The notes under the pieces: generated by a model
The model's input: only the letters and a program-made list of their open reading frames with translations
What the model was told of the DNA's origin: nothing
The model's database searches: none
Program-made: the position numbers and the translations under genes
Shown: positions 1 to 64,000 of the stretch, one piece after another
How the letters are laid out: each line of letters starts with the position of its first letter
Numbering within the stretch: position 1 is the stretch's first letter
NCBI GenBank assembly: GCA_037389465.1
Contig: JAZARR010000048.1
Location: forward strand, 434,001-498,000
Length of the DNA: 64,000 bases
Origin: Baylisascaris procyonis
Taxonomy: Eukaryota > Nematoda > Chromadorea > Rhabditida > Ascarididae
Reading direction: 5' to 3'

Positions 1-3000
1 CCATGGAGCAGGTGGTTCCTCATGGGTCCTATCTGGTGAATGCAGGCAGTGCCGATCAAGAAATTTTAAAAAAGTCAAGAGAGGCTATGCTGGATGAATG
101 TAAACGTTGCGAACGACTTGGTGTTCCTATCTATAACATTCATCCAGGTTTGTTTTGCCGAGTGTCATTTCCTTTCGATGCACAATATTTGAGGTGACGA
201 TAAAGAAGTTTTTACGAACGAAAATAGTAAATGGTTGTATAGTTTTTTGTTAGCGCCTGATAAAAGATTCAAGGCAGATATTGCAAACAAATATCCGTAT
301 GTTGTTGCTGGGATAGTCTTGCTGTTCTTTTCAGTGAATTCGTCAAGGCGTCGACGTGCTTTAGAAGGTCGTTACAGTGTTGCAGTTTATCGTAATTAAT
401 ACTGATAACGCTACGCTTTCAACTTGCAATCCATAATTGGCTCGACTCATTTTTACGTTGCTTTGTTTTTACGTAAGATTAGGTATTTGCGAAATGTGCA
501 TCGATGTGAAATGTATACAAATTCTAAATGCGATGTTTTGAAGGCAGTCGATGAAACTGAGCCTTGAGTATCGTCGCAAAACTTCATAAATCTAGCTTAG
601 TAGTTGACTTAAAGCTGCTAACAGCTAGACAACGTAAAGGCACATACATATGCACATAGAATACCGTACCGTACTGCGTATTGCTAGCGTGCATATTGCA
701 AAGTTCATGATTGACGGATCTTTCACAGACTTATGCAAACAGTCGGTTCGGTTAAGATGGAATTGCATTATTGGGTTCAATTTATCAGTTGTTAGATGCT
801 TATTGGAACGGCTGAGTTGGTGAACGAGGTTACAAAGGCATACTGTGACAGGCTGTTGGCATAGTTGGAAAGGTTGACAGTCACTCATCACCCCACATCA
901 TGCTCAATTGGAAGTGCCTTAGTCTATCTGCCGAGTTACTGTTGATTATATTCCACTCACCTGCTCTACTGCCTGCAGTGATGTTTTCAGCGGTTTTGAT
1001 TATCCTTTCGGAGTCATATTTTTGTTCATTGTACCTCCAGGATTTGCTCACAACATTGTCCATATATAGCACAGAATATTTTGAGGTTCTTGGAAAAACT
1101 CTGAGTAACATACTGCACGTTTCGAATGGTGACGGATGATGTTGGCTCCCAAAAAAATTCATTTAAAGCCAGAAACATTGAAGCGAACTGAATGACGCTA
1201 GAGGACATCGGTTTTCAAGACTCTTGATATGTCCAGGAGTTCAGGAGAAACTTACCCACGTGCTTGGGTTGAGAAGACCTCACGCATACCTTTAACACCA
1301 ACGGTATAAGGAAAAAAGTTGCAAGTAACGGTTAGGTTGTTTAGCTTAGTGAAAGGTGTAACGCCAGAGCTTAGGTGAATTTTCTCGGTGATAATCATGG
1401 AAATGGGCGATCTACTCGACTGCGAAACGATTGGTTTTGCGACAATTTAAGGAGTAGGACGCTAAGGCCAAATATGAATGAGTAATGAAAAATTGGATAC
1501 GAGGAGAACAAGCGAAACATCTGCTGAGGTCACCTCCTTGCTGAAACTTTCAACAATCTCGTGAGTGAAAATTTGCAGCCCAATGTCAGCAGCGTGGATT
1601 GCGTTACAGGCTACACTTCAAGAGCACAACACATCATCTGAATGAATGCTTTTTAGCTCTACCCAATCTGTATAATTTGATGTCACCAGATACTGGGCCC
1701 CGCATTTCCAGCCCCCATAATCATTTAGGCCGCCGAAGTTCGAGGTCCTGAATCTCGGTATCACTCAAAGAATTTATGAGTTTACTTTTCAAGCCGAAGC
1801 GGTGAGAGTGTAGGGCGTTGTTACAGAGTTATTGTTATAGGTTAGGGGCACTTGACTAACTCAAAAGTAACTATATTGTCGCGGGGTACCTTTTGAAAGT
1901 TACTGGCACTTGATACGCTGAGTAAATTTTTGCAGTGAATGTATCTGCCCATTTCCAGCGATATCACGAGCCGAATCTTGAAGACATCTGAGGAATTGAG
2001 TAAAAAATTTATGCAGTAATCACCAGGCAGTTTTACATGAGGTAACCCGAGACAGGTCACTGCGCTCAGTCAGCTCGGCGAAGATGTGAAGTCAAGCAAC
2101 CGTCATCAGATTCACAGGCAGAATCACACATGCAGGAATCTTGCAGAACGTTCAGTAGGAAGAATAACTTTTGGGCGCGTTATAAGTATTTGAGCTTCTT
2201 TTTGTTGAAACATTAGTAGATACCATCGTGGGGTCGTGTCTGAGGGCATTAAGTAATGTCGCTAGTAATAACGATTGCTACTGATTGTTTTCACGTTAAG
2301 GTTCGACGGCGGGTAAGCACACCATCGAGGAATGTATTGATACGGTTGCAGCTTCGATCAACTACGTTCTTGAGCGAACCGCTAGCGTTATTATTGGTAA
2401 GTATATTCATGCGAATATCAGTAGATCTTATGAGTGACAAAAAACGCGCCCGTGCAGCCACTCGTTGTGAAGGATAGCTTTGTTCAGTCCCTGAAATGCA
2501 TATGTGCACCTAAGCTACTTAGATCCAATTGCTTTGTTGTCTTCCAGAGAGGGGATGGTTGCTGTAATGGTTAATAAGCGTTTGCAGTTATTGAGACAAT
2601 GGCCGGACAAGGAAGCACGGTTGGTGGGACATTTGAAGAGATTCGTAGTATCATCGACCGCGTAGACAAGAAGGATCGTATCGGCGTTTGCATCGACACA
2701 TGCCATATTTTCGCAGCCGGTAGATTCTGCTCATTTTGACTGTTGTTCTGGATGGCATTCTATTGTCAATTTCTTCTTGCTTTTGATGTTCATAATCGTT
2801 TCAATCAAGTTTAGTGTGTTGATGGTTTGGTATTTCGAATTTTCAATCAATGTCGTCGTTGGTTTGTCCGATCTCGAAAGAATCGTGAATATCATAGCAG
2901 TTAATATATGCTTCACATCGTGCAATTTTTAAAAGAAAACGTTCAGTAAAAGACAAATTTTCAGTGTCTAAAAAATTTCGTGAAGGGGACTGCTGTACTA

Positions 3001-3972
3001 GAGGGTCATTAGCGGGATCGTTGGATTTTTCTTTAGTTGATGAATGATCGGCTTATGTAGAATTTGGCTACGTTTTATTTCACACGTTTTTGGACTCCGT
3101 GTTTTTTTGAATTTCTTTAAGCATAATTCTTTGTAATGCTTGCCTATGGTCATGTTCGTGTACTTATTCCGGCTAGTGCCGAGTCTTATTTGTTGCGTTA
3201 AGGGTACGACATTCGCACGGAAGAGGCGTATCAGAAGACAATGGACGATTTTGAGAGAATTGTTGGATTCAAGTACCTCAAGGCGGTACACTTGAATGAC
3301 TCAAAAGGTGTGTTGAACATTCGGCATGTTCTTTCCGTTCACATTTATGTCCTATACAAATTTCGAACAGTTCTTCATTCAATTCATGGTATTCGATTGT
3401 TTTTGAAGTCATGAAACGGTTACCATATAATGCCTTACCCAGAATTCCTTCAGTAAGGATACTCTATTGTCTAGGTATGTAAGCCCCTGATAGTTATATC
3501 TGATGCTTTTTTCGTCTTCTGCTATTTAAATTCTTTTCTACTTCAGCAACATTTTGAATAAAGTGCTGAAGTATTTCGAAAGTACCTCGAAACTAATATG
3601 TGTAGTAGAATGATTTTCAGTGTCATCAGACAACATGCAAATCGTAGTTATTTATTGACACTGTTCCGAGAGGTCAATTTAGATAGAAGGATTTAAACGC
3701 CAATTTCACTGCATGCGAGTAGCTATTGATGCTTTGCTAAAGGATCGGAATGCTTAATCATAAATGCTTTAAGTATATTGAAGATGGCGCCGATTTCAGG
3801 CGGACTAGGTTCAAAGTTGGACCGTCATGAGAACATTGGGAAAGGGCAACTGAGGTATGCGTTCAAGTATCTCATGTGCGATGCTCGTTTCGATGGCATC
3901 CCGATGGTGCTTGAGACACCCGAAGGGGATTACGCTGCCGAAATGATCAGACTTTATTCGCGAACCGATTGA
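1..3972 (+). CDS. apn-1: AP endonuclease IV (APN-1/Nfo family), 5'-truncated, 5 exons
   Basis: This is the C-terminal three quarters of a class II apurinic/apyrimidinic endonuclease of the endonuclease IV family, which incises DNA 5' of abasic sites in base-excision repair using a metal cluster. Exons that join in frame with GT...AG borders are <1-147, 2301-2396, 2588-2719, 3203-3307 and 3800-3972, giving 216 visible residues ending in TGA. Family metal ligands are all visible: His in PHGSYL, His in NIHPG, Glu in VIETMAGQG, Asp and His in CIDTCH, His in VHLNDSK, Asp and His in LDRHENIG, and Glu in VLETP. Bacterial Nfo is 285 residues, so about 65-70 N-terminal residues lie upstream of the window; the ATG at position 3 is an internal codon or close to an exon start. 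Introns are 2153, 191, 483 and 492 bp. Introns 1 and 3 end in GTTAAG instead of the usual nematode TTTCAG. The symbol is by family; orthology is inferred. Confidence 0.93.
148..2300 (+). other. Large intron 1 of the AP endonuclease gene
   Basis: This 2.15-kb interval separates the exon ending in the NIHPG motif from the exon encoding the [12 protein letters not shown] segment. The donor GTTTGT directly follows position 147, and the acceptor is GTTAAG ending at 2300. The join keeps phase 1 and restores the conserved HPGST sequence. I see no nested gene, RNA or repeat in it; the short open frames inside have no recognisable similarity. Confidence 0.8.
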
Positions 3973-6589
3973 ACCGCATGGTGTGCGTTTCAGCTGTTCT
4001 ACTATATCTTCTCAGTGCGCCTCGATTTTGAATTATTTCATCTAAGGAATGTGTTGTGTGGCAATAGGCGAGATAGCCAAGAAAGGATCAGGGATGGAAG
4101 ACTGTCTTGCTTAGCAGGTTTTTTGTTTCGCCTTTCGAGTCTCAAAAAGAGATCACTGCATATTTAACAAACTTTTCGAAGATCTTATGAAACGAAAAAG
4201 CACGTGAAGTTGCCTGTTCTCTTCAATTAGCATTTTATTAATTTTGTGCGAAGATTACAGTTCATAACAAATGTTGGTTACTTTAGGGTCCGGTAATTTC
4301 TTTAAGGGTGCAACGAAGCACTCATAAAAGCTGTCACTGTTGCCACACTTTGCTTGTTTTGTTTGATAAATGGAAAATACGTCACATGGCAGATCAGTTA
4401 ATATTCAAAGACATGAACGGAAATAACTAGAAGTACAAAAAAGGCAGCACGTAATGGTGGGATGAGCGCGGAAGAGAATATCATAGTAAACGACAGTAAT
4501 ATTTTCAAAGATTGTTGTCTTCCACCATGACGATTTTGACGTAATTTGTCCGAATTCAGATGCACTAGCTGTAGTGCTTAGCCGTTTCGTGCTGCTCCCT
4601 CCTTCGCATATTTTTCTTCGGCAGAATATTATACATGATTTCAAGTAGTACAGTGTGTTGACATACTCTCTGCTAATGTCTCGTCTTATAACGTTGAATG
4701 CAGAACAATTTTGAATCCCGCAACTTCCGCTCCAAATTTTCTGACGTTTATTTCCCAGGGAATCAGATCATTTCTACCTTCTTTGATCTCTACCGCGAAA
4801 CCAAATCATTTCTAGAACAACATCGGTGCAGTTTAAATTCTGTCGATCACTGTACTCGCGATAGTTCGTTCGTTGCCTATTGGCATTATTCACTCATAAG
4901 CACGCCCATTTAAGATTGCATTGCATCATGCAGTCGTTGTAGTTGTTGTTCGTTGCGTTTTGTTTCATTTTCATAGTTGTTCGTTGAGCGCAAATATCTA
5001 AAGCTTGCACTTTTATAGTTCATGTGGATTTGTGCAGAATTCTTTTATTTTGAGATTTTGTGAAGTCAGTTATGTTGATTCATTTGGCACACATGTTTCC
5101 ACTTCATAGAGATCACTCTATTTTGCAGAAATTGAAGTTCATCATTACTTCATCTATTACCTCACTTTTGATCACATAATCGCTAATTCTTTGGTCTTTT
5201 CGCTTACTTCAGTTACTTCCTTCACGTTTACCAAACTCCGCTATCGTCTCTTGAAGTAGAATTTATCTGTACTTGTAAGTTCTGACTATCACCAAGCGCT
5301 TGCATCTTTGACGTTATACACTCATATTTGATGCTTGCTTTCATACGCATCGGTGAGATGAGAAAAAAAAAATGAAAGAGACGATTGATTTGAAGCAATC
5401 CGAATGCGGTATCAGAATCCCCTAAAATAGCTGTACTCTGGTGGTAAGCAGACATCCTGTTCGCGCACATGTCCACTCCGTCGCATATATTGTGATGCGA
5501 GGAGCCCATTTTTACTGCAATATCTTCAACGTTTCTGCCCTTACGAGCATTCCTTTCTCCAAATACAGTCCAGTCCTGCTTTGCTATTTCCAGCACACGC
5601 GAGCAAGGGACAGGGAGGGAGAAGTTGTAAAGCATCAGACATTCAGAACCCGGAGCTGCAGCCGTCGTTGCTGATCACGTTGCACAACGTCGATCAATTT
5701 GAGGCGCTAGTGGAAAGAAGACAACATCGATCAGTTCGACAGCCACCAGAGCAGTTTAGAGTAAAGAATGAAACCTTCGCAGGCAAGTGCAAAATCATGG
5801 AGAGAGAGAAGGGTCTACTGTGAAATGAGCGAAGAGCGGGGGAACGTTGGGTTGCGGTCCATTGATTTTCACATATGTCGTTTTCACGATCATCTCTTTT
5901 GTTCCATCCTTTTTTGTCTTTGATTTCAATTTTTAGTCGATATTGAATGCATGCCTTTCTAAAAAAGACATACTTTCAAGTAAGATTATAAGAATGCACG
6001 TGCATAGCAGGCAAATGCAAGCCAGCGGCCACATAGAGACAAATGGAACTCGAATTCCTTTGCGTGATTGAGCCATCCAAAGTTCCTGGGAGCGCCAAGC
6101 GCTTGCAATGCGTAAATCCCCGGTCACCATCAGTATCAAGGTTCGCTCACAAAAAAATTTGGAGACCATAGTAACGCAGCTTCAGTCGAGAAACTGTCAG
6201 TGACGTCATATTTCTCTGCACGAACGACAACAGAAGCGGCTTTACTCAAAGAGTAAGCTTCAACCACTGACGCTTCAGTTAACAGCATCTAATGCATCTA
6301 TTATTACAGGATGGGTGCGCAGGAATTTTCGTGTTAAAGGAAAACTGTGAACGAGTTAATGCGATCTGGCGGCGCATTGTCTTCGCGAAAGAAGGCAGGA
6401 AGTGCACAAAGAAAAGCGAATTAAAGAAACCATCCCAGCTACGTATGATTCCATTTGAAGGGATCGGCGAATGAGCCGCACGAACACGCGGGTGAGTGGT
6501 GCAGAGCATTTTTCTCAATATTCTAAAAATATTAAGAACAGTATGACCCCGGCAATTGGATGAGGCTTTCCGCTCAAAGGCCCAAAACA
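3973..6589. other. Intergenic region without a recognisable gene
   Basis: The region after the endonuclease stop codon is AT-richer and shows only short, unrelated open frames on both strands. The longest (5228-5635 minus, 135 codons) looks compositionally random. A frame ending at 5823 on the + strand has a charged C-terminus but no family signature or clear splice context. I found no tRNA, simple-sequence array or clear poly(A) signal. A possible fragment of the array repeat at about 6258-6290 is described in the findings. Confidence 0.5.
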
Positions 6590-6756
6590 ACACGCGAGCT
6601 CCGGCTAAACATAAGCGTCATCGCTAACAGCCGAACGCGCTAGTCGATTGCGACAGCGAAGCTCACGAGTCACATCTCGCCATGAAATGTTTAGCAGATA
6701 TTCCATTATGCTGTGAGAGCTTCTTTGTACGCAGACTTTGGTGACGGCAATTCCAA
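6590..6756 (-). pseudogene. Decayed outlying copy of the tRNA-Asn repeat unit
   Basis: From about 6622 the sequence follows the array monomer: CTAACAGCCGAACGCGCTAG (antisense anticodon arm and D arm), then GCGAAGCTCACGAGTCACAT, then spacer matching the long monomer class through GTGAGAGCTTCTTT. Anticodon-to-D-arm similarity is high, while the T arm and acceptor 3' strand (6590-6620) are barely recognisable. It sits about 470 bp outside the first regular unit and has many substitutions, so I read it as an old edge copy that escaped homogenisation. It is not expected to make a tRNA. Confidence 0.72.
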
Positions 6757-7056
6757 CTTATCCGGCGTTCCGGCCCCTTGGATGTTGTATTTAATCTCCT
6801 AACAAAGCTAAGTCGTGCTCCGCAGATTTCCACCTTGAATAGCAGTGAGCCTTGAACTGTGATTACTAGTCCTCACAACGCGTAAACGGAAACCAACAGC
6901 GCCAGAATACCACGCTGCATTGTGCGCCGCCCGGAACGTTGCAGAGATTACAGAGACAAACCGCCGCAGGCATCAGATTAGGAAATCTGGAGGATTCATG
7001 ATAAACTGTACGACGAAATGCTTCACAGCTTTCCACCTCGAACGGGAAAAGAAGGT
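6757..7056. other. Transition between unique DNA and the array
   Basis: No gene is visible. The last 45 bases before the first regular tRNA body (about 7012-7056) still resemble the unit segment preceding the tRNA 3' end, including CAGCTTTCCACCTCGAACGG in place of the usual CGAAGTTTTTCAACCTGGAA. There may be another badly decayed tRNA-like stretch around 6846-6920, which I cannot prove by eye. Confidence 0.4.
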
Positions 7057-7130
7057 CGCTCCCGGGTGGGCTTGAACCACTAACCTTTCGGTTAACAGCC
7101 GAACGCGCTGACCGATTGCGCCACGGAAGC
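7057..7130 (-). tRNA. tRNA-Asn(GTT), first regular unit of the array
   Basis: The 74-base body folds as a cloverleaf on the minus strand: acceptor GCTTCCG against CGGGAGC with one G-U pair, D stem GCGC/GCGC, anticodon stem TTCGG/CCGAA around loop CTGTTAA (anticodon GTT), five-base variable loop, and discriminator G as expected for Asn. The first T-stem pair is A-C instead of G-C. The residues from U8 through the variable loop follow the highly conserved animal tRNA-Asn. Box A (TGGCGCAATCGG) and box B (GGTTCAAGCCC) fit the Pol III consensus. Confidence 0.85.
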
Positions 7131-7659
7131 TCGCGAGTCAGATCTCGTTCTGGAATTTTCTACAGACACTCCGTTATGAGGTTTTCTCAAAAAAGGCTGA
7201 TGATGGGCATTCCTGTCTGCGAAGTTATTCAAAGTCAAATAAAAGAATGCCGCTCCTGGATGGGCTTGAACCACGAACCTTTCGGTTAATAGCCGAACGC
7301 GCTGACCGATTGCGCCACGGAAGCTCGCGAGTCAGATCTCATCTTGAAATTTTCTAAAGATACTCCGTTATGAGGTTTTCTCAAAAAAGGCTGATGATGG
7401 GCATCCCTGCCTTCGAAGTTTTTTAACCTGGAATGAAAAAAACCGCTCCCGGATGGGCTTGAACCACTAACCTTTCGCTCAACAGCCGAACGCGCTAACC
7501 GATTGGGCCACGGAACCCGCGAGTCGGATCTGATCCTGAAATGTTCTGGAGATACTCCGTTATGAGCTTTTCTCAAAAAAGCTGATGATGGGCCTTCCTG
7601 CCTGCAAAGTTTTTCAACGTGAAATAGAAGAATGCCGCTCCTGGCTGGCTTTAACCACG

Positions 7660-7702
<43 letters not shown>

Positions 7703-7860
7703 CGAAGCTCGCGAGTCAGATCTCATCCTGGAATGTTCTACAGATACTCCGTTATGAGCTTTTCTCAAAAAACGCTGATGATGGGCATCCCTGCCTGCGA
7801 AGTTTTTCAACCTGGAATAAAGGAATGCCGCTCCCGGGTGGGCTTGAACCACCAACCTTC

Positions 7861-7899
<39 letters not shown>

Positions 7900-8041
7900 A
7901 GCTCGAGAGTCAGATCTCATCCTGGAATTTTCTACAGATACTCCGTTATGAGGTTTTCTCAAAAAAGGCTGATGATGGGCATTCCTCTCTGCGAAGTTTT
8001 CAACCTGCAATGAAAAAGACCTCTCCCGGACGGGCTTGAAG

Positions 8042-8091
<50 letters not shown>

Positions 8092-8230
8092 AGCTCGGGA
8101 GTCAGATCTCATCCTGAAATGTTCTACAGATACTCCGTTATGTTCTGAGAGGTTTTCTCAAAAAAGACTGATGATGGGAATTCCTGTCTGCGAAGTTTTC
8201 AACCTGCAATGAAAAAGACCTCTCCCGGAC

Positions 8231-8290
<60 letters not shown>

Positions 8291-8429
8291 AGCTCGGGAG
8301 TCAGATCTCATCCTGAAATGTTCTACAGATACTCCGTTATGTTCTGAGAGGTTTTCTCAAAAAAGACTGATGATGGGAATTCCTGTCTGCGAAGTTTTCA
8401 ACCTGCAATGAAAAAGACCTCTCCCGGAC

Positions 8430-8489
<60 letters not shown>

Positions 8490-8628
8490 AGCTCGCGAGA
8501 CAGATCTCATCCTGGAATGTTCTACAGATACTCCGTTATGTTCTGAGAGGTTTTCTCAAAAAAGACTGATGATGGGAATTCCTGTCTGCGAAGTTTTCAA
8601 CCTGCAATGAAAAAGACCTCTCCCGGAC

Positions 8629-8669
<41 letters not shown>

Positions 8670-8815
8670 CAACCGATTGCGCGACGGAAGGTCGAGAGTC
8701 AGATCTCATCCTGGAATTTTCTACAGATACTCGGTTATGAGGTTTTCTCAAAAAAACCTGATGATGGGCATCCTTGCCTGCGAAGTTTTTCAACCTGGAA
8801 TAAAGGAATGCCGCT

Positions 8816-8879
<64 letters not shown>

Positions 8880-9224
8880 CGAAGCTCGCTAGTCAGATCT
8901 CATCATGAAATGTTCTACAGATACTCCGTTATGTTCTGAGAACTTTTCTCAAAAAATACTGATGATGGACATTAATGCCTGCGAAGTTTTTCAACCTGGA
9001 ATGAAAAAAACGGCTCCCGGATGGGCTTGAACCACCAACCTTTCGGCTAACAGCCGAACGCGCTGACCGATTGCGCCACGGAAGCTCGCGAGTCAGATCT
9101 CGTTCTGGAATTTTCTACAGACACTCCGTTATGAGGTTTTCTCAAAAAAGGCTGATGATGGGCATTCCTGTCTGCGAAGTTTTCAACCTGCAATGAAAAA
9201 GACCTCTCCCGGACGGGCTTGAAG

Positions 9225-9274
<50 letters not shown>

Positions 9275-9424
9275 AGCTCGGGAGTCAGATCTCATCCTGA
9301 AATGTTCTGCAGATACTCGGTTATGTTCTGAGAGCTTTTCTCAGAAAAGGCTGATGATGGGCGTCCTTGCCTTCGAAGTTTTTCAACCTGGAATGAAAAA
9401 AACCGCTCCCGGACGGGCTTGAAG

Positions 9425-9474
<50 letters not shown>

Positions 9475-9603
9475 AGCGCGCGAGTCAGATCTCATCCTGG
9501 AATGTTCTACAGATACTCCGTTATGTTCTCAGAGCTTTTTTGAAAAAAGATCGATGATGGACATTCCTGTCTGCGAAGTTTTTCAACCTGGAATGAAAAA
9601 AAC

Positions 9604-9613
9604 CGCTCCCGGA

Positions 9614-9674
<61 letters not shown>

Positions 9675-9677
9675 AGC
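9604..9677 (-). tRNA. tRNA-Asn(GTT), complete body with strong terminator
   Basis: All stems pair, with the second T-stem pair a G-U wobble (CCATC in place of CCACC). A run of seven T on the minus strand starts two bases after the discriminator, so Pol III would stop at once. This unit and its right neighbour form a 387-bp dimer seen again at 11152 and 11539. Confidence 0.85.
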
Positions 9678-9735
9678 TCGCGAGACAGATCTCATCCTGG
9701 AATGTTCTACAGATACTCCGTTATGAGCTTTTCTC

Positions 9736-9741
9736 AAAAAA
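9736..9741 (-). terminator. Spacer T6 run, candidate distal Pol III terminator
   Basis: Six T on the minus strand in the context CAGCGTTTTTTGAG. An equivalent run in CAGCCTTTTTTGAG or CAGTCTTTTTTGAG occurs at the same place in nearly every unit, about 50-65 bases beyond the tRNA 3' end. It would act as the first efficient stop for units without a proximal T-run, and as back-up for the others. Confidence 0.6.
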
Positions 9742-9797
9742 CGCTGATGATGGGCATCCCTGCCTGCGAAGTTTTTCAACCTGGAATAAAGGAATGC

Positions 9798-9801
9798 CGC
9801 T

Positions 9802-9868
<67 letters not shown>

Positions 9869-9871
9869 AGC
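9798..9871 (-). tRNA. tRNA-Asn(GTT), complete body lacking a proximal terminator
   Basis: The cloverleaf is complete, with a fully Watson-Crick T stem (GGTGG/CCACC). The trailer reads GCATTCCTTTATTCC, with only three T in a row. The first run of four or more T is the six-T run at 9736-9741, about 57 bases downstream, so the primary transcript should have a long 3' trailer. Confidence 0.85.
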
Positions 9872-10187
9872 TCGAGAGTCAGATCTCATCCTGGAATTTT
9901 CTACAGATACTCGGTTATGAGGTTTTCTCAAGAAAACCTGATGATGGGCATCCTTGCCTTCGAAGTTTTTCAACCTGGAATCAAAAAAACCTCTCCGGGA
10001 TGGGCTTGAACCACCAACCTTTCGTTTAACAGCCGAACGCGGTAACCCATTGCGCCACGGAACCCGCGAGTCGGATCTGATCCTGAAATGTTCTTCAGAT
10101 ACTCCGTTATGAGCTTTTCTCAAAAAACGCTGATGATGGGCATCCCTGCCTGCGAAGTTTTTCAACCTAGAATAAAGGAATGCCGCT

Positions 10188-10254
<67 letters not shown>

Positions 10255-10984
10255 AGCTCGAAAGTCAGATCTCATCCTGGAATTTTCTACAGATACTCGG
10301 TTATGAGGTTTTCTCAAAAAAACCTGATGATGGGCATCCTTGCCTTCGAAGTTTTTTAACCTAGAATGAAAAAAACCGCTCCCGGATGGGCTTGAACCAC
10401 TAACCTTTCGTTTAACAGCCGAACGCGCTAACCGATTGGGCCACGGAACCCGCGAGTCGGATCTGATCCTGAAATGTTCTGGAGATACTCCGTTAGGAGC
10501 TTTTCTCAAGAAAACCTGATGATGGGCATCCTTGCCTTCGAAGTTTTTCAACCTGGAATCAAAAAAACCTCTCCCGGATGGGCTTGAACCACCAACCTTT
10601 CGTTTAACAGCCGAACGCGCTAACCGATTGGGCCACGGAACCCGCGAGTCGGATCTGATCCTGAAATGTTCTGGAGATACTCCGTTAGGAGCTTTTCTCA
10701 AAAAAGCTGATGATGGGCCTTCCTGCCTGCGAAGTTTTTCAACGTGAAATAGAAGAATGCCGCTCCTGGCTGGCTTTACCACGAACCTTTCGGTTAACAG
10801 CCGAACGCGGTAACCGATTGCGCCACCGAAGCTCGGGAGTCAGACTTCATCCTGAAATGTTCTACAGGTGCTCCGTTATGTTCTGAGAGCTTTTCTCAAA
10901 AAAGACTGATGATGGGCCTTCCTGCCTGCGAAGTTCTTCAACCTGAAATAAAAGAATGCCGCTCCTGGATGGGCTTGAACCACG

Positions 10985-11016
<32 letters not shown>

Positions 11017-11161
11017 CATTGCGCCACGGAACCCGCGAGTCGGATCTGATCCTGAAATGTTCTAGAGATACTCCGTTATGTGCTTTTCTCAGAAAAGGCT
11101 GATAATGGGCCTTCCTGCGTTCGAAGTTTTTCAACCTGGAATGAAAAAAACCGCTCCCGGA

Positions 11162-11222
<61 letters not shown>

Positions 11223-11378
11223 AGCTCGCGAGACAGATCTCATCCTGGAATGTTCTACAGATACTCCGTTATGAGCTTTTCTCAAAAAACGCTGATGATG
11301 GGCATCCCTGCCTGCGAAGTTTTTCAACCTGGAATAAAGGAATGCCGCTCCCGGGTGGGCTTGAACCACCAACCTTTT

Positions 11379-11416
<38 letters not shown>

Positions 11417-11548
11417 AGCTCGAGAGTCAGATCTCATCCTGGAATTTTCTACAGATACTCGGTTATGAGGTTTTCTCAAAAAAACCTGATGATGGGCATC
11501 CTTGCCTTCGAACTTTTTCAACCTGGAATGAAAAAAACCGCTCCCGGA

Positions 11549-11609
<61 letters not shown>

Positions 11610-11740
11610 AGCTCGCGAGACAGATCTCATCCTGGAATGTTCTACAGATACTCCGTTATGAGCTTTTCTCAAGAAACGCTGATGATTGGCATCCCTGCCT
11701 GCGAAGTTTTTCAACCTGGAATAAAGGAATGCCGCTCCCT

Positions 11741-11803
<63 letters not shown>

Positions 11804-11952
11804 AGCTCGAGAGTCAGATCTCATCCTGGAATTTTCTACAGATACTCGGTTATGTTCTGAGAGCTTTTCTCAGAAAAGGCTGATGATGGGCATCCTTGCC
11901 TTCGAAGTTTTTCAACCTGCAATGAAAAAACCGCTCCCGGATGGGCTTGAAT

Positions 11953-12002
<50 letters not shown>

Positions 12003-12160
12003 ACCCCGCGAGTCAGATCTCATCCTGGAATGTTCTACAGATACTCCGTTATGTTCTCAGAGCTTTTTTGAAAAAAGACCGATGATGGACATTCCTGCCT
12101 TCGAAGTTTTTCAACCTGGAATGGAAAAAACCGCTCCCGGATGGGTTTGAACCACCAAAT

Positions 12161-12192
<32 letters not shown>

Positions 12193-12543
12193 ACGGCACG
12201 GAAGCCGGCGAGTCAGATCTCGTCTTGGAATTTTCTACAGATACTCCGTTATGAGGTTTTCTCAAAAAACGCTGACGATGGGCATTCCTGCCTTCGAAGT
12301 TTTTCACCCTGGAATGAAAAAAACGGCTCCCGGATGGGCTTGAACCACGAACCTTTCGGTTAACAGCCGAAAACGCTAAACCGATTGCGCCACGGAAGCT
12401 CGAGAGTCAGATCTCATCCTGAAGTGTTCTGGAGATACTCCGTTATGAGCTTTTTTCAAAAAAGGTGATGATGGGCGTCCCTGCCTGGGAAGTTTTTCAA
12501 CCTGGAATAAAGGAATGCCGCTCCTGGACGGGCTTGAACCACG

Positions 12544-12589
<46 letters not shown>

Positions 12590-12923
12590 AGCTCGGGAGT
12601 CAGATCTGATCCTGAAATGTTCTAGAGATACTCGGTTATGTTCTGAGAGCTTTTCTCAGAAAAGGCTGATGATGGGCATCCTTGCCTTCGAAGTTTTTCA
12701 ACTTGGAATGAAAAAAACCGCTCCCGGATGGGCTTGAACCACCAACTTTCGGCTAACAGCCGAACGCGCCAACCAATTGCGCCACCGAAGCTCGATAGTC
12801 AGATCTCATGCTGAAATGTTCCACAGATACTCGGTCATGAAGTTTTCTCAAAAACGGCTGATGATGGGCATCGTTGCCTTCGAAGTGTTTCAACCTGGAA
12901 TGAAAAAAAAAACGGCTCCCGGA

Positions 12924-12966
<43 letters not shown>

Positions 12967-13140
12967 GACCGATTGCGCCGCCGAAGCTCGATAGTCAGAT
13001 CTCATGCTGAAATGTTCTACAGATACTGCGTTATGTTCTGAGAACTTTCCTCAAAAAATACTGATGATGGACATTAATGCCTGCGAAGTTTTTCAAAACG
13101 GAATGAAAAAAATCGCTCCCGGATGGGTTAGAACCACCAT

Positions 13141-13174
<34 letters not shown>

Positions 13175-13319
13175 ATGCCACGGAAGCCCGCGAGTCAGAT
13201 CTCATCTTGGAATTTTCTACAGATACTAGGTTATGAGGTTCTCTCAAAAAAGCTGATGATGGGCATCCCTGCCTGGGACGTTTTTCAACCTGAAATAAGA
13301 GAATGCCGCTCGTGGATGT

Positions 13320-13377
<58 letters not shown>

Positions 13378-13509
13378 AGCCCTCGAGTCGGGTCTCATCC
13401 TGAAGTGTTCTACAGATACTCCGTTATGAGCTTTTCTCAAAAAAGGCTGATGATGGGCCTTCCTGCGTGCGAATTTTTTCAACCTGAAAGGAAGAAATGC
13501 CGCCCCGGA

Positions 13510-13562
<53 letters not shown>

Positions 13563-13903
13563 ACCACGGAAGCTCGAGAGTCAAATCTCATCCTGAGATG
13601 TTCTACAGGTACTCCGTTATGTTCTGGGAGCTTTTCTCAAAAAAGACTGATGATGGGCCTTCCTGCCTGTGAAGTTTTTCAACCTGAGATAAAAGAATGC
13701 CGCTCCTGGATGGGCTTGAACCGCCAACCTTTCGGTTAACGGCCGAACGCGCTAACCGATTGCGCCACGGAAGCTCGCTAGTCAGGTCTCATCCTGAAAT
13801 CTTCTGCAGATACTCCGTTATGAGCTTTTCTCAAAAACCGCTGATGATGGACAACCCTGCCTGCGAAGTTTTTCAACCTGGAATGAAAAAAACCGCTCCT
13901 GGA

Positions 13904-13939
<36 letters not shown>

Positions 13940-14334
13940 TAGCGCTACCCGATTGCGCCACGGAAGCTCTGGAGGCAGATCTCATCCTGAAATGTTCTAC
14001 AGATACTCCGTTATGTTCTGAGAGCCTTTCTCAGAAAAGGCTGATGATGGGCATCATTGCCTTCGAAGTTTTTCAACCTGGAATGAAAAAAACCGCTCCC
14101 GGAAGGGATTGAACCACCAACCCTTCGGTTAACAGCGGAACGCGGTAACCGATTGCGCCACGGAAGCTCGAGAGTCATATCTCATCCTGAAATGTTCTAC
14201 AGGTACCCCGTTATGTTCTGGGAGCTTTTCTCAAAAAAGACTGATGATGGGCCTTCCTGCCTGCGAAGTTTTTCAACCTGAAACAAAAGAATGCCGCTCC
14301 TTGATGGGCTTGAACCACCAACCTTTCGGTTAAT

Positions 14335-14365
<31 letters not shown>

Positions 14366-14504
14366 AGCTCGAGAGTCAGATCTCATCCTGAAATGTTCCA
14401 CAGGTGCTCCGTTATGTTCTGAGAGCTTTCTCAAAAAAGACTGGTGATGGGCCCTCCTGCCTGCGAAGTTTTTCAACCTGAAATAAAAGAACGCCGCTCC
14501 TGGA

Positions 14505-14550
<46 letters not shown>

Positions 14551-14887
14551 GGATTGCGCCACGGAAGCTCGAGAGTCAAATCTCATCCTGAAATGTTCTA
14601 CAGGTACTCCGTTATGTTCTGGGAGCTTTTCTCAAAAAAGACTGATGATGGGCCTTCCTGCCTGCGAAGTTTTTCAACCTGAAATAAAAGAATGCCGCTC
14701 CTGGATGGGCTTGAACCACCAACCTTTCGGTTAACGGCCGAACGCGCTAACCGATTGCGGCACGGAAGCTCGCTATTCAGATCTCATCCTGAAATGTTCT
14801 GCAGATACTCCGTTATGAGTTTTCTCAAAAACCGCTGATGATGGGCATCCCTGCCTGCGAAGTTTTTCAACCTGGAATGAAAAAGAC

Positions 14888-14900
14888 CGCTCCCGGATTT

Positions 14901-14931
<31 letters not shown>

Positions 14932-14961
14932 CTACGGGGTAACCGATTTCGCCACGGAAGC
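14888..14961 (-). pseudogene. tRNA-Asn-like pseudogene next to the retrotransposon
   Basis: The loop CTGTTAA is kept, but the 5' anticodon strand and the D arm are changed (antisense CAGCCCTACGGGGTAACCGA), so the anticodon stem and D stem cannot form. The T-stem 3' side is also altered (GGATTTGC). Near-identical defective copies lie at 29732-29805 and 31689-31762. The retrotransposon is inserted 30-35 bases upstream of this body's 5' end. Confidence 0.8.
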
Positions 14962-14990
14962 TCGAGAGTCAGATCTCATCCTGGAATTTT

Positions 14991-14995
14991 CTACA
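14991..14995. repeat. Target-site duplication, left copy (CTACA)
   Basis: CTACA precedes the element and is repeated at 23152-23156. Uninterrupted copies of the same repeat segment (TTTTCTACAGATACTTGG at 29831 and 31788) have CTACA once, which proves the 5-bp duplication. Confidence 0.95.
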
Positions 14996-16140
14996 TGTAT
15001 TGACCACCCTTTTTGTTGGTGGGTGTGTGTAGTGTGTATGTGTGAAGGTGGTCAATAATTAGATTATGTATGTTAGTTTGACCCCAAAGATTCGTGAACA
15101 AACAATAGAAAACGAATAAAACAAAGGAAAATTACTGTTTAACAATTGGCCTACGTTACTGTCGCTGTCCGATGTCGATTGAACTGCTGATCGCTTCTCG
15201 GTGCCAGGTTTAGTCAGTTCCGAGTTGACGCGTGGCGTTCCTGATCCACCGTCGACTTGCCTCTTTGCCACTGGTGTGGATCCAACCACAATCTCCGCTG
15301 GAGTCGACGATTCTGTCCACTGAGCTCCCTTCTGTGACCCGTCTACTTGTCGCGACACTCCGATTTTAATGACGCCTTCCGCTCGCCAATGACCACCTTT
15401 TGGGATTCTGTCAGTTACCCAAGAATACTTCACGCTGAGGTGGCTGCTCTTAGAATACCAATATCAGATGCTGTTGGTGCAACCGCCTTGTGCACCTTTC
15501 CACTGCTGTGTGAGCCACGCGTCAAACTTGGGTAATTAAACCTTTATTCGCATTTAAACAATCAAAACGCGACGCAGAAACATTTACATATCAACAGTAA
15601 AGGATAATATGATAGTAGGTTAACATGTGATTAAGTAAACTCATATATGGTTATAAGACAAGTACGTAATGTTATATCTTCTTATAACCCGACGGAAAGA
15701 ATACACATACTTATTCATAAGCCAAAACGTTAAGCGCACAACACCGATTCACTTTACACATTGTACAGTTACCGAACCTTTGGGGTTTGTTTATATAGCC
15801 TTCCTGCTGACACTTTCTTGAAGCTTATGGTCCGCCCCTTCTTTGTGCCGTTAGTTGAGTTGACAATTAACATTGTTCATGGGATGACTTGATGCGCATG
15901 TCCTCATGCACCTTTTGAGAAACAAAGCTCTCCCATGCCTTGTGAGCTTCCCACGCGCGTTGCCCTCTCTTTGAGCTCAACACTTCTGAGTGGCCGACTA
16001 ACAATCTCACTTTCATAATCCATTTGCACTACTTCGTTTCTTATAACTTTCTCACGTCCGCAAAACTAACTTTTGAAGCTTTAATCATCTTTCACTTTAT
16101 TTATTTCTACGCACTCATTCACTCGCGCGAAGCCGCGACA
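14996..16140 (-). repeat. 3' LTR of the BEL/Pao element
   Basis: On the minus strand it begins TGTCGCGGCTTCGCGCGAG and ends GGTCAATACA. It aligns with the other LTR over its full 1,145 bp with a constant offset of 7011. The only difference I saw is T at 15677 against A at 22688. Confidence 0.96.
15543..15548 (-). promoter_or_regulatory. Poly(A) signal candidate in the 3' LTR
   Basis: AATAAA on the minus strand (context GCGAATAAAGG) about 245 bases downstream of the TATA position in the same LTR. This order fits a U3-R-U5 layout. Confidence 0.5.
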
Positions 16141-16152
16141 CTCCCACCGGCC
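16141..16152 (-). other. Polypurine-tract candidate
   Basis: The minus strand directly before the 3' LTR reads GGCCGGTGGGAG. It is only moderately purine-rich, but its position against the LTR is that expected of the plus-strand primer. Confidence 0.55.
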
Positions 16153-16230
16153 CACATGAGAAAGCTTCCTGGGAAGTTCCTTGTACCGTTAACTTCGAAG
16201 TGATGAGGATTGTAGCAACTTCTGATTACT

Positions 16231-19200
16231 TCACTTTTTCTGCACGGTGCGTGACCTCAATACCCAATGATTTGCATCTTCGAGCTGCGACTGTTGGACT
16301 TGGGGGGCGTTACCTTTTTCCTCTTCCCTCTGCTCACATGCCCTCACCTCTAGCGGGTAAAGGTAATTCAAAGGTCTCTCCAAATTTCCGCCAGTGGGTG
16401 TTTTTAGGACGACCTTGCGTATTTGGTTATCTTTACTTCGGTTAATGGATATGATCATTCCTGTTTTCCACTGACCTCTTGGTACCCCTTCCTCATAAAT
16501 GATTACCATTTCTCCAACTTGCGGTTCTCTTGTTATCACGTTTCGCGGTCCAGTGTGTTCCATTCTTTGCTGCTCTCTTAGGCTTAGCAAGTACTCATCC
16601 CGCCACCGCTTCCAGAAATCCTCAAGGACGCGCAGACCTATTTTATATTTTTCTTGCAAAGCGATCATTTCCGATTCGGGTTTGTAACTTGGGTCTGACA
16701 CCTCGTTCTGGTCCTCCGAACCAGCGATCAATAGGTTTATATGTGGGCTAACGAAATCGATCGGTCTTATTGCTTTACCTTCGTGATTGTTTTCATAGAC
16801 ATAAGTGATGGGTCTGCTATTTAAGACTGCTTCAATCTCACACAGTAAAGTCTGTAACTCCTCGACTTTCAAAATCTTTCTTCCTAGGGCTTTGCTGAGT
16901 GACCGCTTAACTAAACCAATCATTCTCTCATAAGCTCCGCCCTTCCATGGTGCGTGACTAGTGATAAAGTCCCATCGTAAGCCGTTTTCACTTCCATATT
17001 GGGCCAACCCCTCTTCAAGTTCCTTTTTCTGGTGTTCACTCACCAAAATTTTTCCCGCCGACGTGAATGTAGTGGCGTTATCCGACAGAATTCTTTCGGG
17101 TACTCCTCTTCGAGCTACAAACCTTCGAAAAGTTTGAATAAACTGTTCTGCTGTTAGACTGCTAACTGTGTCTAGGTGGACGGCTCTAGTAACCAAACAC
17201 GTCCATAGACATCCCCAGATCTTCGTTGTCTGACCTTTATCTTTGACTAACATGGGGCCGAAATAGTCTACTCCGGTATGTTGAAAGGGAAACGCTCGTC
17301 TTGTTCTATACGCCGGTAAAGAAGGCATGGGGGGTAGCGCGAATGGGCCGCCTTCATGCTTTTTGCAAGTCAGACATCTTCTGAGCACTCTTTTTACTAC
17401 TGCTCGACCTTTCGGGATCCAAAACCGCTCTCTTACATCGCACAACGTTTTTTGCACCCCTTGATGAAAGTTTTTCTTGTGAGCTTGTTCTATGATCAGT
17501 TCTGTGACTTTATGTTTGGATGGCAGTAAAATGGGCCACTTCGTTTGGGCCAGGAGGTCTTCGTGCTCGTATCTCCCTTTACATCTTAGTAATCCGCCCA
17601 TCTCTACCACCCCTAGCTGCTTCCTTAATTGATGCGGTTTGTCGTGTTGCAATGCCTCTTTTAGTTCATGGAATTGTTTATTTTGCATGATGTCCATGAT
17701 TTTCATTTCCGCATATTCTAGTTCCTCCATACTTAACCCTGACTGTTGCCGTCGAGTCCCCTTTCTCATTTCTATCCACCTGAGGACATATCCTATTACC
17801 CCTTTCAGCTTCCTCCACGTGCTGACTCGGGCCGCCACTCTTTCTAACCAATCTTCCTCCTTTTCCTGATCGTGCTGTAGTGTGGTTAGTGTTGCTACTA
17901 CGCTGCTGGTCATATCCTGCTCTTGGACCTCTCCCTGCAATTTTTGATCATCGCTTAAAGGCCAGTGCGTTTCACTCTTTACTAACCATTCCGGGCCCTT
18001 CCACCAAATGTTGCTGTTTGCTAAGCTTTTAGGGGTTGCACCTCTCGACGCAAGGTCAGCCGGGTTTTCTCTACCTCCGACGTGTCTGTACTCAATCCCG
18101 TAGTGCTTGTTTAGTTCTTGTACACGGTTTGCTACGAATACCGGTAACGCTCTATTACTCATTATCCAAGCTAGAGCACATTTTGAATCGCTCCACAGTA
18201 CTTTTTTCTCAATGGCCACTTTCAACTGTCTTTCCACATATACTAATGCTCTCACTCCGATAACGCATGCCATCAGTTCCAGCCTGGGTATGGAGATGTC
18301 TCTTAAAGGGCATAGTCGCGTCTTCGAGAACACTAAGTGACTCTCAGCCTTACTGTCAACTTTGCTACGTAGGTAGATCGCCGCAGCGAAAGCGTGCTGC
18401 GAAGCGTCTACAAATGCATGCAGCTGTAACCTTTTGCTGTCACTCCTAACAACTCTTCGATCGATTACAAACGTGGGGTATTCCATCCAGTTCATTACTA
18501 TGTTGGTCCAGTTCACCTGATGTTCTGGTCTCAGTATTTCATCCCATTGGTATCCTTCTTTCCATAGTGTTTGAAAAAGGAGTTTTCCTTTTAGAAGCAC
18601 TGGCGATATCAGTCCTAAGGGGTCAAAATTTGCGGAAAGGTGTGAAAGGACTTTTCTTTTTGTTAGTGCTGCACCCTCGTTTTCATCTCTGTTTACGAGC
18701 CTTACGGTCAGGGTATCCTCTTGCCTATCCCACCCTAATCCAAGCACGTTTGTAATGTCTTCCTGCATTAAGTCCGCTTCTTGAAACTGGGTGACAACGG
18801 ACTTGTCATTGGAGGCCCACTGCCTCAGGTTCATGGACGCTTTATCAAATATTGCTTTCGCCATGTGGTAGTGTTGCACAGCTTCCTCTGAGGTTTCGGC
18901 ACTTAAAATAACATTGTCTACGTATGTGTTTTCTTTAATCTGCTCGGTTAGTCCTCTGAATCTCTGCACTTTCGCCTTATCCTCTTTTTCTGCTTCCTTA
19001 GCTACTTTGTCCAAATGGAACCTTAACGTTGCTCCAAGGAGGAATGGGCTGGCTACTACGCCGAACGCAACTCTTGTAAAGCGATAGGTCTTCAAATTGT
19101 CGTTGTTTAATCCTTTCTCTGGCCGATCTAGCCACAAGAACCTAGTTACATCTCGTTCTGTTTTCTTGAGAGACAGTTGAAGAAATGCTTTTTCTACGTC

Positions 19201-21954
19201 TGCTATCACTATTATTTTTGGAAGACGGAATCTCAACAAAATCCCCCCTAGATCGGGTAACAGTGCTGGTCCTGAATAGAGACACTCGTTTAAACTTTTT
19301 TCGCGCTTACTCGCTTTTGCTGAGGCGTCAAACACTATTCTCAGTTTGGTTGTACTTTTCGATGGGGTTATAACTGGCTGATGCGGAACGTACCTAACCG
19401 GCCCATCTGGCTTGCTTCCTCTAGCTACTTCTTCAATTATCCCCAGCCGCTCTTGCTCTCGCAGAGCTTGGTCATACTTTGACAACAACTCCGGGTCTCC
19501 ATGCAATCGTTTCAGCAGTGACTTGAGACGACCGAGGCTGAGTCCAAAATTATTTTCAAGCTCAATTTCTTCATATTTCCATGGCCAACAGACTTGGTAC
19601 CGACCGTCGATAAATTCAACTGTCTTATCGAAACATTCCAGTGCCCGGTCGTTTTCTTGATCTTTGGATTGTTCGTTTACCCCAATACTTTCAAGCTTCC
19701 AAAATTTCTCAACCTCTGCCCACTGGTCCTCTGTACCGCTAGCACCTCCGACGACGTTCACCCCACAGTAGGTATGGATCTCTTTCTCTTTTTCAAGCCG
19801 TCCTCCTATCATAGATCCTACCTTCGTCGATATACGGTACAAGTTATTCGCGAGTTTTTGAGGTGCGCCACTACCCATCAGTTCCCAATAAAAATCCGAT
19901 CCTATAAGAATCCCTGGGGCCACTATCAGCTCTTGTCCCAAATCTTCTCCCTCTTTCTCTTGTTTGAGCGGTTTCCGACAGGTTAATTCCCTAACTAACC
20001 TCGGGACAACGTTCACTTCTATAACCTGCGTCTTCCCCTTCTCGAGACAAAGTCCAACTTCTACCAACTGGGATTCCAACTTCTTTGCCCGTTTGGAAGC
20101 GAAGGTGTCAAGCGAAATAACCTCTGATGTAATAGGACTCAGCTTGAGCTGCTTTGCCATCGATGTTGTAATAAAGGATCGCTGCGAACCGCTATCAAAC
20201 AGTGCGTAAGTCTCCAGTATAGGGCTCCTCTCATCTTTTGGATTATATATATCTACTCGAATAGTAGGAAGGTACACTTTAGTATCGCGAGCGACTAGGT
20301 TTCTGCACTCTCCCTCGACGATTTCCTTGAACTCCTTATTTGTGGCCATTTGTGTGGGGGAGGTCACAGCATTGGCTTGAGCCCGCTCCTGCTCAACTAC
20401 CACGGCATTGGTTTGAAATGTCACCTGTGGATTTGGTGAAGTTCTAGGTGGACGCTGACTAATTGTCTTCAGTCCTTCACTTGCGGGCTCCTCGTTGGAA
20501 CCCCCCTCTAATTGTACTACTGACCTAGAAGCCCACTCCGGCTGCTGCATTGTGCCTGATTCCCTCTGTTGCCAGTTGGTATTGGGTCTGCCATTTGGGT
20601 TGATTGCTTGATCGTGTTCGTTTGGTCTCATTCGCGCTTGGTTATTCATTTGCATTGTTGGACTCCGCCACGATAAATTAACCCTCTCTCTCCGTGGACA
20701 AAGTGCACTGTGATGACTACCTCGACAATAGAAGCAAGGTTTAGTGAATTTACAATTCCTGCTTTTGTGACCTTCTCGCAGACATCTAAAACATAACTTG
20801 AGATCTGTGATGCGTTGTTCTCGGTCAGTAATCCTTCTATATCTCAAGCACTCATCCGCAAAATGGGCCTGCGCACATAACGCACAACCTTTCTCAGTAT
20901 AATTTTTCGCGGCTGTGAAGGCCGTTGCTACGCTTGTTCCGTTTCGCGGAAATTCCGCGTGTGACGTTCTCCTTTCACTGTCTTTTATGCTTGCTATCTC
21001 TTCCTTCCTCTTCATATAACAGTCTAGCGCACCCTTTACCATCTCCATATCCCATTCTTGTTCTACCTTATCCCTCAACATCTCTTCCAGAATGGAGGGA
21101 GGGAGTTTTTGCAGAACCGATAGTACTGATGAGGGGTTGTCGAGTGGTTCTTTAAGAGCCCTCAACTGTTTGCAAACCCTAGACAAGGCCTCCCCAAATC
21201 TCTTCATATCGCTTAACTTGTCCGAACAAGCCGGTAACATTTGCAGTGTTCGGTATAGGTGCCTCCTTACGATAACTGGATTACCAAACTTTTCTGCTAG
21301 GAGGTCTTTAGCTTCTTGGTAACTTTCATTGGTAATGGGTAGCCCCGCGATAGCTTCTTTCGCATTCCCATGTAAACAACTCGCTAGATGTGTCATTTTT
21401 ATCACTGGCGGAATTGGTTGCTCATCTACCACCGCTGCAAAGGAATCCCAAAATTCTCTCCATTCTAGGGGGTCGCCATGGAATTGGGGGAGAGTTGCTC
21501 GGGGCAATTCTGTTTTCCATCCCTTTTCTTCTTGTTTAGCTTCTAGAAGCGGCAATGTTTTATCTGCTAAGTCTAATTGTGCGAGCTTGCACTTCAGAGT
21601 AGCTACTGCCTCATCTGCCTTATCAACTACTTCCAGGAAGCTGTCTTCGGCCTCACACTCTTTCTCATACCGCTCACTCTCCTTTTGTTGCTTCTCTCCA
21701 GTTAGACCTATCAGGAGCTCTCTCCACGCGGTATGGCTCTTATTTATCTTTTCTACATCCGTTTCTATTCGCATAAGGTCCTCTGTAACGCGCGACCTTA
21801 TAACCATTCTTTCCTCTCCAGTCTTAGGCTGCTCACTGTAATCAGGCAATTCGTCCAAGTACTTCTGAAGCCTTCCCTTGGCCAGCGTAAGCTGCTTTCG
21901 CAGACCAGCGGAAGACATATTTTCATTTATCTCTCCTACAGCAATTAAAGCCAA
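16231..21954 (-). CDS. BEL/Pao Gag-Pol polyprotein, 1,907 residues
   Basis: One uninterrupted frame encodes the capsid and enzymes for reverse transcription and integration in cytoplasmic particles. From N to C: a charged helical region (about 20-145), DUF1759-like Gag (150-320), three Cys-His knuckles (C357-C369, C388-C401, C407-C419), aspartic protease with DSGS (D587), reverse transcriptase with ADVEKAF (D919) and YVDN (D1013, with N at the usual second Asp), Pao-type connection, RNase H (D1183, E1226, D1256, D1300), integrase zinc finger (H1492, H1497, C1527, C1530), integrase core (D1563, D1625, E1676) and a DUF5641-like C-terminus (1780-1868). The start lies about 52 bases after the 5' LTR; M13 (21918) is an alternative start. 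No frameshift or stop breaks Gag from Pol. I judge it coding-competent; YVDN is the one catalytic oddity. Confidence 0.95.
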   Translation of the reverse strand: MALIAVGEINENMSSAGLRKQLTLAKGRLQKYLDELPDYSEQPKTGEERMVIRSRVTEDLMRIETDVEKINKSHTAWRELLIGLTGEKQQKESERYEKECEAEDSFLEVVDKADEAVATLKCKLAQLDLADKTLPLLEAKQEEKGWKTELPRATLPQFHGDPLEWREFWDSFAAVVDEQPIPPVIKMTHLASCLHGNAKEAIAGLPITNESYQEAKDLLAEKFGNPVIVRRHLYRTLQMLPACSDKLSDMKRFGEALSRVCKQLRALKEPLDNPSSVLSVLQKLPPSILEEMLRDKVEQEWDMEMVKGALDCYMKRKEEIASIKDSERRTSHAEFPRNGTSVATAFTAAKNYTEKGCALCAQAHFADECLRYRRITDREQRITDLKLCFRCLREGHKSRNCKFTKPCFYCRGSHHSALCPRRERVNLSWRSPTMQMNNQARMRPNEHDQAINPNGRPNTNWQQRESGTMQQPEWASRSVVQLEGGSNEEPASEGLKTISQRPPRTSPNPQVTFQTNAVVVEQERAQANAVTSPTQMATNKEFKEIVEGECRNLVARDTKVYLPTIRVDIYNPKDERSPILETYALFDSGSQRSFITTSMAKQLKLSPITSEVISLDTFASKRAKKLESQLVEVGLCLEKGKTQVIEVNVVPRLVRELTCRKPLKQEKEGEDLGQELIVAPGILIGSDFYWELMGSGAPQKLANNLYRISTKVGSMIGGRLEKEKEIHTYCGVNVVGGASGTEDQWAEVEKFWKLESIGVNEQSKDQENDRALECFDKTVEFIDGRYQVCWPWKYEEIELENNFGLSLGRLKSLLKRLHGDPELLSKYDQALREQERLGIIEEVARGSKPDGPVRYVPHQPVITPSKSTTKLRIVFDASAKASKREKSLNECLYSGPALLPDLGGILLRFRLPKIIVIADVEKAFLQLSLKKTERDVTRFLWLDRPEKGLNNDNLKTYRFTRVAFGVVASPFLLGATLRFHLDKVAKEAEKEDKAKVQRFRGLTEQIKENTYVDNVILSAETSEEAVQHYHMAKAIFDKASMNLRQWASNDKSVVTQFQEADLMQEDITNVLGLGWDRQEDTLTVRLVNRDENEGAALTKRKVLSHLSANFDPLGLISPVLLKGKLLFQTLWKEGYQWDEILRPEHQVNWTNIVMNWMEYPTFVIDRRVVRSDSKRLQLHAFVDASQHAFAAAIYLRSKVDSKAESHLVFSKTRLCPLRDISIPRLELMACVIGVRALVYVERQLKVAIEKKVLWSDSKCALAWIMSNRALPVFVANRVQELNKHYGIEYRHVGGRENPADLASRGATPKSLANSNIWWKGPEWLVKSETHWPLSDDQKLQGEVQEQDMTSSVVATLTTLQHDQEKEEDWLERVAARVSTWRKLKGVIGYVLRWIEMRKGTRRQQSGLSMEELEYAEMKIMDIMQNKQFHELKEALQHDKPHQLRKQLGVVEMGGLLRCKGRYEHEDLLAQTKWPILLPSKHKVTELIIEQAHKKNFHQGVQKTLCDVRERFWIPKGRAVVKRVLRRCLTCKKHEGGPFALPPMPSLPAYRTRRAFPFQHTGVDYFGPMLVKDKGQTTKIWGCLWTCLVTRAVHLDTVSSLTAEQFIQTFRRFVARRGVPERILSDNATTFTSAGKILVSEHQKKELEEGLAQYGSENGLRWDFITSHAPWKGGAYERMIGLVKRSLSKALGRKILKVEELQTLLCEIEAVLNSRPITYVYENNHEGKAIRPIDFVSPHINLLIAGSEDQNEVSDPSYKPESEMIALQEKYKIGLRVLEDFWKRWRDEYLLSLREQQRMEHTGPRNVITREPQVGEMVIIYEEGVPRGQWKTGMIISINRSKDNQIRKVVLKTPTGGNLERPLNYLYPLEVRACEQREEEKGNAPQVQQSQLEDANHWVLRSRTVQKK

Positions 21955-21988
21955 ATTAGAGTGATTGTTAAAGGCCGACTCAGTAATG

Positions 21989-22006
21989 TCCCGGCTCGTG
22001 GCACCA
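21989..22006 (-). other. Primer-binding site of the retrotransposon
   Basis: The minus strand directly after the 5' LTR reads TGGTGCCACGAGCCGGGA. It begins with TGG, the complement of tRNA CCA, with no gap to the LTR. The implied primer tRNA ends ...CTCGTGGCACCA with an A discriminator; I could not assign it to a known tRNA. It does not match the tRNA-Asn of the array. Confidence 0.75.
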
Positions 22007-23151
22007 TGTATTGACCACCCTTTTTGTTGGTGGGTGTGTGTAGTGTGTATGTGTGAAGGTGGTCAATAATTAGATTATGTATGTTAGTTTGACCCCAAAG
22101 ATTCGTGAACAAACAATAGAAAACGAATAAAACAAAGGAAAATTACTGTTTAACAATTGGCCTACGTTACTGTCGCTGTCCGATGTCGATTGAACTGCTG
22201 ATCGCTTCTCGGTGCCAGGTTTAGTCAGTTCCGAGTTGACGCGTGGCGTTCCTGATCCACCGTCGACTTGCCTCTTTGCCACTGGTGTGGATCCAACCAC
22301 AATCTCCGCTGGAGTCGACGATTCTGTCCACTGAGCTCCCTTCTGTGACCCGTCTACTTGTCGCGACACTCCGATTTTAATGACGCCTTCCGCTCGCCAA
22401 TGACCACCTTTTGGGATTCTGTCAGTTACCCAAGAATACTTCACGCTGAGGTGGCTGCTCTTAGAATACCAATATCAGATGCTGTTGGTGCAACCGCCTT
22501 GTGCACCTTTCCACTGCTGTGTGAGCCACGCGTCAAACTTGGGTAATTAAACCTTTATTCGCATTTAAACAATCAAAACGCGACGCAGAAACATTTACAT
22601 ATCAACAGTAAAGGATAATATGATAGTAGGTTAACATGTGATTAAGTAAACTCATATATGGTTATAAGACAAGTACGTAATGTTATAACTTCTTATAACC
22701 CGACGGAAAGAATACACATACTTATTCATAAGCCAAAACGTTAAGCGCACAACACCGATTCACTTTACACATTGTACAGTTACCGAACCTTTGGGGTTTG
22801 TTTATATAGCCTTCCTGCTGACACTTTCTTGAAGCTTATGGTCCGCCCCTTCTTTGTGCCGTTAGTTGAGTTGACAATTAACATTGTTCATGGGATGACT
22901 TGATGCGCATGTCCTCATGCACCTTTTGAGAAACAAAGCTCTCCCATGCCTTGTGAGCTTCCCACGCGCGTTGCCCTCTCTTTGAGCTCAACACTTCTGA
23001 GTGGCCGACTAACAATCTCACTTTCATAATCCATTTGCACTACTTCGTTTCTTATAACTTTCTCACGTCCGCAAAACTAACTTTTGAAGCTTTAATCATC
23101 TTTCACTTTATTTATTTCTACGCACTCATTCACTCGCGCGAAGCCGCGACA
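22007..23151 (-). repeat. 5' LTR of the BEL/Pao element (promoter LTR)
   Basis: Same ends and length as the 3' LTR; it lies upstream of Gag-Pol on the minus strand. A TATA-like motif lies about 345 bases into the LTR and a poly(A) signal about 250 bases after it, so U3 is roughly 370 bases, with R and U5 after that; these limits are inferred. Confidence 0.96.
22801..22808 (-). promoter_or_regulatory. TATA-like box in the 5' LTR
   Basis: TATATAAA on the minus strand (context GGCTATATAAACAAACC), about 345 bases inside the LTR. The identical motif in the 3' LTR is at 15790-15797. It would set the start of the retrotransposon transcript near 22770. Confidence 0.6.
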
Positions 23152-23156
23152 CTACA
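23152..23156. repeat. Target-site duplication, right copy (CTACA)
   Basis: CTACA follows the terminal CA-complement end of the element and continues into GATACTTGGTTATGAGG of the array spacer. Five-base duplications are usual for BEL/Pao elements. Confidence 0.95.
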
Positions 23157-23254
23157 GATACTTGGTTATGAGGTTTTCTCAAAAAAACCTGATGATGGGC
23201 ATCCTTGCCTTCGAAGTTTTTCAACCTGGAATGAAAAAGCCGCTCCCGGATGGT

Positions 23255-23286
<32 letters not shown>

Positions 23287-23469
23287 GGGCGTTAACCGAT
23301 TGCGCCACGGAAGCTCTGGAGGCAGATCTCATCATGAAATGTTCTACAGATATTCGTTATGAGCTTTTCTCAAAAAAGACTGATGATGGGCCTTCCTGCC
23401 TGCGAAGTTTTTCAACCTGAAACAAAAGAATGCCGCCCCTTGATGGGCTTGAACCACCAACATTTCGAC

Positions 23470-23504
<35 letters not shown>

Positions 23505-23646
23505 AGCCCTCGAGTCAGATCTCATCTAGGAATGTTCTACAGACACTCCGTTATGAGGTTTTCTCAAAAAAGGCTGATGATGGGCATTCCTGTCTGCGAA
23601 GTTTTCAACCTGCAATGAAAAAGACCTCTCCCGGACGGGCTTGAAG

Positions 23647-23696
<50 letters not shown>

Positions 23697-23835
23697 AGCT
23701 CGGGAGTCAGATCTCATCCTGAAATGTTCTGCAGATACTCGGTTATGTTCCGAGAGCTTTTCTCAGAAAAGGCTGATGATGGGCGTCCTTCCCTTCGAAG
23801 TTTTTCAACCTGGAATGAAAAAAACCGCTCCCGGA

Positions 23836-23896
<61 letters not shown>

Positions 23897-24029
23897 AGCC
23901 CGGGAGTCATATCTCATCCTGAAATGTTCTACAGATACTCCGTTGTGAGCTTTTCTGAAAAAAGGCTGATGATGGGCATCCCTGCCTGCGAAGTTTTTCA
24001 ACCTGGAATAATACAATGCCGCTCCCGGA

Positions 24030-24075
<46 letters not shown>

Positions 24076-24461
24076 GGATTGCGCCACGGAAGCTCGAGAG
24101 TCAGATCTCATCCTGAAATGTTCCACAGGTGCTCCGTTATGTTCTGAGAGCTTTTCTCAAAAAAGACTGGTGATGGGCCCTCCTGCCTGCGAAGTTTTTC
24201 AACCTGAAATAAAAGAACGCCGCTCCTGGATGGGCTTGAACCACCAACCTTTCGGTTAATAGCCGAACGCGGTAACCGATTGCGCCACGGAAGCTCGAGA
24301 GTCAGATCTCATCCTGAAATGTTCCACAGGTGCTCCGTTATGTTCTGAGAGCTTTTCTCAAAAAAGACTGGTGATGGGCCCTCCTGCCTGCGAAGTTTTT
24401 CAACCTGAAATAAAAGAACGCCGCTCCTGGATGGGCTTGAACCACCAACCTTTCGGTTAAT

Positions 24462-24492
<31 letters not shown>

Positions 24493-24626
24493 AGCTCGAG
24501 AGTCAAATCTCATCCTGAAATGTTCTACAGGTACTCCGTTATGTTCTGGGAGCTTTTCTCAAAAAAGACTGATGATGGACCTTCCTGCCTGCGAAGTTTT
24601 TCAACCTGGAATGAAAGAATGCCGCT

Positions 24627-24673
<47 letters not shown>

Positions 24674-24842
24674 GTAACCGATTGCGCCACGGAAGCTCGC
24701 TATTCAGATCTCATCCTGAAATGTTCTGCAGATACTCCGTTATGTTCTGCTGAGATGGGCATTTTCTCAAAAAGACGCCGATGATGGAGTCATCTCCTGC
24801 CTGCGAAGTTTTTCAACCTGGAATGAAAAACCGCTTAACGGA

Positions 24843-24903
<61 letters not shown>

Positions 24904-25040
24904 AGCTCGAGAGTCAGATCTCATCCGTTATGAATTTTCTACAGATACTCCGTTATGAGGTTTTCTCAAAAAATGGCTGATGATGGGCATTCCTGCCTGC
25001 GAAGTTTTTCAACCTGGAATAAAAGAATGCCGCTCCGGGA

Positions 25041-25101
<61 letters not shown>

Positions 25102-25220
25102 AGCTCGGGAGGAGATCTCACCTGAGATGTTCTACAGATACTCCGTTATGAGCTTTTCTCAAAAAAGACTGATGATGGGCATTCCTGCTAGAAGTTTTTC
25201 AACCTGGAATAAAAGAATGC

Positions 25221-25224
25221 CGCT

Positions 25225-25271
<47 letters not shown>

Positions 25272-25461
25272 GTAACCGATTGCGCCACGGAAGCTCGAGA
25301 GTCAGATCTCATCCTGAAATGTTCCACAGGTGCTCCGTTATGTTCTGAGAGCTTTTCTCAAAAAAGACTGGTGATGGGCCCTCCTGCCTGCGAAGTTTTT
25401 CAACCTGAAATAAAAGAACGCCGCTCCTGGATGGGCTTGAACCACCAACCTTTCGGTTAAT

Positions 25462-25492
<31 letters not shown>

Positions 25493-25827
25493 AGCTCGAG
25501 AGTCAAATCTCATCCTGAAATGTTCTACAGGTACTCCGTTATGTTCTGGGAGCTTTTCTCAAAAAAGACTGATGATGGGCCTTCCTGCCTGCGAAGTTTT
25601 TCAACCTGACATAAAAGAATGCCGCTCCTGGATGGGCTTGAACCACCAACCTTTCGGTTAACGGCCGAACGCGCTAACCGATTGCGGCACGGAAGCTCGC
25701 TATTCAGATCTCATCCTGAAATGTTCTGCAGATACTCCGTTATGAGTTTTCTCAAAAACCGCTGATGATGGGCATCCCTGCCTGCGAAGTTTTTCAACCT
25801 GAAATGAAAAAGACCGCTCCCGGATTT

Positions 25828-25858
<31 letters not shown>

Positions 25859-26210
25859 CAACGGGGTAACCGATTTCGCCACGGAAGCTCGAGAGTCAGA
25901 TCTCATCCTGGAATTTTCTACAGATACTTGGTTATGAGGTTTTCTCAAAAAAAACCTGATGATGGGCATCCTTGCCTTCGAAGTTTTTCAACCTGGAATG
26001 AAAAAGCCGCTCCCGGATGGTCTTGAACCACCAACCTTTCGTTTAACAGCCGAGAGCGTTAACCGATTGCGCCACGGAAGCTCTGGAGGCAGATCTCATC
26101 ATGAAATGTTCTACAGATATTCGTTATGAGCTTTTCTCAAAAAAGACTGATGATGGGCCTTCCTGCCTGCGAAGTTTTTCAACCTGAAACAAAAGAATGC
26201 CGCTCCTGGA

Positions 26211-26271
<61 letters not shown>

Positions 26272-26622
26272 AGCTCGAGAGTCAGATCTCATTTCTGAAT
26301 TTTCTAGACATACTCCGCTATGAATATTTCTCAAAAAAGGCTGATGATGGGCATTCCTGCCTTCGAAGTTTTTCAACCTGGAATGAAAAAAACGGCTCCT
26401 GGATGGGCTTGAACCACCAACTTTTCGGTTAACAGCTGAACGCGCTAACCGATTGCGCCACGGAAGCTCGAGAGTCAGATCTCATCCTGAAATGTCCTAC
26501 AGATACTCCGTTATGTTCTCTGAGCTTTTTTGAAAAAAGACCGATGATGGACATTCCTGCCTTCGAAGTTTTTCAACCTGGAATGAAAAAAACCCCTCCC
26601 GGATGGGATTGAACCACCAACT

Positions 26623-26664
<42 letters not shown>

Positions 26665-26810
26665 AGCTCGCGAGTCAGATCTCATCCTGGAATTTTCTAA
26701 AGATACTCCGTTATGAGGTTTTCTCAAAAAAGGCTGATGATGGGCATTCCTGCCTGCGAAGTTTTTCAACCTGCAATGAAAAAGCCGCTCCCCGATGAGC
26801 TTGAACCACA

Positions 26811-26856
<46 letters not shown>

Positions 26857-27187
26857 AGCTCGGGAGTCCGATCTCATCCTGAAATGTTCTACAGATACTC
26901 CGTTATGTTCTGAGAGGTTTTCTCAAAAAAGACTGATGATGGGAATTCCTGTCTGCGAAGTTTTCAACCTGCAATGAAAAAGACCTCTCCCGGACGCGCT
27001 TGAACCAGCAACCTTTCGGTTAACAGCCGAACGCGCTGACCGATTGCGCCACGGAAGCTTGCGAGTCAGATCTCGTCCTGGAATTTTCTACAGATACTCC
27101 GTTATGAGGTTTTCTCAAAAAAGGCTGATGATGGGCATCCCTGCCTGCGAAGTTTTTCAACCTGGAATAATGGAATGCCGCTCCCGT

Positions 27188-27231
<44 letters not shown>

Positions 27232-27383
27232 GACCGATTGCGCCACGGAAGCTTGCGAGTCAGATCTCGTCCTGGAATTTTCTACAGATACTCCGTTATG
27301 AGGTTTTCTCAAAAAAGGCTGATGATGGGCATCCCTGCCTGCGAAGTTTTCAACCTGCAATGAAAAAGACCTCTCCCGGACGC

Positions 27384-27441
<58 letters not shown>

Positions 27442-27571
27442 AGCTCGAGAGTCAGATCTCATCTTTGAATTTTCTAGAGATACTCTGTTATGAGTTTTTC
27501 TCAAAAAAGGCTGATGATGGGCATTCCTGCCTGCGAAGTTTCTCAACCTGGAATAAAAGAATGCCGCTCCG

Positions 27572-27624
<53 letters not shown>

Positions 27625-27768
27625 GGCGCCACGGAAGCTCGGGAGTGAGATCTCACCTGAGATGTTCTACAGATACTCGGTTATGTTCTGAGAGCTTTTC
27701 TCAGAAAAGGCTGATGATGGGCATTCCTGCTTGCGAAGTTTTTCAACCTGGAATAAAAGAATGCCGCT

Positions 27769-27815
<47 letters not shown>

Positions 27816-27838
27816 ATAACCGATTGCGCCACGGAAGC
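25221..27838 (-). repeat. 2.6-kb segment duplicated 7.64 kb away
   Basis: Units 25258 to 27802 recur as 32897 to 35440 with a constant shift of 7638-7639 bp (39 units). Shared marks include CAGATTTC-like T-arm changes, AATATTTCTC spacer, AAACCCCTCCCGGATGGGAT, CCCCGATG (GAGC or GGGC) and the GACGCGCTTGAACCAGC unit. The match ends near 28002/35634. Confidence 0.82.
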
Positions 27839-28176
27839 CCGCAAGTCAGATCTCATCCTGGAATGTTCTACAGATACTCCGTTATGTCCTCTGAGCTTTT
27901 TTGAAAAAAGACCGATGATGGACATTCCTGCCTTCGAAGTTTTTCAACCTGGAATGAAAAAAAACCCTCCCGGATGGGATTGAACCACAAACTTTTCGGT
28001 TAACAGCCGAACGCGCTGACCGATTGCGCCACGGAAGCTTGTGAGTCAGATCTCGTCCTGGAATGTTCTACAGATACTCCGTTATGTTCTGAGAGGTTTT
28101 CTCAAAAAAGACTGATGATGGGAATTCCTGTCTGCGAAGTTTTCAACCTGCAATGAAAAAGACCTCTCCCGGACGC

Positions 28177-28216
<40 letters not shown>

Positions 28217-28361
28217 GACCGATTGCGCCACGGAAGCTTGCGAGTCAGATCTCGTCCTGGAATTTTCTACAGATACTCCGTTATGAGGTTTTCTCAAAAA
28301 AGGCTGATGATGGGCATCCCTGCCTGCGAAGTTTTTCAACCTGGAATAATGGAATGCCGCT

Positions 28362-28396
<35 letters not shown>

Positions 28397-28586
28397 TAGC
28401 TGAACGCGCTAACCGATTGCGCCACGGAAGCTCGAGAGTCAGATCTCATCCTGGAATTTTCTACAGATACTTGGTTATGAGGTTTTCTCAAAAAAGACTG
28501 ATGATGGGCCTTCCTGCCTGCGAAGTTTTTCAACCTGAAACAAAAGAATGCCGCCCCTTGATGGGCTTGAACCACCAACATTTCGA

Positions 28587-28622
<36 letters not shown>

Positions 28623-28764
28623 AGCCCTCGAGTCAGATCTCATCTAGGAATGTTCTACAGACACTCCGTTATGAGGTTTTCTCAAAAAAGGCTGATGATG
28701 GGCATTCCTGTCTGCGAAGTTTTCAACCTGCAATGAAAAAGACCTCTCCCGGACGGGCTTGAAG

Positions 28765-28814
<50 letters not shown>

Positions 28815-29147
28815 AGCTCGGGAGTCAGATCTCATCCTGAAATGTTCTGCAGATACTCGGTTATGTTCCGAGAGCTTTTCTCAGAAAAGGCTGATGATGG
28901 GCGTCCTTCCCTTCGAAGTTTTTCAACCTGGAATGAAAAAAACCGCTCTCGGATGGGCTTGAACCACCAACCTTTCGGTTAACGGCCGAACGCGCTAACC
29001 GATTGCGCCACGGAAGCCCGGGAGTCATATCTCATCCTGAAATGTTCTACAGATACTCCGTTGTGAGCTTTTCTGAAAAAAGGCTGATGATGGGCATCCC
29101 TGCCTGCGAAGTTTTTCAACCTGGAATAATACAATGCCGCTCCCGGA

Positions 29148-29193
<46 letters not shown>

Positions 29194-29378
29194 GGATTGC
29201 GCCACGGAAGCTCGAGAGTCAGATCTCATCCTGAAATGTTCCACAGGTGCTCCGTTATGTTCTGAGAGCTTTTCTCAAAAAAGACTGGTGATGGGCCCTC
29301 CTGCCTGCGAAGTTTTTCAACCTGAAATAAAAGAACGCCGCTCCTGGATGGGCTTGAACCACCAACCTTTCGGTTAAT

Positions 29379-29409
<31 letters not shown>

Positions 29410-29543
29410 AGCTCGAGAGTCAAATCTCATCCTGAAATGTTCTACAGGTACTCCGTTATGTTCTGGGAGCTTTTCTCAAAAAAGACTGATGATGGGCCTT
29501 CCTGCCTGCGAAGTTTTTCAACCTGGAATGAAAGAATGCCGCT

Positions 29544-29590
<47 letters not shown>

Positions 29591-29744
29591 GTAACCGATT
29601 GCGCCACGGAAGCTCGCTATTCAGATCTCATCCTGAAATGTTCTGCAGATACTCCGTTATGAGTTTTCTCAAAAACCGCTGATGATGGGCATCCCTGCCT
29701 GCGAAGTTTTTCAACCTGGAATGAAAAAGACCGCTCCCGGATTT

Positions 29745-29775
<31 letters not shown>

Positions 29776-29937
29776 CTACGGGGTAACCGATTTCGCCACG
29801 GAAGCTCGAGAGTCAGATCTCATCCTGGAATTTTCTACAGATACTTGGTTATGAGGTTTTCTCAAAAAAACCTGATGATGGGCATCCTTGCCTTCGAAGT
29901 TTTTCAACCTGGAATGAAAAAGCCGCTCCCGGATGGT

Positions 29938-29969
<32 letters not shown>

Positions 29970-30151
29970 GGGCGTTAACCGATTGCGCCACGGAAGCTCT
30001 GGAGGCAGATCTCATCATGAAATGTTCTACAGATATTCGTTATGAGCTTTTCTCAAAAAAGACTGATGATGGGCCTTCCTGCCTGCGAAGTTTTTCAACC
30101 TGAAACAAAAGAATGCCGCCCCTTGATGGGCTTGAACCACCAACATTTCGA

Positions 30152-30187
<36 letters not shown>

Positions 30188-30329
30188 AGCCCTCGAGTCA
30201 GATCTCATCTAGGAATGTTCTACAGACACTCCGTTATGAGGTTTTCTCAAAAAAGGCTGATGATGGGCACTCCTGTCTGCGAAGTTTTCAACCTGCAATG
30301 AAAAAGACCTCTCCCGGACGGGCTTGAAG

Positions 30330-30379
<50 letters not shown>

Positions 30380-30508
30380 AGCTCGGGAGTCAGATCTCAT
30401 CCTGAAATGTTCTGCAGATACTCGGTTATGTTCCGAGAGCTTTTCTCAGAAAAGGCTGATGATGGGCGTCCTTCCCTTCGAAGTTTTTCAACCTGGAATG
30501 AAAAAAAC

Positions 30509-30547
30509 CGCTCCCGGATGGGCTTGAACCACCAACCTTTCGGTTAG

Positions 30548-30579
<32 letters not shown>

Positions 30580-30582
30580 AGC
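30509..30582 (-). tRNA. tRNA-Asn body with Ser anticodon GCT
   Basis: The antisense loop reads TTAGCAG, so the minus-strand loop is CTGCTAA and the anticodon is GCT (codons AGC and AGT) rather than GTT. Everything else is intact: acceptor, D and anticodon stems pair, the T stem has one G-U, the discriminator is G, and a seven-T terminator lies at 30501-30507. It lacks the long variable arm that seryl-tRNA synthetase requires, so charging with Ser is unlikely. It may be a silent or mischarged variant. Confidence 0.8.
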
Positions 30583-30709
30583 CCGGGAGTCATATCTCAT
30601 CCTGAAATGTTCTACAGATACTCCGTTGTGAGCTTTTCTGAAAAAAGGCTGATGATTGGCATTCCTGCCTGCGAAGTTTCTCAACCTGGAATAAAAGAAT
30701 GCCGCTCCG

Positions 30710-30762
<53 letters not shown>

Positions 30763-30906
30763 GGCGCCACGGAAGCTCGGGAGTGAGATCTCACCTGAGA
30801 TGTTCTACAGATACTCGGTTATGTTCTGAGAGCTTTTCTCAGAAAAGGCTGATGATGGGCATTCCTGCTTGCGAAGTTTTTCAACCTGGAATAAAAGAAT
30901 GCCGCT

Positions 30907-30953
<47 letters not shown>

Positions 30954-31143
30954 GTAACCGATTGCGCCACGGAAGCTCGAGAGTCAGATCTCATCCTGAA
31001 ATGTTCCACAGGTGCTCCGTTATGTTCTGAGAGCTTTTCTCAAAAAAGACTGGTGATGGGCCCTCCTGCCTGCGAAGTTTTTCAACCTGAAATAAAAGAA
31101 CGCCGCTCCTGGATGGGCTTGAACCACCAACCTTTCGGTTAAT

Positions 31144-31174
<31 letters not shown>

Positions 31175-31509
31175 AGCTCGAGAGTCAAATCTCATCCTGA
31201 AATGTTCTACAGGTACTCCGTTATGTTCTGGGAGCTTTTCTCAAAAAAGACTGATGATGGGCCTTCCTGCCTGCGAAGTTTTTCAACCTGAAATAAAAGA
31301 ATGCCGCTCCTGGATGGGCTTGAACCACCAACCTTTCGGTTAACGGCCGAACGCGCTAACCGATTGCGGCACGGAAGCTCGCTATTCAGATCTCATCCTG
31401 AAATGTTCTGCAGATACTCCGTTATGAGTTTTCTCAAAAACCGCTGATGATGGGCATCCCTGCCTGCGAAGTTTTTCAACCTGAAATGAAAAAGACCGCT
31501 CCCGGATTT

Positions 31510-31540
<31 letters not shown>

Positions 31541-31880
31541 CAACGGGGTAACCGATTTCGCCACGGAAGCTCGCTATTCAGATCTCATCCTGAAATGTTC
31601 TGCAGATACTCCGTTATGAGTTTTCTCAAAAACCGCTGATGATGGGCATCCCTGCCTGCGAAGTTTTTCAACCTGGAATGAAAAAGACCGCTCCCGGATT
31701 TGCTTGAACCACCAGCCTTTCGGTTAACAGCCCTACGGGGTAACCGATTTCGCCACGGAAGCTCGAGAGTCAGATCTCATCCTGGAATTTTCTACAGATA
31801 CTTGGTTATGAGGTTTTCTCAAAAAAACCTGATGATGGGCATCCTTGCCTTCGAAGTTTTTCAACCTGGAATGAAAAAGC

Positions 31881-31954
31881 CGCTCCCGGATGGTCTTGAA
31901 CCACCAACCTTTCGGTTAGCAGCCGAGGGCGTTAACCGATTGCGCCACGGAAGC
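31881..31954 (-). pseudogene. tRNA-Asn-like pseudogene with GCT anticodon
   Basis: The loop is again CTGCTAA (GCT), but the 5' anticodon strand and the D-stem 3' strand are broken (antisense CAGCCGAGGGCGTTAACC). It is the equivalent of the unit at 23278 and 29961, which keep GTT. The GCT change here is therefore independent of the one at 30546, or was moved by gene conversion. Confidence 0.75.
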
Positions 31955-32108
31955 TCTGGAGGCAGATCTCATCATGAAATGTTCTACAGATATTCGTTAT
32001 GAGCTTTTCTCAAAAAAGACTGATGATGGGCCTTCCTGCCTGCGAAGTTTTTCAACCTGAAACAAAAGAATGCCGCCCCTTGATGGGCTTGAACCACCAA
32101 CATTTCGA

Positions 32109-32144
<36 letters not shown>

Positions 32145-32286
32145 AGCCCTCGAGTCAGATCTCATCTAGGAATGTTCTACAGACACTCCGTTATGAGGTT
32201 TTCTCAAAAAAGGCTGATGATGGGCACTCCTGTCTGCGAAGTTTTCAACCTGCAATGAAAAAGACCTCTCCCGGACGGGCTTGAAG

Positions 32287-32336
<50 letters not shown>

Positions 32337-32475
32337 AGCTCGGGAGTCAGATCTCATCCTGAAATGTTCTGCAGATACTCGGTTATGTTCCGAGAGCTTT
32401 TCTCAGAAAAGGCTGATGATGGGCGTCCTTCCCTTCGAAGTTTTTCAACCTGGAATGAAAAAAACCGCTCCCGGA

Positions 32476-32536
<61 letters not shown>

Positions 32537-32671
32537 AGCCCGGGAGTCATATCTCATCCTGAAATGTTCTACAGATACTCCGTTGTGAGCTTTTCTGAAA
32601 AAAGGCTGATGATTGGCATTCCTGCCTGCGAAGTTTCTCAACCTGGAATAAAAGAATGCCGCTCCGGGGTA

Positions 32672-32719
<48 letters not shown>

Positions 32720-32863
32720 GGCGCCACGGAAGCTCGGGAGTGAGATCTCACCTGAGATGTTCTACAGATACTCGGTTATGTTCTGAGAGCTTTTCTCAGA
32801 AAAGGCTGATGATGGGCATTCCTGCTTGCGAAGTTTTTCAACCTGGAATAAAAGAATGCCGCT

Positions 32864-32910
<47 letters not shown>

Positions 32911-33100
32911 GTAACCGATTGCGCCACGGAAGCTCGAGAGTCAGATCTCATCCTGAAATGTTCCACAGGTGCTCCGTTATGTTCTGAGAGCTTTTCTCAA
33001 AAAAGACTGGTGATGGGCCCTCCTGCCTGCGAAGTTTTTCAACCTGAAATAAAAGAACGCCGCTCCTGGATGGGCTTGAACCACCAACCTTTCGGTTAAT

Positions 33101-33131
<31 letters not shown>

Positions 33132-33466
33132 AGCTCGAGAGTCAAATCTCATCCTGAAATGTTCTACAGGTACTCCGTTATGTTCTGGGAGCTTTTCTCA
33201 AAAAAGACTGATGATGGGCCTTCCTGCCTGCGAAGTTTTTCAACCTGAAATAAAAGAATGCCGCTCCTGGATGGGCTTGAACCACCAACCTTTCGGTTAA
33301 CGGCCGAACGCGCTAACCGATTGCGGCACGGAAGCTCGCTATTCAGATCTCATCCTGAAATGTTCTGCAGATACTCCGTTATGAGTTTTCTCAAAAACCG
33401 CTGATGATGGGCATCCCTGCCTGCGAAGTTTTTCAACCTGAAATGAAAAAGACCGCTCCCGGATTT

Positions 33467-33497
<31 letters not shown>

Positions 33498-33848
33498 CAA
33501 CGGGCTAACCGATTTCGCCACGGAAGCTCGAGAGTCAGATCTCATCCTGGAATTTTCTACAGATACTTGGTTATGAGGTTTTCTCAAAAAAACCTGATGA
33601 TGGACATCCTTGCCTTCGAAGTTTTTCAACCTGGAATGAAAAAGCCGCTCCCGGATGGTCTTGAACTACCAACCTTTCGGTTAACAGCCGAGAGCGTTAA
33701 CCGATTGCGCCACGGAAGCTCTGGAGGCAGATCTCATCATGAAATGTTCTACAGATATTCGTTATGAGCTTTTCTCAAAAAAGACTGATGATGGGCCTTC
33801 CTGCCTGCGAAGTTTTTCAACCTGAAACAAAAGAATGCCGCTCCTGGA

Positions 33849-33909
<61 letters not shown>

Positions 33910-34260
33910 AGCTCGAGAGTCAGATCTCATTTCTGAATTTTCTAGACATACTCCGCTATGAATATTTCTCAAAAAAGGCTGATGATGGGCATTCCTGCCT
34001 TCGAAGTTTTTCAACCTGGAATGAAAAAAACGGCTCCTGGATGGGCTTGAACCACCAACTTTTCGGTTAACAGCTGAACGCGCTAACCGATTGCGCCACG
34101 GAAGCTCGAGAGTCAGATCTCATCCTGAAATGTCCTACAGATACTCCGTTATGTTCTCTGAGCTTTTTTGAAAAAAGACCGATGATGGACATTCCTGCCT
34201 TCGAAGTTTTTCAACCTGGAATGAAAAAAACCCCTCCCGGATGGGATTGAACCACCAACT

Positions 34261-34302
<42 letters not shown>

Positions 34303-34448
34303 AGCTCGCGAGTCAGATCTCATCCTGGAATTTTCTAAAGATACTCCGTTATGAGGTTTTCTCAAAAAAGGCTGATGATGGGCATTCCTGCCTGCGAAGT
34401 TTTTCAACCTGCAATGAAAAAGCCGCTCCCCGATGGGCTTGAACCACA

Positions 34449-34494
<46 letters not shown>

Positions 34495-34820
34495 AGCTCG
34501 GGAGTCCGATCTCATCCTGAAATGTTCTACAGATACTCCGTTATGTTCTGAGAGGTTTTCTCAAAAAAGACTGATGATGGGAATTCCTGTCTGCGAAGTT
34601 TTCAACCTGCAATGAAAAAGACCTCTCCCGGACGCGCTTGAACCAGCAACCTTTCGGTTAACAGCCGAACGCGCTGACCGATTGCGCCACGGAAGCTTGC
34701 GAGTCAGATCTCGTCCTGGAATTTTCTACAGATACTCCGTTGTGAGGTTTTCTCAAAAAAGGCTGATGATGGGCATCCCTGCCTGCGAAGTTTTTCAACC
34801 TGGAATAATGGAATGCCGCT

Positions 34821-34869
<49 letters not shown>

Positions 34870-35021
34870 GACCGATTGCGCCACGGAAGCTTGCGAGTCA
34901 GATCTCGTCCTGGAATTTTCTACAGATACTCCGTTATGAGGTTTTCTCAAAAAAGGCTGATGATGGGCATCCCTGCCTGCGAAGTTTTCAACCTGCAATG
35001 AAAAAGACCTCTCCCGGACGC

Positions 35022-35079
<58 letters not shown>

Positions 35080-35209
35080 AGCTCGAGAGTCAGATCTCAT
35101 CTTTGAATTTTCTAGAGATACTCCGTTATGAGTTTTTCTCAAAAAAGGCTGATGATGGGCATTCCTGCCTGCGAAGTTTCTCAACCTGGAATAAAAGAAT
35201 GCCGCTCCG

Positions 35210-35262
<53 letters not shown>

Positions 35263-35406
35263 GGCGCCACGGAAGCTCGGGAGTGAGATCTCACCTGAGA
35301 TGTTCTACAGATACTCGGTTATGTTCTGAGAGCTTTTCTCAGAAAAGGCTGATGATGGGCATTCCTGCTTGCGAAGTTTTTCAACCTGGAATAAAAGAAT
35401 GCCGCT

Positions 35407-35455
<49 letters not shown>

Positions 35456-35606
35456 GACCGATTGCGCCACGGAAGCTTGTGAGTCAGATCTCATCTTTGA
35501 ATTTTCTAGAGATACTCCGCTATGAATATTTCTCAAAAAAGGCTGATGATGGGCATCCCTGCATGCGAAGTTTTTCAACCTGGAATAATACAATGCCGCT
35601 CCGGGA

Positions 35607-35667
<61 letters not shown>

Positions 35668-35825
35668 AGCCCGCAAGTCAGATCTCATCCTGGAATGTTC
35701 TACAGATACTCCGTTATGTTCTCTGAGCTTTTTTGGAAAAAGACCGATGATGGACATTCCTGCCTTCGAAGTTTTTCAACCTGGAATGAAAAAAACCCCT
35801 CCCGGATGGGATTCAACCACCAACT

Positions 35826-35867
<42 letters not shown>

Positions 35868-36392
35868 AGCTCGCGAGTCAGATCTCATCCTGGAATTTTC
35901 TACAGATACTCCGTTATGAGGTTTTCTCAAAAAAGGCTGATGATGGGCATTCCTGCCTGCGAAGTTTTTCAACCTGGAGTAGTGGAATGCCGCTCCCGGG
36001 TGGGCTTCAACCACCAACCTTTCGGTTAACAGCTGAACGCGCTAACCGATTGCGCCACGGAAGCTCGAGAGTCAGATCTCATCCTGGAACGTTCTACAGA
36101 TACTCCGTTATGTTCTCAGAGCTTTTGTCAAGAAAGACCGATGATGGACATTCCTGCCTGCGAAGTTTTCCAACCTGGAATGAAGAAAACCGCTCCCGGA
36201 TGGGCTTGAACCACCAACCTTTCGGCTAACAGCCGAACGCGCTAACCGATTGCGTCACGGAAGGCCTCGAGTCGGGTCTCATCCTGAAATGTCCTAGAGA
36301 TACTCCGTTATGAGGTTTTCTCCAAAAAGGCTGATGATGGACATTCCTGCCTGCGAAGTTTTTCAACCTGGAATGAAAAAGCCGCTCCCGGA

Positions 36393-36453
<61 letters not shown>

Positions 36454-36612
36454 AGCTCGGGAGTCAGATCTCATCCTGAAATGTTCTACAGATACTCCGT
36501 TATGTTCTCTGAGCTTTTCTCAAAAAAGACTGATGATGGGCCTCCCTGCGTGCGAAGTTTTTCACCCTGAAATAAATGAACGCCGCTCCTGGATGGGCTT
36601 GAACCACCAACT

Positions 36613-36654
<42 letters not shown>

Positions 36655-36794
36655 AGCTCGCGAGTCATATCTCATCCTGGAATTTTCTACAGGTACTCCG
36701 TTATGTTCTGAGAGCTTTTCTCAAAAAAGACTGATTATGGGCGTTCCTGCCTGCGAAGTTTTTCAACCTGAAATAAAAGAATGCCGCGCCTGGA

Positions 36795-36855
<61 letters not shown>

Positions 36856-37179
36856 AGCTCGAGAGTCAGATCTCATCTCTGAATTTTCTAGAGATACTCC
36901 GCTATGAATATTTCTCAAAAAAGGCTGATGATGGGCATCCCTGCCTGCGAAGTTTTTCAACCTGGAATAATACAATGCCGCTCCGGGATGGGCTTGAACC
37001 ACCAACCCTTCGTTTAACAGCCGAACGTGCTAACAGATTGCGCCACGGAAGCTCGCGAGTCAGATCTCATCCTGAGATGTTCTACAGATACTCGGTTATG
37101 TTCTGAGAGCTTTTCTCAGAAAAGGCTGATGATGGGCATTCCTGCTTGCGAAGTTTTTCAACCTGGAATAAAAGAATGC

Positions 37180-37183
37180 CGCT

Positions 37184-37250
<67 letters not shown>

Positions 37251-37253
37251 AGC
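37180..37253 (-). tRNA. tRNA-Asn(GTT), complete body with proximal T4
   Basis: All four stems pair, with a Watson-Crick T stem (GGTGG/CCACC) and TTCAAGC T loop. The trailer is GCATTCTTTTATTCC, placing four T about six bases beyond the discriminator. It is among the best candidates for a functional gene in the array. Confidence 0.88.
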
Positions 37254-37597
37254 CCGCAAGTCAGATCTCATCCTGGAATGTTCTACAGATACTCCGTTAT
37301 GTTCTCTGAGCTTTTTTGAAAAAAGACCGATGATGGACATTCCTGCCTTCGAAGTTTTTCAACCTGGAATGAAAAAAACCCCTCCCGGATGGGATTGAAC
37401 CACCAACTTTTCGGTTAACAGCCGAACGCGCTGACCGATTGCGCCACGGAAGCTTGCGAGTCAGATCTCGTCCTGGAATTTTCTACAGATACTCCGTTAT
37501 GAGGTTTTCTCAAAAAAGGCTGATGATGGGTATCCCTGCCTGCGAAGTTTTTCAACCTGGAATAATGGAATGCCGCTCCCGGGTTTGCTTGAACCAG

Positions 37598-37644
<47 letters not shown>

Positions 37645-37965
37645 AGCTCGAGAGTCAGATCTCATCTTTGAATTTTCTAGAGATACTCCGCTATGAATAT
37701 TTCTCAAAAAAGACTGATGATGGGCATCCCTGCATGCGAAGTTTTTCAACCTGGAATAATACAATGCCGCTCCGGGATGGGCTTGAACCACCAACCTTTC
37801 GTTTAACAGCCGAACGTGCTAACAGATTGCGCCACGGAAGCTCGCGAGTCAGATCTCATCCTGGAATTTTCTAGAGATACTCCGTTATGAGTTTTTCTCA
37901 AAAAAGGCTGATGATGGGCATTCCTGCCTGCGAAGTTTTTCAACCTGGAATAGTGGAATGCCGCT

Positions 37966-38004
<39 letters not shown>

Positions 38005-38170
38005 TGAACGCGCTAACCGATTGCGCCACGGAAGCTCGAGAGTCAGATCTCATCCTGAAATGTTCAACAGATACTCCGTTATGTTCTGAGAGCTTTTGTC
38101 AAGAAAGACCGATGATGGACATTCCTGCCTGCGAAGTTTTTCAACCTGGAATGAAAAAAACCGCTCCCGA

Positions 38171-38222
<52 letters not shown>

Positions 38223-38562
38223 GGCCACGGAAGCTCGCGAGACAGATCTCATCCTGGAACGTTCTACAGATACTCCGTTATGTTCTCAGAGCTTTTTTGA
38301 AAAAAGACCGATGATGGACATTCCTGCCTGCGAAGTTTTCCAACCTGGAATGAAGAGAACCGCTCCCGGATGGGCTTGAACCACCAACCTTTCGGCTAAC
38401 AGCCGAACGCGCTAACCGATTGCGTCACGGAAGGCCTCGAGTCGGGTCTCATCCTGAAATGTCCTAGAGATGCTCCGTTATGAGGTTTTCTCCAAAAAGG
38501 CTGATGATGGACATTCCTGCCTGCGAAGTTTTTCAACCTGGAATGAAAAAGCCGCTCCCGGA

Positions 38563-38598
<36 letters not shown>

Positions 38599-38753
38599 GC
38601 GCGCTAACCGATTGCGCCACGGAAGCTCGAGAGTCATATCTCATCCTCAAATGTTCTACAGATACTCCGTTATGTTCTGAGAGGTTTTCTCAAAAACCGC
38701 TGATGAAGGGCATCCCTGCCTGCGAAGTTTTTCAACCTGAAATAAAAGAATGC

Positions 38754-38792
38754 CGCTCCCGTTTGGGCTTGAGCCACCAACTTTTCGGTTAT

Positions 38793-38824
<32 letters not shown>

Positions 38825-38827
38825 AGC
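38754..38827 (-). pseudogene. tRNA-Asn-like unit with GAT anticodon, damaged T arm
   Basis: The antisense loop TTATCAG gives minus-strand loop CTGATAA, anticodon GAT (Ile codons ATC and ATT). The T stem has two mismatches (CCAAA opposite GGTGG) and the T loop begins with C in place of the invariant T54, which also weakens box B. It is probably not a working gene. Confidence 0.75.
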
Positions 38828-39143
38828 TCGAGAGTCAGATCTCATCCTGAAATGTTCTAGAGATACTCCGTTATGAGGTTTTCTCAAAAAAGGCAGATGA
38901 TGGGCCTTGCTGCCTGCGAAGTTATTCAAAGTCAAATAAAAGAATGCCGCTCCTGGATGGGCTTGAACCACGAACCTTTCGGTTAATAGCCGAACGCGCT
39001 AACCCTTTGCGCCACGGAACCCGCGAGTCGGATCTGATCCTGAAATGTTCTGGAGATACTCCGTTATGAGCTTTTCTCAAGAAAGCTGATGATGGGCATC
39101 CCTGCCTGGGAAGTTTTTCAACTTGGAATACAAGAATGCCGCT

Positions 39144-39210
<67 letters not shown>

Positions 39211-39362
39211 AGCTCAAGAGTCAGATCTCATCCTGGAATTTTCTACAGATACTCGGTTGCGAGGTTTTCTCAAAAAAACCTGACGATGGGCATCCTTGCC
39301 TTCGAAGTTTTTCACCCTGAAATAAATGAACGCCGGTCCTGGATGGGCTTGAACCACCAACT

Positions 39363-39404
<42 letters not shown>

Positions 39405-39544
39405 AGCTCGCGAGTCAGATCTCATCCTGGAATTTTCTACAGGTACTCCGTTATGTTCTGAGAGCTTTTCTCAAAAAAGGCTGATTATGGGCCTTCCTGC
39501 CTGCGAAGTTTTTCAACCTGAAATAAAAGAATGCCGCGCCTGGA

Positions 39545-39605
<61 letters not shown>

Positions 39606-39759
39606 AGCCCGGAAGTCAGATCTCATCCTGGAATGTTCTACAGATACTCCGTTATGTTCTCTGAGCTTTTTTGAAAAAAGACCGATGATGGACATTCCTG
39701 CCTTCGAAGTTTTTCAACCTGGAATAGTGGAATGCCGCTCCCGGGTTTGCTTGAACCAG

Positions 39760-39806
<47 letters not shown>

Positions 39807-39939
39807 AGCTCGAGAGTCAGATCTCATCTTTGAATTTTCTACAGATACTCCGCTATGAATATTTCTCAAAAAAGACTGATGATGGGCATCCCTGCCTGCG
39901 AAGTTTTTCAACCTGGAATAATACAATGCCGCTCCGGGA

Positions 39940-40000
<61 letters not shown>

Positions 40001-40127
40001 AGCTCGCGAGTCAGATCTCATCCTGGAATTTTCTAGAGATACTCCGTTATGAGTTTTTCTCAAAAAAGGCTGATGATGGGCATTCCTGCCTGCGAAGTTT
40101 TTCAACCTGGAATAGTGGAATGCCGCT

Positions 40128-40194
<67 letters not shown>

Positions 40195-40332
40195 AGCTCG
40201 AGAGTCAGATCTCATCCTGAAATGTTCTACAGATACTCCGTTATGTTCTGAGAGCTTTTCTCAAAAAAGACCGATGATGGACATTCCTGCCTGCGAAGTT
40301 TTTCAACCTGGAATGAAAAAAACCGCTCCCGA

Positions 40333-40393
<61 letters not shown>

Positions 40394-40532
40394 AGCTCGC
40401 GAGACAGATCTCATCCTGGAACGTTCTACAGATACTCCGTTATGTTCTCAGAGCTTTTTTGAAAAAAGACCGATGATGGGCATCCCTGCCTGCGAAGTTT
40501 TTCAACCTGGAATGAAGAGAACCGCTCCCGGA

Positions 40533-40593
<61 letters not shown>

Positions 40594-40723
40594 AGCCTCG
40601 AGTCAGATCTCATCCTGAAATGTTCTAGAGATACTCCGTTATGAGGTTTTCTCCAAAAAGGCTGATGATGGACATTCCTGCCTGCGAAGTTTTTCAACCT
40701 GGAATGAAAAAGCCGCTCCCGGA

Positions 40724-40784
<61 letters not shown>

Positions 40785-40924
40785 AGCTCAAGAGTCAGAT
40801 CTCATCCTCAAATGTTCTACAGATACTCCGTTATGTTCTGAGAGGTTTTCTCAAAAACCGCTGATGATGGGCATCCCTGCCTGCGAAGTTTTTCAACCTG
40901 AAATAAAAGAATGCCGCTCCCGTT

Positions 40925-40985
<61 letters not shown>

Positions 40986-41108
40986 AGCTCGAGAGTCAGA
41001 TCTCATCCTGAAATGTTCTAGAGATACTCCGTTATGAGGTTTTCTCAAAAAAGGCAGATGATGGGCCTTGCTGCCTGCGAAGTTATTCAAAGTCAAATAA
41101 AAGAATGC

Positions 41109-41112
41109 CGCT

Positions 41113-41179
<67 letters not shown>

Positions 41180-41182
41180 AGC
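41109..41182 (-). tRNA. tRNA-Asn(GTT), complete body
   Basis: A fully paired cloverleaf of the CCACC T-stem class with a TTTT stop in the trailer GCATTCTTTTATTTGAC. The 5' flank is GAGATCCGACTCGCG, shorter by two bases than most, a flank variant shared with 44285, 48207, 49965 and 61159. Confidence 0.86.
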
Positions 41183-41304
41183 CGCGAGTCGGATCTCATC
41201 CTGAAATGTTCTACAGATACTCCGTTATGAGCTTTTCTCAAGAAAGCTGATGATGGGCATCCCTGCCTGGGAAGTTTTTCAACTTGGAATACAAGAATGC
41301 CGCT

Positions 41305-41371
<67 letters not shown>

Positions 41372-41503
41372 AGCTCAAGAGTCAGATCTCATCCTGGAAT
41401 TTTCTACAGATACTCGGTTGCGAGGTTTTCTCAAAAAACCTGATGATGGGCATCCTTGCCTGCGAAGTTTTTCAACCTGAAATAAATGAACGCCGCTCCT
41501 GGA

Positions 41504-41564
<61 letters not shown>

Positions 41565-41704
41565 AGCTCGCGAGTCAGATCTCATCCTGGAATTTTCTAC
41601 AGATACTCCGTTATGTTCTGAGAGCTTTTCTCAAAAAAGGCTGATGATGGGCATTCCTGCCTGCGAAGTTTTTCAACCTGAAATAAAAGAATGCCGCGCC
41701 TGGA

Positions 41705-41765
<61 letters not shown>

Positions 41766-41923
41766 AGCCCGGAAGTCAGATCTCATCCTGGAATGTTCTA
41801 CAGATACTCCGTTATGTTCTCTGAGCTTTTTTGAAAAAAGACCGATGATGGACATTCCTGCCTTCGAAGTTTTTCAACCTGGAATGAAAAAAACCCCTCC
41901 CGGATTTGATTGAACCACCAACT

Positions 41924-41965
<42 letters not shown>

Positions 41966-42104
41966 AGCTCGCGAGTCAGATCTCATCCTGGAATGTTCTA
42001 CAGATACTCCGTTATGTTCTCAGAGCTTTTTTCAAAAAAGACCGATGATGGACATTCCTGCCTGCGAAGTTTTCCAACCTGGAATGAAGAAAACCGCTCC
42101 CGGA

Positions 42105-42140
<36 letters not shown>

Positions 42141-42305
42141 CCGCGCTAACCGATTGCGCCACGGAAGCTCGGGAGTCAGATCTCATCCTGAAATGTTCTA
42201 CAGATACTCTGTTATGTTCTCTGAGCTTTTCTCAAAAAACACTGATGATGGGCCTCCCTGCGTGCGAAGTTTTTCACCCTGAAATAAATGAACGCCGCTC
42301 CTGGA

Positions 42306-42366
<61 letters not shown>

Positions 42367-42518
42367 AGCTCGAGAGTCAGATCTCATCCTGAAATGTTCT
42401 ACAGATACTCCGTTATGAGCTTTTCTGAAAAAAGGCTGATGATGGGCATCCCTGCCTGCGAAGTTTTTCAACCTGGAATAATACAATGCCGCTCCCGTGT
42501 GGGCTTGAACCACCAACT

Positions 42519-42560
<42 letters not shown>

Positions 42561-42693
42561 AGCTCGAGAGTCAGATCTCATCCTGAAATGTTCTAGAGAT
42601 ACTCCGTTATGAGGTTTTCTCAAAAAAGGCAGATGATGGGCCTTGCTGCCTGCGAAGTTATTCAAAGTCAAATAAAAGAATGCCGCTCCCGGA

Positions 42694-42754
<61 letters not shown>

Positions 42755-42877
42755 AGCTCGAGAGTCAGATCTCATCCTGAAATGTTCTAGAGATACTCCG
42801 TTATGAGGTTTTCTCAAAAAAGGCTGATGATGGGCATTCCTGCCTGCGAAGTTTTTCAACCTGGAATAAAAGAATGC

Positions 42878-42881
42878 CGCT

Positions 42882-42948
<67 letters not shown>

Positions 42949-42951
42949 AGC
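42878..42951 (-). tRNA. tRNA-Asn(GTT), complete body with proximal T4
   Basis: This can be taken as the reference unit: acceptor GCTTCCG/CGGGAGC, D stem GCGC, anticodon stem TTCGG/CCGAA with loop CTGTTAA, variable AGGTT, T stem GGTGG/CCACC with loop TTCAAGC, discriminator G, then GCATTCTTTTATTCC. A copy 3330 bp to the right (46208-46281) has U8 changed to C (antisense GCGCCGCGGAAGC). Confidence 0.9.
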
Positions 42952-43079
42952 TCAAGAGTCAGATCTCATCCTGGAATTTTCTACAGATACTCGGTTGTGA
43001 GGTTTTCTCAAAAAAACCTGATGATGGGCATCCTTGCCTTCGAAGTTTTCCAACCTGGAATGAAAAAGCCGCTCCCGAA

Positions 43080-43140
<61 letters not shown>

Positions 43141-43267
43141 AGCTCGCGAGTCAGATCTCATCTTTGAATTTTCTAGAGATACTCCGCTATGAATATTTCT
43201 CAAAAAAGGCTGATGATGGGCATTCCTGCCTGCGAAGTTTTTCAACCTGGAATAGTGGAATGCCGCT

Positions 43268-43306
<39 letters not shown>

Positions 43307-43472
43307 TGAACGCGCTAACCGATTGCGCCACGGAAGCTCGAGAGTCAGATCTCATCCTGAAATGTTCTACAGATACTCCGTTATGTTCTGAGAGCTTTTG
43401 TCAAGAAAGACCGATGATGGACATTCCTGCCTGCGAAGTTTTTCAACCTGGAATGAAAAAAACCGCTCCCGA

Positions 43473-43533
<61 letters not shown>

Positions 43534-43672
43534 AGCTCGCGAGTCAGATCTCATCCTGGAATGTTCTACAGATACTCCGTTATGTTCTCAGAGCTTTTTT
43601 GAAAAAAGACCGATGATGGACATTCCTGCCTGCGAAGTTTTTCAACCTGGAATGAAGAGAACCGCTCCCGGA

Positions 43673-43733
<61 letters not shown>

Positions 43734-43862
43734 AGCCTCGAGTCAGATCTCATCCTGAAATGTTCTAGAGATACTCCGTTATGAGGTTTTCTCAAAAAGG
43801 CTGATGATGGACATTCCTGCCTGCGAAGTTTTTCAACCTGGAATGAAAAAGCCGCTCCCGGA

Positions 43863-43923
<61 letters not shown>

Positions 43924-44063
43924 AGCTCGAGAGTCAGATCTCATCCTCAAATGTTCTACAGATACTCCGTTATGTTCTGAGAGGTTTTCTCAAAAACCGC
44001 TGATGATGGGCATCCCTGCCTGCGAAGTTTTTCAACCTGAAATGAAAGAATGCCGCTCCCGTT

Positions 44064-44124
<61 letters not shown>

Positions 44125-44257
44125 AGCTCGAGAGTCAGATCTCATCCTGAAATGTTCTAGAGATACTCCGTTATGAGGTTTTCTCAAAAAAGGCTGATGA
44201 TGGGCCTTCCTGCCTGCGAAGTTTTTCAACCTCAAATAAAAGAATGCCGCTCCTGGA

Positions 44258-44318
<61 letters not shown>

Positions 44319-44443
44319 AGCCGCGAGTCGGATCTCATCCTGAAATGTTCTACAGATACTCCGTTATGAGCTTTTCTCAAGAAAGCTGATGATGGGCATC
44401 CCTGCCTGCGAAGTTTTTCAACCTGGAATACAAGAATGCCGCT

Positions 44444-44510
<67 letters not shown>

Positions 44511-44661
44511 AGCTCAAGAGTCAGATCTCATCCTGGAATTTTCTACAGATACTCGGTTGCGAGGTTTTCTCAAAAAACCTGATGATGGGCATCCTTGCCT
44601 TCGAAGTTTTTCACCCTGAAATAAATGAACGCCGGTCCTGGATGGGCTTGAACCACCAACT

Positions 44662-44703
<42 letters not shown>

Positions 44704-44843
44704 AGCTCGCGAGTCAGATCTCATCCTGGAATTTTCTACAGGTACTCCGTTATGTTCTGAGAGCTTTTCTCAAAAAAGGCTGATTATGGGCCTTCCTGCC
44801 TGCGAAGTTTTTCAACCTGAAATAAAAGAATGCCGCGCCTGGA

Positions 44844-44904
<61 letters not shown>

Positions 44905-45062
44905 AGCCCGGAAGTCAGATCTCATCCTGGAATGTTCTACAGATACTCCGTTATGTTCTCTGAGCTTTTTTGAAAAAAGATCGATGATGGACATTCCTGC
45001 CTTCGAAGTTTTTCAACCTGGAATGAAAAAAACCCCTCCCGGATTTGATTGAACCACCAACT

Positions 45063-45095
<33 letters not shown>

Positions 45096-45243
45096 GGCCA
45101 CGGAAGCTCGCGAGACAGATCTCATCCTGGAATGTTCTACAGATACTCCGTTATGTTCTCAGAGCTTTTTTCAAAAAAGACCGATGATGGACATTCCTGC
45201 CTGCGAAGTTTTTCAACCTGGAATGAAGAAAACCGCTCCCGGA

Positions 45244-45290
<47 letters not shown>

Positions 45291-45434
45291 CATTGCGCCA
45301 CGGAAGCCTCGAGTCGGATCTCATCCTGAAATGTTCTAGAGATACTCCGTTATGAGGTTTTCTCCAAAAAGGCTGATGATGGACATTCCTGCCTGCGAAG
45401 TTTTTCATCCTGGAATGAAAAAGCCGCTCCCGGA

Positions 45435-45470
<36 letters not shown>

Positions 45471-45654
45471 CCGCGCTAACCGATTGCGCCACGGAAGCTC
45501 GGGAGTCAGATCTCATCCTGAAATGTTCTACAGATACTCCGTTATGTTCTCTGAGCTTTTCTCAAAAAACACTGATGATGGGCCTCCCTGCGTGCGAAGT
45601 TTTTCACCCTGAAATAAATGAACGCCGCTCCTGGATGGGCTTGAACCACCAACT

Positions 45655-45696
<42 letters not shown>

Positions 45697-45828
45697 AGCT
45701 CGAGAGTCATATCTCACCCTGAAATGTTCTACAGATACTCCGTTATGAGCTTTTCTGAAAAAAGGCTGATGATGGGCATCCCTGCCTGCGAAGTTTTTCA
45801 ACCTGGAATAATACAATGCCGCTCCCGT

Positions 45829-45890
<62 letters not shown>

Positions 45891-46013
45891 AGCTCGAGAG
45901 TCAGATCTCATCCTGAAATGTTCTACAGATACTCCGTTATGAGGTTTTCTCAAAAAAGGCAGATGATGGGCCTTGCTGCCTGCGAAGTTATTCAAAGTCA
46001 AATAAAAGAATGC

Positions 46014-46052
46014 CGCTCCTGGATGGGCTTGAACCACCAACTTTTCGGTTAT

Positions 46053-46084
<32 letters not shown>

Positions 46085-46087
46085 AGC
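46014..46087 (-). tRNA. tRNA-Asn body with Ile anticodon GAT
   Basis: The minus-strand loop CTGATAA gives anticodon GAT. The D, anticodon and T stems pair, and the acceptor has a C6-A67 mismatch (antisense GCTCCTGG). The variable loop is AAGTT. The trailer contains four T. Position 35 is a main identity base for asparaginyl-tRNA synthetase, so normal Asn charging should be lost. Confidence 0.72.
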
Positions 46088-46211
46088 TCGAGAGTCAGAT
46101 CTCATCCTGAAATGTTCTAGAGATACTCCGTTATGAGGTTTTCTCAAAAAAGGCAGATGATGGGCCTTGCTGCCTGCGAAGTTATTCAAAGTCAAATAAA
46201 AGAATGCCGCT

Positions 46212-46273
<62 letters not shown>

Positions 46274-46409
46274 GCGGAAGCTCAAGAGTCAGATCTCATC
46301 CTGGAATTTTCTACAGATACTCGGTTGTGAGGTTTTCTCAAAAAAACCTGATGATGGGCATCCTTGCCTTCGAAGTTTTCCAACCTGGAATGAAAAAGCC
46401 GCTCCCGAA

Positions 46410-46470
<61 letters not shown>

Positions 46471-46603
46471 AGCTCGCGAGTCAGATCTCATCTTTGAATT
46501 TTCTAGAGATACTCCGCTATGAATATTTCTCAAAAAAGGCTGATGATGGGCATCCCTGCATGCGAAGTTTTTCAACCTGGAATAATACAATGCCGCTCCG
46601 GGA

Positions 46604-46649
<46 letters not shown>

Positions 46650-46791
46650 AGATTGCGCCACGGAAGCTCGCGAGTCAGATCTCATCCTGGAATTTTCTAG
46701 AGATACTCCTTTATGAGTTTTTCTCAAAAAAGGCTGATGATGGGCATTCCTGCCTGCGAAGTTTTTCAACCTGGAATAGTGGAATGCCGCT

Positions 46792-46830
<39 letters not shown>

Positions 46831-46995
46831 TGAACGCGCTAACCGATTGCGCCACGGAAGCTCGAGAGTCAGATCTCATCCTGAAATGTTCTACAGATAC
46901 TCCGTTATGTTCTGAGAGCTTTTCTCAAGAAAGACTGATGATGGGCATTCCTGCCTGCGAAGTTTTTCAACCTGGAATGAAAAAACCGCTCCCGA

Positions 46996-47056
<61 letters not shown>

Positions 47057-47185
47057 AGCTCGCGAGTCAGATCTCATCCTGGAATGTTCTACAGATACTC
47101 CGTTATGTTCTCAGAGCTTTTTTGAAAAAAGACCGATGATGGACATTCCTGCCTGCGAAGTTTTCCAACCTGGAATGAAGAAAAC

Positions 47186-47259
47186 CGCTCCCGGATGGGC
47201 TTGAACCACCAACCTTTCGGCTATCAGCCGAACGCGCTAACCGATTGCGTCACGGAAGG
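47186..47259 (-). pseudogene. tRNA-Asn-like unit with GAT anticodon, altered box A
   Basis: The loop is CTGATAG, giving GAT with position 38 changed. The first acceptor base is C (antisense GGAAGGC) and G10 in box A is changed to A (antisense GCGTCACGG). The two changes make transcription and 5' processing doubtful. Position 36228 and 38398 share the flank and acceptor changes but keep GTT. Confidence 0.72.
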
Positions 47260-47396
47260 CCTCGAGTCGGGTCTCATCCTGAAATGTTCTACAGATACTC
47301 CGTTATGTTCTCTGAGCTTTTCTCAAAAAAGACTGATGATGGGCCTCCCTGCGTGCGAAGTTTTTCACCCTGAAATAAATGAACGCCGCTCCTGGA

Positions 47397-47457
<61 letters not shown>

Positions 47458-47810
47458 AGCTCGCGAGTTAGATCTCATCCTGGAATTTTCTAGAGATACT
47501 CCGTTATGAGGTTTTCTCAAAAAAGGCTGATGATGGGCCTTCCTGCCTCCGAAGTTATTCAAAGTCAAATAAAAGAATGCCGCTCCTGGATGGGCTTGAA
47601 CAACCAACCTTTCGGTTAACAGCCGACCGCGCTAACCGATTGCGCCACGGAAGCTCGGGAGTCAGATCTCATCCTGAAATGTTCTACAGATACTCCGTTA
47701 TGTTCTCTGAGCTTTTCTCAAAAAAGACTGATGATGGGCCTCCCTGCGTGCGAAGTTTTTCACCCTGAAATAAATGAACGCCGCTCCTGGATGGGCTTGA
47801 ACCACCAACT

Positions 47811-47852
<42 letters not shown>

Positions 47853-47975
47853 AGCTCGAGAGTCATATCTCACCCTGAAATGTTCTACAGATACTCCGTT
47901 ATGAGCTTTTCTGAAAAAAGGCTGATGATGGGCATCCCTGCCTGCGAAGTTTTTCAACCTGGAATAATACAATGC

Positions 47976-48014
47976 CGCTCCCGTGTGGGCTTGAACCACC
48001 AACTTTTCGGTTAT

Positions 48015-48046
<32 letters not shown>

Positions 48047-48049
48047 AGC
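47976..48049 (-). tRNA. tRNA-Asn body with Ile anticodon GAT, nearly intact
   Basis: Anticodon loop CTGATAA in a body whose acceptor, D and anticodon stems are complete; only the outermost T-stem pair is lost (CCACA opposite GGTGG). The trailer GCATTGTATTATTCC has no T4, so the stop would be the spacer T6. Of the four GAT units this has the best folded body. Confidence 0.75.
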
Positions 48050-48179
48050 TCGAGAGTCAGATCTCATCCTGAAATGTTCTAGAGATACTCCGTTATGAGG
48101 TTTTCTCAAAAAAGGCAGATGATGGGCCTTGCTGCCTGCGAAGTTATTCAAAGTCAAATAAAAGAATGCCGCTCCTGGA

Positions 48180-48240
<61 letters not shown>

Positions 48241-48365
48241 AGCCGCGAGTCGGATCTCATCCTGAAATGTTCTACAGATACTCCGTTATGAGCTTTTCTC
48301 AAGAAAGCTGATGATGGGCATCCCTGCCTGCGAAGTTTTTCAACTTGGAATACAAGAATGCCGCT

Positions 48366-48432
<67 letters not shown>

Positions 48433-48563
48433 AGCTCAAGAGTCAGATCTCATCCTGGAATTTTCTACAGATACTCGGTTGTGAGGTTTTCTCAAAAAAA
48501 CCTGATGATGGGCATCCTTGCCTTCGAAGTTTTTCAACCTGGAATGAAAAAGCCGCTCCCGAA

Positions 48564-48624
<61 letters not shown>

Positions 48625-48770
48625 AGCTCGCGAGTCAGATCTCATCCTGGAATTTTCTAAAGATACTCCGTTATGAGGTTTTCTCAAAAGAGGCTGATGA
48701 TGGGCATTCCTGCCTGCGGAGTTTTTCAACCTGCAATCAAAAAGCCGCTCCCGGATGGGCTTGAACCACA

Positions 48771-48816
<46 letters not shown>

Positions 48817-48951
48817 AGCTCGGGAGTCCGATCTCATCCTGAAATGTTCTACAGATACTCCGTTATGTTCTGAGAGGTTTTCTCAAAAAAGACCGATGAT
48901 GGACATTTCTGCCTGCGAAGTTTTTCAACCTGGAATGAAAAGAAGCGCTTA

Positions 48952-49016
<65 letters not shown>

Positions 49017-49174
49017 AGCTCGAGAGTCAGATCTCATCTTTGAATTTTCTAGAGATACTCCGTTATGAATATTTCTCAAAAAAGGCTGATGATGGGCATC
49101 CCTGCATGCGAAGTTTTTCAACCTGAAATAATACAATGCCGCTCCGGGATGGGCTTGAACCACCAACCTTTCGT

Positions 49175-49210
<36 letters not shown>

Positions 49211-49337
49211 AGCTCGCGAGTCAGATCTCATCCTGGAATTTTCTAGAGATACTCCTTTATGAGTTTTTCTCAAAAAAGGCTGATGATGGGCATTCCTGCC
49301 TGCGAAGTTTTTCAACCTGGAATAGTGGAATGCCGCT

Positions 49338-49404
<67 letters not shown>

Positions 49405-49542
49405 AGCTCGAGAGTCAGATCTCATCCTGAAATGTTCTACAGATACTCCGTTATGTTCTGAGAGCTTTTGTCAAGAAAGACCGATGATGGACATTCCTGC
49501 CTGCGAAGTTTTTCAACCTGGAATGAAAAAAACCGCTCCCGA

Positions 49543-49594
<52 letters not shown>

Positions 49595-49762
49595 GGCCAC
49601 GGAAGCTCGCGAGACAGATCTCATCCTGGAACGTTCTACAGATACTCCGTTATGTTCTCAGAGCTTTTTTGAAAAAAGACCGATGATGGACATTCCTGCG
49701 TGCGAAGTTTTTCACCCTGAAATAAATGAACGCCGCTCCTGGATGGGCTTGAACCACCAACT

Positions 49763-49804
<42 letters not shown>

Positions 49805-49927
49805 AGCTCGCGAGTTAGATCTCATCCTGGAATTTTCTGGAGATACTCCGTTATGAGGTTTTCTCAAAAAAGGCTGATGATGGGCCTTCCTGCCTGCGAA
49901 GTTATTCAAAGTCAAGTAAAAGAATGC

Positions 49928-49967
49928 CGCTCCTGGATGGGCTTGAACCACCAACCTTTCGGTTAAT

Positions 49968-49998
<31 letters not shown>

Positions 49999-50001
49999 AG
50001 C
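49928..50001 (-). tRNA. tRNA-Asn body with ATT anticodon (example of the class)
   Basis: The antisense loop TTAATAG gives minus-strand loop CTATTAA, anticodon ATT. The D, anticodon and T stems are complete and the acceptor has the common C6-A67 mismatch. The same G34A change is found at 7288, 14332, 24258, 24459, 25459, 28395, 29376, 31141, 33098, 38985, 50351, 57828 and 61159. If A34 were deaminated to inosine, it could read AAC, AAT and also the Lys codon AAA. Confidence 0.7.
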
Positions 50002-50123
50002 CGCGAGTCAGATCTCATCCTGAAATGTTCTACAGATACTCCGTTATGAGCTTTTCTCAAGAAAGCTGATGATGGGCATCCCTGCCTGGGAAGTTTTTCA
50101 ACTTGGAATACAAGAATGCCGCT

Positions 50124-50168
<45 letters not shown>

Positions 50169-50514
50169 GGCTAACCGATTGCGCCACGGAAGCTCGAGAG
50201 TCAGATCTCATCTCTGAATTTTCTAGATATACTCCGCTATGAATATTTTTCAAAAAAGGCTGATGATGGGCATCCCTGCCTGCGAAGTTTTTCAACCTGG
50301 AATAATAAAATGCCGCTCCGGGATGGGCTTGAACCACCAACCTTTCGGTTAATAGCCGAACGTGCTTACCGATTGCGCCACGGAAGCTCGGGAGTGAGAT
50401 CTCATCCTGAAATGTTCTACAGATACTCGGTTATGTTCTGAGAGCTTTTCTCAAAAAAAGCTGATGATGGGCATTGCTGTCTGCGAAGTTTTTCAACCTG
50501 GAATAAAAGAATGC

Positions 50515-50518
50515 CGCT

Positions 50519-50585
<67 letters not shown>

Positions 50586-50588
50586 AGC
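50515..50588 (-). tRNA. tRNA-Asn(GTT), complete body with proximal T4
   Basis: No mismatch in any stem, T stem of the CCACC class, TTTT six bases beyond the discriminator. The upstream spacer is of the long class (CATAACCGAGTATCTGTAGA). It lies in a region less tied to the large higher-order blocks. Confidence 0.88.
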
Positions 50589-50944
50589 TCGGGAGTCAGA
50601 TCTCATCCTGAAATGTTCTACAGATACTCGGTTATGTTCTGAGAGCTTTTCTCAGAAAAGGCTGATGATGGGCATTCCTTGCTTGCGAAGTTTTTCAACC
50701 TGGAATAAAAGTATGCCGCTCCCGGGTGGGCTTGAACCACCAAGCTTTCGGTTAACAGCCGAATGCGCTACCCGATTGCGCCACGGAAGCCCGCAAGTCA
50801 GATCTCATCCTGGAATGTTCTACAGATACCCCGTTATGTTCTCTGAGCTTTTTTGACAAAAAACCGATGATGGACATTCCTGCCTTCGAAGTTTTTCAAA
50901 CTGGAATGAAAAAACCGCTCCCGGATGGGCTTGAACCACCAACT

Positions 50945-50986
<42 letters not shown>

Positions 50987-51135
50987 AGGCCTCGAGTCGG
51001 GTCTCACCTGAAATGTCCTAGAGATACTCCGTTATGAGGTTTTCTCAAAAAAGACTGATGATGGGAATTCCTGTCTGCGAAGTTTTCAACCTGCAATGAA
51101 AAAGACCTCTCCCGGACGGGCTTGAACCACCAACG

Positions 51136-51177
<42 letters not shown>

Positions 51178-51319
51178 AGCTCGCGAGTCAGATCTCATCC
51201 TGGAATTTTCTACAGATACTCCGTTATGAGGTTTTCTCAAAAAAGGCTGATGATGGGCATCCCTGCCTGCGAAGTTTTTCAACCTGGAATAATATAATGC
51301 CGCTCCCCGGTGGGCTTGT

Positions 51320-51357
<38 letters not shown>

Positions 51358-51505
51358 AATTGCGCCACGGAAGCTCGAGAGTCAGATCTCGTCCTGAAAT
51401 GTTCTACAGATACTCCGTTATGTTCTGAGAGCTTTTCTCAAAAAAGACTGATGATGGGCATCCCTGCCTGCGAAGTTTTTCAGCCTGGAATAATAGAATG
51501 CCGCT

Positions 51506-51572
<67 letters not shown>

Positions 51573-51703
51573 AGGCCTCGAGTCGGGTCTCATCCTGAAA
51601 TGTCCTAGAGATACTCCGTTATGAGGTTTTCTCAAAAAAGGCTGATGATGGGCATTCCTGCCTGGGAAGTTTTTCAACCTGGAATGAAAAAGCCGCTCCC
51701 GGA

Positions 51704-51764
<61 letters not shown>

Positions 51765-51903
51765 CGCTCGGGAGTCAGATCTCATCCTGAAATGTTCTAC
51801 AGATACTCCGTTATGTTCTCTGAGCTTTTCTCAAAAAAGACTGATGATGGGAATTCCTGTCTGCGAAGTTTTCAACCTGCAATGAAAAAGACCTCTCCCG
51901 GAC

Positions 51904-51945
<42 letters not shown>

Positions 51946-52123
51946 GACCGATTGCGCCACGGAAGCTCGCGAGTCAGATCTCGTCCTGGAATTTTCTACA
52001 GATACTCCGTTATGAGGTTTTCTCAAAAAAGGCTGATGATGGGCATCCCTGCCTGCGAAGTTTTTCAACCTGGAATAATATAATGCCGCTCCTGGATGGG
52101 CTTGAACCAGCAACTTTTCGGTC

Positions 52124-52157
<34 letters not shown>

Positions 52158-52288
52158 AGCTCGCGAGTCAGATCTCATCCTGGAATTTTCTACAGATACT
52201 CCGTTATGAGGTTTTCTCAAAAAAGGCTGATGATGGGCATCCCTGCCTGGGAAGTTTTTCAACCTGGAATGAAAAAACCGCTCACGGA

Positions 52289-52349
<61 letters not shown>

Positions 52350-52708
52350 AGCTCGAGAGTCAGATCTCATCCTGAAATGTTCTACAGATACTCCGTTATG
52401 TTCTGAGAGGTTTTCTCAAAAACCGCTGATGATGGGCATCCCTGCCTGCGAAGTTTTTCAACCTGGAATAAAAGAATGCCGCTCCCGTTTGGGCTTGAGC
52501 CACCAACCTTTCGTTTAACAGACGAACGCGCTAACCGATTGCGCCACGGAAGCTCGCGAGTCAGATCTCATCCTGGAATGTTCTACAGATACTCCGTTAT
52601 GTTCTCTGAGCTTTTTTGAAAAAAGACCGATGATTTACATTCCTGCCTTCGAAGTTTTTCAACCTTTAATGAAAAAAACCCCTCCCGGATGGGATTGAAC
52701 CACCAACT

Positions 52709-52750
<42 letters not shown>

Positions 52751-52917
52751 AGCTCGAGAGTCATATCTCATCCTGAAATGTTCTACAGATACTCCGTTAT
52801 GTTCTGAGAGGTTTTCTCAAAAACCGCTGATGATGGGCCTCCCTGCCTGCGAAGTTTTTCACCCTGAAATAAATGAACGCCGCTCCTGGATGGGCTTGAA
52901 CCAGCAACTTTTCGGTC

Positions 52918-52951
<34 letters not shown>

Positions 52952-53078
52952 AGCTCGCGAGTCAGATCTCATCCTGGAATTTTCTACAGATACTCCGTTA
53001 TGAGGTTTTCTCAAAAAAGGCTGATGATGGGCATCCCTGCCTGCGAAGTTTTTCAGCCTGGAATAATAGAATGCCGCT

Positions 53079-53145
<67 letters not shown>

Positions 53146-53310
53146 AGCTCGAGAGTCATATCTCATCCTCAAATGTTCTACAGATACTCCGTTATGTTCT
53201 GAGAGGTTTTCTCAAAAACCGCTGATGATGGGCATCCCTGCCTGCGAAGTTTTTCAACCTGAAATAAAAGAATGCCGCTCCCGTTTGGGCTTGAGCCACC
53301 AACCTTTCGC

Positions 53311-53346
<36 letters not shown>

Positions 53347-53473
53347 AGCTCGCGAGTCAGATCTCATCCTGGAATTTTCTACAGATACTCCGTTATGAGG
53401 TTTTCTCAAAAAAGGCTGATGATGGGCATCCCTGCCTGCGAAGTTTTTCAGCCTGGAATAATAGAATGCCGCT

Positions 53474-53540
<67 letters not shown>

Positions 53541-53679
53541 AGCTCGACAGTCATATCTCATCCTCAAATGTTCTACAGATACTCCGTTATGTTCTGAGAG
53601 GTTTTCTCAAAAAAGACTGATGATGGGAATTCCTGCCTGCGAAGTTTTTCAACCTGCAATGAAAAAGACCGCTCCCGGA

Positions 53680-53740
<61 letters not shown>

Positions 53741-53870
53741 AGCTCGCGAGTCAGATCTCGTCCTGGAATTTTCTACAGATACTCCGTTATGAGGTTTTCT
53801 CAAAAAAGGCTGATGATGGGCATCCCTGCCTGCGAAGTTTTTCAACCTGGAATAATATAATGCCGCTCCC

Positions 53871-53933
<63 letters not shown>

Positions 53934-54070
53934 AGCTCGAGAGTCAGATCTCATCCTGAAATGTTCTACAGATACTCCGTTATGTTCTGAGAGCTTTTCT
54001 CAAGAAAGACTGATGATGGGCATTCCTGCCTGCGAAGTTTTTCAACCTGGAATGAAAAAACCGCTCCCGA

Positions 54071-54131
<61 letters not shown>

Positions 54132-54261
54132 AGCCTCGAGTCAGATCTCATCCTGAAATGTTCTACAGATACTCCGTTATGAGGTTTTCTCAAAAAAGGC
54201 TGATGATGGGCATTCCTGCCTGCGAAGTTTTTCAACCTGGAATGAAAAAGCCGCTCCCGGA

Positions 54262-54322
<61 letters not shown>

Positions 54323-54462
54323 AGCTCGCGAGTCAGATCTCATCCTGGAATGTTCTACAGATACTCCGTTATGTTCTCTGAGCTTTTTTGAAAAAAGACT
54401 GATGATGGGCATTCCTGCCTGCGAAGTTTTTCAACCTGGAATGAAAAAAACCCGCTCCCGGA

Positions 54463-54523
<61 letters not shown>

Positions 54524-54654
54524 AGCTCGCGAGTCAGATCTCATCCTGGAATTTTCTACAGATACTCCGTTATGAGGTTTTCTCAAAAAAGGCTGATGAT
54601 GGGCATCCCTGCCTGCGAAGTTTTTCAACCTGGAATGAAAAAACCGCTCCCGGA

Positions 54655-54708
<54 letters not shown>

Positions 54709-54880
54709 GCACGGAAGCTCGAGAGTCATATCTCATCCTCAAATGTTCTACAGATACTCCGTTATGTTCTGAGAGGTTTTCTCAAGAACCGCTGATGATG
54801 GGCATCCCTGCCTGCGAAGTTTTTCAACCTAAAATAAAAGAATGCCGCTCCCGTTTGGGCTTGAGCCACCAACCTTTCGT

Positions 54881-54916
<36 letters not shown>

Positions 54917-55037
54917 AGCTCGCGAGTCAGATCTCATCCTGGAATGTTCTACAGATACTCCGTTATGTTCTCTGAGCTTTTTTCAAAAAAGACCGATGAT
55001 GGACATTCCTGCCTGCGAAGTTTTTCAACCTGGAATG

Positions 55038-55044
55038 AAAAAAA
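55038..55044 (-). terminator. Proximal T7 Pol III terminator (example)
   Basis: Seven consecutive T on the minus strand directly after the tRNA 3' end (GCGGTTTTTTTCATTCC). This trailer type is common where the + strand reads GGAATGAAAAAAACCGCTCC. A run of this length is an efficient Pol III stop in animals. Confidence 0.75.
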
Positions 55045-55045
55045 C

Positions 55046-55055
55046 CGCTCCCGGA

Positions 55056-55116
<61 letters not shown>

Positions 55117-55119
55117 AGC
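55046..55119 (-). tRNA. tRNA-Asn(GTT), complete body with T7 terminator
   Basis: Complete cloverleaf with a G-U at the second T-stem pair. Seven T (antisense A run at 55038-55044) begin two bases after the discriminator. Comparable complete bodies with runs of four to seven T start at 53670, 54252, 54453, 55833, 56025, 57003, 60528 and 62288. Confidence 0.87.
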
Positions 55120-55266
55120 TCGCGAGTCAGATCTCATCCTGGAATTTTCTGCAGATACTCCGTTATGAGTTTTTCTCAAAAAAGGCTGATGATGGGCATC
55201 CCTGCCTGGGAAGTTTTTCAACCTGGAATGAAAGAACCGCTCCCGGATGGGCTTGAACCACCAACT

Positions 55267-55308
<42 letters not shown>

Positions 55309-55467
55309 AGCTCGGGAGTCAGATCTCATCCTGAAATGTTCTACAGATACTCCGTTATGTTCTCTGAGCTTTTCTCAAAAGAGACTGATGATGGGCCTCC
55401 CTGCCTGCGAAGTTTTTCACCCTGAAATAAATGAACGCCGCTCCTGGATGGGCTTGAACCACCAACT

Positions 55468-55509
<42 letters not shown>

Positions 55510-55636
55510 AGCTCGCGAGTCAGATCTCATCCTGGAATTTTCTACAGATACTCCGTTATGAGGTTTTCTCAAAAAAGGCTGATGATGGGCATCCCTGCCT
55601 GCGAAGTTTTTCAGCCTGGAATAATATAATGCCGCT

Positions 55637-55703
<67 letters not shown>

Positions 55704-55842
55704 AGCTCGAGAGTCAGATCTCATCCTGAAACGTTCTACAGATACTCGGTCATGTTCTGAGGGCTTTTTTGAAAAAAGACCGATGATGGACATTCCCGCC
55801 TGCGAAGTTTTCCAACCTGGAATGAAGAAAACCGCTCCCGGA

Positions 55843-55903
<61 letters not shown>

Positions 55904-56034
55904 AGCTCGCGAGTCAGATCTCATCCTGGAATTTTCTACAGATACTCCGTTATGAGGTTTTCTCAAAAAAGGCTGATGATGGGCATTCCTGCCTGCGAAG
56001 TTTTTCAACCTGCATTGAAAAAGCCGCTCCCGGA

Positions 56035-56095
<61 letters not shown>

Positions 56096-56226
56096 AGCTC
56101 GGGAGTCAGATCTCATCCTGAAATGTTCTACAGATACTCCTTTATGAGGTTTTCTCAAAAAAGGCTGATGATGGGCATCCCTGCCTGGGAAGTTTTTCAA
56201 CCTGGAATGAAAAAACCGCTAACGGA

Positions 56227-56280
<54 letters not shown>

Positions 56281-56452
56281 GCACGGAAGCTCGAGAGTCA
56301 TATCTCATCCTCAAATGTTCTACAGATACTCCGTTATGTTCTGAGAGGTTTTCTCAAAAACCGCTGATGATGGGCATCCCTGCCTGCGAAGTTTTTCAAC
56401 CTGAAATAAAAGAATGCCGCTCCCATTTGGGCTTGAGCCACCAACCTTTCGT

Positions 56453-56488
<36 letters not shown>

Positions 56489-56645
56489 AGCTCGCGAGTC
56501 AGATCTCATCCTGGAATGTTCTACAGATACTCCGTTATGCTCTCTGAGCTTTTTTGAAAAAAGACCGATGATTTACATTCCTGCCTTCGAAGTTTTTCAA
56601 CCCTTAATGAAAAAACCCCTCCCGGATGGGATTGAACCACCAACT

Positions 56646-56687
<42 letters not shown>

Positions 56688-56821
56688 AGCTCGCGAGTCA
56701 GATCTCATCCTGGAATTTTCTACAGATACTCCGTTATGAGGTTTTCTCAAAAGAGGCTGATGATGGGCATCGCTGCCTGCGAAGTTTTTCAGCCCGGAAT
56801 AATAGAATGCCGCTCCCGGGC

Positions 56822-56871
<50 letters not shown>

Positions 56872-57012
56872 TCGCCACGGAAGGCCTCGAGTCAGATCTC
56901 GTCCTGAAATGTTCTACAGATACTCCGTTATGAGGTTTTCTCAAAAAAGGCTGATGATGGGCATTCCTGCCTGCGAAGTTTTTCAACCTGGAATGAAAAA
57001 GCCGCTCCCGGA

Positions 57013-57073
<61 letters not shown>

Positions 57074-57420
57074 AGCTCGGGAGTCAGATCTCATCCTGAA
57101 ATGTTCTACAGATACTCCGTTATGTTCTCTGAGCTTTTCTCAAAAAAGACTGATGATGGGAATTCCTGTCTGCGAAGTTTTCAACCTGCAATGAAAAAGA
57201 CCTCTCCCGGACGGGCTTGAACCACCAACCCTTCGGTTAACAGCCGAACGCGCTGACCGATTGCGCCACGGAAGCTCGCGAGTCAGATCTGGTCCTGGAA
57301 TTTTCTACAGATACTCCGTTGTGAGGTTTTCTCAAAAAAGGCTGATGATGGGCATCCCTGCCTGCGAAGTTTTTCAACCTGGAATAAAATAATGCCGCTC
57401 CCGGGTGGGCTTGAACCACT

Positions 57421-57466
<46 letters not shown>

Positions 57467-57625
57467 AGCTCGGGAGTCAGATCTCATCCTGAAATGTTCT
57501 ACAGATACTCCGTTATGTTCTCTGAGCTTTTCTCAAAAAAGACTGATGATGGGCCTCCCTGCGTGCGAAGTTTTTCACCCTGAAATAAATGAACGCCGCT
57601 CCTGGATGGGCTTGAACCACCAACT

Positions 57626-57667
<42 letters not shown>

Positions 57668-57790
57668 AGCTCGCGAGTTAGATCTCATCCTGGAATTTGC
57701 TAGAGATACTCCGTTATGAGGTTTTCTCAAAAAAGGCTGATGATGGGCCTTCCTGCCTGCGAAGTTATTCAAAGTCAAATAAAAGAATGC

Positions 57791-57986
57791 CGCTCCTGGA
57801 TGGGCTTGAACCACGAACCTTTCGGTTAATAGCCGAACGCGCTAACCCTTTGCGCCACGGAACCCGCGAGTCGGATCTGATCCTGAAATGTTCTGGAGAT
57901 ACTCCTTTATGAGCTTTTCTCAAGAAAGCTGATGATGGGCATCCCTGCCTGGGAAGTTTTTCAACTTGGAATACAAGAATGCCGCT

Positions 57987-58053
<67 letters not shown>

Positions 58054-58373
58054 AGCTCAAGAGTCAGATCTCATCCTGGAATTTTCTACAGATACTCGGT
58101 TGTGAGGTTTTCTCAAAAAACCTGATGATGGGCATCCTTGCCTTCGAAGTTTTTCAACCTGAAATAAAAGAATGCCGCTCCCGTTTGGGCTTCAGCCACC
58201 AACCTTTCGCTTAACAGCCGAACGCGCTAATCGATTGCGCCATGGAAGCTCGCGAGTCAGATCTCATCCTGGAATTTTCTACAGATACTCCGTTATGAGG
58301 TTTTCTCAAAAAAGGGTGATGATGGGCATCCCTGCCTGCGAAGTTTTTCAGCCTGAAATAATAAAATGCCGCT

Positions 58374-58440
<67 letters not shown>

Positions 58441-58567
58441 AGCCCGAGAGTCATATCTCATCCTCAAATGTTCTACAGATACTCCGTTATGAGGTTTTCT
58501 CAAAAAAGGGTGATGATGGGCATCCCTGCCTGCGAAGTTTTTCAGCCTGGAATAATAGAATGCCGCT

Positions 58568-58634
<67 letters not shown>

Positions 58635-59169
58635 AGCCCGAGAGTCATATCTCATCCTCAAATGTTCTACAGATACTCCGTTATGTTCTGAGAGGTTTTC
58701 TCAAAAACCGCTGATGATGGGCATCCCTGCCTGCGAAGTTTTTCAACCTGGAATAAAAGAATGCCGCTCCCGTTTGGGCTTCAGCCACCAACCTTTCGCT
58801 TAACAGCCGAACGCGCTAATCGATTGCGCCATGGAAGCTCGCGAGTCAGATCTCATCCTGGAATTTTCTACAGATACTCCGTTATGAGGCTTTCTCAAAA
58901 AAGGGTGATGATGGGCATCCCTGTCTGCGAAGTTTTCAACCTGCAATGAAAAAGACCTCTCCCGGACGGGCTTGAACCACCAACGTTTCGGTTAACAGCC
59001 GAACGCGCTGACCGATTGCGCCACGGAAGCTCGCGAGTCAGATCTCGTCCTGGAATTTTCTACAGATACTCCGTTATGAGGTTTTCTCAAAAAAGGCTGA
59101 TGATGGGCATCCCTGCCTGCGAAGTTTTTCAACCTGGAATAATATAATGCCGCTCCCCGGTGGGCTTGT

Positions 59170-59221
<52 letters not shown>

Positions 59222-59352
59222 AGGCCTCGAGTCGGGTCTCGTCCTGAAATGTTCTAGAGATACTCCGTTATGAGGTTTTCTCAAAAAAGGCTGATGATGG
59301 GCATTCCTGCCTGGGAAGTTTTTCAACCTGGAATGAAAAAGCCGCTCCCGGA

Positions 59353-59413
<61 letters not shown>

Positions 59414-59551
59414 CGCTCGGGAGTCAGATCTCATCCTGAAATGTTCTACAGATACTCCGTTATGTTCTCTGAGCTTTTGTCAAGAAAGACCGATGATGGA
59501 CATTCCTGCCTGCGAAGTTTTTCAACCTGGAATGAAAAAAAAAGCTCCCGA

Positions 59552-59612
<61 letters not shown>

Positions 59613-59779
59613 AGCTCGGGAGTCAGATCTCATCCTGAAATGTTCTACAGATACTCCGTTATGTTCTCTGAGCTTTTCTCAAAAAAGACTGATGATGGGC
59701 CTCCCTGCCTGCGAAGTTTTTCACCCTGAAATAAATGAACGCCGCTCCTGGATGGGCTTGAACCAGCAACTTTTCGGTC

Positions 59780-59813
<34 letters not shown>

Positions 59814-59944
59814 AGCTCGCGAGTCAGATCTCATCCTGGAATTTTCTACAGATACTCCTTTATGAGGTTTTCTCAAAAAAGGCTGATGATGGGCATCCCT
59901 GCCTGGGAAGTTTTTCAACCTGGAATGAAAAAACCGCTAACGGA

Positions 59945-59998
<54 letters not shown>

Positions 59999-60170
59999 GC
60001 ACGGAAGCTCGAGAGTCATATCTCATCCTCAAATGTTCTACAGATACTCCGTTATGTTCTGAGAGGTTTTCTCAAAAACCGCTGATGATGGGCATCCCTG
60101 CCTGCGAAGTTTTTCAACCTGAAATAAAAGAATGCCGCTCCCGTTTGGGCTTGAGCCACCAACCTTTCGT

Positions 60171-60206
<36 letters not shown>

Positions 60207-60364
60207 AGCTCGCGAGTCAGATCTCATCCTGGAATGTTCTACAGATACTCCGTTATGTTCTCTGAGCTTTTTTGAAAAAAGACCGATGATTTACATTCCT
60301 GCCTTCGAAGTTTTTCAACCTTTAATGAAAAAAACCCCTCCCGGATGGGATTGAACCACCAACT

Positions 60365-60406
<42 letters not shown>

Positions 60407-60537
60407 AGCTCGCGAGTCAGATCTCATCCTGGAATTTTCTACAGATACTCCGTTATGAGTTTTTCTCAAAAAAGGCTGATGATGGGCATCCCTGCCTGGG
60501 AAGTTTTTCAACCTGGAATGAAAAAACCGCTCCCGGA

Positions 60538-60598
<61 letters not shown>

Positions 60599-60736
60599 AG
60601 CTCGAGAGTCAGATCTCATCCTGAAATGTTCTACAGATACTCCGTTATGTTCTGAGAGCTTTTGTCAAGAAAGACCGATGATGGACATTCCTGCCTGCGA
60701 AGTTTTTCAACCTGGAATGAAAAAAACCGCTCTCGA

Positions 60737-60797
<61 letters not shown>

Positions 60798-60924
60798 AGC
60801 TCGCGAGTCAGATCTCATCCTGAAATGTTCTACAGATACTCCGTTATGAGGTTTTCTCAAAAAAGGCTGATGATGGGCATCCCTGCCTGCGAAGTTTTTC
60901 AACCTGGAATAATAGAATGCCGCT

Positions 60925-60991
<67 letters not shown>

Positions 60992-61161
60992 AGCTCGAGA
61001 GTCATATCTCATCCTGAAATGTTCTACAGATACTCCGTTATGTTCTCTGAGCTTTTCTCAAAAAAGGCTGATGATGGGCCTTCCTGCCTGCGAAGTTATT
61101 CAAAGTCAAATAAAAGAATGCCGCTCCTGGATGGGCTTGAACCACGAACCTTTCGGTTAAT

Positions 61162-61192
<31 letters not shown>

Positions 61193-61317
61193 AGCCGCGA
61201 GTCGGATCTCATCCTGAAATGTTCTACAGATACTCCGTTATGAGCTTTTCTCAAGAAAGCTGATGATGGGCATCCCTGCCTGCGAAGTTTTTCAACCTGG
61301 AATACAAGAATGCCGCT

Positions 61318-61384
<67 letters not shown>

Positions 61385-61526
61385 AGCTCAAGAGTCAGAT
61401 CTCATCCTGGAATTTTCTACAGATACTCGGTTGTGAGGTTTTCTCAAAAAACCTGATGATGGGCATCCTTGCCTTCGAAGTTTTTCAACCTGAAATAAAA
61501 GAATGCCGCTCCCGTTTGGGCTTGAG

Positions 61527-61577
<51 letters not shown>

Positions 61578-61704
61578 AGCTCGCGAGTCAGATCTCATCC
61601 TGGAATTTTCTACAGATACTCCGTTATGAGGTTTTCTCAAAAAAGGCTGATGATGGGCATCCCTGCCTGCGAAGTTTTTCAGCCTGAAATAATAGAATGC
61701 CGCT

Positions 61705-61771
<67 letters not shown>

Positions 61772-61898
61772 AGCCCGAGAGTCATATCTCATCCTCAAAT
61801 GTTCTACAGATACTCCGTTATGAGGTTTTCTCAAAAAAGGGTGATGATGGGCATCCCTGCCTGCGAAGTTTTTCAGCCTGGAATAATAGAATGCCGCT

Positions 61899-61965
<67 letters not shown>

Positions 61966-62130
61966 AGCTCGAGAGTCAGATCTCATCCTGAAATGTTCTA
62001 CAGATACTCCGTTATGTTCTGAGAGGTTTTCTCAAAAACCGCTGATGATGGGCATCCCTGCCTGCGAAGTTTTTCAACCTGAAATAAAAGAATGCCGCTC
62101 CCGTTTGGGCTTGAGCCACCAACCTTTCGC

Positions 62131-62162
<32 letters not shown>

Positions 62163-62297
62163 TGGAAGCTCGCGAGTCAGATCTCATCCTGGAATTTTCT
62201 ACAGATACTCCGTTATGAGGTTTTCTCAAAAAAGGTGATGATGGGCATCCCTGCCTGCGAAGTTTTTCAACCTGGAATGAAAAAGACCGCTCCCGGA

Positions 62298-62358
<61 letters not shown>

Positions 62359-62488
62359 AGCTCGCGAGTCAGATCTCATCCTGGAATTTTCTACAGATAC
62401 TCCGTTATGAGGTTTTCTCAAAAAAGGCTGATGATGGGCATCCCTGCCTGCGAAGTTTTTCAACCTGGAATAATATAATGCCGCTCCC

Positions 62489-62551
<63 letters not shown>

Positions 62552-62681
62552 AGCCTCGAGTCAGATCTCATCCTGAAATGTTCTACAGATACTCTGTTAT
62601 GAGGTTTTCTCAAAAAAGGCTGATGATGGGCATTCCTGCCTGGGAAGTTTTTCAACCTGGAATGAAAAAGCCGCTCCCGGA

Positions 62682-62742
<61 letters not shown>

Positions 62743-62880
62743 CGCTCGGGAGTCAGATCTCATCCTGAAATGTTCTACAGATACTCCGTTATGTTCTCTG
62801 AGCTTTTGTCAAGAAAGACCGATGATGGACATTCCTGCCTGCGAAGTTTTTCAACCTGGAATGAAAAAAACCGCTCCCGA

Positions 62881-62941
<61 letters not shown>

Positions 62942-62944
62942 AGC
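57791..62944 (-). repeat. Higher-order repeat: 17-unit block of 3.33 kb
   Basis: Units 57828 to 59579 repeat as 61159 to 62908 at a constant shift of 3329-3331 bp. Shared marks include CCCGAGAGTCATATCTCATC flanks, the GGGTGATGATGG spacer, the CCCGTTTGGGCTT T-arm defect and GGACGCTCGGG acceptor defect. Similarity weakens after 59780/63109. Confidence 0.85.
58564..58637 (-). tRNA. tRNA-Asn(GTT), complete body in a duplicated 3.33-kb block
   Basis: Fully paired CCACC-class cloverleaf. The trailer GCATTCTATTATTCC has no T4, so termination would rely on the spacer T6. The unit recurs at 61895-61968, and the left neighbours (58213, 58407) recur at 61544 and 61738, offset 3331. Confidence 0.86.
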
Positions 62945-63100
62945 TCGGGAGTCAGATCTCATCCTGAAATGTTCTGCAGATACTCCGTTATGTTCTCTGA
63001 GCTTTTCTCAAAAAAGACTGATGATGGGCCTCCCTGCCTGCGAAGTTTTTCACCCTGAAATAAATGAACGCCGCTCCTGGATGGGTTTGAACCAGCAACT

Positions 63101-63139
<39 letters not shown>

Positions 63140-63292
63140 CGAAGCTCGCGAGTGAGATCTCATCCTGGAATTTTCTGCAGATACTCCGTTATGAGTTTTT
63201 CTCAAAAAAGGCTGATGATGGGCATCCCTGCCTGGGAAGTTTTTCAACCTGGAATGAAAAAACCGCTCCCGGATGGGCTTGAACCACCAACT

Positions 63293-63334
<42 letters not shown>

Positions 63335-63699
63335 AGCTCGGGAGTCAGATCTCATCCTGAAATGTTCTACAGATACTCCGTTATGTTCTCTGAGCTTTTC
63401 TCAAAAGAGACTGATGATGGGCCTCCCTGCCTGTGAAGTTTTTCAACCTTTAATGAAAAAAACCCCTCCCGGATGGGATTGAACCACCAACTTTTCGGTC
63501 AACAGCCGAACGCGCTAACCGATTGCGGCACGGAAGCTCAAGAGTCATATCTCATCCTCAAGTGTTCTACAGATACTCCGTTATGTTCTGAGAGGTTTTC
63601 TCAAAAACCGCTGATGATGGGCATCCCTGCCTGCGAAGTTTTTCAACCTGAAATAAAAGAATGCCGCTCCCGTTTGGGCTTGAGGCACCAACCTTTCGT

Positions 63700-63735
<36 letters not shown>

Positions 63736-63858
63736 AGCTCGCGAGTCAGATCTCATCCTGGAATGTTGTACAGATACTCCGTTATGAGGTTTTCTCAAAA
63801 AAGGCTGATGATGGGCATCCCTGCCTGCGAAGTTTTTCAGCCTGGAATAACAGAATGC

Positions 63859-63871
63859 CGCTCCCGGGTGC

Positions 63872-63923
<52 letters not shown>

Positions 63924-63932
63924 GACGGAAGC
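63859..63932 (-). tRNA. tRNA-Asn(GTT)-type, last body in the window
   Basis: Anticodon arm and acceptor are intact. Base 9 in box A is changed to C (antisense GCGCGACGG) and a T-loop/T-stem junction base is changed (GGTGCGCTTG). The next unit's body would start near 64058, outside the window. Confidence 0.75.
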
Positions 63933-64000
63933 TCGAGAGTCAGATCTCATCCTGAAATGTTCTACAGATAATCCGTTATGTTCTGAGAGCTTTGTCAAGA

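Follow-up and report, generated by a model that had tools for sequence, protein, structure and literature searches.

A satellite-like tandem array of tRNA-Asn(GUU) genes in the nematode Baylisascaris procyonis

A 64-kb stretch of the Baylisascaris procyonis genome (the window, taken at its full length from contig C48) is largely occupied by a tandem array that is probably a battery of tRNA-Asn genes, part of whose copies would be working under selection and which would supply most or all of the cytosolic tRNA-Asn. It would then be a gene family with the turnover of a satellite and with many copies in decay. More tentatively, the complete nuclear supply of tRNA-Asn(GUU) may be encoded in tandem arrays of the satellite kind and in no stand-alone gene, a fast-turning satellite being at the same time an essential gene family, which on the sequence data we regard as quite possible rather than probable. 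If the array were the only source of tRNA-Asn, an essential gene family would be under satellite dynamics, like rDNA, and its copy number, its silencing and the selection on single copies could be tested via the catalogued unit variants.

Structure and extent of the array

With the modal body as query, nhmmer (minus strand only) finds 249 full-length tRNA-Asn bodies in the window, whose 5′ ends lie between 63932 and 7130, and the first base of the array at 7057, while ARAGORN, run on both strands, predicts 228 tRNAs, 228 of 228 on the minus strand. The 249 tRNA-Asn genes on one strand that had been counted in a sequence-only reading are thus recovered exactly. Rfam gives 243 matches at the gathering score against these 249 copies, and all of the 150 matches listed are to RF00005 on the minus strand (best listed, 68.4 bits); no tRNA was predicted by ARAGORN in any of five first-order Markov resamples of 23201-64000. 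The modal 74-nt body, for which 9798..9871 (minus strand; Rfam 68.4 bits) may serve as an example, has 22 exact copies in the window. Each unit holds a single body followed by a spacer, with a period of roughly 200 bp (~195 bp); the modes (192-194 and 199-201 bp) agree with the units of 192-201 bp described earlier, but the full range is 190-210 bp.

The same reading had the array extend over 7057..64000. An array of about 49 kb is indeed present, but it is split into one block of 41 copies and another of 208, because 14996-23151 is an inserted LTR retrotransposon, and it does not stop at the end of the window. Specifically, the left block (7057..14990) and the right block (23157..64000), both on the minus strand and both detected with nhmmer and ARAGORN, are followed by further units up to C48:515320, giving 336 full-length copies over ~74 kb with the insert (the 336th scores a weak 36 bits and stands 422 bp apart from the next copy). 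Beyond the right edge no decayed copy was found with nhmmer, and the BLAST match there covers 18 bases (E 0.28). At the left edge there is a decayed copy of the body (6615..6661, minus strand, 17.6 bits with nhmmer) and a weak fragment resembling it, possibly by chance (6251..6286, minus strand, 9.3 bits with nhmmer). The left flank carries exons of apn-1 (AP endonuclease; Pfam PF01261) at 3..3972 on the plus strand, and all 14 relatives named among the best-scoring 17 are from nematodes.

The insert is an 8.2-kb BEL/Pao element lying within one unit (14996..23151, minus strand), recognised by its Pfam domains and by a 5-bp target duplication, CTACA, at 14991-14995 and 23152-23156. Aligned with each other, its LTRs (14996..16140 and 22007..23151, minus strand) show one mismatch in 1149 bases; the element, with LTRs so nearly identical, is young. 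Domain searches in pieces of its single reading frame of 1907 codons, as found (16231..21954, minus strand), gave DUF1759, DUF1758, Peptidase_A17 and DUF5641 above the Pfam cut-off and RVT_1, rve and Asp_protease_2 below it, and a 400-aa piece has Gnathostoma and Anisakis among its named matches (35-44% identity). When the flanks are rejoined without the element, they match two other units without a difference over 160 bases.

Other tRNA arrays and dispersed genes

Further arrays exist in the 273-Mb genome: a second array for Asn whose spacer is unrelated, an Asn relic in decay on contig C270, two Lys(TTT) arrays and one Tyr-like array. An Asn pattern with G57 matches 11 sites in the 273 Mb, ten of them inside the arrays on C48 and C49 or at their margins and one stray (control, 3). 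With A57, the forward pattern matches 89 sites (81 in the second array and eight in the C270 relic) and the reverse pattern 289, of which 251 are in the main array. The other 38 reverse sites are placed only in part. A D-loop type of the second array likewise has 38 reverse matches outside the main array; of those assigned a position, eight are on C49, one is on C209 and one on C210, the latter two being candidate dispersed Asn sites. A dispersed tRNA-Asn gene is therefore not confirmed by this pattern search of the 273 Mb, with 38 matches part-placed and C209 and C210 as candidates. Comparable patterns did find dispersed sites for Lys (C95, C152, C162 and C177) and for the Tyr-like type (C211, C228 and C229).

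The spacer of the main array was found in at least 59 matches, confined to tandem copies on C48 and C270, and an origin as a tRNA-derived SINE was rejected on these grounds and for want of dispersed copies. An exact spacer word had no match in genome and viral contigs, and matches to other RNAs in an 881-base stretch searched for the spacer were all below the Rfam threshold.

Anticodons, stem pairing and terminators

The array had been described as consisting throughout of GTT copies; this anticodon is present in 229 of the 249 bodies, the others having ATT (14), GAT (4) or GCT (2). The discriminator base G73, which has an identity role in tRNA-Asn, is found in 242/249. All 21 stem pairs are formed in 57 of the 249 copies, and 4873 of 5229 stem cells are paired, as against 4870.5 (sd 3.0) when columns are shuffled between copies. 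Since pairing is no better than in the shuffled columns, no compensatory change is seen in the stems of the 249 copies by this test, and covariation was rejected as a proof of tRNA function. Strict tRNA-Asn criteria (cloverleaf, GTT and G73) are passed by 52 copies, 30 of which have a near terminator, and relaxed ones (one mismatch allowed) by 120 of the 249.

A run of at least four Ts lies within 30 nt of the 3′ end in 173/249 copies in the window, which bears out the earlier remark that a T-run stop is usual. For the 336-copy array the corresponding figure is 238/336, rising to 325/336 within 60 nt, with a median distance of 6 nt; in the two dispersed Lys genes that were examined, the distances are 3 and 5 nt. 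In the second Asn array they are found in 0/13 copies within 30 nt and 8/13 within 60 nt, in the Lys arrays in 0/96 and 0/36 within 60 nt, and in the C270 relic nearby in 17/18. Near terminators are thus kept, of the five arrays checked, only by the main Asn array and its relic; as this relic is decayed, a T-run alone is no proof of use.

Variation and turnover

In the main array, diversity is 0.063 in the body and 0.130 in the spacer (Mann-Whitney p=0.001), a spacer/body ratio of 2.06 (1.87-2.27, block bootstrap). The values are 0.077 and 0.209 in the second Asn array (12 units), whose spacer has no similarity to that of the main array at E 1e-3, and 0.026/0.113 and 0.012/0.115 in the two Lys arrays, whose spacers are unrelated to both Asn spacers. 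The spacer is therefore more variable than the body in 4/4 arrays measured (two Asn, two Lys). Variants present in more than eight copies are depleted in the body of the main array (19/108 vs 66/194 in the spacer, p=0.002), also when only distinct units are considered (17/108 vs 59/194, p=0.005), while rare variants are equally frequent in body and spacer; the contrast between rare and common variants is non-significant with the threshold set at 1 to 3 copies, and minor alleles per site do not differ between body and spacer (p=0.23). Among 74-column stretches, the body ranks 5 of 194 circular positions for low variation, the minimum starting 15 columns upstream, and the bodies of the two Lys arrays come tenth and eighth of 293. 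Mean minor frequencies are 0.021 in the A box, 0.027 in the B box, 0.021 in the anticodon arm and 0.016 in the 5′ acceptor strand; on the 3′ strand they reach 0.126 (T stem) and 0.071 (acceptor stem), about equal to the spacer (0.084).

Among the 249 units there are 135 distinct bodies and 220 distinct unit sequences. Blocks have been duplicated inside the array (13 consecutive units at 99.6% identity and 10 at 99.7%), which is consistent with unequal exchange. A higher-order repeat of fixed period was rejected, as mean identity in the right block is nearly independent of lag (0.890-0.907 for lags 1-40).

Interpretation and alternative explanations

The array may be understood as tandem nuclear RNA polymerase III genes for tRNA-Asn(GUU), each ~195-bp unit consisting of a tRNA body with predicted internal A and B boxes, a spacer and, in most units, a short putative terminator. 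Selection on the body would be frequent enough to maintain some working copies while the rest decay, and most or all cytosolic tRNA-Asn would come from the array, because no dispersed tRNA-Asn gene is confirmed. Of the four functions offered by the sequence-only reading (a tRNA source, a source of tRNA fragments, a TFIIIC-bound domain or a selfish satellite), that of a gene source for tRNA-Asn appears best supported, owing to the lack of a confirmed dispersed Asn gene, the lower variation of the body and the mostly near terminators. An inert or selfish satellite, in which a tRNA-Asn gene was caught in tandem amplification, spreads as a satellite, is mostly silent and owes its low body variation to recent origin or to conversion between copies, is unlikely but has to be taken seriously: it would account for the many distinct bodies, the few fully paired ones, the missing compensatory changes, the block duplications, the decayed relic and the Lys arrays, which are without near terminators even though dispersed Lys genes with terminators exist. 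Against it stand the lower variation of bodies than of spacers across arrays whose spacers are mutually unrelated and the near terminators in 238/336 units, and with a silent array there would be no confirmed dispersed gene to provide tRNA-Asn.

By analogy with what has been proposed for zebrafish clusters, a working battery could also be restricted to a stage, serving oocytes or early embryos and silent later. Zebrafish egg and early-embryo tRNAs come from highly repetitive regions and late ones from isolated genes (PMC11417395), and in Arabidopsis most tissues keep the SYY cluster silent, with activity in root tips (PMC12308677), but an isolated Asn gene for later stages is not confirmed here, and such a restriction seems improbable. 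That the array is a TFIIIC-bound chromatin or boundary domain, for which the A and B boxes matter and the tRNA product does not, fits the low variation of both boxes; the anticodon arm and 5′ acceptor strand, however, are as conserved as the boxes, which a function of the boxes only would not require, and this explanation is very improbable. Tandem repeats are error-prone in assembly, but an artefact is scarcely credible in an array with 220 distinct sequences among 249 units that (i) lies within a 1.69-Mb contig with stretches lacking predicted tRNAs on either side and (ii) is anchored by a retrotransposon that has produced a target duplication and whose flanks, once joined, reproduce two other units over 160 bases.

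Comparison with known systems

Repetitive tRNA genes are often dropped from high-confidence sets, and the GtRNAdb filter has been criticised on this account, according to the part of PMC11417395 drawn on here; the zebrafish treated there differs from the present case in having isolated tRNA genes across its genome, used at later stages. The Arabidopsis SYY cluster, as presented in the part of PMC12308677 used here, likewise has tandemly duplicated tRNA genes with pseudogene copies and is retained and conditionally expressed, but its 54 clustered tRNA-Tyr genes are in mixed Ser-Tyr-Tyr units and 16 further tRNA-Tyr genes are dispersed. Nearly the whole tRNA gene set of Entamoeba histolytica lies in tandem arrays, with 25 array units of up to five tRNA genes each and short tandem repeats between them, and gene conversion or unequal exchange has been proposed for the spread of variants (PMC2652664, in part). 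The resemblance is in the tandem arrangement; here each unit has only one gene, and genes for Lys and the Tyr-like type also occur in dispersed form. Units with several tRNAs of the Entamoeba type were rejected, as the Asn and Lys arrays examined have a single tRNA gene per unit. Some single-gene units also occur in Entamoeba.

The kind of array is already known from nematodes, as the tRNA VeCTRs of Nippostrongylus brasiliensis (Eccles 2018; PMC5765664), where ~150 copies of a 200-bp tRNA-Trp unit and 90 tRNA-Ser copies with an 80-bp spacer are given in the portion of the paper drawn on here. The earlier view that a single-isoacceptor array of hundreds of copies is unusual has to yield to this precedent, although the tandem tRNA-Asn array itself is real. 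Among the titles and abstract beginnings covered, with subscription journals mostly outside, this is the sole report of nematode tRNA arrays, and its VeCTR account, in that same portion, says nothing of function or of a lack of dispersed genes. Shared with it are a nematode host and a very long tandem of ~200-bp units, each with one tRNA and a spacer; unlike the Trp and Ser arrays, those described here are for Asn, Lys and a Tyr-like type, the main one has 336 copies, and the apn-1 tree does not place the host inside the supported clade of four strongylid species. New here are the lower variation of body than of spacer in four arrays, the confinement of near terminators to the main array and its relic, and the lack of a confirmed dispersed Asn gene; nematode tRNA arrays are thereby extended to Asn, Lys and Tyr-like isotypes within one genome.

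The main tRNA-Asn array

The tandem array is real, and the 249 copies claimed in the sequence-only reading were matched exactly by a profile search with the modal 74-nt body (the tRNA part of the repeat unit), which returned 249 full-length bodies on the minus strand of the window, from 7057 to 63932, and two weak body fragments outside the left edge. ARAGORN called 228 tRNAs, all on the minus strand, and Rfam gave 243 matches above gathering (best 68.4 bits), of which the 150 listed were all RF00005 on that strand; five first-order Markov resamples of 23201-64000 yielded 0 ARAGORN tRNAs each. Tandem Repeats Finder gives three rows for the window, and two of them are the array: 7057-14995 with a period of 193 and 23170-63993 with one of 194. 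Units fall into two length classes, 192-194 bp and 199-201 bp. Beyond the window the array extends for another 17 kb of the same contig (C48), giving 336 full-length copies in total (C48:441058-515320), the final one being weak and 422 bp apart. ARAGORN found no tRNAs in the first 7 kb of the window, in the preceding 10 kb or in the 90 kb from C48:518001.

The window opens with plus-strand exons of apn-1, an AP endonuclease gene (3-3972), whose top named matches are Acrobeloides (68%), Dracunculus (67%), Thelazia (66%) and Cylicocyclus (65%). Among the best 17 matches, all 14 with an organism name are nematodes, and in a 23-row tree, built from 22 chosen matches plus the window sequence, the latter falls outside a supported clade of four strongylid species.

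The two array blocks are separated by a minus-strand BEL/Pao LTR retrotransposon (14996-23151) inserted in one unit. Its long single reading frame (16231-21954, minus strand), searched against Pfam in five pieces, matches DUF1759, DUF1758, Peptidase_A17 and DUF5641 above the cut-offs, with sub-threshold matches to RVT_1, rve and Asp_protease_2. A single difference separates the two LTRs over 1149 aligned positions, the target duplication is 5 bp (CTACA), and the insertion looks young. When joined, the flanks match the units at 29760-29919 and 31717-31876 perfectly over 160 bases, so the element hit a unit whose duplicates persist unfilled. The insertion is an anchor against reading the array as an assembly artefact.

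Other tRNA arrays in the genome

The survey covered 272,845,182 bases in 293 contigs, the window being C48:434001-498000, with a permissive first pass of 18,002 tRNA candidates, 63 of them scored. A second tRNA-Asn array lies on the same contig in the opposite orientation (C48:707902-742539), with a spacing of 215-230 bp in the 3 kb that were read. Matches of its types occur at C49:78170-89616, and since an odd edge copy is common to both arrays (C48:742513 and C49:78170), the two may represent a single locus, either duplicated or seen as separate haplotypes. The main family also has a relic at C270:224001-228500, with 18 damaged copies, several of them with extra D-arm bases; ARAGORN calls three of the 18.

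Two tRNA-Lys(TTT) arrays share a 293-bp period: C45:19.6-46.9 kb, with 96 copies by nhmmer and 94 by ARAGORN, and C183:1606.4-1616.1 kb, with 36 and 34, one of the 34 being called Arg. An array of intron-bearing, Tyr-like genes (C228:5606104-5638000, 253-bp spacing, 80 exact pattern matches) is presumably tRNA-Tyr (GTA), as read from the loop sequence with standard tRNA numbering rather than by a tRNA caller; the introns of dispersed relatives on C211, C229 and at C228:5029479 differ from those of the array.

Condition of the copies

Anticodons among the 249 copies are GTT (229), ATT (14), GAT (4) and GCT (2), and G73 is present in 242. The GAT copies (38754-38827, 46014-46087, 47186-47259, 47976-48049) and GCT copies (30509-30582, 31881-31954) are still called tRNA-Ile or tRNA-Ser by ARAGORN in five of six cases; if expressed, they could misread codons.

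All 21 stem pairs are formed in 57 of the 249 copies, and 94 have one mismatch. Requiring twelve positions that are universal in tRNAs, together with GTT, G73 and full pairing, leaves 52 copies, 30 of which have a run of four or more T (T4+) within 30 nt, and allowing one mismatch leaves 120, 71 of them with such a run.

Across the whole main array, T4+ follows the 3' end within 30 nt in 238/336 copies and within 60 nt in 325/336; 68 of the 76 window units that lack a near terminator carry a T-run further into the spacer, which leaves 8 without either. The comparison took in this array, the C270 relic, the second Asn array and the two Lys arrays. In the second Asn array (13 copies seen) T4 occurs within 30 nt in none and within 60 nt in eight, and in the Lys arrays within 60 nt in 0/96 (C45) and 0/36 (C183); in the two dispersed Lys genes that were inspected, T4 is 3 and 5 nt away, and the relic, though decayed, keeps T-runs in 17 of 18 copies. 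Of the arrays compared, it is thus the main Asn one that looks intact and places its terminators as single genes do.

Variation, selection and turnover

Diversity in the main array is 0.063 in the body versus 0.130 in the spacer (Mann-Whitney p=0.001), a spacer/body ratio of 2.06 (block bootstrap 1.87-2.27). Corresponding values are 0.077 versus 0.209 in 12 units of the second Asn array, and 0.026/0.113 and 0.012/0.115 (body/spacer) in the Lys arrays; the spacers of the main Asn, second Asn and Lys arrays are mutually unrelated by BLAST at E 1e-3. The body is depleted of variants present in more than 8 copies (19/108 versus 66/194, p=0.002), and the same holds at a 5-copy threshold (p=0.015). 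Rare variants show no depletion there, and the rare/common contrast is not significant at thresholds of 1-3 copies.

The body ranks 5th of 194 circular 74-column stretches by low variability; as the minimum begins 15 columns further upstream, conservation is displaced toward the 5' flank. Two features speak against the mature tRNA being under strong selection: no compensatory changes were seen in the body stems of the main array, and the 3' strands of the T-stem and acceptor vary like spacer. Selection would appear to be weak and to act at the level of the array, with enough good copies and many bad ones.

Runs of consecutive units recur elsewhere in the array (13 units at 99.6%, lag 39; 10 units at 99.7%, lag 10), with 21 near-identical repeated runs of at least 3 units, which is consistent with unequal exchange or a comparable duplication of blocks. 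Relative to the consensus, divergence peaks at the left edge (0.106 versus 0.055-0.091 in other bins); higher divergence at edges is usual for satellites.

tRNA-Asn genes outside the arrays

The whole genome was searched for the Asn anticodon loop and T loop together as one pattern, with either G or A at T-loop position 57. The G57 form has 11 sites (reversed-pattern control, 3), ten of them within the C48 and C49 arrays or at their edges; the lone outside site, on C227, is by eye unlike tRNA-Asn. The A57 form gave 89 forward and 289 reverse matches (control, 1), 100 of which were listed one by one. All 89 forward matches were placed, 81 by listing in the second C48 Asn array and 8 by count in the C270 relic, and 251 of the reverse ones lie in the main array, leaving 38. 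A form of the D loop that is characteristic of the second Asn array has 41 reverse matches (control, 5), with 3 in the main array and 1 on C49 among the matches listed; 38 are thus others than those 3, and we infer that they are the same set as the 38 left over from A57.

A D-loop subtype search gave nine reverse matches (control, 0), seven on C49 and one each at C209:100080 and C210:99174. The latter two match the Asn D-loop/anticodon subtype outside known arrays, with about 2 chance matches expected for 14 fixed letters, and could be either tRNA or chance. Outside the C48/C49 arrays, variants at position 32 or 38 gave 20 matches (control, 36), variants at position 52 gave 24 (control, 18) and the 4-nt variable-loop form gave 4 (control, 3); inspected by eye over 26-27 letters each, none resembles tRNA-Asn. 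As positive controls, comparable patterns recovered dispersed Lys sites on C95, C152, C162 and C177 among the matches listed (those on C152 and C177, once read, are intact Lys bodies) and dispersed Tyr-like sites on C211, C228 and C229. The search reaches genes that fit these patterns and are present in the assembly; a gene departing from them would escape.

Comparison with known systems

A literature survey of partial coverage found no animal report of tRNA-Asn dependence on such arrays. What is new is the number and the isotypes of tRNA arrays in one genome, together with the evidence for a possible reliance of tRNA-Asn on them. The kind itself is already known, since tRNA arrays of the same build are described for Nippostrongylus (PMC5765664), and further parallels appear in work on Entamoeba (PMC2652664), zebrafish (PMC11417395) and Arabidopsis (PMC12308677).
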